Source: Crossaster papposus (taxonomy: Eukaryota; Echinodermata; Asteroidea; Velatida; Solasteridae). Taken from it: a stretch of DNA of 64,000 bases. The DNA is taken from positions 83,548 through 147,547 of the forward strand of contig JBAIAA010000530.1 of the NCBI GenBank assembly GCA_037893245.1. Direction: 5' to 3'. This document shows, piece by piece, positions 1 to 64,000 of the stretch. The notes under the pieces are model-generated. The model saw only the letters and a program-made list of their open reading frames with translations. It did no database searches and was not told the origin of the DNA. The translations under genes were made by a program, and so were the position numbers. Each line of letters starts with the position of its first letter. Within the stretch, counting starts at the first letter, position 1.

Positions 1-121
1 GATATGGTCACCCTATGACCAATTTGAGACTTTTATAAATTTTTCAGCATGCTAATTTGGTATTTCTTTGAATTGAGATTGCAAGGAAAGGTCACAAGAT
101 ATGTACGTCACCATAACGTCA
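1..121 (-). promoter_or_regulatory. Candidate transposase promoter for the off-window unit to the left
   Basis: Read on the minus strand, it contains a consensus TATA box (TATAAAAG, 37 to 30) and two CRE-like half-sites, TGACGTA (110-104) and TGACGTT (121-115), placed 11 bp apart, which is about one helical turn. It points out of the window, so the gene it would serve is to the left. This supports the array continuing leftward. Confidence 0.5.
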
Positions 122-409
122 GTCAAGGCCTGTGTCCTTATGCCACTTGGAAAGGCTGTTGTATCCTTGGGGAAATTACCCCAGATTGTTTCTGTGTTGC
201 CAGGGTCACATTACAAGTGGGGAACACTTGGTCATTAATCTTTCAAATAATTACATCCTAAGATAGCAACTTCTGAAATTGTAATGGTAAAACATCAAAA
301 TGGCCCCCCAATTCCCCGTAAAAATTATCCCTGTGTAATGGTTGAGTAAGCAAAGAACCTTTTTACACTTAGATTTTTATTTTATTTAAGAAATTGGTGT
401 TATTTTTTT

Positions 410-414
<5 letters not shown>
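122..414. other. Non-coding AT-rich stretch
   Basis: I see no supported gene here. A 70-codon plus-strand ORF (49-261) runs antisense across the candidate promoter, has no recognisable domain and is not called. The same stretch follows the promoter in every unit. Confidence 0.6.
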
Positions 415-441
<27 letters not shown>

Positions 442-666
442 GGGGGGAGGAGGGTGGGGGTGGGGTGGTGGTTATTGGGTGTCCATTAATGAAGACATGA
501 GTGCTAAGTATAAAACCCTTAATTACTATGAACAATTTATCCCCTTACATATATTTGTTTGTTGATTTAAACTCCCCACCTACCAACCAAACCCCCCCCC
601 CCCCCCTCCCCACACACACCAACAAAGTAAGTGCAATATTAAACCATGTATATAAAAAAAAAAAAA
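415..666. repeat. Low-complexity inverted block: T27, G-rich tract, C15, A13
   Basis: A run of 27 T (415-441) leads directly into a G-rich tract (442-470) with G runs of 6, 3, 5 and 4 and short loops, a clear G-quadruplex motif on the plus strand. About 120 bp later come a run of 15 C (592-606), T, four C, then a CA stretch (611-618), and finally 13 A (654-666). In order this is T, G ... C, A, so the halves can pair as a long imperfect hairpin with a loop of roughly 100 bases. It recurs at the same offset in all 13 units. The T run is 27 in the three other units I counted (2, 9, 13), and the C run is 16 only in unit 13. Confidence 0.75.
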
Positions 667-962
667 TACTAAATAAAACATACAACCCACGTACTTGCCC
701 ACGTACATTTCGAAAAAATGAACTTTAAGATGTTTTTTATATTTTTAAAAACATTGTAGAATCTGTTTGCACTAGCATGTATAGGAGAGTCTGTGCTGTT
801 AAGACAGTGCAAAATGCTATAGGCTGGCCTTGAACATTTAACCCTGTAGATGGCCATTGGATTAATTTTTTCATTTTTGTTTTGAACATTTGAGTTCTTT
901 GATTCGTTCTGGACCTTTTAGTATTATTTTTGTTTCAAATAATTATAAATCATTGTATTTAA
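667..962. other. AT-rich spacer before the nested array
   Basis: No gene is supported. CCCACGTAC occurs twice in direct orientation (686-694, 698-706). TTAAGACAGTGCA (799-811) matches the inner end of the nested element's right inverted repeat (TTAGGACAGTGCA) at 12 of 13 positions and may be a decayed fragment or chance. Confidence 0.5.
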
Positions 963-2418
963 AGGGTGCACTGTCCTAATTGAAGGGAGAATTTCTCCGC
1001 GGTCTCATTAGCATGAAATGTGCCCCCACAATTTCTTTTGAAAAAGGAGTCCGTTTGGTAAAAGAAATGGTGGGATTGTGTAAATTTAGCATGGGATCAA
1101 CTCCCTGGTTTCTGAGCTTCAATCTGAAGGCAGACTTGACAAAATTACGGTTGAAAAATGGGTCCTAATTGCCCCTAAACGTGGAGGGATGCCATTTGTA
1201 AAATGGCTGCGTGCAGGCTGGGAAAGTATCACTTTTCGGGAGGTGAGTTTCTTTTGGTGTGAATATTAAAAAATGTAATTGGCTAACCCACCCAAAATTG
1301 AAAAGAAATGGAAAGATAAAGGCCAAGACAATAATCTGATTGTTGTTTGATAAACCCCAGTGATGTTGGTTTGCATGAAACTTGGCCCTAAACTTTGTTT
1401 ATTTTACACTGTTTTCAATGGGACTTGAATTAGGACAGTGCACCCTAAAGGGTGCACTGTCCTAATTGAAGGGAGAATTTCTCCGCGGTCTCATTAGCAT
1501 GAAATGTGCCCCCACAATTTCTTTTGAAAAAGGAGTCCGTTTGGTAAAAGAAATGGTGGGATTGTGTAAATTTAGCATGGGATCAACTCCCTGGTTTCTG
1601 AGCTTCAATCTGAAGGCAGACTTGACAAAATTACGGTTGAAAAATGGGTCCTAATTGCCCCTAAACGTGGAGGGATGCCATTTGTAAAATGGCTGCGTGC
1701 AGGCTGGGAAAGTATCACTTTTCGGGAGGTGAGTTTCTTTTGGTGTGAATATTAAAAAATGTAATTGGCTAACCCACCCAAAATTGAAAAGAAATGGAAA
1801 GATAAAGGCCAAGACAATAATCTGATTGTTGTTTGATAAACCCCAGTGATGTTGGTTTGCATGAAACTTGGCCCTAAACTTTGTTTATTTTACACTGTTT
1901 TCAATGGGACTTGAATTAGGACAGTGCACCCTAAAGGGTGCACTGTCCTAATTGAAGGGAGAATTTCTCCGCGGTCTCATTAGCATGAAATGTGCCCCCA
2001 CAATTTCTTTTGAAAAAGGAGTCCGTTTGGTAAAAGAAATGGTGGGATTGTGTAAATTTAGCATGGGATCAACTCCCTGGTTTCTGAGCTTCAATCTGAA
2101 GGCAGACTTGACAAAATTACGGTTGAAAAATGGGTCCTAATTGCCCCTAAACGTGGAGGGATGCCATTTGTAAAATGGCTGCGTGCAGGCTGGGAAAGTA
2201 TCACTTTTCGGGAGGTGAGTTTCTTTTGGTGTGAATATTAAAAAATGTAATTGGCTAACCCACCCAAAATTGAAAAGAAATGGAAAGATAAAGGCCAAGA
2301 CAATAATCTGATTGTTGTTTGATAAACCCCAGTGATGTTGGTTTGCATGAAACTTGGCCCTAAACTTTGTTTATTTTACACTGTTTTCAATGGGACTTGA
2401 ATTAGGACAGTGCACCCT
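963..2418. mobile_element. Nested TIR element array, 3 copies, unit 1
   Basis: Three tandem copies (963-1446, 1449-1932, 1935-2418) of a 484-bp element, separated by AA, giving a 486-bp period. Each begins AGGGTGCACTGTCCTAATT and ends with its exact reverse complement, so the terminal inverted repeats are 19 bp and perfect. After a G/C mismatch, AAG also pairs. No long ORF is present, so the element looks like a non-autonomous DNA transposon (MITE-like) later amplified in tandem. An internal hairpin (GCCATTT, 3-base loop, AAATGGC) lies at 1191-1207. The flanks, GTATTTAA (955-962) and ATATTTCA (2419-2426), agree at 6 of 8 positions and may be a decayed target duplication. The ends do not resemble the junction inverted repeat of the host unit, so it is probably another family. 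Confidence 0.85.
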
Positions 2419-2584
2419 ATATTTCAAAATGGCCGCCTCCTTGGAGTCATGCGGGCGGGGATTTAAAAATGGTTTGTGTTGTTTACGCTTACTGGCTTTA
2501 GTCGTAGAAGACAAGAACAAGTTTCAGGAGACAATTGTCTGGATTCTGACACATCAGAGATATTTTATTACTGGAAACAGGTAA
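2419..2584 (+). other. Exon-like segment with YY1/GC-box motifs and a 51-codon ORF ending at a splice donor
   Basis: Immediately right of the nested array, AAAATGGCCGCC (2426-2437) resembles a YY1 site overlapping an ATG at 2429. GGGCGGGG (GC box) follows near 2453-2460. The ORF 2429-2584 encodes 51 residues starting MAASLESCGRGFK, with no family I recognise. It ends where AACAG is followed by GTAAAA (boundary after 2580), a good 5' splice-site match. This is the only GC-richer, exon-like part of the backbone outside the transposase. It could be the first exon of a plus-strand gene, a captured host exon, or chance. Copies are at 7412, 12395, 16892, 23333, 29288, 34271, 39254, 43751, 48248, 52745, 57242 and 61254. 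Confidence 0.35.
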
Positions 2585-2647
2585 AAAACACAGTTTAAAT
2601 CACATAATAATTATGTACAGTCGTTTTGTAAAATTTTAAACATTTTT

Positions 2648-2681
2648 TTTATTTTTTCTTTATTTTTTTTATTTTTTTATT
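2648..2681 (-). terminator. Poly(A) signal cluster downstream of the transposase
   Basis: Four AATAAA hexamers on the minus strand (TTTATT on plus at 2648, 2659, 2668 and 2676) lie 178-211 nt beyond the TAA stop at 2859-2861. The surrounding tract is almost pure A/T, so some hexamers arise from low complexity, but the position suits 3'-end formation. The cluster recurs at the same distance from every transposase stop. Confidence 0.5.
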
Positions 2682-2753
2682 TTTTTTTACCATTTAAACA
2701 AAGATTCTCGGACACATGCAATTCAAGTTGATAAACAGACTATGAAACCGGCC

Positions 2754-2821
2754 AACCCTAGCTACATTAACCCTAACCGAACGGAGGGTAACCAACCCTA
2801 ATGGAACGTAACCCTAAACCC
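2754..2821. repeat. Cluster of telomere-like AACCCTA motifs
   Basis: AACCCTA occurs at 2754, 2769, 2794 and 2810, with one inverted GGGTAACC (2786-2793), in 68 bp. The motifs are spaced 15-25 bp apart, so this is not a true telomere tract. GTAACCCTA at 2808 also matches the transposon-end candidate at the unit junction (TAGGGTTAC, 4968-4976), so the cluster may be subterminal transposase-binding repeats. It lies 38 bp beyond the transposase stop in every unit. Confidence 0.5.
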
Positions 2822-2858
2822 AAACTGGATAAAACCAACCAGATTATTACAAACAAAA

Positions 2859-4925
2859 TTACAGGAACATTTTACAGTAATTGTGTTCGTTGTAGATATT
2901 TTGCTCTGGTAATTTGTCCTTTGACTGGAATTCATTGTTTGGTCTGGGATTTAATTGTCCTGGTTTATACATGGCCTGTGCAGTATAGTACGTATGGTAT
3001 CTTTCACCACGACATTGTGCTCGTCTTTTCCTATATTTTGGAGACTTTGAACGTTTCTTATGATATTTTTGTTTTTTGTCCATTTCAGCAAGAGCACTGG
3101 CAGCAGGCGAGTTGCTGGTTATGGGACACCCAGCTGCTTGGCATTTCTTGATGATTGAGTTGGCGTGCCCGTTGTTAACGAGGTGAATGGAACTCCGATC
3201 TCTTGCTGCAGCGTTCTTTGAAAAAGTTAGTGAACCTTTAGGGTTGGTCATTCCAAAGGCATGATTCACAGATTCAGTCTTTTGTGTACTCATGCCATAC
3301 TTTGTTTTTTCTAATGCATCTTCTCCAATTCGCTTGTCCAAAAGTTTCTTTAAAAGCTGCTCATCCTTCGTGGATAAACTTAGTTTTTCTCTAGTACTGC
3401 GTGACATATATGGAAATCCATAATTACCGTTACAAATTTGGGATTTGTTTTTGCATAGACTGTGATCCCCCATATAACATTTTGGGATGGCAGTTGAAGC
3501 ATTAGCTGCCATCTTTTTCATTCTGTACATTTTCCCATCACATTTTTGGAGAATTGCGATGGCCTCGGCCTGTGTTCTGTGACTTACATCATCAGCAAAA
3601 CGGTCTTGCAGTTGTTTTTTTAGTCTAGCACTCTTGCAGGGAAACATATTTGAGCTGAAATTTGCCCGACTAATGGCAGCGCATAGTGATCTATTCAAAT
3701 GAGAAGGATCTAGTTGTTGCACTGTTTCAGAACCAGTTCTTGTCCTCATTTGTGTGTTCAAGCCTGCTGCCAGACATCCATCTGCATCAGTGGTGACACT
3801 GTTGACAAGGAGGGGCTCTTTGCAATGCAAAAGTTTTTTAGCGCATTGTAGTCCTCCCTGTTTCTCGTTTCCCATGTTGAAGTGAGAAGGACGTGTCGCT
3901 GTGCATCCTGTGTGGTTAGGGCATTTAGGTGTTTTTTCTCCTTTGGCACGTCTCATTTCTCTACTTTTACACAGTTTGTTTTCTTGATTGTACATGATGA
4001 CATACTTTGAAGATGTCACATTTTCACACACAGTGTCTCTGGTTTGTGTGGCAGGTACAAAGAGACTTTTTTTCCTAGAGTTTCTGAGTGGGTTGTTGTA
4101 TTGTCTGTCCATCTCAACAGCAATTGGACTCTCTCTTTGAAATCCCTGCATCTCGTGAATATCTTTTACAATTGTTCTCTTTGCAGCCATGTCTTCTTCA
4201 TTTTCTTGAGATATTATTTTACCACATTTGTGTGCAATTTTTTGCAGTCCACTACTCGAAGGAACAGCCGTGTCCATAGCTGCTAAGAGCCTCCTTGCAC
4301 CTGCAGCTGCGATGCCAGTGTTGTAGAGTCCCACCTGAAATGCCATGTTGGGAGTAGCAGTCCGTCGTCCAGGTCCATTTTGAGGTATTTCGGTATAAAG
4401 TCTTTGTCTCTGTGTTGTAAATCCACACTTTTGGCAGTACATTGCTTCAGATACTGCTAAACCTCTGCATTCCTCTGCCTCTGCCAGTAGTTTAGGATGG
4501 CCATCACACTCGGGATGCGATTTTTGATGGTCAAGTACCGCCTTTGCTCCAAGTTCCACCGCCGACTCAATGTCCACGAAACGATATCCTCCTTGGTGAT
4601 TCGTTCCACTCGGGGGTGGAAAGTGCCCTATTTTGAGATTGGATTTTCCACCATTGGGCTGGAGCCTGTCAACTAGAGTAATTTCTCCAGCTTTTGGTCG
4701 AAGTAGCATTACATTTCTGCACTTGGTCCCTGCTGTTGGAAGTGTCTGGCTGAAAAACCCTCGTTCGTCTTTCGGAACAGCCAGTTCGAGTTGCTCATAT
4801 GTTGGTCTTACATACTTGGGCAGTTCCATGTCTTCAGCTGCACGCTGCATCTTGGGAGACTGCTCGTGTTTTGGTTTGAACCAAGTTTTTTTCATTTTAA
4901 AAATTCCTCTTCTGTCTCGACCCAT
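2859..4925 (-). CDS. Mutator-like (MULE) DDE transposase, intact, unit 1
   Basis: A cut-and-paste DNA transposase expected to bind transposon ends in the nucleus and catalyse excision and integration. The first ATG after an in-frame TGA (4965-4967) is at 4925. Its ACAATGG context (A at -3, G at +4) is a strong Kozak site and gives 688 residues. A longer reading from 4937 would need a TTG start. The N terminus is basic. A Cys/His cluster (C140, H143, C153, C164, C167) is followed by the RNase-H-like core. The probable triad is D273 in VEMDRQYN, D380 in VTTDADG and E551 in TQKTESVNHA. Zinc-knuckle-like groups lie at C335/H338/C341 and C483/H488/C491/C498. A Lys/Arg-rich tail (617-639) looks like a nuclear signal. 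Conserved blocks such as ENVT, NKLC, CPNHTGC and DPSHLN fit the metazoan Mutator-like transposase family. The family call is from remembered signatures, not a search. No intron or break is visible. Confidence 0.9.
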   Translation of the reverse strand: MGRDRRGIFKMKKTWFKPKHEQSPKMQRAAEDMELPKYVRPTYEQLELAVPKDERGFFSQTLPTAGTKCRNVMLLRPKAGEITLVDRLQPNGGKSNLKIGHFPPPSGTNHQGGYRFVDIESAVELGAKAVLDHQKSHPECDGHPKLLAEAEECRGLAVSEAMYCQKCGFTTQRQRLYTEIPQNGPGRRTATPNMAFQVGLYNTGIAAAGARRLLAAMDTAVPSSSGLQKIAHKCGKIISQENEEDMAAKRTIVKDIHEMQGFQRESPIAVEMDRQYNNPLRNSRKKSLFVPATQTRDTVCENVTSSKYVIMYNQENKLCKSREMRRAKGEKTPKCPNHTGCTATRPSHFNMGNEKQGGLQCAKKLLHCKEPLLVNSVTTDADGCLAAGLNTQMRTRTGSETVQQLDPSHLNRSLCAAISRANFSSNMFPCKSARLKKQLQDRFADDVSHRTQAEAIAILQKCDGKMYRMKKMAANASTAIPKCYMGDHSLCKNKSQICNGNYGFPYMSRSTREKLSLSTKDEQLLKKLLDKRIGEDALEKTKYGMSTQKTESVNHAFGMTNPKGSLTFSKNAAARDRSSIHLVNNGHANSIIKKCQAAGCPITSNSPAASALAEMDKKQKYHKKRSKSPKYRKRRAQCRGERYHTYYTAQAMYKPGQLNPRPNNEFQSKDKLPEQNIYNEHNYCKMFL

Positions 4926-4964
4926 TGTACACAACAAAAGAATTTCAGCTTTGCTCGATGGTTT

Positions 4965-5001
4965 TCATAGGGTTACTTGAAATGATATGGTCACCCTATG
5001 A
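4965..5001. repeat. Unit junction with 12-bp inverted repeat (possible abutting transposon ends)
   Basis: TCATAGGGTTAC (4965-4976) and GTCACCCTATGA (4990-5001) are inverted repeats with one mismatch, separated by 13 bp (TTGAAATGATATG). If a transposon begins at 4990 and ends at the matching TAC of the next junction, this is where two head-to-tail copies meet. Beyond the 12 bp, CCA and GAG blocks align only with gaps. The same structure recurs at 9948, 14931, 19428, 25869, 31824, 36807, 41790, 46287, 50784, 55281, 59778 and 63790. GGTCA/TGACC arms (4989-5003) also form a small palindrome. It could instead be an operator-like site in the transposase leader. Confidence 0.5.
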
Positions 5002-5104
5002 CCAATTTGAGACTTTTATAAATTTTTCAGCATGCTAATTTGGTATTTCTTTGAATTGAGATTGCAAGGAAAGGTCACAAGATATGTACGTCACCATAAC
5101 GTCA
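4984..5104 (-). promoter_or_regulatory. Candidate promoter of the unit-1 transposase, located in unit 2
   Basis: TATAAAAG lies at 5020-5013 on the minus strand. Initiation 25-30 bp downstream would fall near 4985-4992, leaving a leader of about 60-67 nt before the ATG at 4925. CRE-like half-sites lie at 5093-5087 and 5104-5098. All these sites sit beyond the inverted-repeat junction, in the next unit, so the tandem arrangement itself supplies them. Initiation has not been measured and the sites are read by eye. Confidence 0.55.
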
Positions 5105-5392
5105 GTCAAGGCCTGTGTCCTTATGCCACTTGGAAAGGCTGTTGTATCCTTGGGGAAATTACCCCAGATTGTTTCTGTGTTGCCAGGGTCACATTACAAG
5201 TGGGGAACACTTGGTCATTAATCTTTCAAATAATTACATCCTAAGATAGCAACTTCTGAAATTGTAATGGTAAAACATCAAAATGGCCCCCCAATTCCCC
5301 GTAAAAATTATCCCTGTGTAATGGTTGAGTAAGCAAAGAACCTTTTTACACTTAGATTTTTATTTTATTTAAGAAATTGGTGTTATTTTTTT

Positions 5393-5424
<32 letters not shown>

Positions 5425-5945
5425 GGGGGGAGGAGGGTGGGGGTGGGGTGGTGGTTATTGGGTGTCCATTAATGAAGACATGAGTGCTAAGTATAAAACC
5501 CTTAATTACTATGAACAATTTATCCCCTTACATATATTTGTTTGTTGATTTAAACTCCCCACCTACCAACCAAACCCCCCCCCCCCCCCTCCCCACACAC
5601 ACCAACAAAGTAAGTGCAATATTAAACCATGTATATAAAAAAAAAAAAATACTAAATAAAACATACAACCCACGTACTTGCCCACGTACATTTCGAAAAA
5701 ATGAACTTTAAGATGTTTTTTATATTTTTAAAAACATTGTAGAATCTGTTTGCACTAGCATGTATAGGAGAGTCTGTGCTGTTAAGACAGTGCAAAATGC
5801 TATAGGCTGGCCTTGAACATTTAACCCTGTAGATGGCCATTGGATTAATTTTTTCATTTTTGTTTTGAACATTTGAGTTCTTTGATTCGTTCTGGACCTT
5901 TTAGTATTATTTTTGTTTCAAATAATTATAAATCATTGTATTTAA

Positions 5946-7401
5946 AGGGTGCACTGTCCTAATTGAAGGGAGAATTTCTCCGCGGTCTCATTAGCATGAA
6001 ATGTGCCCCCACAATTTCTTTTGAAAAAGGAGTCCGTTTGGTAAAAGAAATGGTGGGATTGTGTAAATTTAGCATGGGATCAACTCCCTGGTTTCTGAGC
6101 TTCAATCTGAAGGCAGACTTGACAAAATTACGGTTGAAAAATGGGTCCTAATTGCCCCTAAACGTGGAGGGATGCCATTTGTAAAATGGCTGCGTGCAGG
6201 CTGGGAAAGTATCACTTTTCGGGAGGTGAGTTTCTTTTGGTGTGAATATTAAAAAATGTAATTGGCTAACCCACCCAAAATTGAAAAGAAATGGAAAGAT
6301 AAAGGCCAAGACAATAATCTGATTGTTGTTTGATAAACCCCAGTGATGTTGGTTTGCATGAAACTTGGCCCTAAACTTTGTTTATTTTACACTGTTTTCA
6401 ATGGGACTTGAATTAGGACAGTGCACCCTAAAGGGTGCACTGTCCTAATTGAAGGGAGAATTTCTCCGCGGTCTCATTAGCATGAAATGTGCCCCCACAA
6501 TTTCTTTTGAAAAAGGAGTCCGTTTGGTAAAAGAAATGGTGGGATTGTGTAAATTTAGCATGGGATCAACTCCCTGGTTTCTGAGCTTCAATCTGAAGGC
6601 AGACTTGACAAAATTACGGTTGAAAAATGGGTCCTAATTGCCCCTAAACGTGGAGGGATGCCATTTGTAAAATGGCTGCGTGCAGGCTGGGAAAGTATCA
6701 CTTTTCGGGAGGTGAGTTTCTTTTGGTGTGAATATTAAAAAATGTAATTGGCTAACCCACCCAAAATTGAAAAGAAATGGAAAGATAAAGGCCAAGACAA
6801 TAATCTGATTGTTGTTTGATAAACCCCAGTGATGTTGGTTTGCATGAAACTTGGCCCTAAACTTTGTTTATTTTACACTGTTTTCAATGGGACTTGAATT
6901 AGGACAGTGCACCCTAAAGGGTGCACTGTCCTAATTGAAGGGAGAATTTCTCCGCGGTCTCATTAGCATGAAATGTGCCCCCACAATTTCTTTTGAAAAA
7001 GGAGTCCGTTTGGTAAAAGAAATGGTGGGATTGTGTAAATTTAGCATGGGATCAACTCCCTGGTTTCTGAGCTTCAATCTGAAGGCAGACTTGACAAAAT
7101 TACGGTTGAAAAATGGGTCCTAATTGCCCCTAAACGTGGAGGGATGCCATTTGTAAAATGGCTGCGTGCAGGCTGGGAAAGTATCACTTTTCGGGAGGTG
7201 AGTTTCTTTTGGTGTGAATATTAAAAAATGTAATTGGCTAACCCACCCAAAATTGAAAAGAAATGGAAAGATAAAGGCCAAGACAATAATCTGATTGTTG
7301 TTTGATAAACCCCAGTGATGTTGGTTTGCATGAAACTTGGCCCTAAACTTTGTTTATTTTACACTGTTTTCAATGGGACTTGAATTAGGACAGTGCACCC
7401 T
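5946..7401. mobile_element. Nested TIR element array, 3 copies, unit 2
   Basis: Copies at 5946-6429, 6432-6915 and 6918-7401. The flanks are the same as in unit 1, so all units descend from one insertion site. Confidence 0.85.
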
Positions 7402-7841
7402 ATATTTCAAAATGGCCGCCTCCTTGGAGTCATGCGGGCGGGGATTTAAAAATGGTTTGTGTTGTTTACGCTTACTGGCTTTAGTCGTAGAAGACAAGAA
7501 CAAGTTTCAGGAGACAATTGTCTGGATTCTGACACATCAGAGATATTTTATTACTGGAAACAGGTAAAAAACACAGTTTAAATCACATAATAATTATGTA
7601 CAGTCGTTTTGTAAAATTTTAAACATTTTTTTTATTTTTTCTTTATTTTTTTTATTTTTTTATTTTTTTTTACCATTTAAACAAAGATTCTCGGACACAT
7701 GCAATTCAAGTTGATAAACAGACTATGAAACCGGCCAACCCTAGCTACATTAACCCTAACCGAACGGAGGGTAACCAACCCTAATGGAACGTAACCCTAA
7801 ACCCAAACTGGATAAAACCAACCAGATTATTACAAACAAAA

Positions 7842-9908
7842 TTACAGGAACATTTTACAGTAATTGTGTTCGTTGTAGATATTTTGCTCTGGTAATTTGT
7901 CCTTTGACTGGAATTCATTGTTTGGTCTGGGATTTAATTGTCCTGGTTTATACATGGCCTGTGCAGTATAGTACGTATGGTATCTTTCACCACGACATTG
8001 TGCTCGTCTTTTCCTATATTTTGGAGACTTTGAACGTTTCTTATGATATTTTTGTTTTTTGTCCATTTCAGCAAGAGCACTGGCAGCAGGCGAGTTGCTG
8101 GTTATGGGACACCCAGCTGCTTGGCATTTCTTGATGATTGAGTTGGCGTGCCCGTTGTTAACGAGGTGAATGGAACTCCGATCTCTTGCTGCAGCGTTCT
8201 TTGAAAAAGTTAGTGAACCTTTAGGGTTGGTCATTCCAAAGGCATGATTCACAGATTCAGTCTTTTGTGTACTCATGCCATACTTTGTTTTTTCTAATGC
8301 ATCTTCTCCAATTCGCTTGTCCAAAAGTTTCTTTAAAAGCTGCTCATCCTTCGTGGATAAACTTAGTTTTTCTCTAGTACTGCGTGACATATATGGAAAT
8401 CCATAATTACCGTTACAAATTTGGGATTTGTTTTTGCATAGACTGTGATCCCCCATATAACATTTTGGGATGGCAGTTGAAGCATTAGCTGCCATCTTTT
8501 TCATTCTGTACATTTTCCCATCACATTTTTGGAGAATTGCGATGGCCTCGGCCTGTGTTCTGTGACTTACATCATCAGCAAAACGGTCTTGCAGTTGTTT
8601 TTTTAGTCTAGCACTCTTGCAGGGAAACATATTTGAGCTGAAATTTGCCCGACTAATGGCAGCGCATAGTGATCTATTCAAATGAGAAGGATCTAGTTGT
8701 TGCACTGTTTCAGAACCAGTTCTTGTCCTCATTTGTGTGTTCAAGCCTGCTGCCAGACATCCATCTGCATCAGTGGTGACACTGTTGACAAGGAGGGGCT
8801 CTTTGCAATGCAAAAGTTTTTTAGCGCATTGTAGTCCTCCCTGTTTCTCGTTTCCCATGTTGAAGTGAGAAGGACGTGTCGCTGTGCATCCTGTGTGGTT
8901 AGGGCATTTAGGTGTTTTTTCTCCTTTGGCACGTCTCATTTCTCTACTTTTACACAGTTTGTTTTCTTGATTGTACATGATGACATACTTTGAAGATGTC
9001 ACATTTTCACACACAGTGTCTCTGGTTTGTGTGGCAGGTACAAAGAGACTTTTTTTCCTAGAGTTTCTGAGTGGGTTGTTGTATTGTCTGTCCATCTCAA
9101 CAGCAATTGGACTCTCTCTTTGAAATCCCTGCATCTCGTGAATATCTTTTACAATTGTTCTCTTTGCAGCCATGTCTTCTTCATTTTCTTGAGATATTAT
9201 TTTACCACATTTGTGTGCAATTTTTTGCAGTCCACTACTCGAAGGAACAGCCGTGTCCATAGCTGCTAAGAGCCTCCTTGCACCTGCAGCTGCGATGCCA
9301 GTGTTGTAGAGTCCCACCTGAAATGCCATGTTGGGAGTAGCAGTCCGTCGTCCAGGTCCATTTTGAGGTATTTCGGTATAAAGTCTTTGTCTCTGTGTTG
9401 TAAATCCACACTTTTGGCAGTACATTGCTTCAGATACTGCTAAACCTCTGCATTCCTCTGCCTCTGCCAGTAGTTTAGGATGGCCATCACACTCGGGATG
9501 CGATTTTTGATGGTCAAGTACCGCCTTTGCTCCAAGTTCCACCGCCGACTCAATGTCCACGAAACGATATCCTCCTTGGTGATTCGTTCCACTCGGGGGT
9601 GGAAAGTGCCCTATTTTGAGATTGGATTTTCCACCATTGGGCTGGAGCCTGTCAACTAGAGTAATTTCTCCAGCTTTTGGTCGAAGTAGCATTACATTTC
9701 TGCACTTGGTCCCTGCTGTTGGAAGTGTCTGGCTGAAAAACCCTCGTTCGTCTTTCGGAACAGCCAGTTCGAGTTGCTCATATGTTGGTCTTACATACTT
9801 GGGCAGTTCCATGTCTTCAGCTGCACGCTGCATCTTGGGAGACTGCTCGTGTTTTGGTTTGAACCAAGTTTTTTTCATTTTAAAAATTCCTCTTCTGTCT
9901 CGACCCAT
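7842..9908 (-). CDS. Mutator-like DDE transposase, intact, unit 2
   Basis: Protein identical to the unit-1 copy over all 688 residues, with the triad intact. The putative promoter is at 9967-10087 in unit 3. Its 3' end faces a three-copy nested array ending at 7401. Confidence 0.9.
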   Translation of the reverse strand: MGRDRRGIFKMKKTWFKPKHEQSPKMQRAAEDMELPKYVRPTYEQLELAVPKDERGFFSQTLPTAGTKCRNVMLLRPKAGEITLVDRLQPNGGKSNLKIGHFPPPSGTNHQGGYRFVDIESAVELGAKAVLDHQKSHPECDGHPKLLAEAEECRGLAVSEAMYCQKCGFTTQRQRLYTEIPQNGPGRRTATPNMAFQVGLYNTGIAAAGARRLLAAMDTAVPSSSGLQKIAHKCGKIISQENEEDMAAKRTIVKDIHEMQGFQRESPIAVEMDRQYNNPLRNSRKKSLFVPATQTRDTVCENVTSSKYVIMYNQENKLCKSREMRRAKGEKTPKCPNHTGCTATRPSHFNMGNEKQGGLQCAKKLLHCKEPLLVNSVTTDADGCLAAGLNTQMRTRTGSETVQQLDPSHLNRSLCAAISRANFSSNMFPCKSARLKKQLQDRFADDVSHRTQAEAIAILQKCDGKMYRMKKMAANASTAIPKCYMGDHSLCKNKSQICNGNYGFPYMSRSTREKLSLSTKDEQLLKKLLDKRIGEDALEKTKYGMSTQKTESVNHAFGMTNPKGSLTFSKNAAARDRSSIHLVNNGHANSIIKKCQAAGCPITSNSPAASALAEMDKKQKYHKKRSKSPKYRKRRAQCRGERYHTYYTAQAMYKPGQLNPRPNNEFQSKDKLPEQNIYNEHNYCKMFL

Positions 9909-9966
9909 TGTACACAACAAAAGAATTTCAGCTTTGCTCGATGGTTTTCATAGGGTTACTTGAAAT

Positions 9967-10087
9967 GATATGGTCACCCTATGACCAATTTGAGACTTTT
10001 ATAAATTTTTCAGCATGCTAATTTGGTATTTCTTTGAATTGAGATTGCAAGGAAAGGTCACAAGATATGTACGTCACCATAACGTCA
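9967..10087 (-). promoter_or_regulatory. Candidate promoter of the unit-2 transposase, located in unit 3
   Basis: Same TATA and paired CRE-like sites, with the TATA box at 10003-9996. Confidence 0.55.
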
Positions 10088-10375
10088 GTCAAGGCCTGTG
10101 TCCTTATGCCACTTGGAAAGGCTGTTGTATCCTTGGGGAAATTACCCCAGATTGTTTCTGTGTTGCCAGGGTCACATTACAAGTGGGGAACACTTGGTCA
10201 TTAATCTTTCAAATAATTACATCCTAAGATAGCAACTTCTGAAATTGTAATGGTAAAACATCAAAATGGCCCCCCAATTCCCCGTAAAAATTATCCCTGT
10301 GTAATGGTTGAGTAAGCAAAGAACCTTTTTACACTTAGATTTTTATTTTATTTAAGAAATTGGTGTTATTTTTTT

Positions 10376-10407
<32 letters not shown>

Positions 10408-10928
10408 GGGGGGAGGAGGGTGGGGGTGGGGTGGTGGTTATTGGGTGTCCATTAATGAAGACATGAGTGCTAAGTATAAAACCCTTAATTACTATGAACA
10501 ATTTATCCCCTTACATATATTTGTTTGTTGATTTAAACTCCCCACCTACCAACCAAACCCCCCCCCCCCCCCTCCCCACACACACCAACAAAGTAAGTGC
10601 AATATTAAACCATGTATATAAAAAAAAAAAAATACTAAATAAAACATACAACCCACGTACTTGCCCACGTACATTTCGAAAAAATGAACTTTAAGATGTT
10701 TTTTATATTTTTAAAAACATTGTAGAATCTGTTTGCACTAGCATGTATAGGAGAGTCTGTGCTGTTAAGACAGTGCAAAATGCTATAGGCTGGCCTTGAA
10801 CATTTAACCCTGTAGATGGCCATTGGATTAATTTTTTCATTTTTGTTTTGAACATTTGAGTTCTTTGATTCGTTCTGGACCTTTTAGTATTATTTTTGTT
10901 TCAAATAATTATAAATCATTGTATTTAA

Positions 10929-12384
10929 AGGGTGCACTGTCCTAATTGAAGGGAGAATTTCTCCGCGGTCTCATTAGCATGAAATGTGCCCCCACAATTT
11001 CTTTTGAAAAAGGAGTCCGTTTGGTAAAAGAAATGGTGGGATTGTGTAAATTTAGCATGGGATCAACTCCCTGGTTTCTGAGCTTCAATCTGAAGGCAGA
11101 CTTGACAAAATTACGGTTGAAAAATGGGTCCTAATTGCCCCTAAACGTGGAGGGATGCCATTTGTAAAATGGCTGCGTGCAGGCTGGGAAAGTATCACTT
11201 TTCGGGAGGTGAGTTTCTTTTGGTGTGAATATTAAAAAATGTAATTGGCTAACCCACCCAAAATTGAAAAGAAATGGAAAGATAAAGGCCAAGACAATAA
11301 TCTGATTGTTGTTTGATAAACCCCAGTGATGTTGGTTTGCATGAAACTTGGCCCTAAACTTTGTTTATTTTACACTGTTTTCAATGGGACTTGAATTAGG
11401 ACAGTGCACCCTAAAGGGTGCACTGTCCTAATTGAAGGGAGAATTTCTCCGCGGTCTCATTAGCATGAAATGTGCCCCCACAATTTCTTTTGAAAAAGGA
11501 GTCCGTTTGGTAAAAGAAATGGTGGGATTGTGTAAATTTAGCATGGGATCAACTCCCTGGTTTCTGAGCTTCAATCTGAAGGCAGACTTGACAAAATTAC
11601 GGTTGAAAAATGGGTCCTAATTGCCCCTAAACGTGGAGGGATGCCATTTGTAAAATGGCTGCGTGCAGGCTGGGAAAGTATCACTTTTCGGGAGGTGAGT
11701 TTCTTTTGGTGTGAATATTAAAAAATGTAATTGGCTAACCCACCCAAAATTGAAAAGAAATGGAAAGATAAAGGCCAAGACAATAATCTGATTGTTGTTT
11801 GATAAACCCCAGTGATGTTGGTTTGCATGAAACTTGGCCCTAAACTTTGTTTATTTTACACTGTTTTCAATGGGACTTGAATTAGGACAGTGCACCCTAA
11901 AGGGTGCACTGTCCTAATTGAAGGGAGAATTTCTCCGCGGTCTCATTAGCATGAAATGTGCCCCCACAATTTCTTTTGAAAAAGGAGTCCGTTTGGTAAA
12001 AGAAATGGTGGGATTGTGTAAATTTAGCATGGGATCAACTCCCTGGTTTCTGAGCTTCAATCTGAAGGCAGACTTGACAAAATTACGGTTGAAAAATGGG
12101 TCCTAATTGCCCCTAAACGTGGAGGGATGCCATTTGTAAAATGGCTGCGTGCAGGCTGGGAAAGTATCACTTTTCGGGAGGTGAGTTTCTTTTGGTGTGA
12201 ATATTAAAAAATGTAATTGGCTAACCCACCCAAAATTGAAAAGAAATGGAAAGATAAAGGCCAAGACAATAATCTGATTGTTGTTTGATAAACCCCAGTG
12301 ATGTTGGTTTGCATGAAACTTGGCCCTAAACTTTGTTTATTTTACACTGTTTTCAATGGGACTTGAATTAGGACAGTGCACCCT
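10929..12384. mobile_element. Nested TIR element array, 3 copies, unit 3
   Basis: Copies start at 10929, 11415 and 11901, each 484 bp with intact 19-bp ends. Confidence 0.85.
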
Positions 12385-12824
12385 ATATTTCAAAATGGCC
12401 GCCTCCTTGGAGTCATGCGGGCGGGGATTTAAAAATGGTTTGTGTTGTTTACGCTTACTGGCTTTAGTCGTAGAAGACAAGAACAAGTTTCAGGAGACAA
12501 TTGTCTGGATTCTGACACATCAGAGATATTTTATTACTGGAAACAGGTAAAAAACACAGTTTAAATCACATAATAATTATGTACAGTCGTTTTGTAAAAT
12601 TTTAAACATTTTTTTTATTTTTTCTTTATTTTTTTTATTTTTTTATTTTTTTTTACCATTTAAACAAAGATTCTCGGACACATGCAATTCAAGTTGATAA
12701 ACAGACTATGAAACCGGCCAACCCTAGCTACATTAACCCTAACCGAACGGAGGGTAACCAACCCTAATGGAACGTAACCCTAAACCCAAACTGGATAAAA
12801 CCAACCAGATTATTACAAACAAAA

Positions 12825-14891
12825 TTACAGGAACATTTTACAGTAATTGTGTTCGTTGTAGATATTTTGCTCTGGTAATTTGTCCTTTGACTGGAATTCA
12901 TTGTTTGGTCTGGGATTTAATTGTCCTGGTTTATACATGGCCTGTGCAGTATAGTACGTATGGTATCTTTCACCACGACATTGTGCTCGTCTTTTCCTAT
13001 ATTTTGGAGACTTTGAACGTTTCTTATGATATTTTTGTTTTTTGTCCATTTCAGCAAGAGCACTGGCAGCAGGCGAGTTGCTGGTTATGGGACACCCAGC
13101 TGCTTGGCATTTCTTGATGATTGAGTTGGCGTGCCCGTTGTTAACGAGGTGAATGGAACTCCGATCTCTTGCTGCAGCGTTCTTTGAAAAAGTTAGTGAA
13201 CCTTTAGGGTTGGTCATTCCAAAGGCATGATTCACAGATTCAGTCTTTTGTGTACTCATGCCATACTTTGTTTTTTCTAATGCATCTTCTCCAATTCGCT
13301 TGTCCAAAAGTTTCTTTAAAAGCTGCTCATCCTTCGTGGATAAACTTAGTTTTTCTCTAGTACTGCGTGACATATATGGAAATCCATAATTACCGTTACA
13401 AATTTGGGATTTGTTTTTGCATAGACTGTGATCCCCCATATAACATTTTGGGATGGCAGTTGAAGCATTAGCTGCCATCTTTTTCATTCTGTACATTTTC
13501 CCATCACATTTTTGGAGAATTGCGATGGCCTCGGCCTGTGTTCTGTGACTTACATCATCAGCAAAACGGTCTTGCAGTTGTTTTTTTAGTCTAGCACTCT
13601 TGCAGGGAAACATATTTGAGCTGAAATTTGCCCGACTAATGGCAGCGCATAGTGATCTATTCAAATGAGAAGGATCTAGTTGTTGCACTGTTTCAGAACC
13701 AGTTCTTGTCCTCATTTGTGTGTTCAAGCCTGCTGCCAGACATCCATCTGCATCAGTGGTGACACTGTTGACAAGGAGGGGCTCTTTGCAATGCAAAAGT
13801 TTTTTAGCGCATTGTAGTCCTCCCTGTTTCTCGTTTCCCATGTTGAAGTGAGAAGGACGTGTCGCTGTGCATCCTGTGTGGTTAGGGCATTTAGGTGTTT
13901 TTTCTCCTTTGGCACGTCTCATTTCTCTACTTTTACACAGTTTGTTTTCTTGATTGTACATGATGACATACTTTGAAGATGTCACATTTTCACACACAGT
14001 GTCTCTGGTTTGTGTGGCAGGTACAAAGAGACTTTTTTTCCTAGAGTTTCTGAGTGGGTTGTTGTATTGTCTGTCCATCTCAACAGCAATTGGACTCTCT
14101 CTTTGAAATCCCTGCATCTCGTGAATATCTTTTACAATTGTTCTCTTTGCAGCCATGTCTTCTTCATTTTCTTGAGATATTATTTTACCACATTTGTGTG
14201 CAATTTTTTGCAGTCCACTACTCGAAGGAACAGCCGTGTCCATAGCTGCTAAGAGCCTCCTTGCACCTGCAGCTGCGATGCCAGTGTTGTAGAGTCCCAC
14301 CTGAAATGCCATGTTGGGAGTAGCAGTCCGTCGTCCAGGTCCATTTTGAGGTATTTCGGTATAAAGTCTTTGTCTCTGTGTTGTAAATCCACACTTTTGG
14401 CAGTACATTGCTTCAGATACTGCTAAACCTCTGCATTCCTCTGCCTCTGCCAGTAGTTTAGGATGGCCATCACACTCGGGATGCGATTTTTGATGGTCAA
14501 GTACCGCCTTTGCTCCAAGTTCCACCGCCGACTCAATGTCCACGAAACGATATCCTCCTTGGTGATTCGTTCCACTCGGGGGTGGAAAGTGCCCTATTTT
14601 GAGATTGGATTTTCCACCATTGGGCTGGAGCCTGTCAACTAGAGTAATTTCTCCAGCTTTTGGTCGAAGTAGCATTACATTTCTGCACTTGGTCCCTGCT
14701 GTTGGAAGTGTCTGGCTGAAAAACCCTCGTTCGTCTTTCGGAACAGCCAGTTCGAGTTGCTCATATGTTGGTCTTACATACTTGGGCAGTTCCATGTCTT
14801 CAGCTGCACGCTGCATCTTGGGAGACTGCTCGTGTTTTGGTTTGAACCAAGTTTTTTTCATTTTAAAAATTCCTCTTCTGTCTCGACCCAT
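12825..14891 (-). CDS. Mutator-like DDE transposase, intact, unit 3
   Basis: Identical 688-residue protein. Its putative promoter (14950-15070) belongs to unit 4, the first 2-copy unit. Confidence 0.9.
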   Translation of the reverse strand: MGRDRRGIFKMKKTWFKPKHEQSPKMQRAAEDMELPKYVRPTYEQLELAVPKDERGFFSQTLPTAGTKCRNVMLLRPKAGEITLVDRLQPNGGKSNLKIGHFPPPSGTNHQGGYRFVDIESAVELGAKAVLDHQKSHPECDGHPKLLAEAEECRGLAVSEAMYCQKCGFTTQRQRLYTEIPQNGPGRRTATPNMAFQVGLYNTGIAAAGARRLLAAMDTAVPSSSGLQKIAHKCGKIISQENEEDMAAKRTIVKDIHEMQGFQRESPIAVEMDRQYNNPLRNSRKKSLFVPATQTRDTVCENVTSSKYVIMYNQENKLCKSREMRRAKGEKTPKCPNHTGCTATRPSHFNMGNEKQGGLQCAKKLLHCKEPLLVNSVTTDADGCLAAGLNTQMRTRTGSETVQQLDPSHLNRSLCAAISRANFSSNMFPCKSARLKKQLQDRFADDVSHRTQAEAIAILQKCDGKMYRMKKMAANASTAIPKCYMGDHSLCKNKSQICNGNYGFPYMSRSTREKLSLSTKDEQLLKKLLDKRIGEDALEKTKYGMSTQKTESVNHAFGMTNPKGSLTFSKNAAARDRSSIHLVNNGHANSIIKKCQAAGCPITSNSPAASALAEMDKKQKYHKKRSKSPKYRKRRAQCRGERYHTYYTAQAMYKPGQLNPRPNNEFQSKDKLPEQNIYNEHNYCKMFL

Positions 14892-14949
14892 TGTACACAA
14901 CAAAAGAATTTCAGCTTTGCTCGATGGTTTTCATAGGGTTACTTGAAAT

Positions 14950-15070
14950 GATATGGTCACCCTATGACCAATTTGAGACTTTTATAAATTTTTCAGCATG
15001 CTAATTTGGTATTTCTTTGAATTGAGATTGCAAGGAAAGGTCACAAGATATGTACGTCACCATAACGTCA
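14950..15070 (-). promoter_or_regulatory. Candidate promoter of the unit-3 transposase, located in unit 4
   Basis: TATA box at 14986-14979, CRE-like half-sites at 15053-15070. Confidence 0.55.
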
Positions 15071-15358
15071 GTCAAGGCCTGTGTCCTTATGCCACTTGGA
15101 AAGGCTGTTGTATCCTTGGGGAAATTACCCCAGATTGTTTCTGTGTTGCCAGGGTCACATTACAAGTGGGGAACACTTGGTCATTAATCTTTCAAATAAT
15201 TACATCCTAAGATAGCAACTTCTGAAATTGTAATGGTAAAACATCAAAATGGCCCCCCAATTCCCCGTAAAAATTATCCCTGTGTAATGGTTGAGTAAGC
15301 AAAGAACCTTTTTACACTTAGATTTTTATTTTATTTAAGAAATTGGTGTTATTTTTTT

Positions 15359-15390
<32 letters not shown>

Positions 15391-15911
15391 GGGGGGAGGA
15401 GGGTGGGGGTGGGGTGGTGGTTATTGGGTGTCCATTAATGAAGACATGAGTGCTAAGTATAAAACCCTTAATTACTATGAACAATTTATCCCCTTACATA
15501 TATTTGTTTGTTGATTTAAACTCCCCACCTACCAACCAAACCCCCCCCCCCCCCCTCCCCACACACACCAACAAAGTAAGTGCAATATTAAACCATGTAT
15601 ATAAAAAAAAAAAAATACTAAATAAAACATACAACCCACGTACTTGCCCACGTACATTTCGAAAAAATGAACTTTAAGATGTTTTTTATATTTTTAAAAA
15701 CATTGTAGAATCTGTTTGCACTAGCATGTATAGGAGAGTCTGTGCTGTTAAGACAGTGCAAAATGCTATAGGCTGGCCTTGAACATTTAACCCTGTAGAT
15801 GGCCATTGGATTAATTTTTTCATTTTTGTTTTGAACATTTGAGTTCTTTGATTCGTTCTGGACCTTTTAGTATTATTTTTGTTTCAAATAATTATAAATC
15901 ATTGTATTTAA

Positions 15912-16881
15912 AGGGTGCACTGTCCTAATTGAAGGGAGAATTTCTCCGCGGTCTCATTAGCATGAAATGTGCCCCCACAATTTCTTTTGAAAAAGGAGTC
16001 CGTTTGGTAAAAGAAATGGTGGGATTGTGTAAATTTAGCATGGGATCAACTCCCTGGTTTCTGAGCTTCAATCTGAAGGCAGACTTGACAAAATTACGGT
16101 TGAAAAATGGGTCCTAATTGCCCCTAAACGTGGAGGGATGCCATTTGTAAAATGGCTGCGTGCAGGCTGGGAAAGTATCACTTTTCGGGAGGTGAGTTTC
16201 TTTTGGTGTGAATATTAAAAAATGTAATTGGCTAACCCACCCAAAATTGAAAAGAAATGGAAAGATAAAGGCCAAGACAATAATCTGATTGTTGTTTGAT
16301 AAACCCCAGTGATGTTGGTTTGCATGAAACTTGGCCCTAAACTTTGTTTATTTTACACTGTTTTCAATGGGACTTGAATTAGGACAGTGCACCCTAAAGG
16401 GTGCACTGTCCTAATTGAAGGGAGAATTTCTCCGCGGTCTCATTAGCATGAAATGTGCCCCCACAATTTCTTTTGAAAAAGGAGTCCGTTTGGTAAAAGA
16501 AATGGTGGGATTGTGTAAATTTAGCATGGGATCAACTCCCTGGTTTCTGAGCTTCAATCTGAAGGCAGACTTGACAAAATTACGGTTGAAAAATGGGTCC
16601 TAATTGCCCCTAAACGTGGAGGGATGCCATTTGTAAAATGGCTGCGTGCAGGCTGGGAAAGTATCACTTTTCGGGAGGTGAGTTTCTTTTGGTGTGAATA
16701 TTAAAAAATGTAATTGGCTAACCCACCCAAAATTGAAAAGAAATGGAAAGATAAAGGCCAAGACAATAATCTGATTGTTGTTTGATAAACCCCAGTGATG
16801 TTGGTTTGCATGAAACTTGGCCCTAAACTTTGTTTATTTTACACTGTTTTCAATGGGACTTGAATTAGGACAGTGCACCCT
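15912..16881. mobile_element. Nested TIR element array, 2 copies, unit 4
   Basis: Copies start at 15912 and 16398. The outer flanks are unchanged, so one whole 486-bp period is absent relative to unit 3. Confidence 0.85.
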
Positions 16882-17321
16882 ATATTTCAAAATGGCCGCC
16901 TCCTTGGAGTCATGCGGGCGGGGATTTAAAAATGGTTTGTGTTGTTTACGCTTACTGGCTTTAGTCGTAGAAGACAAGAACAAGTTTCAGGAGACAATTG
17001 TCTGGATTCTGACACATCAGAGATATTTTATTACTGGAAACAGGTAAAAAACACAGTTTAAATCACATAATAATTATGTACAGTCGTTTTGTAAAATTTT
17101 AAACATTTTTTTTATTTTTTCTTTATTTTTTTTATTTTTTTATTTTTTTTTACCATTTAAACAAAGATTCTCGGACACATGCAATTCAAGTTGATAAACA
17201 GACTATGAAACCGGCCAACCCTAGCTACATTAACCCTAACCGAACGGAGGGTAACCAACCCTAATGGAACGTAACCCTAAACCCAAACTGGATAAAACCA
17301 ACCAGATTATTACAAACAAAA

Positions 17322-19388
17322 TTACAGGAACATTTTACAGTAATTGTGTTCGTTGTAGATATTTTGCTCTGGTAATTTGTCCTTTGACTGGAATTCATTG
17401 TTTGGTCTGGGATTTAATTGTCCTGGTTTATACATGGCCTGTGCAGTATAGTACGTATGGTATCTTTCACCACGACATTGTGCTCGTCTTTTCCTATATT
17501 TTGGAGACTTTGAACGTTTCTTATGATATTTTTGTTTTTTGTCCATTTCAGCAAGAGCACTGGCAGCAGGCGAGTTGCTGGTTATGGGACACCCAGCTGC
17601 TTGGCATTTCTTGATGATTGAGTTGGCGTGCCCGTTGTTAACGAGGTGAATGGAACTCCGATCTCTTGCTGCAGCGTTCTTTGAAAAAGTTAGTGAACCT
17701 TTAGGGTTGGTCATTCCAAAGGCATGATTCACAGATTCAGTCTTTTGTGTACTCATGCCATACTTTGTTTTTTCTAATGCATCTTCTCCAATTCGCTTGT
17801 CCAAAAGTTTCTTTAAAAGCTGCTCATCCTTCGTGGATAAACTTAGTTTTTCTCTAGTACTGCGTGACATATATGGAAATCCATAATTACCGTTACAAAT
17901 TTGGGATTTGTTTTTGCATAGACTGTGATCCCCCATATAACATTTTGGGATGGCAGTTGAAGCATTAGCTGCCATCTTTTTCATTCTGTACATTTTCCCA
18001 TCACATTTTTGGAGAATTGCGATGGCCTCGGCCTGTGTTCTGTGACTTACATCATCAGCAAAACGGTCTTGCAGTTGTTTTTTTAGTCTAGCACTCTTGC
18101 AGGGAAACATATTTGAGCTGAAATTTGCCCGACTAATGGCAGCGCATAGTGATCTATTCAAATGAGAAGGATCTAGTTGTTGCACTGTTTCAGAACCAGT
18201 TCTTGTCCTCATTTGTGTGTTCAAGCCTGCTGCCAGACATCCATCTGCATCAGTGGTGACACTGTTGACAAGGAGGGGCTCTTTGCAATGCAAAAGTTTT
18301 TTAGCGCATTGTAGTCCTCCCTGTTTCTCGTTTCCCATGTTGAAGTGAGAAGGACGTGTCGCTGTGCATCCTGTGTGGTTAGGGCATTTAGGTGTTTTTT
18401 CTCCTTTGGCACGTCTCATTTCTCTACTTTTACACAGTTTGTTTTCTTGATTGTACATGATGACATACTTTGAAGATGTCACATTTTCACACACAGTGTC
18501 TCTGGTTTGTGTGGCAGGTACAAAGAGACTTTTTTTCCTAGAGTTTCTGAGTGGGTTGTTGTATTGTCTGTCCATCTCAACAGCAATTGGACTCTCTCTT
18601 TGAAATCCCTGCATCTCGTGAATATCTTTTACAATTGTTCTCTTTGCAGCCATGTCTTCTTCATTTTCTTGAGATATTATTTTACCACATTTGTGTGCAA
18701 TTTTTTGCAGTCCACTACTCGAAGGAACAGCCGTGTCCATAGCTGCTAAGAGCCTCCTTGCACCTGCAGCTGCGATGCCAGTGTTGTAGAGTCCCACCTG
18801 AAATGCCATGTTGGGAGTAGCAGTCCGTCGTCCAGGTCCATTTTGAGGTATTTCGGTATAAAGTCTTTGTCTCTGTGTTGTAAATCCACACTTTTGGCAG
18901 TACATTGCTTCAGATACTGCTAAACCTCTGCATTCCTCTGCCTCTGCCAGTAGTTTAGGATGGCCATCACACTCGGGATGCGATTTTTGATGGTCAAGTA
19001 CCGCCTTTGCTCCAAGTTCCACCGCCGACTCAATGTCCACGAAACGATATCCTCCTTGGTGATTCGTTCCACTCGGGGGTGGAAAGTGCCCTATTTTGAG
19101 ATTGGATTTTCCACCATTGGGCTGGAGCCTGTCAACTAGAGTAATTTCTCCAGCTTTTGGTCGAAGTAGCATTACATTTCTGCACTTGGTCCCTGCTGTT
19201 GGAAGTGTCTGGCTGAAAAACCCTCGTTCGTCTTTCGGAACAGCCAGTTCGAGTTGCTCATATGTTGGTCTTACATACTTGGGCAGTTCCATGTCTTCAG
19301 CTGCACGCTGCATCTTGGGAGACTGCTCGTGTTTTGGTTTGAACCAAGTTTTTTTCATTTTAAAAATTCCTCTTCTGTCTCGACCCAT
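17322..19388 (-). CDS. Mutator-like DDE transposase, intact, unit 4
   Basis: Identical 688-residue protein. The putative promoter is at 19447-19567 in unit 5. The nested array downstream of its 3' end is reduced to two copies, but the stop-to-array distance (440 bp) is unchanged. Confidence 0.9.
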   Translation of the reverse strand: MGRDRRGIFKMKKTWFKPKHEQSPKMQRAAEDMELPKYVRPTYEQLELAVPKDERGFFSQTLPTAGTKCRNVMLLRPKAGEITLVDRLQPNGGKSNLKIGHFPPPSGTNHQGGYRFVDIESAVELGAKAVLDHQKSHPECDGHPKLLAEAEECRGLAVSEAMYCQKCGFTTQRQRLYTEIPQNGPGRRTATPNMAFQVGLYNTGIAAAGARRLLAAMDTAVPSSSGLQKIAHKCGKIISQENEEDMAAKRTIVKDIHEMQGFQRESPIAVEMDRQYNNPLRNSRKKSLFVPATQTRDTVCENVTSSKYVIMYNQENKLCKSREMRRAKGEKTPKCPNHTGCTATRPSHFNMGNEKQGGLQCAKKLLHCKEPLLVNSVTTDADGCLAAGLNTQMRTRTGSETVQQLDPSHLNRSLCAAISRANFSSNMFPCKSARLKKQLQDRFADDVSHRTQAEAIAILQKCDGKMYRMKKMAANASTAIPKCYMGDHSLCKNKSQICNGNYGFPYMSRSTREKLSLSTKDEQLLKKLLDKRIGEDALEKTKYGMSTQKTESVNHAFGMTNPKGSLTFSKNAAARDRSSIHLVNNGHANSIIKKCQAAGCPITSNSPAASALAEMDKKQKYHKKRSKSPKYRKRRAQCRGERYHTYYTAQAMYKPGQLNPRPNNEFQSKDKLPEQNIYNEHNYCKMFL

Positions 19389-19446
19389 TGTACACAACAA
19401 AAGAATTTCAGCTTTGCTCGATGGTTTTCATAGGGTTACTTGAAAT

Positions 19447-19567
19447 GATATGGTCACCCTATGACCAATTTGAGACTTTTATAAATTTTTCAGCATGCTA
19501 ATTTGGTATTTCTTTGAATTGAGATTGCAAGGAAAGGTCACAAGATATGTACGTCACCATAACGTCA
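19447..19567 (-). promoter_or_regulatory. Candidate promoter of the unit-4 transposase, located in unit 5
   Basis: TATA box at 19483-19476, CRE-like half-sites at 19550-19567. Confidence 0.55.
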
Positions 19568-19855
19568 GTCAAGGCCTGTGTCCTTATGCCACTTGGAAAG
19601 GCTGTTGTATCCTTGGGGAAATTACCCCAGATTGTTTCTGTGTTGCCAGGGTCACATTACAAGTGGGGAACACTTGGTCATTAATCTTTCAAATAATTAC
19701 ATCCTAAGATAGCAACTTCTGAAATTGTAATGGTAAAACATCAAAATGGCCCCCCAATTCCCCGTAAAAATTATCCCTGTGTAATGGTTGAGTAAGCAAA
19801 GAACCTTTTTACACTTAGATTTTTATTTTATTTAAGAAATTGGTGTTATTTTTTT

Positions 19856-19887
<32 letters not shown>

Positions 19888-20408
19888 GGGGGGAGGAGGG
19901 TGGGGGTGGGGTGGTGGTTATTGGGTGTCCATTAATGAAGACATGAGTGCTAAGTATAAAACCCTTAATTACTATGAACAATTTATCCCCTTACATATAT
20001 TTGTTTGTTGATTTAAACTCCCCACCTACCAACCAAACCCCCCCCCCCCCCCTCCCCACACACACCAACAAAGTAAGTGCAATATTAAACCATGTATATA
20101 AAAAAAAAAAAATACTAAATAAAACATACAACCCACGTACTTGCCCACGTACATTTCGAAAAAATGAACTTTAAGATGTTTTTTATATTTTTAAAAACAT
20201 TGTAGAATCTGTTTGCACTAGCATGTATAGGAGAGTCTGTGCTGTTAAGACAGTGCAAAATGCTATAGGCTGGCCTTGAACATTTAACCCTGTAGATGGC
20301 CATTGGATTAATTTTTTCATTTTTGTTTTGAACATTTGAGTTCTTTGATTCGTTCTGGACCTTTTAGTATTATTTTTGTTTCAAATAATTATAAATCATT
20401 GTATTTAA

Positions 20409-23322
20409 AGGGTGCACTGTCCTAATTGAAGGGAGAATTTCTCCGCGGTCTCATTAGCATGAAATGTGCCCCCACAATTTCTTTTGAAAAAGGAGTCCGT
20501 TTGGTAAAAGAAATGGTGGGATTGTGTAAATTTAGCATGGGATCAACTCCCTGGTTTCTGAGCTTCAATCTGAAGGCAGACTTGACAAAATTACGGTTGA
20601 AAAATGGGTCCTAATTGCCCCTAAACGTGGAGGGATGCCATTTGTAAAATGGCTGCGTGCAGGCTGGGAAAGTATCACTTTTCGGGAGGTGAGTTTCTTT
20701 TGGTGTGAATATTAAAAAATGTAATTGGCTAACCCACCCAAAATTGAAAAGAAATGGAAAGATAAAGGCCAAGACAATAATCTGATTGTTGTTTGATAAA
20801 CCCCAGTGATGTTGGTTTGCATGAAACTTGGCCCTAAACTTTGTTTATTTTACACTGTTTTCAATGGGACTTGAATTAGGACAGTGCACCCTAAAGGGTG
20901 CACTGTCCTAATTGAAGGGAGAATTTCTCCGCGGTCTCATTAGCATGAAATGTGCCCCCACAATTTCTTTTGAAAAAGGAGTCCGTTTGGTAAAAGAAAT
21001 GGTGGGATTGTGTAAATTTAGCATGGGATCAACTCCCTGGTTTCTGAGCTTCAATCTGAAGGCAGACTTGACAAAATTACGGTTGAAAAATGGGTCCTAA
21101 TTGCCCCTAAACGTGGAGGGATGCCATTTGTAAAATGGCTGCGTGCAGGCTGGGAAAGTATCACTTTTCGGGAGGTGAGTTTCTTTTGGTGTGAATATTA
21201 AAAAATGTAATTGGCTAACCCACCCAAAATTGAAAAGAAATGGAAAGATAAAGGCCAAGACAATAATCTGATTGTTGTTTGATAAACCCCAGTGATGTTG
21301 GTTTGCATGAAACTTGGCCCTAAACTTTGTTTATTTTACACTGTTTTCAATGGGACTTGAATTAGGACAGTGCACCCTAAAGGGTGCACTGTCCTAATTG
21401 AAGGGAGAATTTCTCCGCGGTCTCATTAGCATGAAATGTGCCCCCACAATTTCTTTTGAAAAAGGAGTCCGTTTGGTAAAAGAAATGGTGGGATTGTGTA
21501 AATTTAGCATGGGATCAACTCCCTGGTTTCTGAGCTTCAATCTGAAGGCAGACTTGACAAAATTACGGTTGAAAAATGGGTCCTAATTGCCCCTAAACGT
21601 GGAGGGATGCCATTTGTAAAATGGCTGCGTGCAGGCTGGGAAAGTATCACTTTTCGGGAGGTGAGTTTCTTTTGGTGTGAATATTAAAAAATGTAATTGG
21701 CTAACCCACCCAAAATTGAAAAGAAATGGAAAGATAAAGGCCAAGACAATAATCTGATTGTTGTTTGATAAACCCCAGTGATGTTGGTTTGCATGAAACT
21801 TGGCCCTAAACTTTGTTTATTTTACACTGTTTTCAATGGGACTTGAATTAGGACAGTGCACCCTAAAGGGTGCACTGTCCTAATTGAAGGGAGAATTTCT
21901 CCGCGGTCTCATTAGCATGAAATGTGCCCCCACAATTTCTTTTGAAAAAGGAGTCCGTTTGGTAAAAGAAATGGTGGGATTGTGTAAATTTAGCATGGGA
22001 TCAACTCCCTGGTTTCTGAGCTTCAATCTGAAGGCAGACTTGACAAAATTACGGTTGAAAAATGGGTCCTAATTGCCCCTAAACGTGGAGGGATGCCATT
22101 TGTAAAATGGCTGCGTGCAGGCTGGGAAAGTATCACTTTTCGGGAGGTGAGTTTCTTTTGGTGTGAATATTAAAAAATGTAATTGGCTAACCCACCCAAA
22201 ATTGAAAAGAAATGGAAAGATAAAGGCCAAGACAATAATCTGATTGTTGTTTGATAAACCCCAGTGATGTTGGTTTGCATGAAACTTGGCCCTAAACTTT
22301 GTTTATTTTACACTGTTTTCAATGGGACTTGAATTAGGACAGTGCACCCTAAAGGGTGCACTGTCCTAATTGAAGGGAGAATTTCTCCGCGGTCTCATTA
22401 GCATGAAATGTGCCCCCACAATTTCTTTTGAAAAAGGAGTCCGTTTGGTAAAAGAAATGGTGGGATTGTGTAAATTTAGCATGGGATCAACTCCCTGGTT
22501 TCTGAGCTTCAATCTGAAGGCAGACTTGACAAAATTACGGTTGAAAAATGGGTCCTAATTGCCCCTAAACGTGGAGGGATGCCATTTGTAAAATGGCTGC
22601 GTGCAGGCTGGGAAAGTATCACTTTTCGGGAGGTGAGTTTCTTTTGGTGTGAATATTAAAAAATGTAATTGGCTAACCCACCCAAAATTGAAAAGAAATG
22701 GAAAGATAAAGGCCAAGACAATAATCTGATTGTTGTTTGATAAACCCCAGTGATGTTGGTTTGCATGAAACTTGGCCCTAAACTTTGTTTATTTTACACT
22801 GTTTTCAATGGGACTTGAATTAGGACAGTGCACCCTAAAGGGTGCACTGTCCTAATTGAAGGGAGAATTTCTCCGCGGTCTCATTAGCATGAAATGTGCC
22901 CCCACAATTTCTTTTGAAAAAGGAGTCCGTTTGGTAAAAGAAATGGTGGGATTGTGTAAATTTAGCATGGGATCAACTCCCTGGTTTCTGAGCTTCAATC
23001 TGAAGGCAGACTTGACAAAATTACGGTTGAAAAATGGGTCCTAATTGCCCCTAAACGTGGAGGGATGCCATTTGTAAAATGGCTGCGTGCAGGCTGGGAA
23101 AGTATCACTTTTCGGGAGGTGAGTTTCTTTTGGTGTGAATATTAAAAAATGTAATTGGCTAACCCACCCAAAATTGAAAAGAAATGGAAAGATAAAGGCC
23201 AAGACAATAATCTGATTGTTGTTTGATAAACCCCAGTGATGTTGGTTTGCATGAAACTTGGCCCTAAACTTTGTTTATTTTACACTGTTTTCAATGGGAC
23301 TTGAATTAGGACAGTGCACCCT
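20409..23322. mobile_element. Nested TIR element array, 6 copies, unit 5
   Basis: Copies start at 20409, 20895, 21381, 21867, 22353 and 22839. This is the largest nested array, with five head-to-tail junctions that each place two 19-bp arms 2 bp apart. Confidence 0.85.
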
Positions 23323-23762
23323 ATATTTCAAAATGGCCGCCTCCTTGGAGTCATGCGGGCGGGGATTTAAAAATGGTTTGTGTTGTTTACGCTTACTGGC
23401 TTTAGTCGTAGAAGACAAGAACAAGTTTCAGGAGACAATTGTCTGGATTCTGACACATCAGAGATATTTTATTACTGGAAACAGGTAAAAAACACAGTTT
23501 AAATCACATAATAATTATGTACAGTCGTTTTGTAAAATTTTAAACATTTTTTTTATTTTTTCTTTATTTTTTTTATTTTTTTATTTTTTTTTACCATTTA
23601 AACAAAGATTCTCGGACACATGCAATTCAAGTTGATAAACAGACTATGAAACCGGCCAACCCTAGCTACATTAACCCTAACCGAACGGAGGGTAACCAAC
23701 CCTAATGGAACGTAACCCTAAACCCAAACTGGATAAAACCAACCAGATTATTACAAACAAAA

Positions 23763-25829
23763 TTACAGGAACATTTTACAGTAATTGTGTTCGTTGTAGA
23801 TATTTTGCTCTGGTAATTTGTCCTTTGACTGGAATTCATTGTTTGGTCTGGGATTTAATTGTCCTGGTTTATACATGGCCTGTGCAGTATAGTACGTATG
23901 GTATCTTTCACCACGACATTGTGCTCGTCTTTTCCTATATTTTGGAGACTTTGAACGTTTCTTATGATATTTTTGTTTTTTGTCCATTTCAGCAAGAGCA
24001 CTGGCAGCAGGCGAGTTGCTGGTTATGGGACACCCAGCTGCTTGGCATTTCTTGATGATTGAGTTGGCGTGCCCGTTGTTAACGAGGTGAATGGAACTCC
24101 GATCTCTTGCTGCAGCGTTCTTTGAAAAAGTTAGTGAACCTTTAGGGTTGGTCATTCCAAAGGCATGATTCACAGATTCAGTCTTTTGTGTACTCATGCC
24201 ATACTTTGTTTTTTCTAATGCATCTTCTCCAATTCGCTTGTCCAAAAGTTTCTTTAAAAGCTGCTCATCCTTCGTGGATAAACTTAGTTTTTCTCTAGTA
24301 CTGCGTGACATATATGGAAATCCATAATTACCGTTACAAATTTGGGATTTGTTTTTGCATAGACTGTGATCCCCCATATAACATTTTGGGATGGCAGTTG
24401 AAGCATTAGCTGCCATCTTTTTCATTCTGTACATTTTCCCATCACATTTTTGGAGAATTGCGATGGCCTCGGCCTGTGTTCTGTGACTTACATCATCAGC
24501 AAAACGGTCTTGCAGTTGTTTTTTTAGTCTAGCACTCTTGCAGGGAAACATATTTGAGCTGAAATTTGCCCGACTAATGGCAGCGCATAGTGATCTATTC
24601 AAATGAGAAGGATCTAGTTGTTGCACTGTTTCAGAACCAGTTCTTGTCCTCATTTGTGTGTTCAAGCCTGCTGCCAGACATCCATCTGCATCAGTGGTGA
24701 CACTGTTGACAAGGAGGGGCTCTTTGCAATGCAAAAGTTTTTTAGCGCATTGTAGTCCTCCCTGTTTCTCGTTTCCCATGTTGAAGTGAGAAGGACGTGT
24801 CGCTGTGCATCCTGTGTGGTTAGGGCATTTAGGTGTTTTTTCTCCTTTGGCACGTCTCATTTCTCTACTTTTACACAGTTTGTTTTCTTGATTGTACATG
24901 ATGACATACTTTGAAGATGTCACATTTTCACACACAGTGTCTCTGGTTTGTGTGGCAGGTACAAAGAGACTTTTTTTCCTAGAGTTTCTGAGTGGGTTGT
25001 TGTATTGTCTGTCCATCTCAACAGCAATTGGACTCTCTCTTTGAAATCCCTGCATCTCGTGAATATCTTTTACAATTGTTCTCTTTGCAGCCATGTCTTC
25101 TTCATTTTCTTGAGATATTATTTTACCACATTTGTGTGCAATTTTTTGCAGTCCACTACTCGAAGGAACAGCCGTGTCCATAGCTGCTAAGAGCCTCCTT
25201 GCACCTGCAGCTGCGATGCCAGTGTTGTAGAGTCCCACCTGAAATGCCATGTTGGGAGTAGCAGTCCGTCGTCCAGGTCCATTTTGAGGTATTTCGGTAT
25301 AAAGTCTTTGTCTCTGTGTTGTAAATCCACACTTTTGGCAGTACATTGCTTCAGATACTGCTAAACCTCTGCATTCCTCTGCCTCTGCCAGTAGTTTAGG
25401 ATGGCCATCACACTCGGGATGCGATTTTTGATGGTCAAGTACCGCCTTTGCTCCAAGTTCCACCGCCGACTCAATGTCCACGAAACGATATCCTCCTTGG
25501 TGATTCGTTCCACTCGGGGGTGGAAAGTGCCCTATTTTGAGATTGGATTTTCCACCATTGGGCTGGAGCCTGTCAACTAGAGTAATTTCTCCAGCTTTTG
25601 GTCGAAGTAGCATTACATTTCTGCACTTGGTCCCTGCTGTTGGAAGTGTCTGGCTGAAAAACCCTCGTTCGTCTTTCGGAACAGCCAGTTCGAGTTGCTC
25701 ATATGTTGGTCTTACATACTTGGGCAGTTCCATGTCTTCAGCTGCACGCTGCATCTTGGGAGACTGCTCGTGTTTTGGTTTGAACCAAGTTTTTTTCATT
25801 TTAAAAATTCCTCTTCTGTCTCGACCCAT
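23763..25829 (-). CDS. Mutator-like DDE transposase, intact, unit 5
   Basis: Identical 688-residue protein in the unit with the largest nested array. The putative promoter is at 25888-26008 in unit 6. Expansion of the nested array has not altered the gene or its 3' flank. Confidence 0.9.
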   Translation of the reverse strand: MGRDRRGIFKMKKTWFKPKHEQSPKMQRAAEDMELPKYVRPTYEQLELAVPKDERGFFSQTLPTAGTKCRNVMLLRPKAGEITLVDRLQPNGGKSNLKIGHFPPPSGTNHQGGYRFVDIESAVELGAKAVLDHQKSHPECDGHPKLLAEAEECRGLAVSEAMYCQKCGFTTQRQRLYTEIPQNGPGRRTATPNMAFQVGLYNTGIAAAGARRLLAAMDTAVPSSSGLQKIAHKCGKIISQENEEDMAAKRTIVKDIHEMQGFQRESPIAVEMDRQYNNPLRNSRKKSLFVPATQTRDTVCENVTSSKYVIMYNQENKLCKSREMRRAKGEKTPKCPNHTGCTATRPSHFNMGNEKQGGLQCAKKLLHCKEPLLVNSVTTDADGCLAAGLNTQMRTRTGSETVQQLDPSHLNRSLCAAISRANFSSNMFPCKSARLKKQLQDRFADDVSHRTQAEAIAILQKCDGKMYRMKKMAANASTAIPKCYMGDHSLCKNKSQICNGNYGFPYMSRSTREKLSLSTKDEQLLKKLLDKRIGEDALEKTKYGMSTQKTESVNHAFGMTNPKGSLTFSKNAAARDRSSIHLVNNGHANSIIKKCQAAGCPITSNSPAASALAEMDKKQKYHKKRSKSPKYRKRRAQCRGERYHTYYTAQAMYKPGQLNPRPNNEFQSKDKLPEQNIYNEHNYCKMFL

Positions 25830-25887
25830 TGTACACAACAAAAGAATTTCAGCTTTGCTCGATGGTTTTCATAGGGTTACTTGAAAT

Positions 25888-26008
25888 GATATGGTCACCC
25901 TATGACCAATTTGAGACTTTTATAAATTTTTCAGCATGCTAATTTGGTATTTCTTTGAATTGAGATTGCAAGGAAAGGTCACAAGATATGTACGTCACCA
26001 TAACGTCA
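25888..26008 (-). promoter_or_regulatory. Candidate promoter of the unit-5 transposase, located in unit 6
   Basis: TATA box at 25924-25917, CRE-like half-sites at 25991-26008. Confidence 0.55.
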
Positions 26009-26296
26009 GTCAAGGCCTGTGTCCTTATGCCACTTGGAAAGGCTGTTGTATCCTTGGGGAAATTACCCCAGATTGTTTCTGTGTTGCCAGGGTCACATTA
26101 CAAGTGGGGAACACTTGGTCATTAATCTTTCAAATAATTACATCCTAAGATAGCAACTTCTGAAATTGTAATGGTAAAACATCAAAATGGCCCCCCAATT
26201 CCCCGTAAAAATTATCCCTGTGTAATGGTTGAGTAAGCAAAGAACCTTTTTACACTTAGATTTTTATTTTATTTAAGAAATTGGTGTTATTTTTTT

Positions 26297-26328
<32 letters not shown>

Positions 26329-26849
26329 GGGGGGAGGAGGGTGGGGGTGGGGTGGTGGTTATTGGGTGTCCATTAATGAAGACATGAGTGCTAAGTATAA
26401 AACCCTTAATTACTATGAACAATTTATCCCCTTACATATATTTGTTTGTTGATTTAAACTCCCCACCTACCAACCAAACCCCCCCCCCCCCCCTCCCCAC
26501 ACACACCAACAAAGTAAGTGCAATATTAAACCATGTATATAAAAAAAAAAAAATACTAAATAAAACATACAACCCACGTACTTGCCCACGTACATTTCGA
26601 AAAAATGAACTTTAAGATGTTTTTTATATTTTTAAAAACATTGTAGAATCTGTTTGCACTAGCATGTATAGGAGAGTCTGTGCTGTTAAGACAGTGCAAA
26701 ATGCTATAGGCTGGCCTTGAACATTTAACCCTGTAGATGGCCATTGGATTAATTTTTTCATTTTTGTTTTGAACATTTGAGTTCTTTGATTCGTTCTGGA
26801 CCTTTTAGTATTATTTTTGTTTCAAATAATTATAAATCATTGTATTTAA

Positions 26850-29277
26850 AGGGTGCACTGTCCTAATTGAAGGGAGAATTTCTCCGCGGTCTCATTAGCA
26901 TGAAATGTGCCCCCACAATTTCTTTTGAAAAAGGAGTCCGTTTGGTAAAAGAAATGGTGGGATTGTGTAAATTTAGCATGGGATCAACTCCCTGGTTTCT
27001 GAGCTTCAATCTGAAGGCAGACTTGACAAAATTACGGTTGAAAAATGGGTCCTAATTGCCCCTAAACGTGGAGGGATGCCATTTGTAAAATGGCTGCGTG
27101 CAGGCTGGGAAAGTATCACTTTTCGGGAGGTGAGTTTCTTTTGGTGTGAATATTAAAAAATGTAATTGGCTAACCCACCCAAAATTGAAAAGAAATGGAA
27201 AGATAAAGGCCAAGACAATAATCTGATTGTTGTTTGATAAACCCCAGTGATGTTGGTTTGCATGAAACTTGGCCCTAAACTTTGTTTATTTTACACTGTT
27301 TTCAATGGGACTTGAATTAGGACAGTGCACCCTAAAGGGTGCACTGTCCTAATTGAAGGGAGAATTTCTCCGCGGTCTCATTAGCATGAAATGTGCCCCC
27401 ACAATTTCTTTTGAAAAAGGAGTCCGTTTGGTAAAAGAAATGGTGGGATTGTGTAAATTTAGCATGGGATCAACTCCCTGGTTTCTGAGCTTCAATCTGA
27501 AGGCAGACTTGACAAAATTACGGTTGAAAAATGGGTCCTAATTGCCCCTAAACGTGGAGGGATGCCATTTGTAAAATGGCTGCGTGCAGGCTGGGAAAGT
27601 ATCACTTTTCGGGAGGTGAGTTTCTTTTGGTGTGAATATTAAAAAATGTAATTGGCTAACCCACCCAAAATTGAAAAGAAATGGAAAGATAAAGGCCAAG
27701 ACAATAATCTGATTGTTGTTTGATAAACCCCAGTGATGTTGGTTTGCATGAAACTTGGCCCTAAACTTTGTTTATTTTACACTGTTTTCAATGGGACTTG
27801 AATTAGGACATTGTACCCTAAAGGGTGCACTGTCCTAATTGAAGGGAGAATTTCTCCGCGGTCTCATTAGCATGAAATGTGCCCCCACAATTTCTTTTGA
27901 AAAAGGAGTCCGTTTGGTAAAAGAAATGGTGGGATTGTGTAAATTTAGCATGGGATCAACTCCCTGGTTTCTGAGCTTCAATCTGAAGGCAGACTTGACA
28001 AAATTACGGTTGAAAAATGGGTCCTAATTGCCCCTAAACGTGGAGGGATGCCATTTGTAAAATGGCTGCGTGCAGGCTGGGAAAGTATCACTTTTCGGGA
28101 GGTGAGTTTCTTTTGGTGTGAATATTAAAAAATGTAATTGGCTAACCCACCCAAAATTGAAAAGAAATGGAAAGATAAAGGCCAAGACAATAATCTGATT
28201 GTTGTTTGATAAACCCCAGTGATGTTGGTTTGCATGAAACTTGGCCCTAAACTTTGTTTATTTTACACTGTTTTCAATGGGACTTGAATTAGGACAGTGC
28301 ACCCTAAAGGGTGCACTGTCCTAATTGAAGGGAGAATTTCTCCGCGGTCTCATTAGCATGAAATGTGCCCCCACAATTTCTTTTGAAAAAGGAGTCCGTT
28401 TGGTAAAAGAAATGGTGGGATTGTGTAAATTTAGCATGGGATCAACTCCCTGGTTTCTGAGCTTCAATCTGAAGGCAGACTTGACAAAATTACGGTTGAA
28501 AAATGGGTCCTAATTGCCCCTAAACGTGGAGGGATGCCATTTGTAAAATGGCTGCGTGCAGGCTGGGAAAGTATCACTTTTCGGGAGGTGAGTTTCTTTT
28601 GGTGTGAATATTAAAAAATGTAATTGGCTAACCCACCCAAAATTGAAAAGAAATGGAAAGATAAAGGCCAAGACAATAATCTGATTGTTGTTTGATAAAC
28701 CCCAGTGATGTTGGTTTGCATGAAACTTGGCCCTAAACTTTGTTTATTTTACACTGTTTTCAATGGGACTTGAATTAGGACAGTGCACCCTAAAGGGTGC
28801 ACTGTCCTAATTGAAGGGAGAATTTCTCCGCGGTCTCATTAGCATGAAATGTGCCCCCACAATTTCTTTTGAAAAAGGAGTCCGTTTGGTAAAAGAAATG
28901 GTGGGATTGTGTAAATTTAGCATGGGATCAACTCCCTGGTTTCTGAGCTTCAATCTGAAGGCAGACTTGACAAAATTACGGTTGAAAAATGGGTCCTAAT
29001 TGCCCCTAAACGTGGAGGGATGCCATTTGTAAAATGGCTGCGTGCAGGCTGGGAAAGTATCACTTTTCGGGAGGTGAGTTTCTTTTGGTGTGAATATTAA
29101 AAAATGTAATTGGCTAACCCACCCAAAATTGAAAAGAAATGGAAAGATAAAGGCCAAGACAATAATCTGATTGTTGTTTGATAAACCCCAGTGATGTTGG
29201 TTTGCATGAAACTTGGCCCTAAACTTTGTTTATTTTACACTGTTTTCAATGGGACTTGAATTAGGACAGTGCACCCT
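26850..29277. mobile_element. Nested TIR element array, 5 copies, unit 6
   Basis: Copies start at 26850, 27336, 27822, 28308 and 28794. The second copy (27336-27819) has an altered right end, ATTGTACCCT in place of AGTGCACCCT (substitutions at 27811 and 27814). This is the only imperfect end I noticed among the 37 copies. Confidence 0.85.
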
Positions 29278-29717
29278 ATATTTCAAAATGGCCGCCTCCT
29301 TGGAGTCATGCGGGCGGGGATTTAAAAATGGTTTGTGTTGTTTACGCTTACTGGCTTTAGTCGTAGAAGACAAGAACAAGTTTCAGGAGACAATTGTCTG
29401 GATTCTGACACATCAGAGATATTTTATTACTGGAAACAGGTAAAAAACACAGTTTAAATCACATAATAATTATGTACAGTCGTTTTGTAAAATTTTAAAC
29501 ATTTTTTTTATTTTTTCTTTATTTTTTTTATTTTTTTATTTTTTTTTACCATTTAAACAAAGATTCTCGGACACATGCAATTCAAGTTGATAAACAGACT
29601 ATGAAACCGGCCAACCCTAGCTACATTAACCCTAACCGAACGGAGGGTAACCAACCCTAATGGAACGTAACCCTAAACCCAAACTGGATAAAACCAACCA
29701 GATTATTACAAACAAAA

Positions 29718-31784
29718 TTACAGGAACATTTTACAGTAATTGTGTTCGTTGTAGATATTTTGCTCTGGTAATTTGTCCTTTGACTGGAATTCATTGTTTG
29801 GTCTGGGATTTAATTGTCCTGGTTTATACATGGCCTGTGCAGTATAGTACGTATGGTATCTTTCACCACGACATTGTGCTCGTCTTTTCCTATATTTTGG
29901 AGACTTTGAACGTTTCTTATGATATTTTTGTTTTTTGTCCATTTCAGCAAGAGCACTGGCAGCAGGCGAGTTGCTGGTTATGGGACACCCAGCTGCTTGG
30001 CATTTCTTGATGATTGAGTTGGCGTGCCCGTTGTTAACGAGGTGAATGGAACTCCGATCTCTTGCTGCAGCGTTCTTTGAAAAAGTTAGTGAACCTTTAG
30101 GGTTGGTCATTCCAAAGGCATGATTCACAGATTCAGTCTTTTGTGTACTCATGCCATACTTTGTTTTTTCTAATGCATCTTCTCCAATTCGCTTGTCCAA
30201 AAGTTTCTTTAAAAGCTGCTCATCCTTCGTGGATAAACTTAGTTTTTCTCTAGTACTGCGTGACATATATGGAAATCCATAATTACCGTTACAAATTTGG
30301 GATTTGTTTTTGCATAGACTGTGATCCCCCATATAACATTTTGGGATGGCAGTTGAAGCATTAGCTGCCATCTTTTTCATTCTGTACATTTTCCCATCAC
30401 ATTTTTGGAGAATTGCGATGGCCTCGGCCTGTGTTCTGTGACTTACATCATCAGCAAAACGGTCTTGCAGTTGTTTTTTTAGTCTAGCACTCTTGCAGGG
30501 AAACATATTTGAGCTGAAATTTGCCCGACTAATGGCAGCGCATAGTGATCTATTCAAATGAGAAGGATCTAGTTGTTGCACTGTTTCAGAACCAGTTCTT
30601 GTCCTCATTTGTGTGTTCAAGCCTGCTGCCAGACATCCATCTGCATCAGTGGTGACACTGTTGACAAGGAGGGGCTCTTTGCAATGCAAAAGTTTTTTAG
30701 CGCATTGTAGTCCTCCCTGTTTCTCGTTTCCCATGTTGAAGTGAGAAGGACGTGTCGCTGTGCATCCTGTGTGGTTAGGGCATTTAGGTGTTTTTTCTCC
30801 TTTGGCACGTCTCATTTCTCTACTTTTACACAGTTTGTTTTCTTGATTGTACATGATGACATACTTTGAAGATGTCACATTTTCACACACAGTGTCTCTG
30901 GTTTGTGTGGCAGGTACAAAGAGACTTTTTTTCCTAGAGTTTCTGAGTGGGTTGTTGTATTGTCTGTCCATCTCAACAGCAATTGGACTCTCTCTTTGAA
31001 ATCCCTGCATCTCGTGAATATCTTTTACAATTGTTCTCTTTGCAGCCATGTCTTCTTCATTTTCTTGAGATATTATTTTACCACATTTGTGTGCAATTTT
31101 TTGCAGTCCACTACTCGAAGGAACAGCCGTGTCCATAGCTGCTAAGAGCCTCCTTGCACCTGCAGCTGCGATGCCAGTGTTGTAGAGTCCCACCTGAAAT
31201 GCCATGTTGGGAGTAGCAGTCCGTCGTCCAGGTCCATTTTGAGGTATTTCGGTATAAAGTCTTTGTCTCTGTGTTGTAAATCCACACTTTTGGCAGTACA
31301 TTGCTTCAGATACTGCTAAACCTCTGCATTCCTCTGCCTCTGCCAGTAGTTTAGGATGGCCATCACACTCGGGATGCGATTTTTGATGGTCAAGTACCGC
31401 CTTTGCTCCAAGTTCCACCGCCGACTCAATGTCCACGAAACGATATCCTCCTTGGTGATTCGTTCCACTCGGGGGTGGAAAGTGCCCTATTTTGAGATTG
31501 GATTTTCCACCATTGGGCTGGAGCCTGTCAACTAGAGTAATTTCTCCAGCTTTTGGTCGAAGTAGCATTACATTTCTGCACTTGGTCCCTGCTGTTGGAA
31601 GTGTCTGGCTGAAAAACCCTCGTTCGTCTTTCGGAACAGCCAGTTCGAGTTGCTCATATGTTGGTCTTACATACTTGGGCAGTTCCATGTCTTCAGCTGC
31701 ACGCTGCATCTTGGGAGACTGCTCGTGTTTTGGTTTGAACCAAGTTTTTTTCATTTTAAAAATTCCTCTTCTGTCTCGACCCAT
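29718..31784 (-). CDS. Mutator-like DDE transposase, intact, unit 6
   Basis: Identical 688-residue protein. The putative promoter is at 31843-31963 in unit 7. Confidence 0.9.
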   Translation of the reverse strand: MGRDRRGIFKMKKTWFKPKHEQSPKMQRAAEDMELPKYVRPTYEQLELAVPKDERGFFSQTLPTAGTKCRNVMLLRPKAGEITLVDRLQPNGGKSNLKIGHFPPPSGTNHQGGYRFVDIESAVELGAKAVLDHQKSHPECDGHPKLLAEAEECRGLAVSEAMYCQKCGFTTQRQRLYTEIPQNGPGRRTATPNMAFQVGLYNTGIAAAGARRLLAAMDTAVPSSSGLQKIAHKCGKIISQENEEDMAAKRTIVKDIHEMQGFQRESPIAVEMDRQYNNPLRNSRKKSLFVPATQTRDTVCENVTSSKYVIMYNQENKLCKSREMRRAKGEKTPKCPNHTGCTATRPSHFNMGNEKQGGLQCAKKLLHCKEPLLVNSVTTDADGCLAAGLNTQMRTRTGSETVQQLDPSHLNRSLCAAISRANFSSNMFPCKSARLKKQLQDRFADDVSHRTQAEAIAILQKCDGKMYRMKKMAANASTAIPKCYMGDHSLCKNKSQICNGNYGFPYMSRSTREKLSLSTKDEQLLKKLLDKRIGEDALEKTKYGMSTQKTESVNHAFGMTNPKGSLTFSKNAAARDRSSIHLVNNGHANSIIKKCQAAGCPITSNSPAASALAEMDKKQKYHKKRSKSPKYRKRRAQCRGERYHTYYTAQAMYKPGQLNPRPNNEFQSKDKLPEQNIYNEHNYCKMFL

Positions 31785-31842
31785 TGTACACAACAAAAGA
31801 ATTTCAGCTTTGCTCGATGGTTTTCATAGGGTTACTTGAAAT

Positions 31843-31963
31843 GATATGGTCACCCTATGACCAATTTGAGACTTTTATAAATTTTTCAGCATGCTAATTT
31901 GGTATTTCTTTGAATTGAGATTGCAAGGAAAGGTCACAAGATATGTACGTCACCATAACGTCA
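31843..31963 (-). promoter_or_regulatory. Candidate promoter of the unit-6 transposase, located in unit 7
   Basis: TATA box at 31879-31872, CRE-like half-sites at 31946-31963. Confidence 0.55.
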
Positions 31964-32251
31964 GTCAAGGCCTGTGTCCTTATGCCACTTGGAAAGGCTG
32001 TTGTATCCTTGGGGAAATTACCCCAGATTGTTTCTGTGTTGCCAGGGTCACATTACAAGTGGGGAACACTTGGTCATTAATCTTTCAAATAATTACATCC
32101 TAAGATAGCAACTTCTGAAATTGTAATGGTAAAACATCAAAATGGCCCCCCAATTCCCCGTAAAAATTATCCCTGTGTAATGGTTGAGTAAGCAAAGAAC
32201 CTTTTTACACTTAGATTTTTATTTTATTTAAGAAATTGGTGTTATTTTTTT

Positions 32252-32283
<32 letters not shown>

Positions 32284-32804
32284 GGGGGGAGGAGGGTGGG
32301 GGTGGGGTGGTGGTTATTGGGTGTCCATTAATGAAGACATGAGTGCTAAGTATAAAACCCTTAATTACTATGAACAATTTATCCCCTTACATATATTTGT
32401 TTGTTGATTTAAACTCCCCACCTACCAACCAAACCCCCCCCCCCCCCCTCCCCACACACACCAACAAAGTAAGTGCAATATTAAACCATGTATATAAAAA
32501 AAAAAAAATACTAAATAAAACATACAACCCACGTACTTGCCCACGTACATTTCGAAAAAATGAACTTTAAGATGTTTTTTATATTTTTAAAAACATTGTA
32601 GAATCTGTTTGCACTAGCATGTATAGGAGAGTCTGTGCTGTTAAGACAGTGCAAAATGCTATAGGCTGGCCTTGAACATTTAACCCTGTAGATGGCCATT
32701 GGATTAATTTTTTCATTTTTGTTTTGAACATTTGAGTTCTTTGATTCGTTCTGGACCTTTTAGTATTATTTTTGTTTCAAATAATTATAAATCATTGTAT
32801 TTAA

Positions 32805-34260
32805 AGGGTGCACTGTCCTAATTGAAGGGAGAATTTCTCCGCGGTCTCATTAGCATGAAATGTGCCCCCACAATTTCTTTTGAAAAAGGAGTCCGTTTGG
32901 TAAAAGAAATGGTGGGATTGTGTAAATTTAGCATGGGATCAACTCCCTGGTTTCTGAGCTTCAATCTGAAGGCAGACTTGACAAAATTACGGTTGAAAAA
33001 TGGGTCCTAATTGCCCCTAAACGTGGAGGGATGCCATTTGTAAAATGGCTGCGTGCAGGCTGGGAAAGTATCACTTTTCGGGAGGTGAGTTTCTTTTGGT
33101 GTGAATATTAAAAAATGTAATTGGCTAACCCACCCAAAATTGAAAAGAAATGGAAAGATAAAGGCCAAGACAATAATCTGATTGTTGTTTGATAAACCCC
33201 AGTGATGTTGGTTTGCATGAAACTTGGCCCTAAACTTTGTTTATTTTACACTGTTTTCAATGGGACTTGAATTAGGACAGTGCACCCTAAAGGGTGCACT
33301 GTCCTAATTGAAGGGAGAATTTCTCCGCGGTCTCATTAGCATGAAATGTGCCCCCACAATTTCTTTTGAAAAAGGAGTCCGTTTGGTAAAAGAAATGGTG
33401 GGATTGTGTAAATTTAGCATGGGATCAACTCCCTGGTTTCTGAGCTTCAATCTGAAGGCAGACTTGACAAAATTACGGTTGAAAAATGGGTCCTAATTGC
33501 CCCTAAACGTGGAGGGATGCCATTTGTAAAATGGCTGCGTGCAGGCTGGGAAAGTATCACTTTTCGGGAGGTGAGTTTCTTTTGGTGTGAATATTAAAAA
33601 ATGTAATTGGCTAACCCACCCAAAATTGAAAAGAAATGGAAAGATAAAGGCCAAGACAATAATCTGATTGTTGTTTGATAAACCCCAGTGATGTTGGTTT
33701 GCATGAAACTTGGCCCTAAACTTTGTTTATTTTACACTGTTTTCAATGGGACTTGAATTAGGACAGTGCACCCTAAAGGGTGCACTGTCCTAATTGAAGG
33801 GAGAATTTCTCCGCGGTCTCATTAGCATGAAATGTGCCCCCACAATTTCTTTTGAAAAAGGAGTCCGTTTGGTAAAAGAAATGGTGGGATTGTGTAAATT
33901 TAGCATGGGATCAACTCCCTGGTTTCTGAGCTTCAATCTGAAGGCAGACTTGACAAAATTACGGTTGAAAAATGGGTCCTAATTGCCCCTAAACGTGGAG
34001 GGATGCCATTTGTAAAATGGCTGCGTGCAGGCTGGGAAAGTATCACTTTTCGGGAGGTGAGTTTCTTTTGGTGTGAATATTAAAAAATGTAATTGGCTAA
34101 CCCACCCAAAATTGAAAAGAAATGGAAAGATAAAGGCCAAGACAATAATCTGATTGTTGTTTGATAAACCCCAGTGATGTTGGTTTGCATGAAACTTGGC
34201 CCTAAACTTTGTTTATTTTACACTGTTTTCAATGGGACTTGAATTAGGACAGTGCACCCT
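32805..34260. mobile_element. Nested TIR element array, 3 copies, unit 7
   Basis: Copies start at 32805, 33291 and 33777, with intact ends and AA linkers. Confidence 0.85.
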
Positions 34261-34700
34261 ATATTTCAAAATGGCCGCCTCCTTGGAGTCATGCGGGCGG
34301 GGATTTAAAAATGGTTTGTGTTGTTTACGCTTACTGGCTTTAGTCGTAGAAGACAAGAACAAGTTTCAGGAGACAATTGTCTGGATTCTGACACATCAGA
34401 GATATTTTATTACTGGAAACAGGTAAAAAACACAGTTTAAATCACATAATAATTATGTACAGTCGTTTTGTAAAATTTTAAACATTTTTTTTATTTTTTC
34501 TTTATTTTTTTTATTTTTTTATTTTTTTTTACCATTTAAACAAAGATTCTCGGACACATGCAATTCAAGTTGATAAACAGACTATGAAACCGGCCAACCC
34601 TAGCTACATTAACCCTAACCGAACGGAGGGTAACCAACCCTAATGGAACGTAACCCTAAACCCAAACTGGATAAAACCAACCAGATTATTACAAACAAAA

Positions 34701-36767
34701 TTACAGGAACATTTTACAGTAATTGTGTTCGTTGTAGATATTTTGCTCTGGTAATTTGTCCTTTGACTGGAATTCATTGTTTGGTCTGGGATTTAATTGT
34801 CCTGGTTTATACATGGCCTGTGCAGTATAGTACGTATGGTATCTTTCACCACGACATTGTGCTCGTCTTTTCCTATATTTTGGAGACTTTGAACGTTTCT
34901 TATGATATTTTTGTTTTTTGTCCATTTCAGCAAGAGCACTGGCAGCAGGCGAGTTGCTGGTTATGGGACACCCAGCTGCTTGGCATTTCTTGATGATTGA
35001 GTTGGCGTGCCCGTTGTTAACGAGGTGAATGGAACTCCGATCTCTTGCTGCAGCGTTCTTTGAAAAAGTTAGTGAACCTTTAGGGTTGGTCATTCCAAAG
35101 GCATGATTCACAGATTCAGTCTTTTGTGTACTCATGCCATACTTTGTTTTTTCTAATGCATCTTCTCCAATTCGCTTGTCCAAAAGTTTCTTTAAAAGCT
35201 GCTCATCCTTCGTGGATAAACTTAGTTTTTCTCTAGTACTGCGTGACATATATGGAAATCCATAATTACCGTTACAAATTTGGGATTTGTTTTTGCATAG
35301 ACTGTGATCCCCCATATAACATTTTGGGATGGCAGTTGAAGCATTAGCTGCCATCTTTTTCATTCTGTACATTTTCCCATCACATTTTTGGAGAATTGCG
35401 ATGGCCTCGGCCTGTGTTCTGTGACTTACATCATCAGCAAAACGGTCTTGCAGTTGTTTTTTTAGTCTAGCACTCTTGCAGGGAAACATATTTGAGCTGA
35501 AATTTGCCCGACTAATGGCAGCGCATAGTGATCTATTCAAATGAGAAGGATCTAGTTGTTGCACTGTTTCAGAACCAGTTCTTGTCCTCATTTGTGTGTT
35601 CAAGCCTGCTGCCAGACATCCATCTGCATCAGTGGTGACACTGTTGACAAGGAGGGGCTCTTTGCAATGCAAAAGTTTTTTAGCGCATTGTAGTCCTCCC
35701 TGTTTCTCGTTTCCCATGTTGAAGTGAGAAGGACGTGTCGCTGTGCATCCTGTGTGGTTAGGGCATTTAGGTGTTTTTTCTCCTTTGGCACGTCTCATTT
35801 CTCTACTTTTACACAGTTTGTTTTCTTGATTGTACATGATGACATACTTTGAAGATGTCACATTTTCACACACAGTGTCTCTGGTTTGTGTGGCAGGTAC
35901 AAAGAGACTTTTTTTCCTAGAGTTTCTGAGTGGGTTGTTGTATTGTCTGTCCATCTCAACAGCAATTGGACTCTCTCTTTGAAATCCCTGCATCTCGTGA
36001 ATATCTTTTACAATTGTTCTCTTTGCAGCCATGTCTTCTTCATTTTCTTGAGATATTATTTTACCACATTTGTGTGCAATTTTTTGCAGTCCACTACTCG
36101 AAGGAACAGCCGTGTCCATAGCTGCTAAGAGCCTCCTTGCACCTGCAGCTGCGATGCCAGTGTTGTAGAGTCCCACCTGAAATGCCATGTTGGGAGTAGC
36201 AGTCCGTCGTCCAGGTCCATTTTGAGGTATTTCGGTATAAAGTCTTTGTCTCTGTGTTGTAAATCCACACTTTTGGCAGTACATTGCTTCAGATACTGCT
36301 AAACCTCTGCATTCCTCTGCCTCTGCCAGTAGTTTAGGATGGCCATCACACTCGGGATGCGATTTTTGATGGTCAAGTACCGCCTTTGCTCCAAGTTCCA
36401 CCGCCGACTCAATGTCCACGAAACGATATCCTCCTTGGTGATTCGTTCCACTCGGGGGTGGAAAGTGCCCTATTTTGAGATTGGATTTTCCACCATTGGG
36501 CTGGAGCCTGTCAACTAGAGTAATTTCTCCAGCTTTTGGTCGAAGTAGCATTACATTTCTGCACTTGGTCCCTGCTGTTGGAAGTGTCTGGCTGAAAAAC
36601 CCTCGTTCGTCTTTCGGAACAGCCAGTTCGAGTTGCTCATATGTTGGTCTTACATACTTGGGCAGTTCCATGTCTTCAGCTGCACGCTGCATCTTGGGAG
36701 ACTGCTCGTGTTTTGGTTTGAACCAAGTTTTTTTCATTTTAAAAATTCCTCTTCTGTCTCGACCCAT
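34701..36767 (-). CDS. Mutator-like DDE transposase, intact, unit 7
   Basis: Identical 688-residue protein. The putative promoter is at 36826-36946 in unit 8. Confidence 0.9.
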   Translation of the reverse strand: MGRDRRGIFKMKKTWFKPKHEQSPKMQRAAEDMELPKYVRPTYEQLELAVPKDERGFFSQTLPTAGTKCRNVMLLRPKAGEITLVDRLQPNGGKSNLKIGHFPPPSGTNHQGGYRFVDIESAVELGAKAVLDHQKSHPECDGHPKLLAEAEECRGLAVSEAMYCQKCGFTTQRQRLYTEIPQNGPGRRTATPNMAFQVGLYNTGIAAAGARRLLAAMDTAVPSSSGLQKIAHKCGKIISQENEEDMAAKRTIVKDIHEMQGFQRESPIAVEMDRQYNNPLRNSRKKSLFVPATQTRDTVCENVTSSKYVIMYNQENKLCKSREMRRAKGEKTPKCPNHTGCTATRPSHFNMGNEKQGGLQCAKKLLHCKEPLLVNSVTTDADGCLAAGLNTQMRTRTGSETVQQLDPSHLNRSLCAAISRANFSSNMFPCKSARLKKQLQDRFADDVSHRTQAEAIAILQKCDGKMYRMKKMAANASTAIPKCYMGDHSLCKNKSQICNGNYGFPYMSRSTREKLSLSTKDEQLLKKLLDKRIGEDALEKTKYGMSTQKTESVNHAFGMTNPKGSLTFSKNAAARDRSSIHLVNNGHANSIIKKCQAAGCPITSNSPAASALAEMDKKQKYHKKRSKSPKYRKRRAQCRGERYHTYYTAQAMYKPGQLNPRPNNEFQSKDKLPEQNIYNEHNYCKMFL

Positions 36768-36825
36768 TGTACACAACAAAAGAATTTCAGCTTTGCTCGA
36801 TGGTTTTCATAGGGTTACTTGAAAT

Positions 36826-36946
36826 GATATGGTCACCCTATGACCAATTTGAGACTTTTATAAATTTTTCAGCATGCTAATTTGGTATTTCTTTGAATTG
36901 AGATTGCAAGGAAAGGTCACAAGATATGTACGTCACCATAACGTCA
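36826..36946 (-). promoter_or_regulatory. Candidate promoter of the unit-7 transposase, located in unit 8
   Basis: TATA box at 36862-36855, CRE-like half-sites at 36929-36946. Confidence 0.55.
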
Positions 36947-37234
36947 GTCAAGGCCTGTGTCCTTATGCCACTTGGAAAGGCTGTTGTATCCTTGGGGAAA
37001 TTACCCCAGATTGTTTCTGTGTTGCCAGGGTCACATTACAAGTGGGGAACACTTGGTCATTAATCTTTCAAATAATTACATCCTAAGATAGCAACTTCTG
37101 AAATTGTAATGGTAAAACATCAAAATGGCCCCCCAATTCCCCGTAAAAATTATCCCTGTGTAATGGTTGAGTAAGCAAAGAACCTTTTTACACTTAGATT
37201 TTTATTTTATTTAAGAAATTGGTGTTATTTTTTT

Positions 37235-37266
<32 letters not shown>

Positions 37267-37787
37267 GGGGGGAGGAGGGTGGGGGTGGGGTGGTGGTTAT
37301 TGGGTGTCCATTAATGAAGACATGAGTGCTAAGTATAAAACCCTTAATTACTATGAACAATTTATCCCCTTACATATATTTGTTTGTTGATTTAAACTCC
37401 CCACCTACCAACCAAACCCCCCCCCCCCCCCTCCCCACACACACCAACAAAGTAAGTGCAATATTAAACCATGTATATAAAAAAAAAAAAATACTAAATA
37501 AAACATACAACCCACGTACTTGCCCACGTACATTTCGAAAAAATGAACTTTAAGATGTTTTTTATATTTTTAAAAACATTGTAGAATCTGTTTGCACTAG
37601 CATGTATAGGAGAGTCTGTGCTGTTAAGACAGTGCAAAATGCTATAGGCTGGCCTTGAACATTTAACCCTGTAGATGGCCATTGGATTAATTTTTTCATT
37701 TTTGTTTTGAACATTTGAGTTCTTTGATTCGTTCTGGACCTTTTAGTATTATTTTTGTTTCAAATAATTATAAATCATTGTATTTAA

Positions 37788-39243
37788 AGGGTGCACTGTC
37801 CTAATTGAAGGGAGAATTTCTCCGCGGTCTCATTAGCATGAAATGTGCCCCCACAATTTCTTTTGAAAAAGGAGTCCGTTTGGTAAAAGAAATGGTGGGA
37901 TTGTGTAAATTTAGCATGGGATCAACTCCCTGGTTTCTGAGCTTCAATCTGAAGGCAGACTTGACAAAATTACGGTTGAAAAATGGGTCCTAATTGCCCC
38001 TAAACGTGGAGGGATGCCATTTGTAAAATGGCTGCGTGCAGGCTGGGAAAGTATCACTTTTCGGGAGGTGAGTTTCTTTTGGTGTGAATATTAAAAAATG
38101 TAATTGGCTAACCCACCCAAAATTGAAAAGAAATGGAAAGATAAAGGCCAAGACAATAATCTGATTGTTGTTTGATAAACCCCAGTGATGTTGGTTTGCA
38201 TGAAACTTGGCCCTAAACTTTGTTTATTTTACACTGTTTTCAATGGGACTTGAATTAGGACAGTGCACCCTAAAGGGTGCACTGTCCTAATTGAAGGGAG
38301 AATTTCTCCGCGGTCTCATTAGCATGAAATGTGCCCCCACAATTTCTTTTGAAAAAGGAGTCCGTTTGGTAAAAGAAATGGTGGGATTGTGTAAATTTAG
38401 CATGGGATCAACTCCCTGGTTTCTGAGCTTCAATCTGAAGGCAGACTTGACAAAATTACGGTTGAAAAATGGGTCCTAATTGCCCCTAAACGTGGAGGGA
38501 TGCCATTTGTAAAATGGCTGCGTGCAGGCTGGGAAAGTATCACTTTTCGGGAGGTGAGTTTCTTTTGGTGTGAATATTAAAAAATGTAATTGGCTAACCC
38601 ACCCAAAATTGAAAAGAAATGGAAAGATAAAGGCCAAGACAATAATCTGATTGTTGTTTGATAAACCCCAGTGATGTTGGTTTGCATGAAACTTGGCCCT
38701 AAACTTTGTTTATTTTACACTGTTTTCAATGGGACTTGAATTAGGACAGTGCACCCTAAAGGGTGCACTGTCCTAATTGAAGGGAGAATTTCTCCGCGGT
38801 CTCATTAGCATGAAATGTGCCCCCACAATTTCTTTTGAAAAAGGAGTCCGTTTGGTAAAAGAAATGGTGGGATTGTGTAAATTTAGCATGGGATCAACTC
38901 CCTGGTTTCTGAGCTTCAATCTGAAGGCAGACTTGACAAAATTACGGTTGAAAAATGGGTCCTAATTGCCCCTAAACGTGGAGGGATGCCATTTGTAAAA
39001 TGGCTGCGTGCAGGCTGGGAAAGTATCACTTTTCGGGAGGTGAGTTTCTTTTGGTGTGAATATTAAAAAATGTAATTGGCTAACCCACCCAAAATTGAAA
39101 AGAAATGGAAAGATAAAGGCCAAGACAATAATCTGATTGTTGTTTGATAAACCCCAGTGATGTTGGTTTGCATGAAACTTGGCCCTAAACTTTGTTTATT
39201 TTACACTGTTTTCAATGGGACTTGAATTAGGACAGTGCACCCT
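37788..39243. mobile_element. Nested TIR element array, 3 copies, unit 8
   Basis: Copies start at 37788, 38274 and 38760, with intact ends. Confidence 0.85.
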
Positions 39244-39683
39244 ATATTTCAAAATGGCCGCCTCCTTGGAGTCATGCGGGCGGGGATTTAAAAATGGTTT
39301 GTGTTGTTTACGCTTACTGGCTTTAGTCGTAGAAGACAAGAACAAGTTTCAGGAGACAATTGTCTGGATTCTGACACATCAGAGATATTTTATTACTGGA
39401 AACAGGTAAAAAACACAGTTTAAATCACATAATAATTATGTACAGTCGTTTTGTAAAATTTTAAACATTTTTTTTATTTTTTCTTTATTTTTTTTATTTT
39501 TTTATTTTTTTTTACCATTTAAACAAAGATTCTCGGACACATGCAATTCAAGTTGATAAACAGACTATGAAACCGGCCAACCCTAGCTACATTAACCCTA
39601 ACCGAACGGAGGGTAACCAACCCTAATGGAACGTAACCCTAAACCCAAACTGGATAAAACCAACCAGATTATTACAAACAAAA

Positions 39684-41750
39684 TTACAGGAACATTTTAC
39701 AGTAATTGTGTTCGTTGTAGATATTTTGCTCTGGTAATTTGTCCTTTGACTGGAATTCATTGTTTGGTCTGGGATTTAATTGTCCTGGTTTATACATGGC
39801 CTGTGCAGTATAGTACGTATGGTATCTTTCACCACGACATTGTGCTCGTCTTTTCCTATATTTTGGAGACTTTGAACGTTTCTTATGATATTTTTGTTTT
39901 TTGTCCATTTCAGCAAGAGCACTGGCAGCAGGCGAGTTGCTGGTTATGGGACACCCAGCTGCTTGGCATTTCTTGATGATTGAGTTGGCGTGCCCGTTGT
40001 TAACGAGGTGAATGGAACTCCGATCTCTTGCTGCAGCGTTCTTTGAAAAAGTTAGTGAACCTTTAGGGTTGGTCATTCCAAAGGCATGATTCACAGATTC
40101 AGTCTTTTGTGTACTCATGCCATACTTTGTTTTTTCTAATGCATCTTCTCCAATTCGCTTGTCCAAAAGTTTCTTTAAAAGCTGCTCATCCTTCGTGGAT
40201 AAACTTAGTTTTTCTCTAGTACTGCGTGACATATATGGAAATCCATAATTACCGTTACAAATTTGGGATTTGTTTTTGCATAGACTGTGATCCCCCATAT
40301 AACATTTTGGGATGGCAGTTGAAGCATTAGCTGCCATCTTTTTCATTCTGTACATTTTCCCATCACATTTTTGGAGAATTGCGATGGCCTCGGCCTGTGT
40401 TCTGTGACTTACATCATCAGCAAAACGGTCTTGCAGTTGTTTTTTTAGTCTAGCACTCTTGCAGGGAAACATATTTGAGCTGAAATTTGCCCGACTAATG
40501 GCAGCGCATAGTGATCTATTCAAATGAGAAGGATCTAGTTGTTGCACTGTTTCAGAACCAGTTCTTGTCCTCATTTGTGTGTTCAAGCCTGCTGCCAGAC
40601 ATCCATCTGCATCAGTGGTGACACTGTTGACAAGGAGGGGCTCTTTGCAATGCAAAAGTTTTTTAGCGCATTGTAGTCCTCCCTGTTTCTCGTTTCCCAT
40701 GTTGAAGTGAGAAGGACGTGTCGCTGTGCATCCTGTGTGGTTAGGGCATTTAGGTGTTTTTTCTCCTTTGGCACGTCTCATTTCTCTACTTTTACACAGT
40801 TTGTTTTCTTGATTGTACATGATGACATACTTTGAAGATGTCACATTTTCACACACAGTGTCTCTGGTTTGTGTGGCAGGTACAAAGAGACTTTTTTTCC
40901 TAGAGTTTCTGAGTGGGTTGTTGTATTGTCTGTCCATCTCAACAGCAATTGGACTCTCTCTTTGAAATCCCTGCATCTCGTGAATATCTTTTACAATTGT
41001 TCTCTTTGCAGCCATGTCTTCTTCATTTTCTTGAGATATTATTTTACCACATTTGTGTGCAATTTTTTGCAGTCCACTACTCGAAGGAACAGCCGTGTCC
41101 ATAGCTGCTAAGAGCCTCCTTGCACCTGCAGCTGCGATGCCAGTGTTGTAGAGTCCCACCTGAAATGCCATGTTGGGAGTAGCAGTCCGTCGTCCAGGTC
41201 CATTTTGAGGTATTTCGGTATAAAGTCTTTGTCTCTGTGTTGTAAATCCACACTTTTGGCAGTACATTGCTTCAGATACTGCTAAACCTCTGCATTCCTC
41301 TGCCTCTGCCAGTAGTTTAGGATGGCCATCACACTCGGGATGCGATTTTTGATGGTCAAGTACCGCCTTTGCTCCAAGTTCCACCGCCGACTCAATGTCC
41401 ACGAAACGATATCCTCCTTGGTGATTCGTTCCACTCGGGGGTGGAAAGTGCCCTATTTTGAGATTGGATTTTCCACCATTGGGCTGGAGCCTGTCAACTA
41501 GAGTAATTTCTCCAGCTTTTGGTCGAAGTAGCATTACATTTCTGCACTTGGTCCCTGCTGTTGGAAGTGTCTGGCTGAAAAACCCTCGTTCGTCTTTCGG
41601 AACAGCCAGTTCGAGTTGCTCATATGTTGGTCTTACATACTTGGGCAGTTCCATGTCTTCAGCTGCACGCTGCATCTTGGGAGACTGCTCGTGTTTTGGT
41701 TTGAACCAAGTTTTTTTCATTTTAAAAATTCCTCTTCTGTCTCGACCCAT
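39684..41750 (-). CDS. Mutator-like DDE transposase, intact, unit 8
   Basis: Identical 688-residue protein. The putative promoter is at 41809-41929 in unit 9. Confidence 0.9.
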   Translation of the reverse strand: MGRDRRGIFKMKKTWFKPKHEQSPKMQRAAEDMELPKYVRPTYEQLELAVPKDERGFFSQTLPTAGTKCRNVMLLRPKAGEITLVDRLQPNGGKSNLKIGHFPPPSGTNHQGGYRFVDIESAVELGAKAVLDHQKSHPECDGHPKLLAEAEECRGLAVSEAMYCQKCGFTTQRQRLYTEIPQNGPGRRTATPNMAFQVGLYNTGIAAAGARRLLAAMDTAVPSSSGLQKIAHKCGKIISQENEEDMAAKRTIVKDIHEMQGFQRESPIAVEMDRQYNNPLRNSRKKSLFVPATQTRDTVCENVTSSKYVIMYNQENKLCKSREMRRAKGEKTPKCPNHTGCTATRPSHFNMGNEKQGGLQCAKKLLHCKEPLLVNSVTTDADGCLAAGLNTQMRTRTGSETVQQLDPSHLNRSLCAAISRANFSSNMFPCKSARLKKQLQDRFADDVSHRTQAEAIAILQKCDGKMYRMKKMAANASTAIPKCYMGDHSLCKNKSQICNGNYGFPYMSRSTREKLSLSTKDEQLLKKLLDKRIGEDALEKTKYGMSTQKTESVNHAFGMTNPKGSLTFSKNAAARDRSSIHLVNNGHANSIIKKCQAAGCPITSNSPAASALAEMDKKQKYHKKRSKSPKYRKRRAQCRGERYHTYYTAQAMYKPGQLNPRPNNEFQSKDKLPEQNIYNEHNYCKMFL

Positions 41751-41808
41751 TGTACACAACAAAAGAATTTCAGCTTTGCTCGATGGTTTTCATAGGGTTA
41801 CTTGAAAT

Positions 41809-41929
41809 GATATGGTCACCCTATGACCAATTTGAGACTTTTATAAATTTTTCAGCATGCTAATTTGGTATTTCTTTGAATTGAGATTGCAAGGAAAGGT
41901 CACAAGATATGTACGTCACCATAACGTCA
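41809..41929 (-). promoter_or_regulatory. Candidate promoter of the unit-8 transposase, located in unit 9
   Basis: TATA box at 41845-41838, CRE-like half-sites at 41912-41929. Confidence 0.55.
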
Positions 41930-42217
41930 GTCAAGGCCTGTGTCCTTATGCCACTTGGAAAGGCTGTTGTATCCTTGGGGAAATTACCCCAGATTGTTTC
42001 TGTGTTGCCAGGGTCACATTACAAGTGGGGAACACTTGGTCATTAATCTTTCAAATAATTACATCCTAAGATAGCAACTTCTGAAATTGTAATGGTAAAA
42101 CATCAAAATGGCCCCCCAATTCCCCGTAAAAATTATCCCTGTGTAATGGTTGAGTAAGCAAAGAACCTTTTTACACTTAGATTTTTATTTTATTTAAGAA
42201 ATTGGTGTTATTTTTTT

Positions 42218-42249
<32 letters not shown>

Positions 42250-42770
42250 GGGGGGAGGAGGGTGGGGGTGGGGTGGTGGTTATTGGGTGTCCATTAATGA
42301 AGACATGAGTGCTAAGTATAAAACCCTTAATTACTATGAACAATTTATCCCCTTACATATATTTGTTTGTTGATTTAAACTCCCCACCTACCAACCAAAC
42401 CCCCCCCCCCCCCCTCCCCACACACACCAACAAAGTAAGTGCAATATTAAACCATGTATATAAAAAAAAAAAAATACTAAATAAAACATACAACCCACGT
42501 ACTTGCCCACGTACATTTCGAAAAAATGAACTTTAAGATGTTTTTTATATTTTTAAAAACATTGTAGAATCTGTTTGCACTAGCATGTATAGGAGAGTCT
42601 GTGCTGTTAAGACAGTGCAAAATGCTATAGGCTGGCCTTGAACATTTAACCCTGTAGATGGCCATTGGATTAATTTTTTCATTTTTGTTTTGAACATTTG
42701 AGTTCTTTGATTCGTTCTGGACCTTTTAGTATTATTTTTGTTTCAAATAATTATAAATCATTGTATTTAA

Positions 42771-43740
42771 AGGGTGCACTGTCCTAATTGAAGGGAGAAT
42801 TTCTCCGCGGTCTCATTAGCATGAAATGTGCCCCCACAATTTCTTTTGAAAAAGGAGTCCGTTTGGTAAAAGAAATGGTGGGATTGTGTAAATTTAGCAT
42901 GGGATCAACTCCCTGGTTTCTGAGCTTCAATCTGAAGGCAGACTTGACAAAATTACGGTTGAAAAATGGGTCCTAATTGCCCCTAAACGTGGAGGGATGC
43001 CATTTGTAAAATGGCTGCGTGCAGGCTGGGAAAGTATCACTTTTCGGGAGGTGAGTTTCTTTTGGTGTGAATATTAAAAAATGTAATTGGCTAACCCACC
43101 CAAAATTGAAAAGAAATGGAAAGATAAAGGCCAAGACAATAATCTGATTGTTGTTTGATAAACCCCAGTGATGTTGGTTTGCATGAAACTTGGCCCTAAA
43201 CTTTGTTTATTTTACACTGTTTTCAATGGGACTTGAATTAGGACAGTGCACCCTAAAGGGTGCACTGTCCTAATTGAAGGGAGAATTTCTCCGCGGTCTC
43301 ATTAGCATGAAATGTGCCCCCACAATTTCTTTTGAAAAAGGAGTCCGTTTGGTAAAAGAAATGGTGGGATTGTGTAAATTTAGCATGGGATCAACTCCCT
43401 GGTTTCTGAGCTTCAATCTGAAGGCAGACTTGACAAAATTACGGTTGAAAAATGGGTCCTAATTGCCCCTAAACGTGGAGGGATGCCATTTGTAAAATGG
43501 CTGCGTGCAGGCTGGGAAAGTATCACTTTTCGGGAGGTGAGTTTCTTTTGGTGTGAATATTAAAAAATGTAATTGGCTAACCCACCCAAAATTGAAAAGA
43601 AATGGAAAGATAAAGGCCAAGACAATAATCTGATTGTTGTTTGATAAACCCCAGTGATGTTGGTTTGCATGAAACTTGGCCCTAAACTTTGTTTATTTTA
43701 CACTGTTTTCAATGGGACTTGAATTAGGACAGTGCACCCT
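42771..43740. mobile_element. Nested TIR element array, 2 copies, unit 9
   Basis: Copies start at 42771 and 43257. Confidence 0.85.
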
Positions 43741-44180
43741 ATATTTCAAAATGGCCGCCTCCTTGGAGTCATGCGGGCGGGGATTTAAAAATGGTTTGTG
43801 TTGTTTACGCTTACTGGCTTTAGTCGTAGAAGACAAGAACAAGTTTCAGGAGACAATTGTCTGGATTCTGACACATCAGAGATATTTTATTACTGGAAAC
43901 AGGTAAAAAACACAGTTTAAATCACATAATAATTATGTACAGTCGTTTTGTAAAATTTTAAACATTTTTTTTATTTTTTCTTTATTTTTTTTATTTTTTT
44001 ATTTTTTTTTACCATTTAAACAAAGATTCTCGGACACATGCAATTCAAGTTGATAAACAGACTATGAAACCGGCCAACCCTAGCTACATTAACCCTAACC
44101 GAACGGAGGGTAACCAACCCTAATGGAACGTAACCCTAAACCCAAACTGGATAAAACCAACCAGATTATTACAAACAAAA

Positions 44181-46247
44181 TTACAGGAACATTTTACAGT
44201 AATTGTGTTCGTTGTAGATATTTTGCTCTGGTAATTTGTCCTTTGACTGGAATTCATTGTTTGGTCTGGGATTTAATTGTCCTGGTTTATACATGGCCTG
44301 TGCAGTATAGTACGTATGGTATCTTTCACCACGACATTGTGCTCGTCTTTTCCTATATTTTGGAGACTTTGAACGTTTCTTATGATATTTTTGTTTTTTG
44401 TCCATTTCAGCAAGAGCACTGGCAGCAGGCGAGTTGCTGGTTATGGGACACCCAGCTGCTTGGCATTTCTTGATGATTGAGTTGGCGTGCCCGTTGTTAA
44501 CGAGGTGAATGGAACTCCGATCTCTTGCTGCAGCGTTCTTTGAAAAAGTTAGTGAACCTTTAGGGTTGGTCATTCCAAAGGCATGATTCACAGATTCAGT
44601 CTTTTGTGTACTCATGCCATACTTTGTTTTTTCTAATGCATCTTCTCCAATTCGCTTGTCCAAAAGTTTCTTTAAAAGCTGCTCATCCTTCGTGGATAAA
44701 CTTAGTTTTTCTCTAGTACTGCGTGACATATATGGAAATCCATAATTACCGTTACAAATTTGGGATTTGTTTTTGCATAGACTGTGATCCCCCATATAAC
44801 ATTTTGGGATGGCAGTTGAAGCATTAGCTGCCATCTTTTTCATTCTGTACATTTTCCCATCACATTTTTGGAGAATTGCGATGGCCTCGGCCTGTGTTCT
44901 GTGACTTACATCATCAGCAAAACGGTCTTGCAGTTGTTTTTTTAGTCTAGCACTCTTGCAGGGAAACATATTTGAGCTGAAATTTGCCCGACTAATGGCA
45001 GCGCATAGTGATCTATTCAAATGAGAAGGATCTAGTTGTTGCACTGTTTCAGAACCAGTTCTTGTCCTCATTTGTGTGTTCAAGCCTGCTGCCAGACATC
45101 CATCTGCATCAGTGGTGACACTGTTGACAAGGAGGGGCTCTTTGCAATGCAAAAGTTTTTTAGCGCATTGTAGTCCTCCCTGTTTCTCGTTTCCCATGTT
45201 GAAGTGAGAAGGACGTGTCGCTGTGCATCCTGTGTGGTTAGGGCATTTAGGTGTTTTTTCTCCTTTGGCACGTCTCATTTCTCTACTTTTACACAGTTTG
45301 TTTTCTTGATTGTACATGATGACATACTTTGAAGATGTCACATTTTCACACACAGTGTCTCTGGTTTGTGTGGCAGGTACAAAGAGACTTTTTTTCCTAG
45401 AGTTTCTGAGTGGGTTGTTGTATTGTCTGTCCATCTCAACAGCAATTGGACTCTCTCTTTGAAATCCCTGCATCTCGTGAATATCTTTTACAATTGTTCT
45501 CTTTGCAGCCATGTCTTCTTCATTTTCTTGAGATATTATTTTACCACATTTGTGTGCAATTTTTTGCAGTCCACTACTCGAAGGAACAGCCGTGTCCATA
45601 GCTGCTAAGAGCCTCCTTGCACCTGCAGCTGCGATGCCAGTGTTGTAGAGTCCCACCTGAAATGCCATGTTGGGAGTAGCAGTCCGTCGTCCAGGTCCAT
45701 TTTGAGGTATTTCGGTATAAAGTCTTTGTCTCTGTGTTGTAAATCCACACTTTTGGCAGTACATTGCTTCAGATACTGCTAAACCTCTGCATTCCTCTGC
45801 CTCTGCCAGTAGTTTAGGATGGCCATCACACTCGGGATGCGATTTTTGATGGTCAAGTACCGCCTTTGCTCCAAGTTCCACCGCCGACTCAATGTCCACG
45901 AAACGATATCCTCCTTGGTGATTCGTTCCACTCGGGGGTGGAAAGTGCCCTATTTTGAGATTGGATTTTCCACCATTGGGCTGGAGCCTGTCAACTAGAG
46001 TAATTTCTCCAGCTTTTGGTCGAAGTAGCATTACATTTCTGCACTTGGTCCCTGCTGTTGGAAGTGTCTGGCTGAAAAACCCTCGTTCGTCTTTCGGAAC
46101 AGCCAGTTCGAGTTGCTCATATGTTGGTCTTACATACTTGGGCAGTTCCATGTCTTCAGCTGCACGCTGCATCTTGGGAGACTGCTCGTGTTTTGGTTTG
46201 AACCAAGTTTTTTTCATTTTAAAAATTCCTCTTCTGTCTCGACCCAT
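44181..46247 (-). CDS. Mutator-like DDE transposase, intact, unit 9
   Basis: Identical 688-residue protein. The putative promoter is at 46306-46426 in unit 10. Confidence 0.9.
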   Translation of the reverse strand: MGRDRRGIFKMKKTWFKPKHEQSPKMQRAAEDMELPKYVRPTYEQLELAVPKDERGFFSQTLPTAGTKCRNVMLLRPKAGEITLVDRLQPNGGKSNLKIGHFPPPSGTNHQGGYRFVDIESAVELGAKAVLDHQKSHPECDGHPKLLAEAEECRGLAVSEAMYCQKCGFTTQRQRLYTEIPQNGPGRRTATPNMAFQVGLYNTGIAAAGARRLLAAMDTAVPSSSGLQKIAHKCGKIISQENEEDMAAKRTIVKDIHEMQGFQRESPIAVEMDRQYNNPLRNSRKKSLFVPATQTRDTVCENVTSSKYVIMYNQENKLCKSREMRRAKGEKTPKCPNHTGCTATRPSHFNMGNEKQGGLQCAKKLLHCKEPLLVNSVTTDADGCLAAGLNTQMRTRTGSETVQQLDPSHLNRSLCAAISRANFSSNMFPCKSARLKKQLQDRFADDVSHRTQAEAIAILQKCDGKMYRMKKMAANASTAIPKCYMGDHSLCKNKSQICNGNYGFPYMSRSTREKLSLSTKDEQLLKKLLDKRIGEDALEKTKYGMSTQKTESVNHAFGMTNPKGSLTFSKNAAARDRSSIHLVNNGHANSIIKKCQAAGCPITSNSPAASALAEMDKKQKYHKKRSKSPKYRKRRAQCRGERYHTYYTAQAMYKPGQLNPRPNNEFQSKDKLPEQNIYNEHNYCKMFL

Positions 46248-46305
46248 TGTACACAACAAAAGAATTTCAGCTTTGCTCGATGGTTTTCATAGGGTTACTT
46301 GAAAT

Positions 46306-46426
46306 GATATGGTCACCCTATGACCAATTTGAGACTTTTATAAATTTTTCAGCATGCTAATTTGGTATTTCTTTGAATTGAGATTGCAAGGAAAGGTCAC
46401 AAGATATGTACGTCACCATAACGTCA
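46306..46426 (-). promoter_or_regulatory. Candidate promoter of the unit-9 transposase, located in unit 10
   Basis: TATA box at 46342-46335, CRE-like half-sites at 46409-46426. Confidence 0.55.
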
Positions 46427-46714
46427 GTCAAGGCCTGTGTCCTTATGCCACTTGGAAAGGCTGTTGTATCCTTGGGGAAATTACCCCAGATTGTTTCTGT
46501 GTTGCCAGGGTCACATTACAAGTGGGGAACACTTGGTCATTAATCTTTCAAATAATTACATCCTAAGATAGCAACTTCTGAAATTGTAATGGTAAAACAT
46601 CAAAATGGCCCCCCAATTCCCCGTAAAAATTATCCCTGTGTAATGGTTGAGTAAGCAAAGAACCTTTTTACACTTAGATTTTTATTTTATTTAAGAAATT
46701 GGTGTTATTTTTTT

Positions 46715-46746
<32 letters not shown>

Positions 46747-47267
46747 GGGGGGAGGAGGGTGGGGGTGGGGTGGTGGTTATTGGGTGTCCATTAATGAAGA
46801 CATGAGTGCTAAGTATAAAACCCTTAATTACTATGAACAATTTATCCCCTTACATATATTTGTTTGTTGATTTAAACTCCCCACCTACCAACCAAACCCC
46901 CCCCCCCCCCCTCCCCACACACACCAACAAAGTAAGTGCAATATTAAACCATGTATATAAAAAAAAAAAAATACTAAATAAAACATACAACCCACGTACT
47001 TGCCCACGTACATTTCGAAAAAATGAACTTTAAGATGTTTTTTATATTTTTAAAAACATTGTAGAATCTGTTTGCACTAGCATGTATAGGAGAGTCTGTG
47101 CTGTTAAGACAGTGCAAAATGCTATAGGCTGGCCTTGAACATTTAACCCTGTAGATGGCCATTGGATTAATTTTTTCATTTTTGTTTTGAACATTTGAGT
47201 TCTTTGATTCGTTCTGGACCTTTTAGTATTATTTTTGTTTCAAATAATTATAAATCATTGTATTTAA

Positions 47268-48237
47268 AGGGTGCACTGTCCTAATTGAAGGGAGAATTTC
47301 TCCGCGGTCTCATTAGCATGAAATGTGCCCCCACAATTTCTTTTGAAAAAGGAGTCCGTTTGGTAAAAGAAATGGTGGGATTGTGTAAATTTAGCATGGG
47401 ATCAACTCCCTGGTTTCTGAGCTTCAATCTGAAGGCAGACTTGACAAAATTACGGTTGAAAAATGGGTCCTAATTGCCCCTAAACGTGGAGGGATGCCAT
47501 TTGTAAAATGGCTGCGTGCAGGCTGGGAAAGTATCACTTTTCGGGAGGTGAGTTTCTTTTGGTGTGAATATTAAAAAATGTAATTGGCTAACCCACCCAA
47601 AATTGAAAAGAAATGGAAAGATAAAGGCCAAGACAATAATCTGATTGTTGTTTGATAAACCCCAGTGATGTTGGTTTGCATGAAACTTGGCCCTAAACTT
47701 TGTTTATTTTACACTGTTTTCAATGGGACTTGAATTAGGACAGTGCACCCTAAAGGGTGCACTGTCCTAATTGAAGGGAGAATTTCTCCGCGGTCTCATT
47801 AGCATGAAATGTGCCCCCACAATTTCTTTTGAAAAAGGAGTCCGTTTGGTAAAAGAAATGGTGGGATTGTGTAAATTTAGCATGGGATCAACTCCCTGGT
47901 TTCTGAGCTTCAATCTGAAGGCAGACTTGACAAAATTACGGTTGAAAAATGGGTCCTAATTGCCCCTAAACGTGGAGGGATGCCATTTGTAAAATGGCTG
48001 CGTGCAGGCTGGGAAAGTATCACTTTTCGGGAGGTGAGTTTCTTTTGGTGTGAATATTAAAAAATGTAATTGGCTAACCCACCCAAAATTGAAAAGAAAT
48101 GGAAAGATAAAGGCCAAGACAATAATCTGATTGTTGTTTGATAAACCCCAGTGATGTTGGTTTGCATGAAACTTGGCCCTAAACTTTGTTTATTTTACAC
48201 TGTTTTCAATGGGACTTGAATTAGGACAGTGCACCCT
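47268..48237. mobile_element. Nested TIR element array, 2 copies, unit 10
   Basis: Copies start at 47268 and 47754. Confidence 0.85.
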
Positions 48238-48677
48238 ATATTTCAAAATGGCCGCCTCCTTGGAGTCATGCGGGCGGGGATTTAAAAATGGTTTGTGTTG
48301 TTTACGCTTACTGGCTTTAGTCGTAGAAGACAAGAACAAGTTTCAGGAGACAATTGTCTGGATTCTGACACATCAGAGATATTTTATTACTGGAAACAGG
48401 TAAAAAACACAGTTTAAATCACATAATAATTATGTACAGTCGTTTTGTAAAATTTTAAACATTTTTTTTATTTTTTCTTTATTTTTTTTATTTTTTTATT
48501 TTTTTTTACCATTTAAACAAAGATTCTCGGACACATGCAATTCAAGTTGATAAACAGACTATGAAACCGGCCAACCCTAGCTACATTAACCCTAACCGAA
48601 CGGAGGGTAACCAACCCTAATGGAACGTAACCCTAAACCCAAACTGGATAAAACCAACCAGATTATTACAAACAAAA

Positions 48678-50744
48678 TTACAGGAACATTTTACAGTAAT
48701 TGTGTTCGTTGTAGATATTTTGCTCTGGTAATTTGTCCTTTGACTGGAATTCATTGTTTGGTCTGGGATTTAATTGTCCTGGTTTATACATGGCCTGTGC
48801 AGTATAGTACGTATGGTATCTTTCACCACGACATTGTGCTCGTCTTTTCCTATATTTTGGAGACTTTGAACGTTTCTTATGATATTTTTGTTTTTTGTCC
48901 ATTTCAGCAAGAGCACTGGCAGCAGGCGAGTTGCTGGTTATGGGACACCCAGCTGCTTGGCATTTCTTGATGATTGAGTTGGCGTGCCCGTTGTTAACGA
49001 GGTGAATGGAACTCCGATCTCTTGCTGCAGCGTTCTTTGAAAAAGTTAGTGAACCTTTAGGGTTGGTCATTCCAAAGGCATGATTCACAGATTCAGTCTT
49101 TTGTGTACTCATGCCATACTTTGTTTTTTCTAATGCATCTTCTCCAATTCGCTTGTCCAAAAGTTTCTTTAAAAGCTGCTCATCCTTCGTGGATAAACTT
49201 AGTTTTTCTCTAGTACTGCGTGACATATATGGAAATCCATAATTACCGTTACAAATTTGGGATTTGTTTTTGCATAGACTGTGATCCCCCATATAACATT
49301 TTGGGATGGCAGTTGAAGCATTAGCTGCCATCTTTTTCATTCTGTACATTTTCCCATCACATTTTTGGAGAATTGCGATGGCCTCGGCCTGTGTTCTGTG
49401 ACTTACATCATCAGCAAAACGGTCTTGCAGTTGTTTTTTTAGTCTAGCACTCTTGCAGGGAAACATATTTGAGCTGAAATTTGCCCGACTAATGGCAGCG
49501 CATAGTGATCTATTCAAATGAGAAGGATCTAGTTGTTGCACTGTTTCAGAACCAGTTCTTGTCCTCATTTGTGTGTTCAAGCCTGCTGCCAGACATCCAT
49601 CTGCATCAGTGGTGACACTGTTGACAAGGAGGGGCTCTTTGCAATGCAAAAGTTTTTTAGCGCATTGTAGTCCTCCCTGTTTCTCGTTTCCCATGTTGAA
49701 GTGAGAAGGACGTGTCGCTGTGCATCCTGTGTGGTTAGGGCATTTAGGTGTTTTTTCTCCTTTGGCACGTCTCATTTCTCTACTTTTACACAGTTTGTTT
49801 TCTTGATTGTACATGATGACATACTTTGAAGATGTCACATTTTCACACACAGTGTCTCTGGTTTGTGTGGCAGGTACAAAGAGACTTTTTTTCCTAGAGT
49901 TTCTGAGTGGGTTGTTGTATTGTCTGTCCATCTCAACAGCAATTGGACTCTCTCTTTGAAATCCCTGCATCTCGTGAATATCTTTTACAATTGTTCTCTT
50001 TGCAGCCATGTCTTCTTCATTTTCTTGAGATATTATTTTACCACATTTGTGTGCAATTTTTTGCAGTCCACTACTCGAAGGAACAGCCGTGTCCATAGCT
50101 GCTAAGAGCCTCCTTGCACCTGCAGCTGCGATGCCAGTGTTGTAGAGTCCCACCTGAAATGCCATGTTGGGAGTAGCAGTCCGTCGTCCAGGTCCATTTT
50201 GAGGTATTTCGGTATAAAGTCTTTGTCTCTGTGTTGTAAATCCACACTTTTGGCAGTACATTGCTTCAGATACTGCTAAACCTCTGCATTCCTCTGCCTC
50301 TGCCAGTAGTTTAGGATGGCCATCACACTCGGGATGCGATTTTTGATGGTCAAGTACCGCCTTTGCTCCAAGTTCCACCGCCGACTCAATGTCCACGAAA
50401 CGATATCCTCCTTGGTGATTCGTTCCACTCGGGGGTGGAAAGTGCCCTATTTTGAGATTGGATTTTCCACCATTGGGCTGGAGCCTGTCAACTAGAGTAA
50501 TTTCTCCAGCTTTTGGTCGAAGTAGCATTACATTTCTGCACTTGGTCCCTGCTGTTGGAAGTGTCTGGCTGAAAAACCCTCGTTCGTCTTTCGGAACAGC
50601 CAGTTCGAGTTGCTCATATGTTGGTCTTACATACTTGGGCAGTTCCATGTCTTCAGCTGCACGCTGCATCTTGGGAGACTGCTCGTGTTTTGGTTTGAAC
50701 CAAGTTTTTTTCATTTTAAAAATTCCTCTTCTGTCTCGACCCAT
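48678..50744 (-). CDS. Mutator-like DDE transposase, intact, unit 10
   Basis: Identical 688-residue protein. The putative promoter is at 50803-50923 in unit 11. Confidence 0.9.
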   Translation of the reverse strand: MGRDRRGIFKMKKTWFKPKHEQSPKMQRAAEDMELPKYVRPTYEQLELAVPKDERGFFSQTLPTAGTKCRNVMLLRPKAGEITLVDRLQPNGGKSNLKIGHFPPPSGTNHQGGYRFVDIESAVELGAKAVLDHQKSHPECDGHPKLLAEAEECRGLAVSEAMYCQKCGFTTQRQRLYTEIPQNGPGRRTATPNMAFQVGLYNTGIAAAGARRLLAAMDTAVPSSSGLQKIAHKCGKIISQENEEDMAAKRTIVKDIHEMQGFQRESPIAVEMDRQYNNPLRNSRKKSLFVPATQTRDTVCENVTSSKYVIMYNQENKLCKSREMRRAKGEKTPKCPNHTGCTATRPSHFNMGNEKQGGLQCAKKLLHCKEPLLVNSVTTDADGCLAAGLNTQMRTRTGSETVQQLDPSHLNRSLCAAISRANFSSNMFPCKSARLKKQLQDRFADDVSHRTQAEAIAILQKCDGKMYRMKKMAANASTAIPKCYMGDHSLCKNKSQICNGNYGFPYMSRSTREKLSLSTKDEQLLKKLLDKRIGEDALEKTKYGMSTQKTESVNHAFGMTNPKGSLTFSKNAAARDRSSIHLVNNGHANSIIKKCQAAGCPITSNSPAASALAEMDKKQKYHKKRSKSPKYRKRRAQCRGERYHTYYTAQAMYKPGQLNPRPNNEFQSKDKLPEQNIYNEHNYCKMFL

Positions 50745-50802
50745 TGTACACAACAAAAGAATTTCAGCTTTGCTCGATGGTTTTCATAGGGTTACTTGAA
50801 AT

Positions 50803-50923
50803 GATATGGTCACCCTATGACCAATTTGAGACTTTTATAAATTTTTCAGCATGCTAATTTGGTATTTCTTTGAATTGAGATTGCAAGGAAAGGTCACAAG
50901 ATATGTACGTCACCATAACGTCA
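50803..50923 (-). promoter_or_regulatory. Candidate promoter of the unit-10 transposase, located in unit 11
   Basis: TATA box at 50839-50832, CRE-like half-sites at 50906-50923. Confidence 0.55.
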
Positions 50924-51211
50924 GTCAAGGCCTGTGTCCTTATGCCACTTGGAAAGGCTGTTGTATCCTTGGGGAAATTACCCCAGATTGTTTCTGTGTT
51001 GCCAGGGTCACATTACAAGTGGGGAACACTTGGTCATTAATCTTTCAAATAATTACATCCTAAGATAGCAACTTCTGAAATTGTAATGGTAAAACATCAA
51101 AATGGCCCCCCAATTCCCCGTAAAAATTATCCCTGTGTAATGGTTGAGTAAGCAAAGAACCTTTTTACACTTAGATTTTTATTTTATTTAAGAAATTGGT
51201 GTTATTTTTTT

Positions 51212-51243
<32 letters not shown>

Positions 51244-51764
51244 GGGGGGAGGAGGGTGGGGGTGGGGTGGTGGTTATTGGGTGTCCATTAATGAAGACAT
51301 GAGTGCTAAGTATAAAACCCTTAATTACTATGAACAATTTATCCCCTTACATATATTTGTTTGTTGATTTAAACTCCCCACCTACCAACCAAACCCCCCC
51401 CCCCCCCCTCCCCACACACACCAACAAAGTAAGTGCAATATTAAACCATGTATATAAAAAAAAAAAAATACTAAATAAAACATACAACCCACGTACTTGC
51501 CCACGTACATTTCGAAAAAATGAACTTTAAGATGTTTTTTATATTTTTAAAAACATTGTAGAATCTGTTTGCACTAGCATGTATAGGAGAGTCTGTGCTG
51601 TTAAGACAGTGCAAAATGCTATAGGCTGGCCTTGAACATTTAACCCTGTAGATGGCCATTGGATTAATTTTTTCATTTTTGTTTTGAACATTTGAGTTCT
51701 TTGATTCGTTCTGGACCTTTTAGTATTATTTTTGTTTCAAATAATTATAAATCATTGTATTTAA

Positions 51765-52734
51765 AGGGTGCACTGTCCTAATTGAAGGGAGAATTTCTCC
51801 GCGGTCTCATTAGCATGAAATGTGCCCCCACAATTTCTTTTGAAAAAGGAGTCCGTTTGGTAAAAGAAATGGTGGGATTGTGTAAATTTAGCATGGGATC
51901 AACTCCCTGGTTTCTGAGCTTCAATCTGAAGGCAGACTTGACAAAATTACGGTTGAAAAATGGGTCCTAATTGCCCCTAAACGTGGAGGGATGCCATTTG
52001 TAAAATGGCTGCGTGCAGGCTGGGAAAGTATCACTTTTCGGGAGGTGAGTTTCTTTTGGTGTGAATATTAAAAAATGTAATTGGCTAACCCACCCAAAAT
52101 TGAAAAGAAATGGAAAGATAAAGGCCAAGACAATAATCTGATTGTTGTTTGATAAACCCCAGTGATGTTGGTTTGCATGAAACTTGGCCCTAAACTTTGT
52201 TTATTTTACACTGTTTTCAATGGGACTTGAATTAGGACAGTGCACCCTAAAGGGTGCACTGTCCTAATTGAAGGGAGAATTTCTCCGCGGTCTCATTAGC
52301 ATGAAATGTGCCCCCACAATTTCTTTTGAAAAAGGAGTCCGTTTGGTAAAAGAAATGGTGGGATTGTGTAAATTTAGCATGGGATCAACTCCCTGGTTTC
52401 TGAGCTTCAATCTGAAGGCAGACTTGACAAAATTACGGTTGAAAAATGGGTCCTAATTGCCCCTAAACGTGGAGGGATGCCATTTGTAAAATGGCTGCGT
52501 GCAGGCTGGGAAAGTATCACTTTTCGGGAGGTGAGTTTCTTTTGGTGTGAATATTAAAAAATGTAATTGGCTAACCCACCCAAAATTGAAAAGAAATGGA
52601 AAGATAAAGGCCAAGACAATAATCTGATTGTTGTTTGATAAACCCCAGTGATGTTGGTTTGCATGAAACTTGGCCCTAAACTTTGTTTATTTTACACTGT
52701 TTTCAATGGGACTTGAATTAGGACAGTGCACCCT
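51765..52734. mobile_element. Nested TIR element array, 2 copies, unit 11
   Basis: Copies start at 51765 and 52251. Confidence 0.85.
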
Positions 52735-53174
52735 ATATTTCAAAATGGCCGCCTCCTTGGAGTCATGCGGGCGGGGATTTAAAAATGGTTTGTGTTGTTT
52801 ACGCTTACTGGCTTTAGTCGTAGAAGACAAGAACAAGTTTCAGGAGACAATTGTCTGGATTCTGACACATCAGAGATATTTTATTACTGGAAACAGGTAA
52901 AAAACACAGTTTAAATCACATAATAATTATGTACAGTCGTTTTGTAAAATTTTAAACATTTTTTTTATTTTTTCTTTATTTTTTTTATTTTTTTATTTTT
53001 TTTTACCATTTAAACAAAGATTCTCGGACACATGCAATTCAAGTTGATAAACAGACTATGAAACCGGCCAACCCTAGCTACATTAACCCTAACCGAACGG
53101 AGGGTAACCAACCCTAATGGAACGTAACCCTAAACCCAAACTGGATAAAACCAACCAGATTATTACAAACAAAA

Positions 53175-55241
53175 TTACAGGAACATTTTACAGTAATTGT
53201 GTTCGTTGTAGATATTTTGCTCTGGTAATTTGTCCTTTGACTGGAATTCATTGTTTGGTCTGGGATTTAATTGTCCTGGTTTATACATGGCCTGTGCAGT
53301 ATAGTACGTATGGTATCTTTCACCACGACATTGTGCTCGTCTTTTCCTATATTTTGGAGACTTTGAACGTTTCTTATGATATTTTTGTTTTTTGTCCATT
53401 TCAGCAAGAGCACTGGCAGCAGGCGAGTTGCTGGTTATGGGACACCCAGCTGCTTGGCATTTCTTGATGATTGAGTTGGCGTGCCCGTTGTTAACGAGGT
53501 GAATGGAACTCCGATCTCTTGCTGCAGCGTTCTTTGAAAAAGTTAGTGAACCTTTAGGGTTGGTCATTCCAAAGGCATGATTCACAGATTCAGTCTTTTG
53601 TGTACTCATGCCATACTTTGTTTTTTCTAATGCATCTTCTCCAATTCGCTTGTCCAAAAGTTTCTTTAAAAGCTGCTCATCCTTCGTGGATAAACTTAGT
53701 TTTTCTCTAGTACTGCGTGACATATATGGAAATCCATAATTACCGTTACAAATTTGGGATTTGTTTTTGCATAGACTGTGATCCCCCATATAACATTTTG
53801 GGATGGCAGTTGAAGCATTAGCTGCCATCTTTTTCATTCTGTACATTTTCCCATCACATTTTTGGAGAATTGCGATGGCCTCGGCCTGTGTTCTGTGACT
53901 TACATCATCAGCAAAACGGTCTTGCAGTTGTTTTTTTAGTCTAGCACTCTTGCAGGGAAACATATTTGAGCTGAAATTTGCCCGACTAATGGCAGCGCAT
54001 AGTGATCTATTCAAATGAGAAGGATCTAGTTGTTGCACTGTTTCAGAACCAGTTCTTGTCCTCATTTGTGTGTTCAAGCCTGCTGCCAGACATCCATCTG
54101 CATCAGTGGTGACACTGTTGACAAGGAGGGGCTCTTTGCAATGCAAAAGTTTTTTAGCGCATTGTAGTCCTCCCTGTTTCTCGTTTCCCATGTTGAAGTG
54201 AGAAGGACGTGTCGCTGTGCATCCTGTGTGGTTAGGGCATTTAGGTGTTTTTTCTCCTTTGGCACGTCTCATTTCTCTACTTTTACACAGTTTGTTTTCT
54301 TGATTGTACATGATGACATACTTTGAAGATGTCACATTTTCACACACAGTGTCTCTGGTTTGTGTGGCAGGTACAAAGAGACTTTTTTTCCTAGAGTTTC
54401 TGAGTGGGTTGTTGTATTGTCTGTCCATCTCAACAGCAATTGGACTCTCTCTTTGAAATCCCTGCATCTCGTGAATATCTTTTACAATTGTTCTCTTTGC
54501 AGCCATGTCTTCTTCATTTTCTTGAGATATTATTTTACCACATTTGTGTGCAATTTTTTGCAGTCCACTACTCGAAGGAACAGCCGTGTCCATAGCTGCT
54601 AAGAGCCTCCTTGCACCTGCAGCTGCGATGCCAGTGTTGTAGAGTCCCACCTGAAATGCCATGTTGGGAGTAGCAGTCCGTCGTCCAGGTCCATTTTGAG
54701 GTATTTCGGTATAAAGTCTTTGTCTCTGTGTTGTAAATCCACACTTTTGGCAGTACATTGCTTCAGATACTGCTAAACCTCTGCATTCCTCTGCCTCTGC
54801 CAGTAGTTTAGGATGGCCATCACACTCGGGATGCGATTTTTGATGGTCAAGTACCGCCTTTGCTCCAAGTTCCACCGCCGACTCAATGTCCACGAAACGA
54901 TATCCTCCTTGGTGATTCGTTCCACTCGGGGGTGGAAAGTGCCCTATTTTGAGATTGGATTTTCCACCATTGGGCTGGAGCCTGTCAACTAGAGTAATTT
55001 CTCCAGCTTTTGGTCGAAGTAGCATTACATTTCTGCACTTGGTCCCTGCTGTTGGAAGTGTCTGGCTGAAAAACCCTCGTTCGTCTTTCGGAACAGCCAG
55101 TTCGAGTTGCTCATATGTTGGTCTTACATACTTGGGCAGTTCCATGTCTTCAGCTGCACGCTGCATCTTGGGAGACTGCTCGTGTTTTGGTTTGAACCAA
55201 GTTTTTTTCATTTTAAAAATTCCTCTTCTGTCTCGACCCAT
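53175..55241 (-). CDS. Mutator-like DDE transposase, intact, unit 11
   Basis: Identical 688-residue protein. The putative promoter is at 55300-55420 in unit 12. Confidence 0.9.
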   Translation of the reverse strand: MGRDRRGIFKMKKTWFKPKHEQSPKMQRAAEDMELPKYVRPTYEQLELAVPKDERGFFSQTLPTAGTKCRNVMLLRPKAGEITLVDRLQPNGGKSNLKIGHFPPPSGTNHQGGYRFVDIESAVELGAKAVLDHQKSHPECDGHPKLLAEAEECRGLAVSEAMYCQKCGFTTQRQRLYTEIPQNGPGRRTATPNMAFQVGLYNTGIAAAGARRLLAAMDTAVPSSSGLQKIAHKCGKIISQENEEDMAAKRTIVKDIHEMQGFQRESPIAVEMDRQYNNPLRNSRKKSLFVPATQTRDTVCENVTSSKYVIMYNQENKLCKSREMRRAKGEKTPKCPNHTGCTATRPSHFNMGNEKQGGLQCAKKLLHCKEPLLVNSVTTDADGCLAAGLNTQMRTRTGSETVQQLDPSHLNRSLCAAISRANFSSNMFPCKSARLKKQLQDRFADDVSHRTQAEAIAILQKCDGKMYRMKKMAANASTAIPKCYMGDHSLCKNKSQICNGNYGFPYMSRSTREKLSLSTKDEQLLKKLLDKRIGEDALEKTKYGMSTQKTESVNHAFGMTNPKGSLTFSKNAAARDRSSIHLVNNGHANSIIKKCQAAGCPITSNSPAASALAEMDKKQKYHKKRSKSPKYRKRRAQCRGERYHTYYTAQAMYKPGQLNPRPNNEFQSKDKLPEQNIYNEHNYCKMFL

Positions 55242-55299
55242 TGTACACAACAAAAGAATTTCAGCTTTGCTCGATGGTTTTCATAGGGTTACTTGAAAT

Positions 55300-55420
55300 G
55301 ATATGGTCACCCTATGACCAATTTGAGACTTTTATAAATTTTTCAGCATGCTAATTTGGTATTTCTTTGAATTGAGATTGCAAGGAAAGGTCACAAGATA
55401 TGTACGTCACCATAACGTCA
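55300..55420 (-). promoter_or_regulatory. Candidate promoter of the unit-11 transposase, located in unit 12
   Basis: TATA box at 55336-55329, CRE-like half-sites at 55403-55420. Confidence 0.55.
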
Positions 55421-55708
55421 GTCAAGGCCTGTGTCCTTATGCCACTTGGAAAGGCTGTTGTATCCTTGGGGAAATTACCCCAGATTGTTTCTGTGTTGCC
55501 AGGGTCACATTACAAGTGGGGAACACTTGGTCATTAATCTTTCAAATAATTACATCCTAAGATAGCAACTTCTGAAATTGTAATGGTAAAACATCAAAAT
55601 GGCCCCCCAATTCCCCGTAAAAATTATCCCTGTGTAATGGTTGAGTAAGCAAAGAACCTTTTTACACTTAGATTTTTATTTTATTTAAGAAATTGGTGTT
55701 ATTTTTTT

Positions 55709-55740
<32 letters not shown>

Positions 55741-56261
55741 GGGGGGAGGAGGGTGGGGGTGGGGTGGTGGTTATTGGGTGTCCATTAATGAAGACATGAG
55801 TGCTAAGTATAAAACCCTTAATTACTATGAACAATTTATCCCCTTACATATATTTGTTTGTTGATTTAAACTCCCCACCTACCAACCAAACCCCCCCCCC
55901 CCCCCTCCCCACACACACCAACAAAGTAAGTGCAATATTAAACCATGTATATAAAAAAAAAAAAATACTAAATAAAACATACAACCCACGTACTTGCCCA
56001 CGTACATTTCGAAAAAATGAACTTTAAGATGTTTTTTATATTTTTAAAAACATTGTAGAATCTGTTTGCACTAGCATGTATAGGAGAGTCTGTGCTGTTA
56101 AGACAGTGCAAAATGCTATAGGCTGGCCTTGAACATTTAACCCTGTAGATGGCCATTGGATTAATTTTTTCATTTTTGTTTTGAACATTTGAGTTCTTTG
56201 ATTCGTTCTGGACCTTTTAGTATTATTTTTGTTTCAAATAATTATAAATCATTGTATTTAA

Positions 56262-57231
56262 AGGGTGCACTGTCCTAATTGAAGGGAGAATTTCTCCGCG
56301 GTCTCATTAGCATGAAATGTGCCCCCACAATTTCTTTTGAAAAAGGAGTCCGTTTGGTAAAAGAAATGGTGGGATTGTGTAAATTTAGCATGGGATCAAC
56401 TCCCTGGTTTCTGAGCTTCAATCTGAAGGCAGACTTGACAAAATTACGGTTGAAAAATGGGTCCTAATTGCCCCTAAACGTGGAGGGATGCCATTTGTAA
56501 AATGGCTGCGTGCAGGCTGGGAAAGTATCACTTTTCGGGAGGTGAGTTTCTTTTGGTGTGAATATTAAAAAATGTAATTGGCTAACCCACCCAAAATTGA
56601 AAAGAAATGGAAAGATAAAGGCCAAGACAATAATCTGATTGTTGTTTGATAAACCCCAGTGATGTTGGTTTGCATGAAACTTGGCCCTAAACTTTGTTTA
56701 TTTTACACTGTTTTCAATGGGACTTGAATTAGGACAGTGCACCCTAAAGGGTGCACTGTCCTAATTGAAGGGAGAATTTCTCCGCGGTCTCATTAGCATG
56801 AAATGTGCCCCCACAATTTCTTTTGAAAAAGGAGTCCGTTTGGTAAAAGAAATGGTGGGATTGTGTAAATTTAGCATGGGATCAACTCCCTGGTTTCTGA
56901 GCTTCAATCTGAAGGCAGACTTGACAAAATTACGGTTGAAAAATGGGTCCTAATTGCCCCTAAACGTGGAGGGATGCCATTTGTAAAATGGCTGCGTGCA
57001 GGCTGGGAAAGTATCACTTTTCGGGAGGTGAGTTTCTTTTGGTGTGAATATTAAAAAATGTAATTGGCTAACCCACCCAAAATTGAAAAGAAATGGAAAG
57101 ATAAAGGCCAAGACAATAATCTGATTGTTGTTTGATAAACCCCAGTGATGTTGGTTTGCATGAAACTTGGCCCTAAACTTTGTTTATTTTACACTGTTTT
57201 CAATGGGACTTGAATTAGGACAGTGCACCCT
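56262..57231. mobile_element. Nested TIR element array, 2 copies, unit 12
   Basis: Copies start at 56262 and 56748. Confidence 0.85.
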
Positions 57232-57671
57232 ATATTTCAAAATGGCCGCCTCCTTGGAGTCATGCGGGCGGGGATTTAAAAATGGTTTGTGTTGTTTACG
57301 CTTACTGGCTTTAGTCGTAGAAGACAAGAACAAGTTTCAGGAGACAATTGTCTGGATTCTGACACATCAGAGATATTTTATTACTGGAAACAGGTAAAAA
57401 ACACAGTTTAAATCACATAATAATTATGTACAGTCGTTTTGTAAAATTTTAAACATTTTTTTTATTTTTTCTTTATTTTTTTTATTTTTTTATTTTTTTT
57501 TACCATTTAAACAAAGATTCTCGGACACATGCAATTCAAGTTGATAAACAGACTATGAAACCGGCCAACCCTAGCTACATTAACCCTAACCGAACGGAGG
57601 GTAACCAACCCTAATGGAACGTAACCCTAAACCCAAACTGGATAAAACCAACCAGATTATTACAAACAAAA

Positions 57672-59738
57672 TTACAGGAACATTTTACAGTAATTGTGTT
57701 CGTTGTAGATATTTTGCTCTGGTAATTTGTCCTTTGACTGGAATTCATTGTTTGGTCTGGGATTTAATTGTCCTGGTTTATACATGGCCTGTGCAGTATA
57801 GTACGTATGGTATCTTTCACCACGACATTGTGCTCGTCTTTTCCTATATTTTGGAGACTTTGAACGTTTCTTATGATATTTTTGTTTTTTGTCCATTTCA
57901 GCAAGAGCACTGGCAGCAGGCGAGTTGCTGGTTATGGGACACCCAGCTGCTTGGCATTTCTTGATGATTGAGTTGGCGTGCCCGTTGTTAACGAGGTGAA
58001 TGGAACTCCGATCTCTTGCTGCAGCGTTCTTTGAAAAAGTTAGTGAACCTTTAGGGTTGGTCATTCCAAAGGCATGATTCACAGATTCAGTCTTTTGTGT
58101 ACTCATGCCATACTTTGTTTTTTCTAATGCATCTTCTCCAATTCGCTTGTCCAAAAGTTTCTTTAAAAGCTGCTCATCCTTCGTGGATAAACTTAGTTTT
58201 TCTCTAGTACTGCGTGACATATATGGAAATCCATAATTACCGTTACAAATTTGGGATTTGTTTTTGCATAGACTGTGATCCCCCATATAACATTTTGGGA
58301 TGGCAGTTGAAGCATTAGCTGCCATCTTTTTCATTCTGTACATTTTCCCATCACATTTTTGGAGAATTGCGATGGCCTCGGCCTGTGTTCTGTGACTTAC
58401 ATCATCAGCAAAACGGTCTTGCAGTTGTTTTTTTAGTCTAGCACTCTTGCAGGGAAACATATTTGAGCTGAAATTTGCCCGACTAATGGCAGCGCATAGT
58501 GATCTATTCAAATGAGAAGGATCTAGTTGTTGCACTGTTTCAGAACCAGTTCTTGTCCTCATTTGTGTGTTCAAGCCTGCTGCCAGACATCCATCTGCAT
58601 CAGTGGTGACACTGTTGACAAGGAGGGGCTCTTTGCAATGCAAAAGTTTTTTAGCGCATTGTAGTCCTCCCTGTTTCTCGTTTCCCATGTTGAAGTGAGA
58701 AGGACGTGTCGCTGTGCATCCTGTGTGGTTAGGGCATTTAGGTGTTTTTTCTCCTTTGGCACGTCTCATTTCTCTACTTTTACACAGTTTGTTTTCTTGA
58801 TTGTACATGATGACATACTTTGAAGATGTCACATTTTCACACACAGTGTCTCTGGTTTGTGTGGCAGGTACAAAGAGACTTTTTTTCCTAGAGTTTCTGA
58901 GTGGGTTGTTGTATTGTCTGTCCATCTCAACAGCAATTGGACTCTCTCTTTGAAATCCCTGCATCTCGTGAATATCTTTTACAATTGTTCTCTTTGCAGC
59001 CATGTCTTCTTCATTTTCTTGAGATATTATTTTACCACATTTGTGTGCAATTTTTTGCAGTCCACTACTCGAAGGAACAGCCGTGTCCATAGCTGCTAAG
59101 AGCCTCCTTGCACCTGCAGCTGCGATGCCAGTGTTGTAGAGTCCCACCTGAAATGCCATGTTGGGAGTAGCAGTCCGTCGTCCAGGTCCATTTTGAGGTA
59201 TTTCGGTATAAAGTCTTTGTCTCTGTGTTGTAAATCCACACTTTTGGCAGTACATTGCTTCAGATACTGCTAAACCTCTGCATTCCTCTGCCTCTGCCAG
59301 TAGTTTAGGATGGCCATCACACTCGGGATGCGATTTTTGATGGTCAAGTACCGCCTTTGCTCCAAGTTCCACCGCCGACTCAATGTCCACGAAACGATAT
59401 CCTCCTTGGTGATTCGTTCCACTCGGGGGTGGAAAGTGCCCTATTTTGAGATTGGATTTTCCACCATTGGGCTGGAGCCTGTCAACTAGAGTAATTTCTC
59501 CAGCTTTTGGTCGAAGTAGCATTACATTTCTGCACTTGGTCCCTGCTGTTGGAAGTGTCTGGCTGAAAAACCCTCGTTCGTCTTTCGGAACAGCCAGTTC
59601 GAGTTGCTCATATGTTGGTCTTACATACTTGGGCAGTTCCATGTCTTCAGCTGCACGCTGCATCTTGGGAGACTGCTCGTGTTTTGGTTTGAACCAAGTT
59701 TTTTTCATTTTAAAAATTCCTCTTCTGTCTCGACCCAT
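57672..59738 (-). CDS. Mutator-like DDE transposase, intact, unit 12
   Basis: Identical 688-residue protein. Its putative promoter (59797-59917) lies in unit 13. The unit-13 substitution at 59934 falls just outside the TATA and CRE-like sites. Confidence 0.9.
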   Translation of the reverse strand: MGRDRRGIFKMKKTWFKPKHEQSPKMQRAAEDMELPKYVRPTYEQLELAVPKDERGFFSQTLPTAGTKCRNVMLLRPKAGEITLVDRLQPNGGKSNLKIGHFPPPSGTNHQGGYRFVDIESAVELGAKAVLDHQKSHPECDGHPKLLAEAEECRGLAVSEAMYCQKCGFTTQRQRLYTEIPQNGPGRRTATPNMAFQVGLYNTGIAAAGARRLLAAMDTAVPSSSGLQKIAHKCGKIISQENEEDMAAKRTIVKDIHEMQGFQRESPIAVEMDRQYNNPLRNSRKKSLFVPATQTRDTVCENVTSSKYVIMYNQENKLCKSREMRRAKGEKTPKCPNHTGCTATRPSHFNMGNEKQGGLQCAKKLLHCKEPLLVNSVTTDADGCLAAGLNTQMRTRTGSETVQQLDPSHLNRSLCAAISRANFSSNMFPCKSARLKKQLQDRFADDVSHRTQAEAIAILQKCDGKMYRMKKMAANASTAIPKCYMGDHSLCKNKSQICNGNYGFPYMSRSTREKLSLSTKDEQLLKKLLDKRIGEDALEKTKYGMSTQKTESVNHAFGMTNPKGSLTFSKNAAARDRSSIHLVNNGHANSIIKKCQAAGCPITSNSPAASALAEMDKKQKYHKKRSKSPKYRKRRAQCRGERYHTYYTAQAMYKPGQLNPRPNNEFQSKDKLPEQNIYNEHNYCKMFL

Positions 59739-59796
59739 TGTACACAACAAAAGAATTTCAGCTTTGCTCGATGGTTTTCATAGGGTTACTTGAAAT

Positions 59797-59917
59797 GATA
59801 TGGTCACCCTATGACCAATTTGAGACTTTTATAAATTTTTCAGCATGCTAATTTGGTATTTCTTTGAATTGAGATTGCAAGGAAAGGTCACAAGATATGT
59901 ACGTCACCATAACGTCA
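59797..59917 (-). promoter_or_regulatory. Candidate promoter of the unit-12 transposase, located in unit 13
   Basis: TATA box at 59833-59826, CRE-like half-sites at 59900-59917. The private C at 59934 is 17 bp beyond the distal half-site. Confidence 0.55.
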
Positions 59918-60205
59918 GTCAAGGCCTGTGTCCCTATGCCACTTGGAAAGGCTGTTGTATCCTTGGGGAAATTACCCCAGATTGTTTCTGTGTTGCCAGG
60001 GTCACATTACAAGTGGGGAACACTTGGTCATTAATCTTTCAAATAATTACATCCTAAGATAGCAACTTCTGAAATTGTAATGGTAAAACATCAAAATGGC
60101 CCCCCAATTCCCCGTAAAAATTATCCCTGTGTAATGGTTGAGTAAGCAAAGAACCTTTTTACACTTAGATTTTTATTTTATTTAAGAAATTGGTGTTATT
60201 TTTTT

Positions 60206-60237
<32 letters not shown>

Positions 60238-60759
60238 GGGGGGAGGAGGGTGGGGGTGGGGTGGTGGTTATTGGGTGTCCATTAATGAAGACATGAGTGC
60301 TAAGTATAAAACCCTTAATTACTATGAACAATTTATCCCCTTACATATATTTGTTTGTTGATTTAAACTCCCCACCTACCAACCAAACCCCCCCCCCCCC
60401 CCCTCCCCACACACACCAACAAAGTAAGTGCAATATTAAACCATGTATATAAAAAAAAAAAAATACTAAATAAAACATACAACCCACGTACTTGCCCACG
60501 TACATTTCGAAAAAATGAACTTTAAGATGTTTTTTATATTTTTAAAAACATTGTAGAATCTGTTTGCACTAGCATGTATAGGAGAGTCTGTGCTGTTAAG
60601 ACAGTGCAAAATGCTATAGGCTGGCCTTGAACATTTAACCCTGTAGATGGCCATTGGATTAATTTTTTCATTTTTGTTTTGAACATTTGAGTTCTTTGAT
60701 TCGTTCTGGACCTTTTAGTATTATTTTTGTTTCAAATAATTATAAATCATTGTATTTAA

Positions 60760-61243
60760 AGGGTGCACTGTCCTAATTGAAGGGAGAATTTCTCCGCGGT
60801 CTCATTAGCATGAAATGTGCCCCCACAATTTCTTTTGAAAAAGGAGTCCGTTTGGTAAAAGAAATGGTGGGATTGTGTAAATTTAGCATGGGATCAACTC
60901 CCTGGTTTCTGAGCTTCAATCTGAAGGCAGACTTGACAAAATTACGGTTGAAAAATGGGTCCTAATTGCCCCTAAACGTGGAGGGATGCCATTTGTAAAA
61001 TGGCTGCGTGCAGGCTGGGAAAGTATCACTTTTCGGGAGGTGAGTTTCTTTTGGTGTGAATATTAAAAAATGTAATTGGCTAACCCACCCAAAATTGAAA
61101 AGAAATGGAAAGATAAAGGCCAAGACAATAATCTGATTGTTGTTTGATAAACCCCAGTGATGTTGGTTTGCATGAAACTTGGCCCTAAACTTTGTTTATT
61201 TTACACTGTTTTCAATGGGACTTGAATTAGGACAGTGCACCCT
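60760..61243. mobile_element. Nested TIR element, single copy, unit 13
   Basis: A lone 484-bp copy with both 19-bp ends intact. It shows what the original single insertion, or a fully contracted array, looks like. Confidence 0.87.
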
Positions 61244-61683
61244 ATATTTCAAAATGGCCGCCTCCTTGGAGTCATGCGGGCGGGGATTTAAAAATGGTTT
61301 GTGTTGTTTACGCTTACTGGCTTTAGTCGTAGAAGACAAGAACAAGTTTCAGGAGACAATTGTCTGGATTCTGACACATCAGAGATATTTTATTACTGGA
61401 AACAGGTAAAAAACACAGTTTAAATCACATAATAATTATGTACAGTCGTTTTGTAAAATTTTAAACATTTTTTTTATTTTTTCTTTATTTTTTTTATTTT
61501 TTTATTTTTTTTTACCATTTAAACAAAGATTCTCGGACACATGCAATTCAAGTTGATAAACAGACTATGAAACCGGCCAACCCTAGCTACATTAACCCTA
61601 ACCGAACGGAGGGTAACCAACCCTAATGGAACGTAACCCTAAACCCAAACTGGATAAAACCAACCAGATTATTACAAACAAAA

Positions 61684-63750
61684 TTACAGGAACATTTTAC
61701 AGTAATTGTGTTCGTTGTAGATATTTTGCTCTGGTAATTTGTCCTTTGACTGGAATTCATTGTTTGGTCTGGGATTTAATTGTCCTGGTTTATACATGGC
61801 CTGTGCAGTATAGTACGTATGGTATCTTTCACCACGACATTGTGCTCGTCTTTTCCTATATTTTGGAGACTTTGAACGTTTCTTATGATATTTTTGTTTT
61901 TTGTCCATTTCAGCAAGAGCACTGGCAGCAGGCGAGTTGCTGGTTATGGGACACCCAGCTGCTTGGCATTTCTTGATGATTGAGTTGGCGTGCCCGTTGT
62001 TAACGAGGTGAATGGAACTCCGATCTCTTGCTGCAGCGTTCTTTGAAAAAGTTAGTGAACCTTTAGGGTTGGTCATTCCAAAGGCATGATTCACAGATTC
62101 AGTCTTTTGTGTACTCATGCCATACTTTGTTTTTTCTAATGCATCTTCTCCAATTCGCTTGTCCAAAAGTTTCTTTAAAAGCTGCTCATCCTTCGTGGAT
62201 AAACTTAGTTTTTCTCTAGTACTGCGTGACATATATGGAAATCCATAATTACCGTTACAAATTTGGGATTTGTTTTTGCATAGACTGTGATCCCCCATAT
62301 AACATTTTGGGATGGCAGTTGAAGCATTAGCTGCCATCTTTTTCATTCTGTACATTTTCCCATCACATTTTTGGAGAATTGCGATGGCCTCGGCCTGTGT
62401 TCTGTGACTTACATCATCAGCAAAACGGTCTTGCAGTTGTTTTTTTAGTCTAGCACTCTTGCAGGGAAACATATTTGAGCTGAAATTTGCCCGACTAATG
62501 GCAGCGCATAGTGATCTATTCAAATGAGAAGGATCTAGTTGTTGCACTGTTTCAGAACCAGTTCTTGTCCTCATTTGTGTGTTCAAGCCTGCTGCCAGAC
62601 ATCCATCTGCATCAGTGGTGACACTGTTGACAAGGAGGGGCTCTTTGCAATGCAAAAGTTTTTTAGCGCATTGTAGTCCTCCCTGTTTCTCGTTTCCCAT
62701 GTTGAAGTGAGAAGGACGTGTCGCTGTGCATCCTGTGTGGTTAGGGCATTTAGGTGTTTTTTCTCCTTTGGCACGTCTCATTTCTCTACTTTTACACAGT
62801 TTGTTTTCTTGATTGTACATGATGACATACTTTGAAGATGTCACATTTTCACACACAGTGTCTCTGGTTTGTGTGGCAGGTACAAAGAGACTTTTTTTCC
62901 TAGAGTTTCTGAGTGGGTTGTTGTATTGTCTGTCCATCTCAACAGCAATTGGACTCTCTCTTTGAAATCCCTGCATCTCGTGAATATCTTTTACAATTGT
63001 TCTCTTTGCAGCCATGTCTTCTTCATTTTCTTGAGATATTATTTTACCACATTTGTGTGCAATTTTTTGCAGTCCACTACTCGAAGGAACAGCCGTGTCC
63101 ATAGCTGCTAAGAGCCTCCTTGCACCTGCAGCTGCGATGCCAGTGTTGTAGAGTCCCACCTGAAATGCCATGTTGGGAGTAGCAGTCCGTCGTCCAGGTC
63201 CATTTTGAGGTATTTCGGTATAAAGTCTTTGTCTCTGTGTTGTAAATCCACACTTTTGGCAGTACATTGCTTCAGATACTGCTAAACCTCTGCATTCCTC
63301 TGCCTCTGCCAGTAGTTTAGGATGGCCATCACACTCGGGATGCGATTTTTGATGGTCAAGTACCGCCTTTGCTCCAAGTTCCACCGCCGACTCAATGTCC
63401 ACGAAACGATATCCTCCTTGGTGATTCGTTCCACTCGGGGGTGGAAAGTGCCCTATTTTGAGATTGGATTTTCCACCATTGGGCTGGAGCCTGTCAACTA
63501 GAGTAATTTCTCCAGCTTTTGGTCGAAGTAGCATTACATTTCTGCACTTGGTCCCTGCTGTTGGAAGTGTCTGGCTGAAAAACCCTCGTTCGTCTTTCGG
63601 AACAGCCAGTTCGAGTTGCTCATATGTTGGTCTTACATACTTGGGCAGTTCCATGTCTTCAGCTGCACGCTGCATCTTGGGAGACTGCTCGTGTTTTGGT
63701 TTGAACCAAGTTTTTTTCATTTTAAAAATTCCTCTTCTGTCTCGACCCAT
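61684..63750 (-). CDS. Mutator-like DDE transposase, intact, unit 13
   Basis: Identical 688-residue protein even though unit 13 carries private changes elsewhere. Its putative promoter (63809-63929) is in the truncated unit 14. Confidence 0.9.
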   Translation of the reverse strand: MGRDRRGIFKMKKTWFKPKHEQSPKMQRAAEDMELPKYVRPTYEQLELAVPKDERGFFSQTLPTAGTKCRNVMLLRPKAGEITLVDRLQPNGGKSNLKIGHFPPPSGTNHQGGYRFVDIESAVELGAKAVLDHQKSHPECDGHPKLLAEAEECRGLAVSEAMYCQKCGFTTQRQRLYTEIPQNGPGRRTATPNMAFQVGLYNTGIAAAGARRLLAAMDTAVPSSSGLQKIAHKCGKIISQENEEDMAAKRTIVKDIHEMQGFQRESPIAVEMDRQYNNPLRNSRKKSLFVPATQTRDTVCENVTSSKYVIMYNQENKLCKSREMRRAKGEKTPKCPNHTGCTATRPSHFNMGNEKQGGLQCAKKLLHCKEPLLVNSVTTDADGCLAAGLNTQMRTRTGSETVQQLDPSHLNRSLCAAISRANFSSNMFPCKSARLKKQLQDRFADDVSHRTQAEAIAILQKCDGKMYRMKKMAANASTAIPKCYMGDHSLCKNKSQICNGNYGFPYMSRSTREKLSLSTKDEQLLKKLLDKRIGEDALEKTKYGMSTQKTESVNHAFGMTNPKGSLTFSKNAAARDRSSIHLVNNGHANSIIKKCQAAGCPITSNSPAASALAEMDKKQKYHKKRSKSPKYRKRRAQCRGERYHTYYTAQAMYKPGQLNPRPNNEFQSKDKLPEQNIYNEHNYCKMFL

Positions 63751-63808
63751 TGTACACAACAAAAGAATTTCAGCTTTGCTCGATGGTTTTCATAGGGTTA
63801 CTTGAAAT

Positions 63809-63929
63809 GATATGGTCACCCTATGACCAATTTGAGACTTTTATAAATTTTTCAGCATGCTAATTTGGTATTTCTTTGAATTGAGATTGCAAGGAAAGGT
63901 CACAAGATATGTACGTCACCATAACGTCA
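63809..63929 (-). promoter_or_regulatory. Candidate promoter of the unit-13 transposase, located in unit 14
   Basis: TATA box at 63845-63838, CRE-like half-sites at 63912-63929. Confidence 0.55.
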
Positions 63930-64000
63930 GTCAAGGCCTGTGTCCTTATGCCACTTGGAAAGGCTGTTGTATCCTTGGGGAAATTACCCCAGATTGTTTC
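63809..64000. repeat. Macrosatellite unit 14, cut by the window end
   Basis: The first 192 bases of a further unit, including the complete promoter segment for the unit-13 transposase. It has the usual T at the position where unit 13 has C (63946 versus 59934). Confidence 0.95.

Follow-up and report, generated by a model that had tools for sequence, protein, structure and literature searches.

A tandem array in Crossaster papposus: a probable segment of a long multimer built from a KolobokP-like composite DNA transposon

Few long arrays of whole DNA transposons have been described. The window analyzed here, a stretch of 64,000 bp of the Crossaster papposus genome (assembly GCA_037893245.1, contig JBAIAA010000530.1, positions 83,548 to 147,547 of the forward strand), holds such an array, and the question raised by this locus is which element was repeated and how the array was built. 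The preliminary description posed a choice between a transposon and a satellite, which is not an exclusive one, as insertions of KolobokP elements are often multimers according to the main text of PMC9587614. From the layout of the repeats and the motifs of the encoded transposase, the window probably lies within a long multimer whose repeating element is a KolobokP-like composite DNA transposon, written as (LTDR_k-INT)n, with long direct repeats (LTDR) and an internal region (INT).

The window is filled by thirteen complete units, arranged head to tail, and by 192 bp of a fourteenth (Table 1). The array of at least 64 kb that had been claimed is thus borne out in the assembled sequence, and because the window starts and stops within the array this length is a minimum. 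The earlier description was incomplete, as it did not notice that the element is defined by direct repeats of 482 bp whose ends are inverted. Each unit is composed of one INT, whose edges, GCACCCTATATTTC on the left and TGTATTTAAAGGGTGCAC on the right, occur 13 times each, and of one to six copies of the LTDR; the unit length varies between 4012 and 6441 bp as 3525 + 486n (3526 for unit 13), and the monomer length is 4,493 bp.

Table 1. Positions of the units and repeat features in the window
Feature	Position	Strand	LTDR run	LTDR copies (n)	Transposase ORF	Remarks
Whole window	1-64000	.				(LTDR_k-INT)n; both array ends outside
Unit 1	start 1		960-2417 (+)	3	2859-4925 (-)	
Unit 2	start 4984		5943-7400	3	stop end 7842	
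Unit 3	start 9967		10926-12383	3	stop end 12825	
Unit 4	start 14950		15909-16880	2	stop end 17322	
Unit 5	start 19447		20406-23321	6	stop end 23763	
Unit 6	start 25888		26847-29276	5	stop end 29718	
Unit 7	start 31843		32802-34259	3	stop end 34701	
Unit 8	start 36826		37785-39242	3	stop end 39684	
Unit 9	start 41809		42768-43739	2	stop end 44181	
Unit 10	start 46306		47265-48236	2	stop end 48678	
Unit 11	start 50803		51762-52733	2	stop end 53175	
Unit 12	start 55300		56259-57230	2	stop end 57672	
Unit 13	59797-63808		60757-61242	1	stop end 61684	
Partial unit 14	start 63809					192 bp
Left terminal inverted repeat, first LTDR	963-981	+				AGGGTGCACTGTCCTAATT; partner 1428-1446; 19 bp, perfect
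Abutted inverted-repeat joint CCC-TAAA-GGG	1443-1452	.				CCCTAAAGGGTGCAC; 24 occurrences in window
INT (units 1/2; recurs in every unit)	2418-5946	-				3,529 bp; starts TATA, ends TAAA

The LTDR can be delimited as 482 bp (GGG..CCC) or as 484 bp (AGGG..CCCT, giving the termini AG..CT, that is RR..YY), and it is found in direct orientation between all INTs. The window has 37 copies, 36 of them identical and one, at 27333 in unit 6, with two substitutions; the terminal inverted repeats match at 95% when taken over 22 bp. Every member of a run consists of TAAA plus 482 bp, and the spacer between neighbouring LTDRs is this constant 4-bp TAAA at 24 of 24 junctions. TAAA precedes every LTDR and TATA follows every run, the two being equal in three of four bases as a 4-bp duplication, and the agreement is better over 10 bp, where 8 of 10 bases match between the flanks of a run (TGTATTTAAA and TATATTTCAA), which counts against a KolobokP-like element; the chance of a flank match this good is 0.011 (10 bp, three registers) or 0.019 (8-11 bp, three registers). 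Tandem end repeats joined by a constant TAAA are new relative to the main text of PMC9587614, where no LTDR-LTDR runs are described (the term occurs 0 times), a further point against a KolobokP-like element.

In the doubled unit no exact inverted repeats above 12 bp were found besides the LTDR ends (two-letter repeats left out), and the inverted repeats of the body itself were not above chance (score 11 against a mean of 10.2 in 100 shuffles, with A/T, C and G runs masked). A 13-bp stretch at 5782-5794 resembling the LTDR end was rejected, its score of 11 being equalled in 5 of 60 shuffles. A search of 54000-64000, which includes units 12 and 13 whole, against Rfam found nothing up to E 1, and a promoter and terminator scan of 4800-5300 used bacterial models and is uninformative for an animal genome. 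Telomere-like CCCTA and TAGGG together occur 6 times in the non-coding body (mean 2.9, maximum 8 in 300 shuffles).

The coding content is uniform. ORFs of 250 aa or longer number 13 in the window; all lie on the minus strand and share one identical DNA sequence, so that the report of 13 consecutive units with identical, uninterrupted 688-aa transposases (counted from the ATG) holds. The longest stop-to-stop frame here has 701 codons; in 300 Markov shuffles of the body none exceeded 220. The protein matches Pfam PF20700, ‘Mutator-like transposase’, with 165.5 bits and E 2.2e-48 over positions 1-357 of the 357 in the model (curated cut-off 26.5), and a motif scan gave the order D273, CCHC 319-341, D380, DPSH 406-409, CHCC 483-498 and E551, with finger residues C319-C335-H338-C341 and C483-H488-C491-C498 and with D406-H409 between them. 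From this order and from the known motifs of the family, D273, D380 and E551 are plausible as the putative D/D/E residues. Single-sequence structure prediction was unusable (mean pLDDT 38) and the one match of a PDB sequence search (E 0.8) was taken as chance. No relatives were found in virus, prokaryote, phage and plasmid collections or PHROGs, which means little given what these collections cover and as such a search from a single protein reaches close relatives only; for the virus collection the queries were the complete protein, two of its sub-regions and the inverted repeat of 19 bp. Neither phage lambda nor any of 14 control genomes had a match to PF20700, a search that cannot show absence.

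In KolobokP, as given in the main text of Kojima & Bao 2022 (PMC9587614), direct LTDRs with their own inverted repeats flank an internal DDE transposase and form multimers (LTDR-INT)n-LTDR, and the present array has the same plan. The published LTDRs measure about 450 bp (lengths of 473 and 480 bp are given) or 660 bp, with inverted repeats of 11-18 bp (the 19 bp found here is one base beyond this range) and termini 5'-RR and YY-3'; target duplications are 3-5 bp, and the monomers of oyster have 4,022-4,748 bp, the monomer here being likewise near 4.5 kb (PMC9587614). Their transposase has a CCHC finger after D1, C/DxxH after D2 and a second finger before E, an order common to KolobokE, KolobokD and Kolobok5 (PMC9587614), and the transposase here likewise has two zinc fingers and DxxH. 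One KolobokP family has an INT that begins and finishes with TATA, compared with TATA..TAAA here (PMC9587614). The agreement covers the LTDR length, the LTDR inverted repeats and termini and, by motif scan only, the transposase motif order, and the array looks KolobokP-like by published descriptions rather than by protein comparison. Unlike in KolobokP, the LTDRs here number one to six per unit through the TAAA spacer, and there are at least 13 units, whereas the main text of PMC9587614 names single arrays of up to four INTs. Xenopus-type Kolobok (XKol/T2), which has a TTAA target duplication and a THAP domain (PMC6004289), was rejected, the flanks here being TTAA on the left and ATAT on the right; Pfam gave no THAP match in the transposase up to E 1.

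Most KolobokP families also encode a His-Me finger nuclease, placed downstream of the transposase on the other strand, and some families appear to be without it (PMC9587614, main text). No nuclease family was among the Pfam matches up to E 10 in the six frames of 2418-2858 and 4926-5945, and antisense of the transposase no nuclease was found in the two ORFs examined (2792-3151 and 4600-4980). A loose His/Cys pattern had hits in two of the 12 frames, all of them running through stop codons, and the Pfam matches in non-coding frames were below cut-off and to non-nuclease families (DUF6681 E 0.018, 7tm_1 0.015, INSC_LBD 0.24, Androgen_recep 0.71). The nuclease is thus a KolobokP feature that was not found here, and it is not strictly defining, given the families without it (PMC9587614).

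The earlier name ‘Mutator-like’ is right as far as the Pfam family name goes, but the motif layout fits Kolobok better, because a zinc finger is present between D2 and E and MuDR has none (PMC9587614, main text). It is improbable that a truncated Mutator-like (MULE) element received the insertion of an unrelated 482-bp miniature element and that both were later amplified together as an immobile macrosatellite: the Pfam name, the flank match of 8/10 over 10 bp, which is within the 8-11 bp duplication size of MULEs (PMC6446971), and the body without inverted repeats of its own above chance agree with this, whereas the same finger, the abutted repeats lying 4 bp and not 10 bp apart, and repeat and monomer lengths that coincide with KolobokP speak against it.

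An assembly artefact in part, where a shorter multimer was expanded or unlike units were smoothed, is also unlikely, and it would be compatible with a KolobokP-like multimer. Its grounds are that the T27 and A13 tracts have a single length in 13/13 units and C15 in 12/13, though such tracts usually vary, and that units 2-4 are identical to units 7-9 at every base over 14,463 bp. A looped copy, however, would repeat exactly, while the LTDR counts differ (1, 2, 3, 5, 6) and private changes are present in one LTDR of unit 6 and in unit 13, the sole unit with an altered body (one substitution and one extra C in the C15 run). The LTDR counts of adjacent units are more alike than permutation gives (summed difference 10 against a permutation mean of 16.9, P 0.011; equal counts in 6 cases against 3.1 by permutation, P 0.035), which together with the identity of units 2-4 and 7-9 is expected from local unequal exchange.

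The 13 intact ORFs, earlier taken as notable, are one observation and not 13, the units being too alike to have had time for decay. Only about 0.08-0.14 nonsense changes are expected across them, so their intactness needs no selection. A domesticated transposase gene, its array kept by selection for dosage or function, is very improbable: the ORFs have no change where the non-coding body has two (P 0.06 at the non-coding body rate), but at the rate of the whole window P rises to 0.19, and the direct repeats in the units still have intact inverted ends (36/37 copies unchanged).

For the KolobokP-like multimer, one LTDR-INT-LTDR insertion would have given rise to the many units, either through unequal crossover between its direct LTDRs or through reintegrated LTDR-INT circles, and LTDRs may have been raised to one to six copies by LTDR insertion at the 4-bp target duplication of a neighbour or by an LTDR circle with a 4-bp spacer; the constant TAAA joint is as either route would give. 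Unequal exchange would have followed, in an array young enough for all ORFs to stay intact without selection. The preliminary description had proposed amplification by unequal exchange or by reintegrated circles, with strong homogenisation. Such amplification fits, with homogenisation that is recent, unequal crossover and circle integration both being proposed for KolobokP multimers (PMC9587614, main text), though the description left out the LTDRs. A more specific and rather doubtful idea is that the runs of LTDRs record, in the chromosome, LTDR circles made by the transposase, which would recombine into LTDRs with no homing nuclease needed. The LTDR-TAAA-LTDR joint would then be an abutted inverted-repeat junction, with 4 bp from one flank, as IS3-like copy-out-paste-in predicts, and LTDR-INT circles or crossovers would build the array.

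Circular intermediates of a eukaryotic DDE transposon could be sought directly at the abutted inverted-repeat joints, and the array shows a transposon becoming a satellite while still coding. If true, a nuclease-less KolobokP-like multimer of at least 13 units would suggest that arrays can grow without the homing nuclease proposed to drive them. Among the tandem systems compared, Bari belongs to Tc1/mariner and has no long direct repeats, hobo belongs to the hAT elements and is not composite, and the transposase gene of IS26 sits in the end element, in contrast to the internal region here.

The Bari1 h39 cluster in the heterochromatin of Drosophila melanogaster, with about 80 head-to-tail copies and a proposed origin resembling rolling-circle replication, likewise repeats a whole DNA transposon head-to-tail, but unlike here each copy is without its first two nucleotides; this 2022 review states that no comparable example was known (PMC8834629). 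Tandem copies of a DNA transposon are also known in hobo, which expanded to 16 copies (McGurk & Barbash 2018, via PMC12628747), and double insertion of transposons, repeated at one target duplication, is described there as a route to tandems. The translocatable units of IS26 in bacteria resemble the array in having direct end elements in alternation with the unit that they carry, and the circle proposed for them joins one end element to one unit (PMC9587614, main text).

The array is unbroken across the window in a single orientation, with 13 whole units followed by 192 bp of a 14th, and the 13 consecutive units of the preliminary description were recovered. Each unit is composed of a fixed portion, 3,525 bp long (3,526 bp in unit 13), and one to six copies of a 486-bp repeat, and as the copy number differs (3, 3, 3, 2, 6, 5, 3, 3, 2, 2, 2, 2 and 1 along units 1–13; 37 in total) the unit length ranges from 4,012 to 6,441 bp. 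To the right of the repeat run, on the side of the transposase reading frame, the unit body is identical in 13/13 units; to the left it is identical in 12 of the 13, the exception being unit 13 with one substitution and one inserted C. Of the 37 repeats a single one deviates, by two substitutions (copy at 27333); the other 36 are identical. The CpG observed/expected ratio of the whole window is 0.46.

The long direct repeat is the key to the anatomy of the element. Each 486-mer has TAAA followed by a 482-bp GGG...CCC sequence (484 bp when counted AGGG..CCCT), the long terminal direct repeat (LTDR), having terminal inverted repeats of 19 bp perfect (AGGGTGCACTGTCCTAATT) or 22 bp at 95%. LTDR copies in direct orientation border both sides of the 3,529-bp internal region (INT). 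The joint between abutted LTDRs is CCC-TAAA-GGG in 24/24 cases, and the entry of every run finishes with TTTAAA and its exit begins with TATA (13/13 each). Single-strand folding of the LTDR was much better than in 100 shuffles (z -6.0), to which the inverted ends also contribute. The two substitutions of the changed copy might reflect repair following failed excision, or chance.

No exact inverted repeats longer than 12 bp were found in INT besides the LTDR ends (two-letter repeats excluded). With simple runs masked, inverted repeats that pair one non-coding end of INT with the other did not exceed chance; imperfect A/T-rich inverted repeats are present. The count of CCCTA and TAGGG across the non-coding body falls within the shuffle range.

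Coordinates of individual features in the array
Feature	Position	Description
Palindrome inside LTDR	1025-1074	Imperfect, ~50 bp, 78%; repeat positions 66-115; same site in every copy
CCCTA(A) motifs	2750-2825 and equivalent in each unit	Several, telomere-like look; just past transposase stop
Small inverted repeat	4966-5000 and equivalent in each unit	CATAGGGT...ACCCTATG; a short way upstream of transposase start
Changed LTDR copy	27333-27818	Sole one among 37; both substitutions inside a 4-base stretch of right inverted repeat
Unit 13	59797-63808	Deviant: one LTDR, one substitution, C16 where others have C15
Partial unit 14		Back to common sequence across its 192 bp

The stop-to-stop frame of the transposase has 701 codons against a maximum of 220 in 300 shuffles, which is far beyond chance, and the protein matches PF20700 along the full Pfam model. 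Motif scanning gave the order D273, CCHC finger (319–341), D380, DPSH (406–409), CHCC finger (483–498) and E551. From this order, and from what we take to be the motifs of the family, D273, D380 and E551 are candidate catalytic residues, D380 being our choice over D382 as putative second D.

By structure and motif layout the element is filed as KolobokP-like, after the composite-like DNA transposon group of Kojima and Bao (PMC9587614). A Mutator-like element (MULE) would suit the Pfam name, which is Mutator-like, and the flanks of the LTDR runs, which agree best as a 10-bp duplication (8/10, chance 0.011–0.019; MULE target duplications are given as 8–11 bp in PMC6446971), but abutted LTDRs have just 4 bp in common. 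Of the Xenopus Kolobok type (PMC6004289), the TTAA duplication was not found at the flanks of the LTDR runs, nor the THAP domain among the Pfam matches of the protein.

Four changes (three substitutions and one insertion) occur in 64,000 bases. At this rate the 13 reading frames would carry 1.7 changes, 0.08 of them nonsense (P 0.19 of zero change), and at the rate of the non-coding body 2.8 and 0.14 (P 0.06). With such low expected counts, the intact reading frames show youth, and selection is not required. These rates could be flattered by consensus smoothing, given that homopolymer tracts are of one length (T27 and A13 in 13/13 units, C15 in 12/13).

Repeat counts of neighbouring units are alike (their differences add up to 10, where permutations give 16.9, P 0.011; equal-count neighbours 6 against 3.1, P 0.035) and units 2–4 are identical with units 7–9, which for 13 units is modest evidence. 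The direct repeats around INT may pair out of register, and the array was probably lengthened via unequal crossover or circle reintegration, as proposed for KolobokP multimers (PMC9587614). The LTDR runs would need an extra step, either LTDR insertion at the 4-bp target duplication of a neighbour or an LTDR circle with a 4-bp spacer, and later unequal exchange may have given one to six copies. The constant TAAA joint is expected from both routes, and the window fits both equally. KolobokP LTDR excision carries off 1–5 flanking bases from one side, and abutted INTs are missing 3 or 4 bp (PMC9587614). As reciprocal product of such excision we would expect an LTDR joint with 4 bp from one flank; since the observed joint matches it, a bolder reading is that the runs record LTDR circles.

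The array is real and striking in the given sequence, yet its kind is already described. About 80 head-to-tail copies are reported for Bari1 at h39 (PMC8834629) and up to 16 for hobo (McGurk and Barbash, via PMC12628747); Tetris with 220-bp repeats is listed as a parallel (PMC4079207), and in kochia unequal crossing over took place between two flanking mobile elements (PMC6808082). KolobokP is found in seven animal phyla and is especially rich in bivalves. Its INT has a DDE transposase and is bordered on either side by a direct repeat, about 450 or 660 bp long, that ends in RR..YY and has inverted repeats of its own (11–18 bp); autonomous oyster elements are 4,022–4,748 bp, and solo repeats and (LTDR-INT)n-LTDR multimers are also present (PMC9587614). 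The present element is alike in repeat length, inverted repeats (19 bp, one base beyond that range), ends, 4,493-bp monomer, transposase layout and multimer form. Searches by pattern and Pfam in six frames of INT outside the transposase, whose antisense was covered for two ORFs only, gave no His-Me nuclease (a loose His/Cys pattern matched 2/12 frames, across stops), and some KolobokP families seem to have none (PMC9587614). The end repeats here are themselves tandem, whereas the main text of PMC9587614 has no such runs ('LTDR-LTDR' 0 times), and what deserves to be pursued is this nesting of LTDRs in runs that keep a constant joint.
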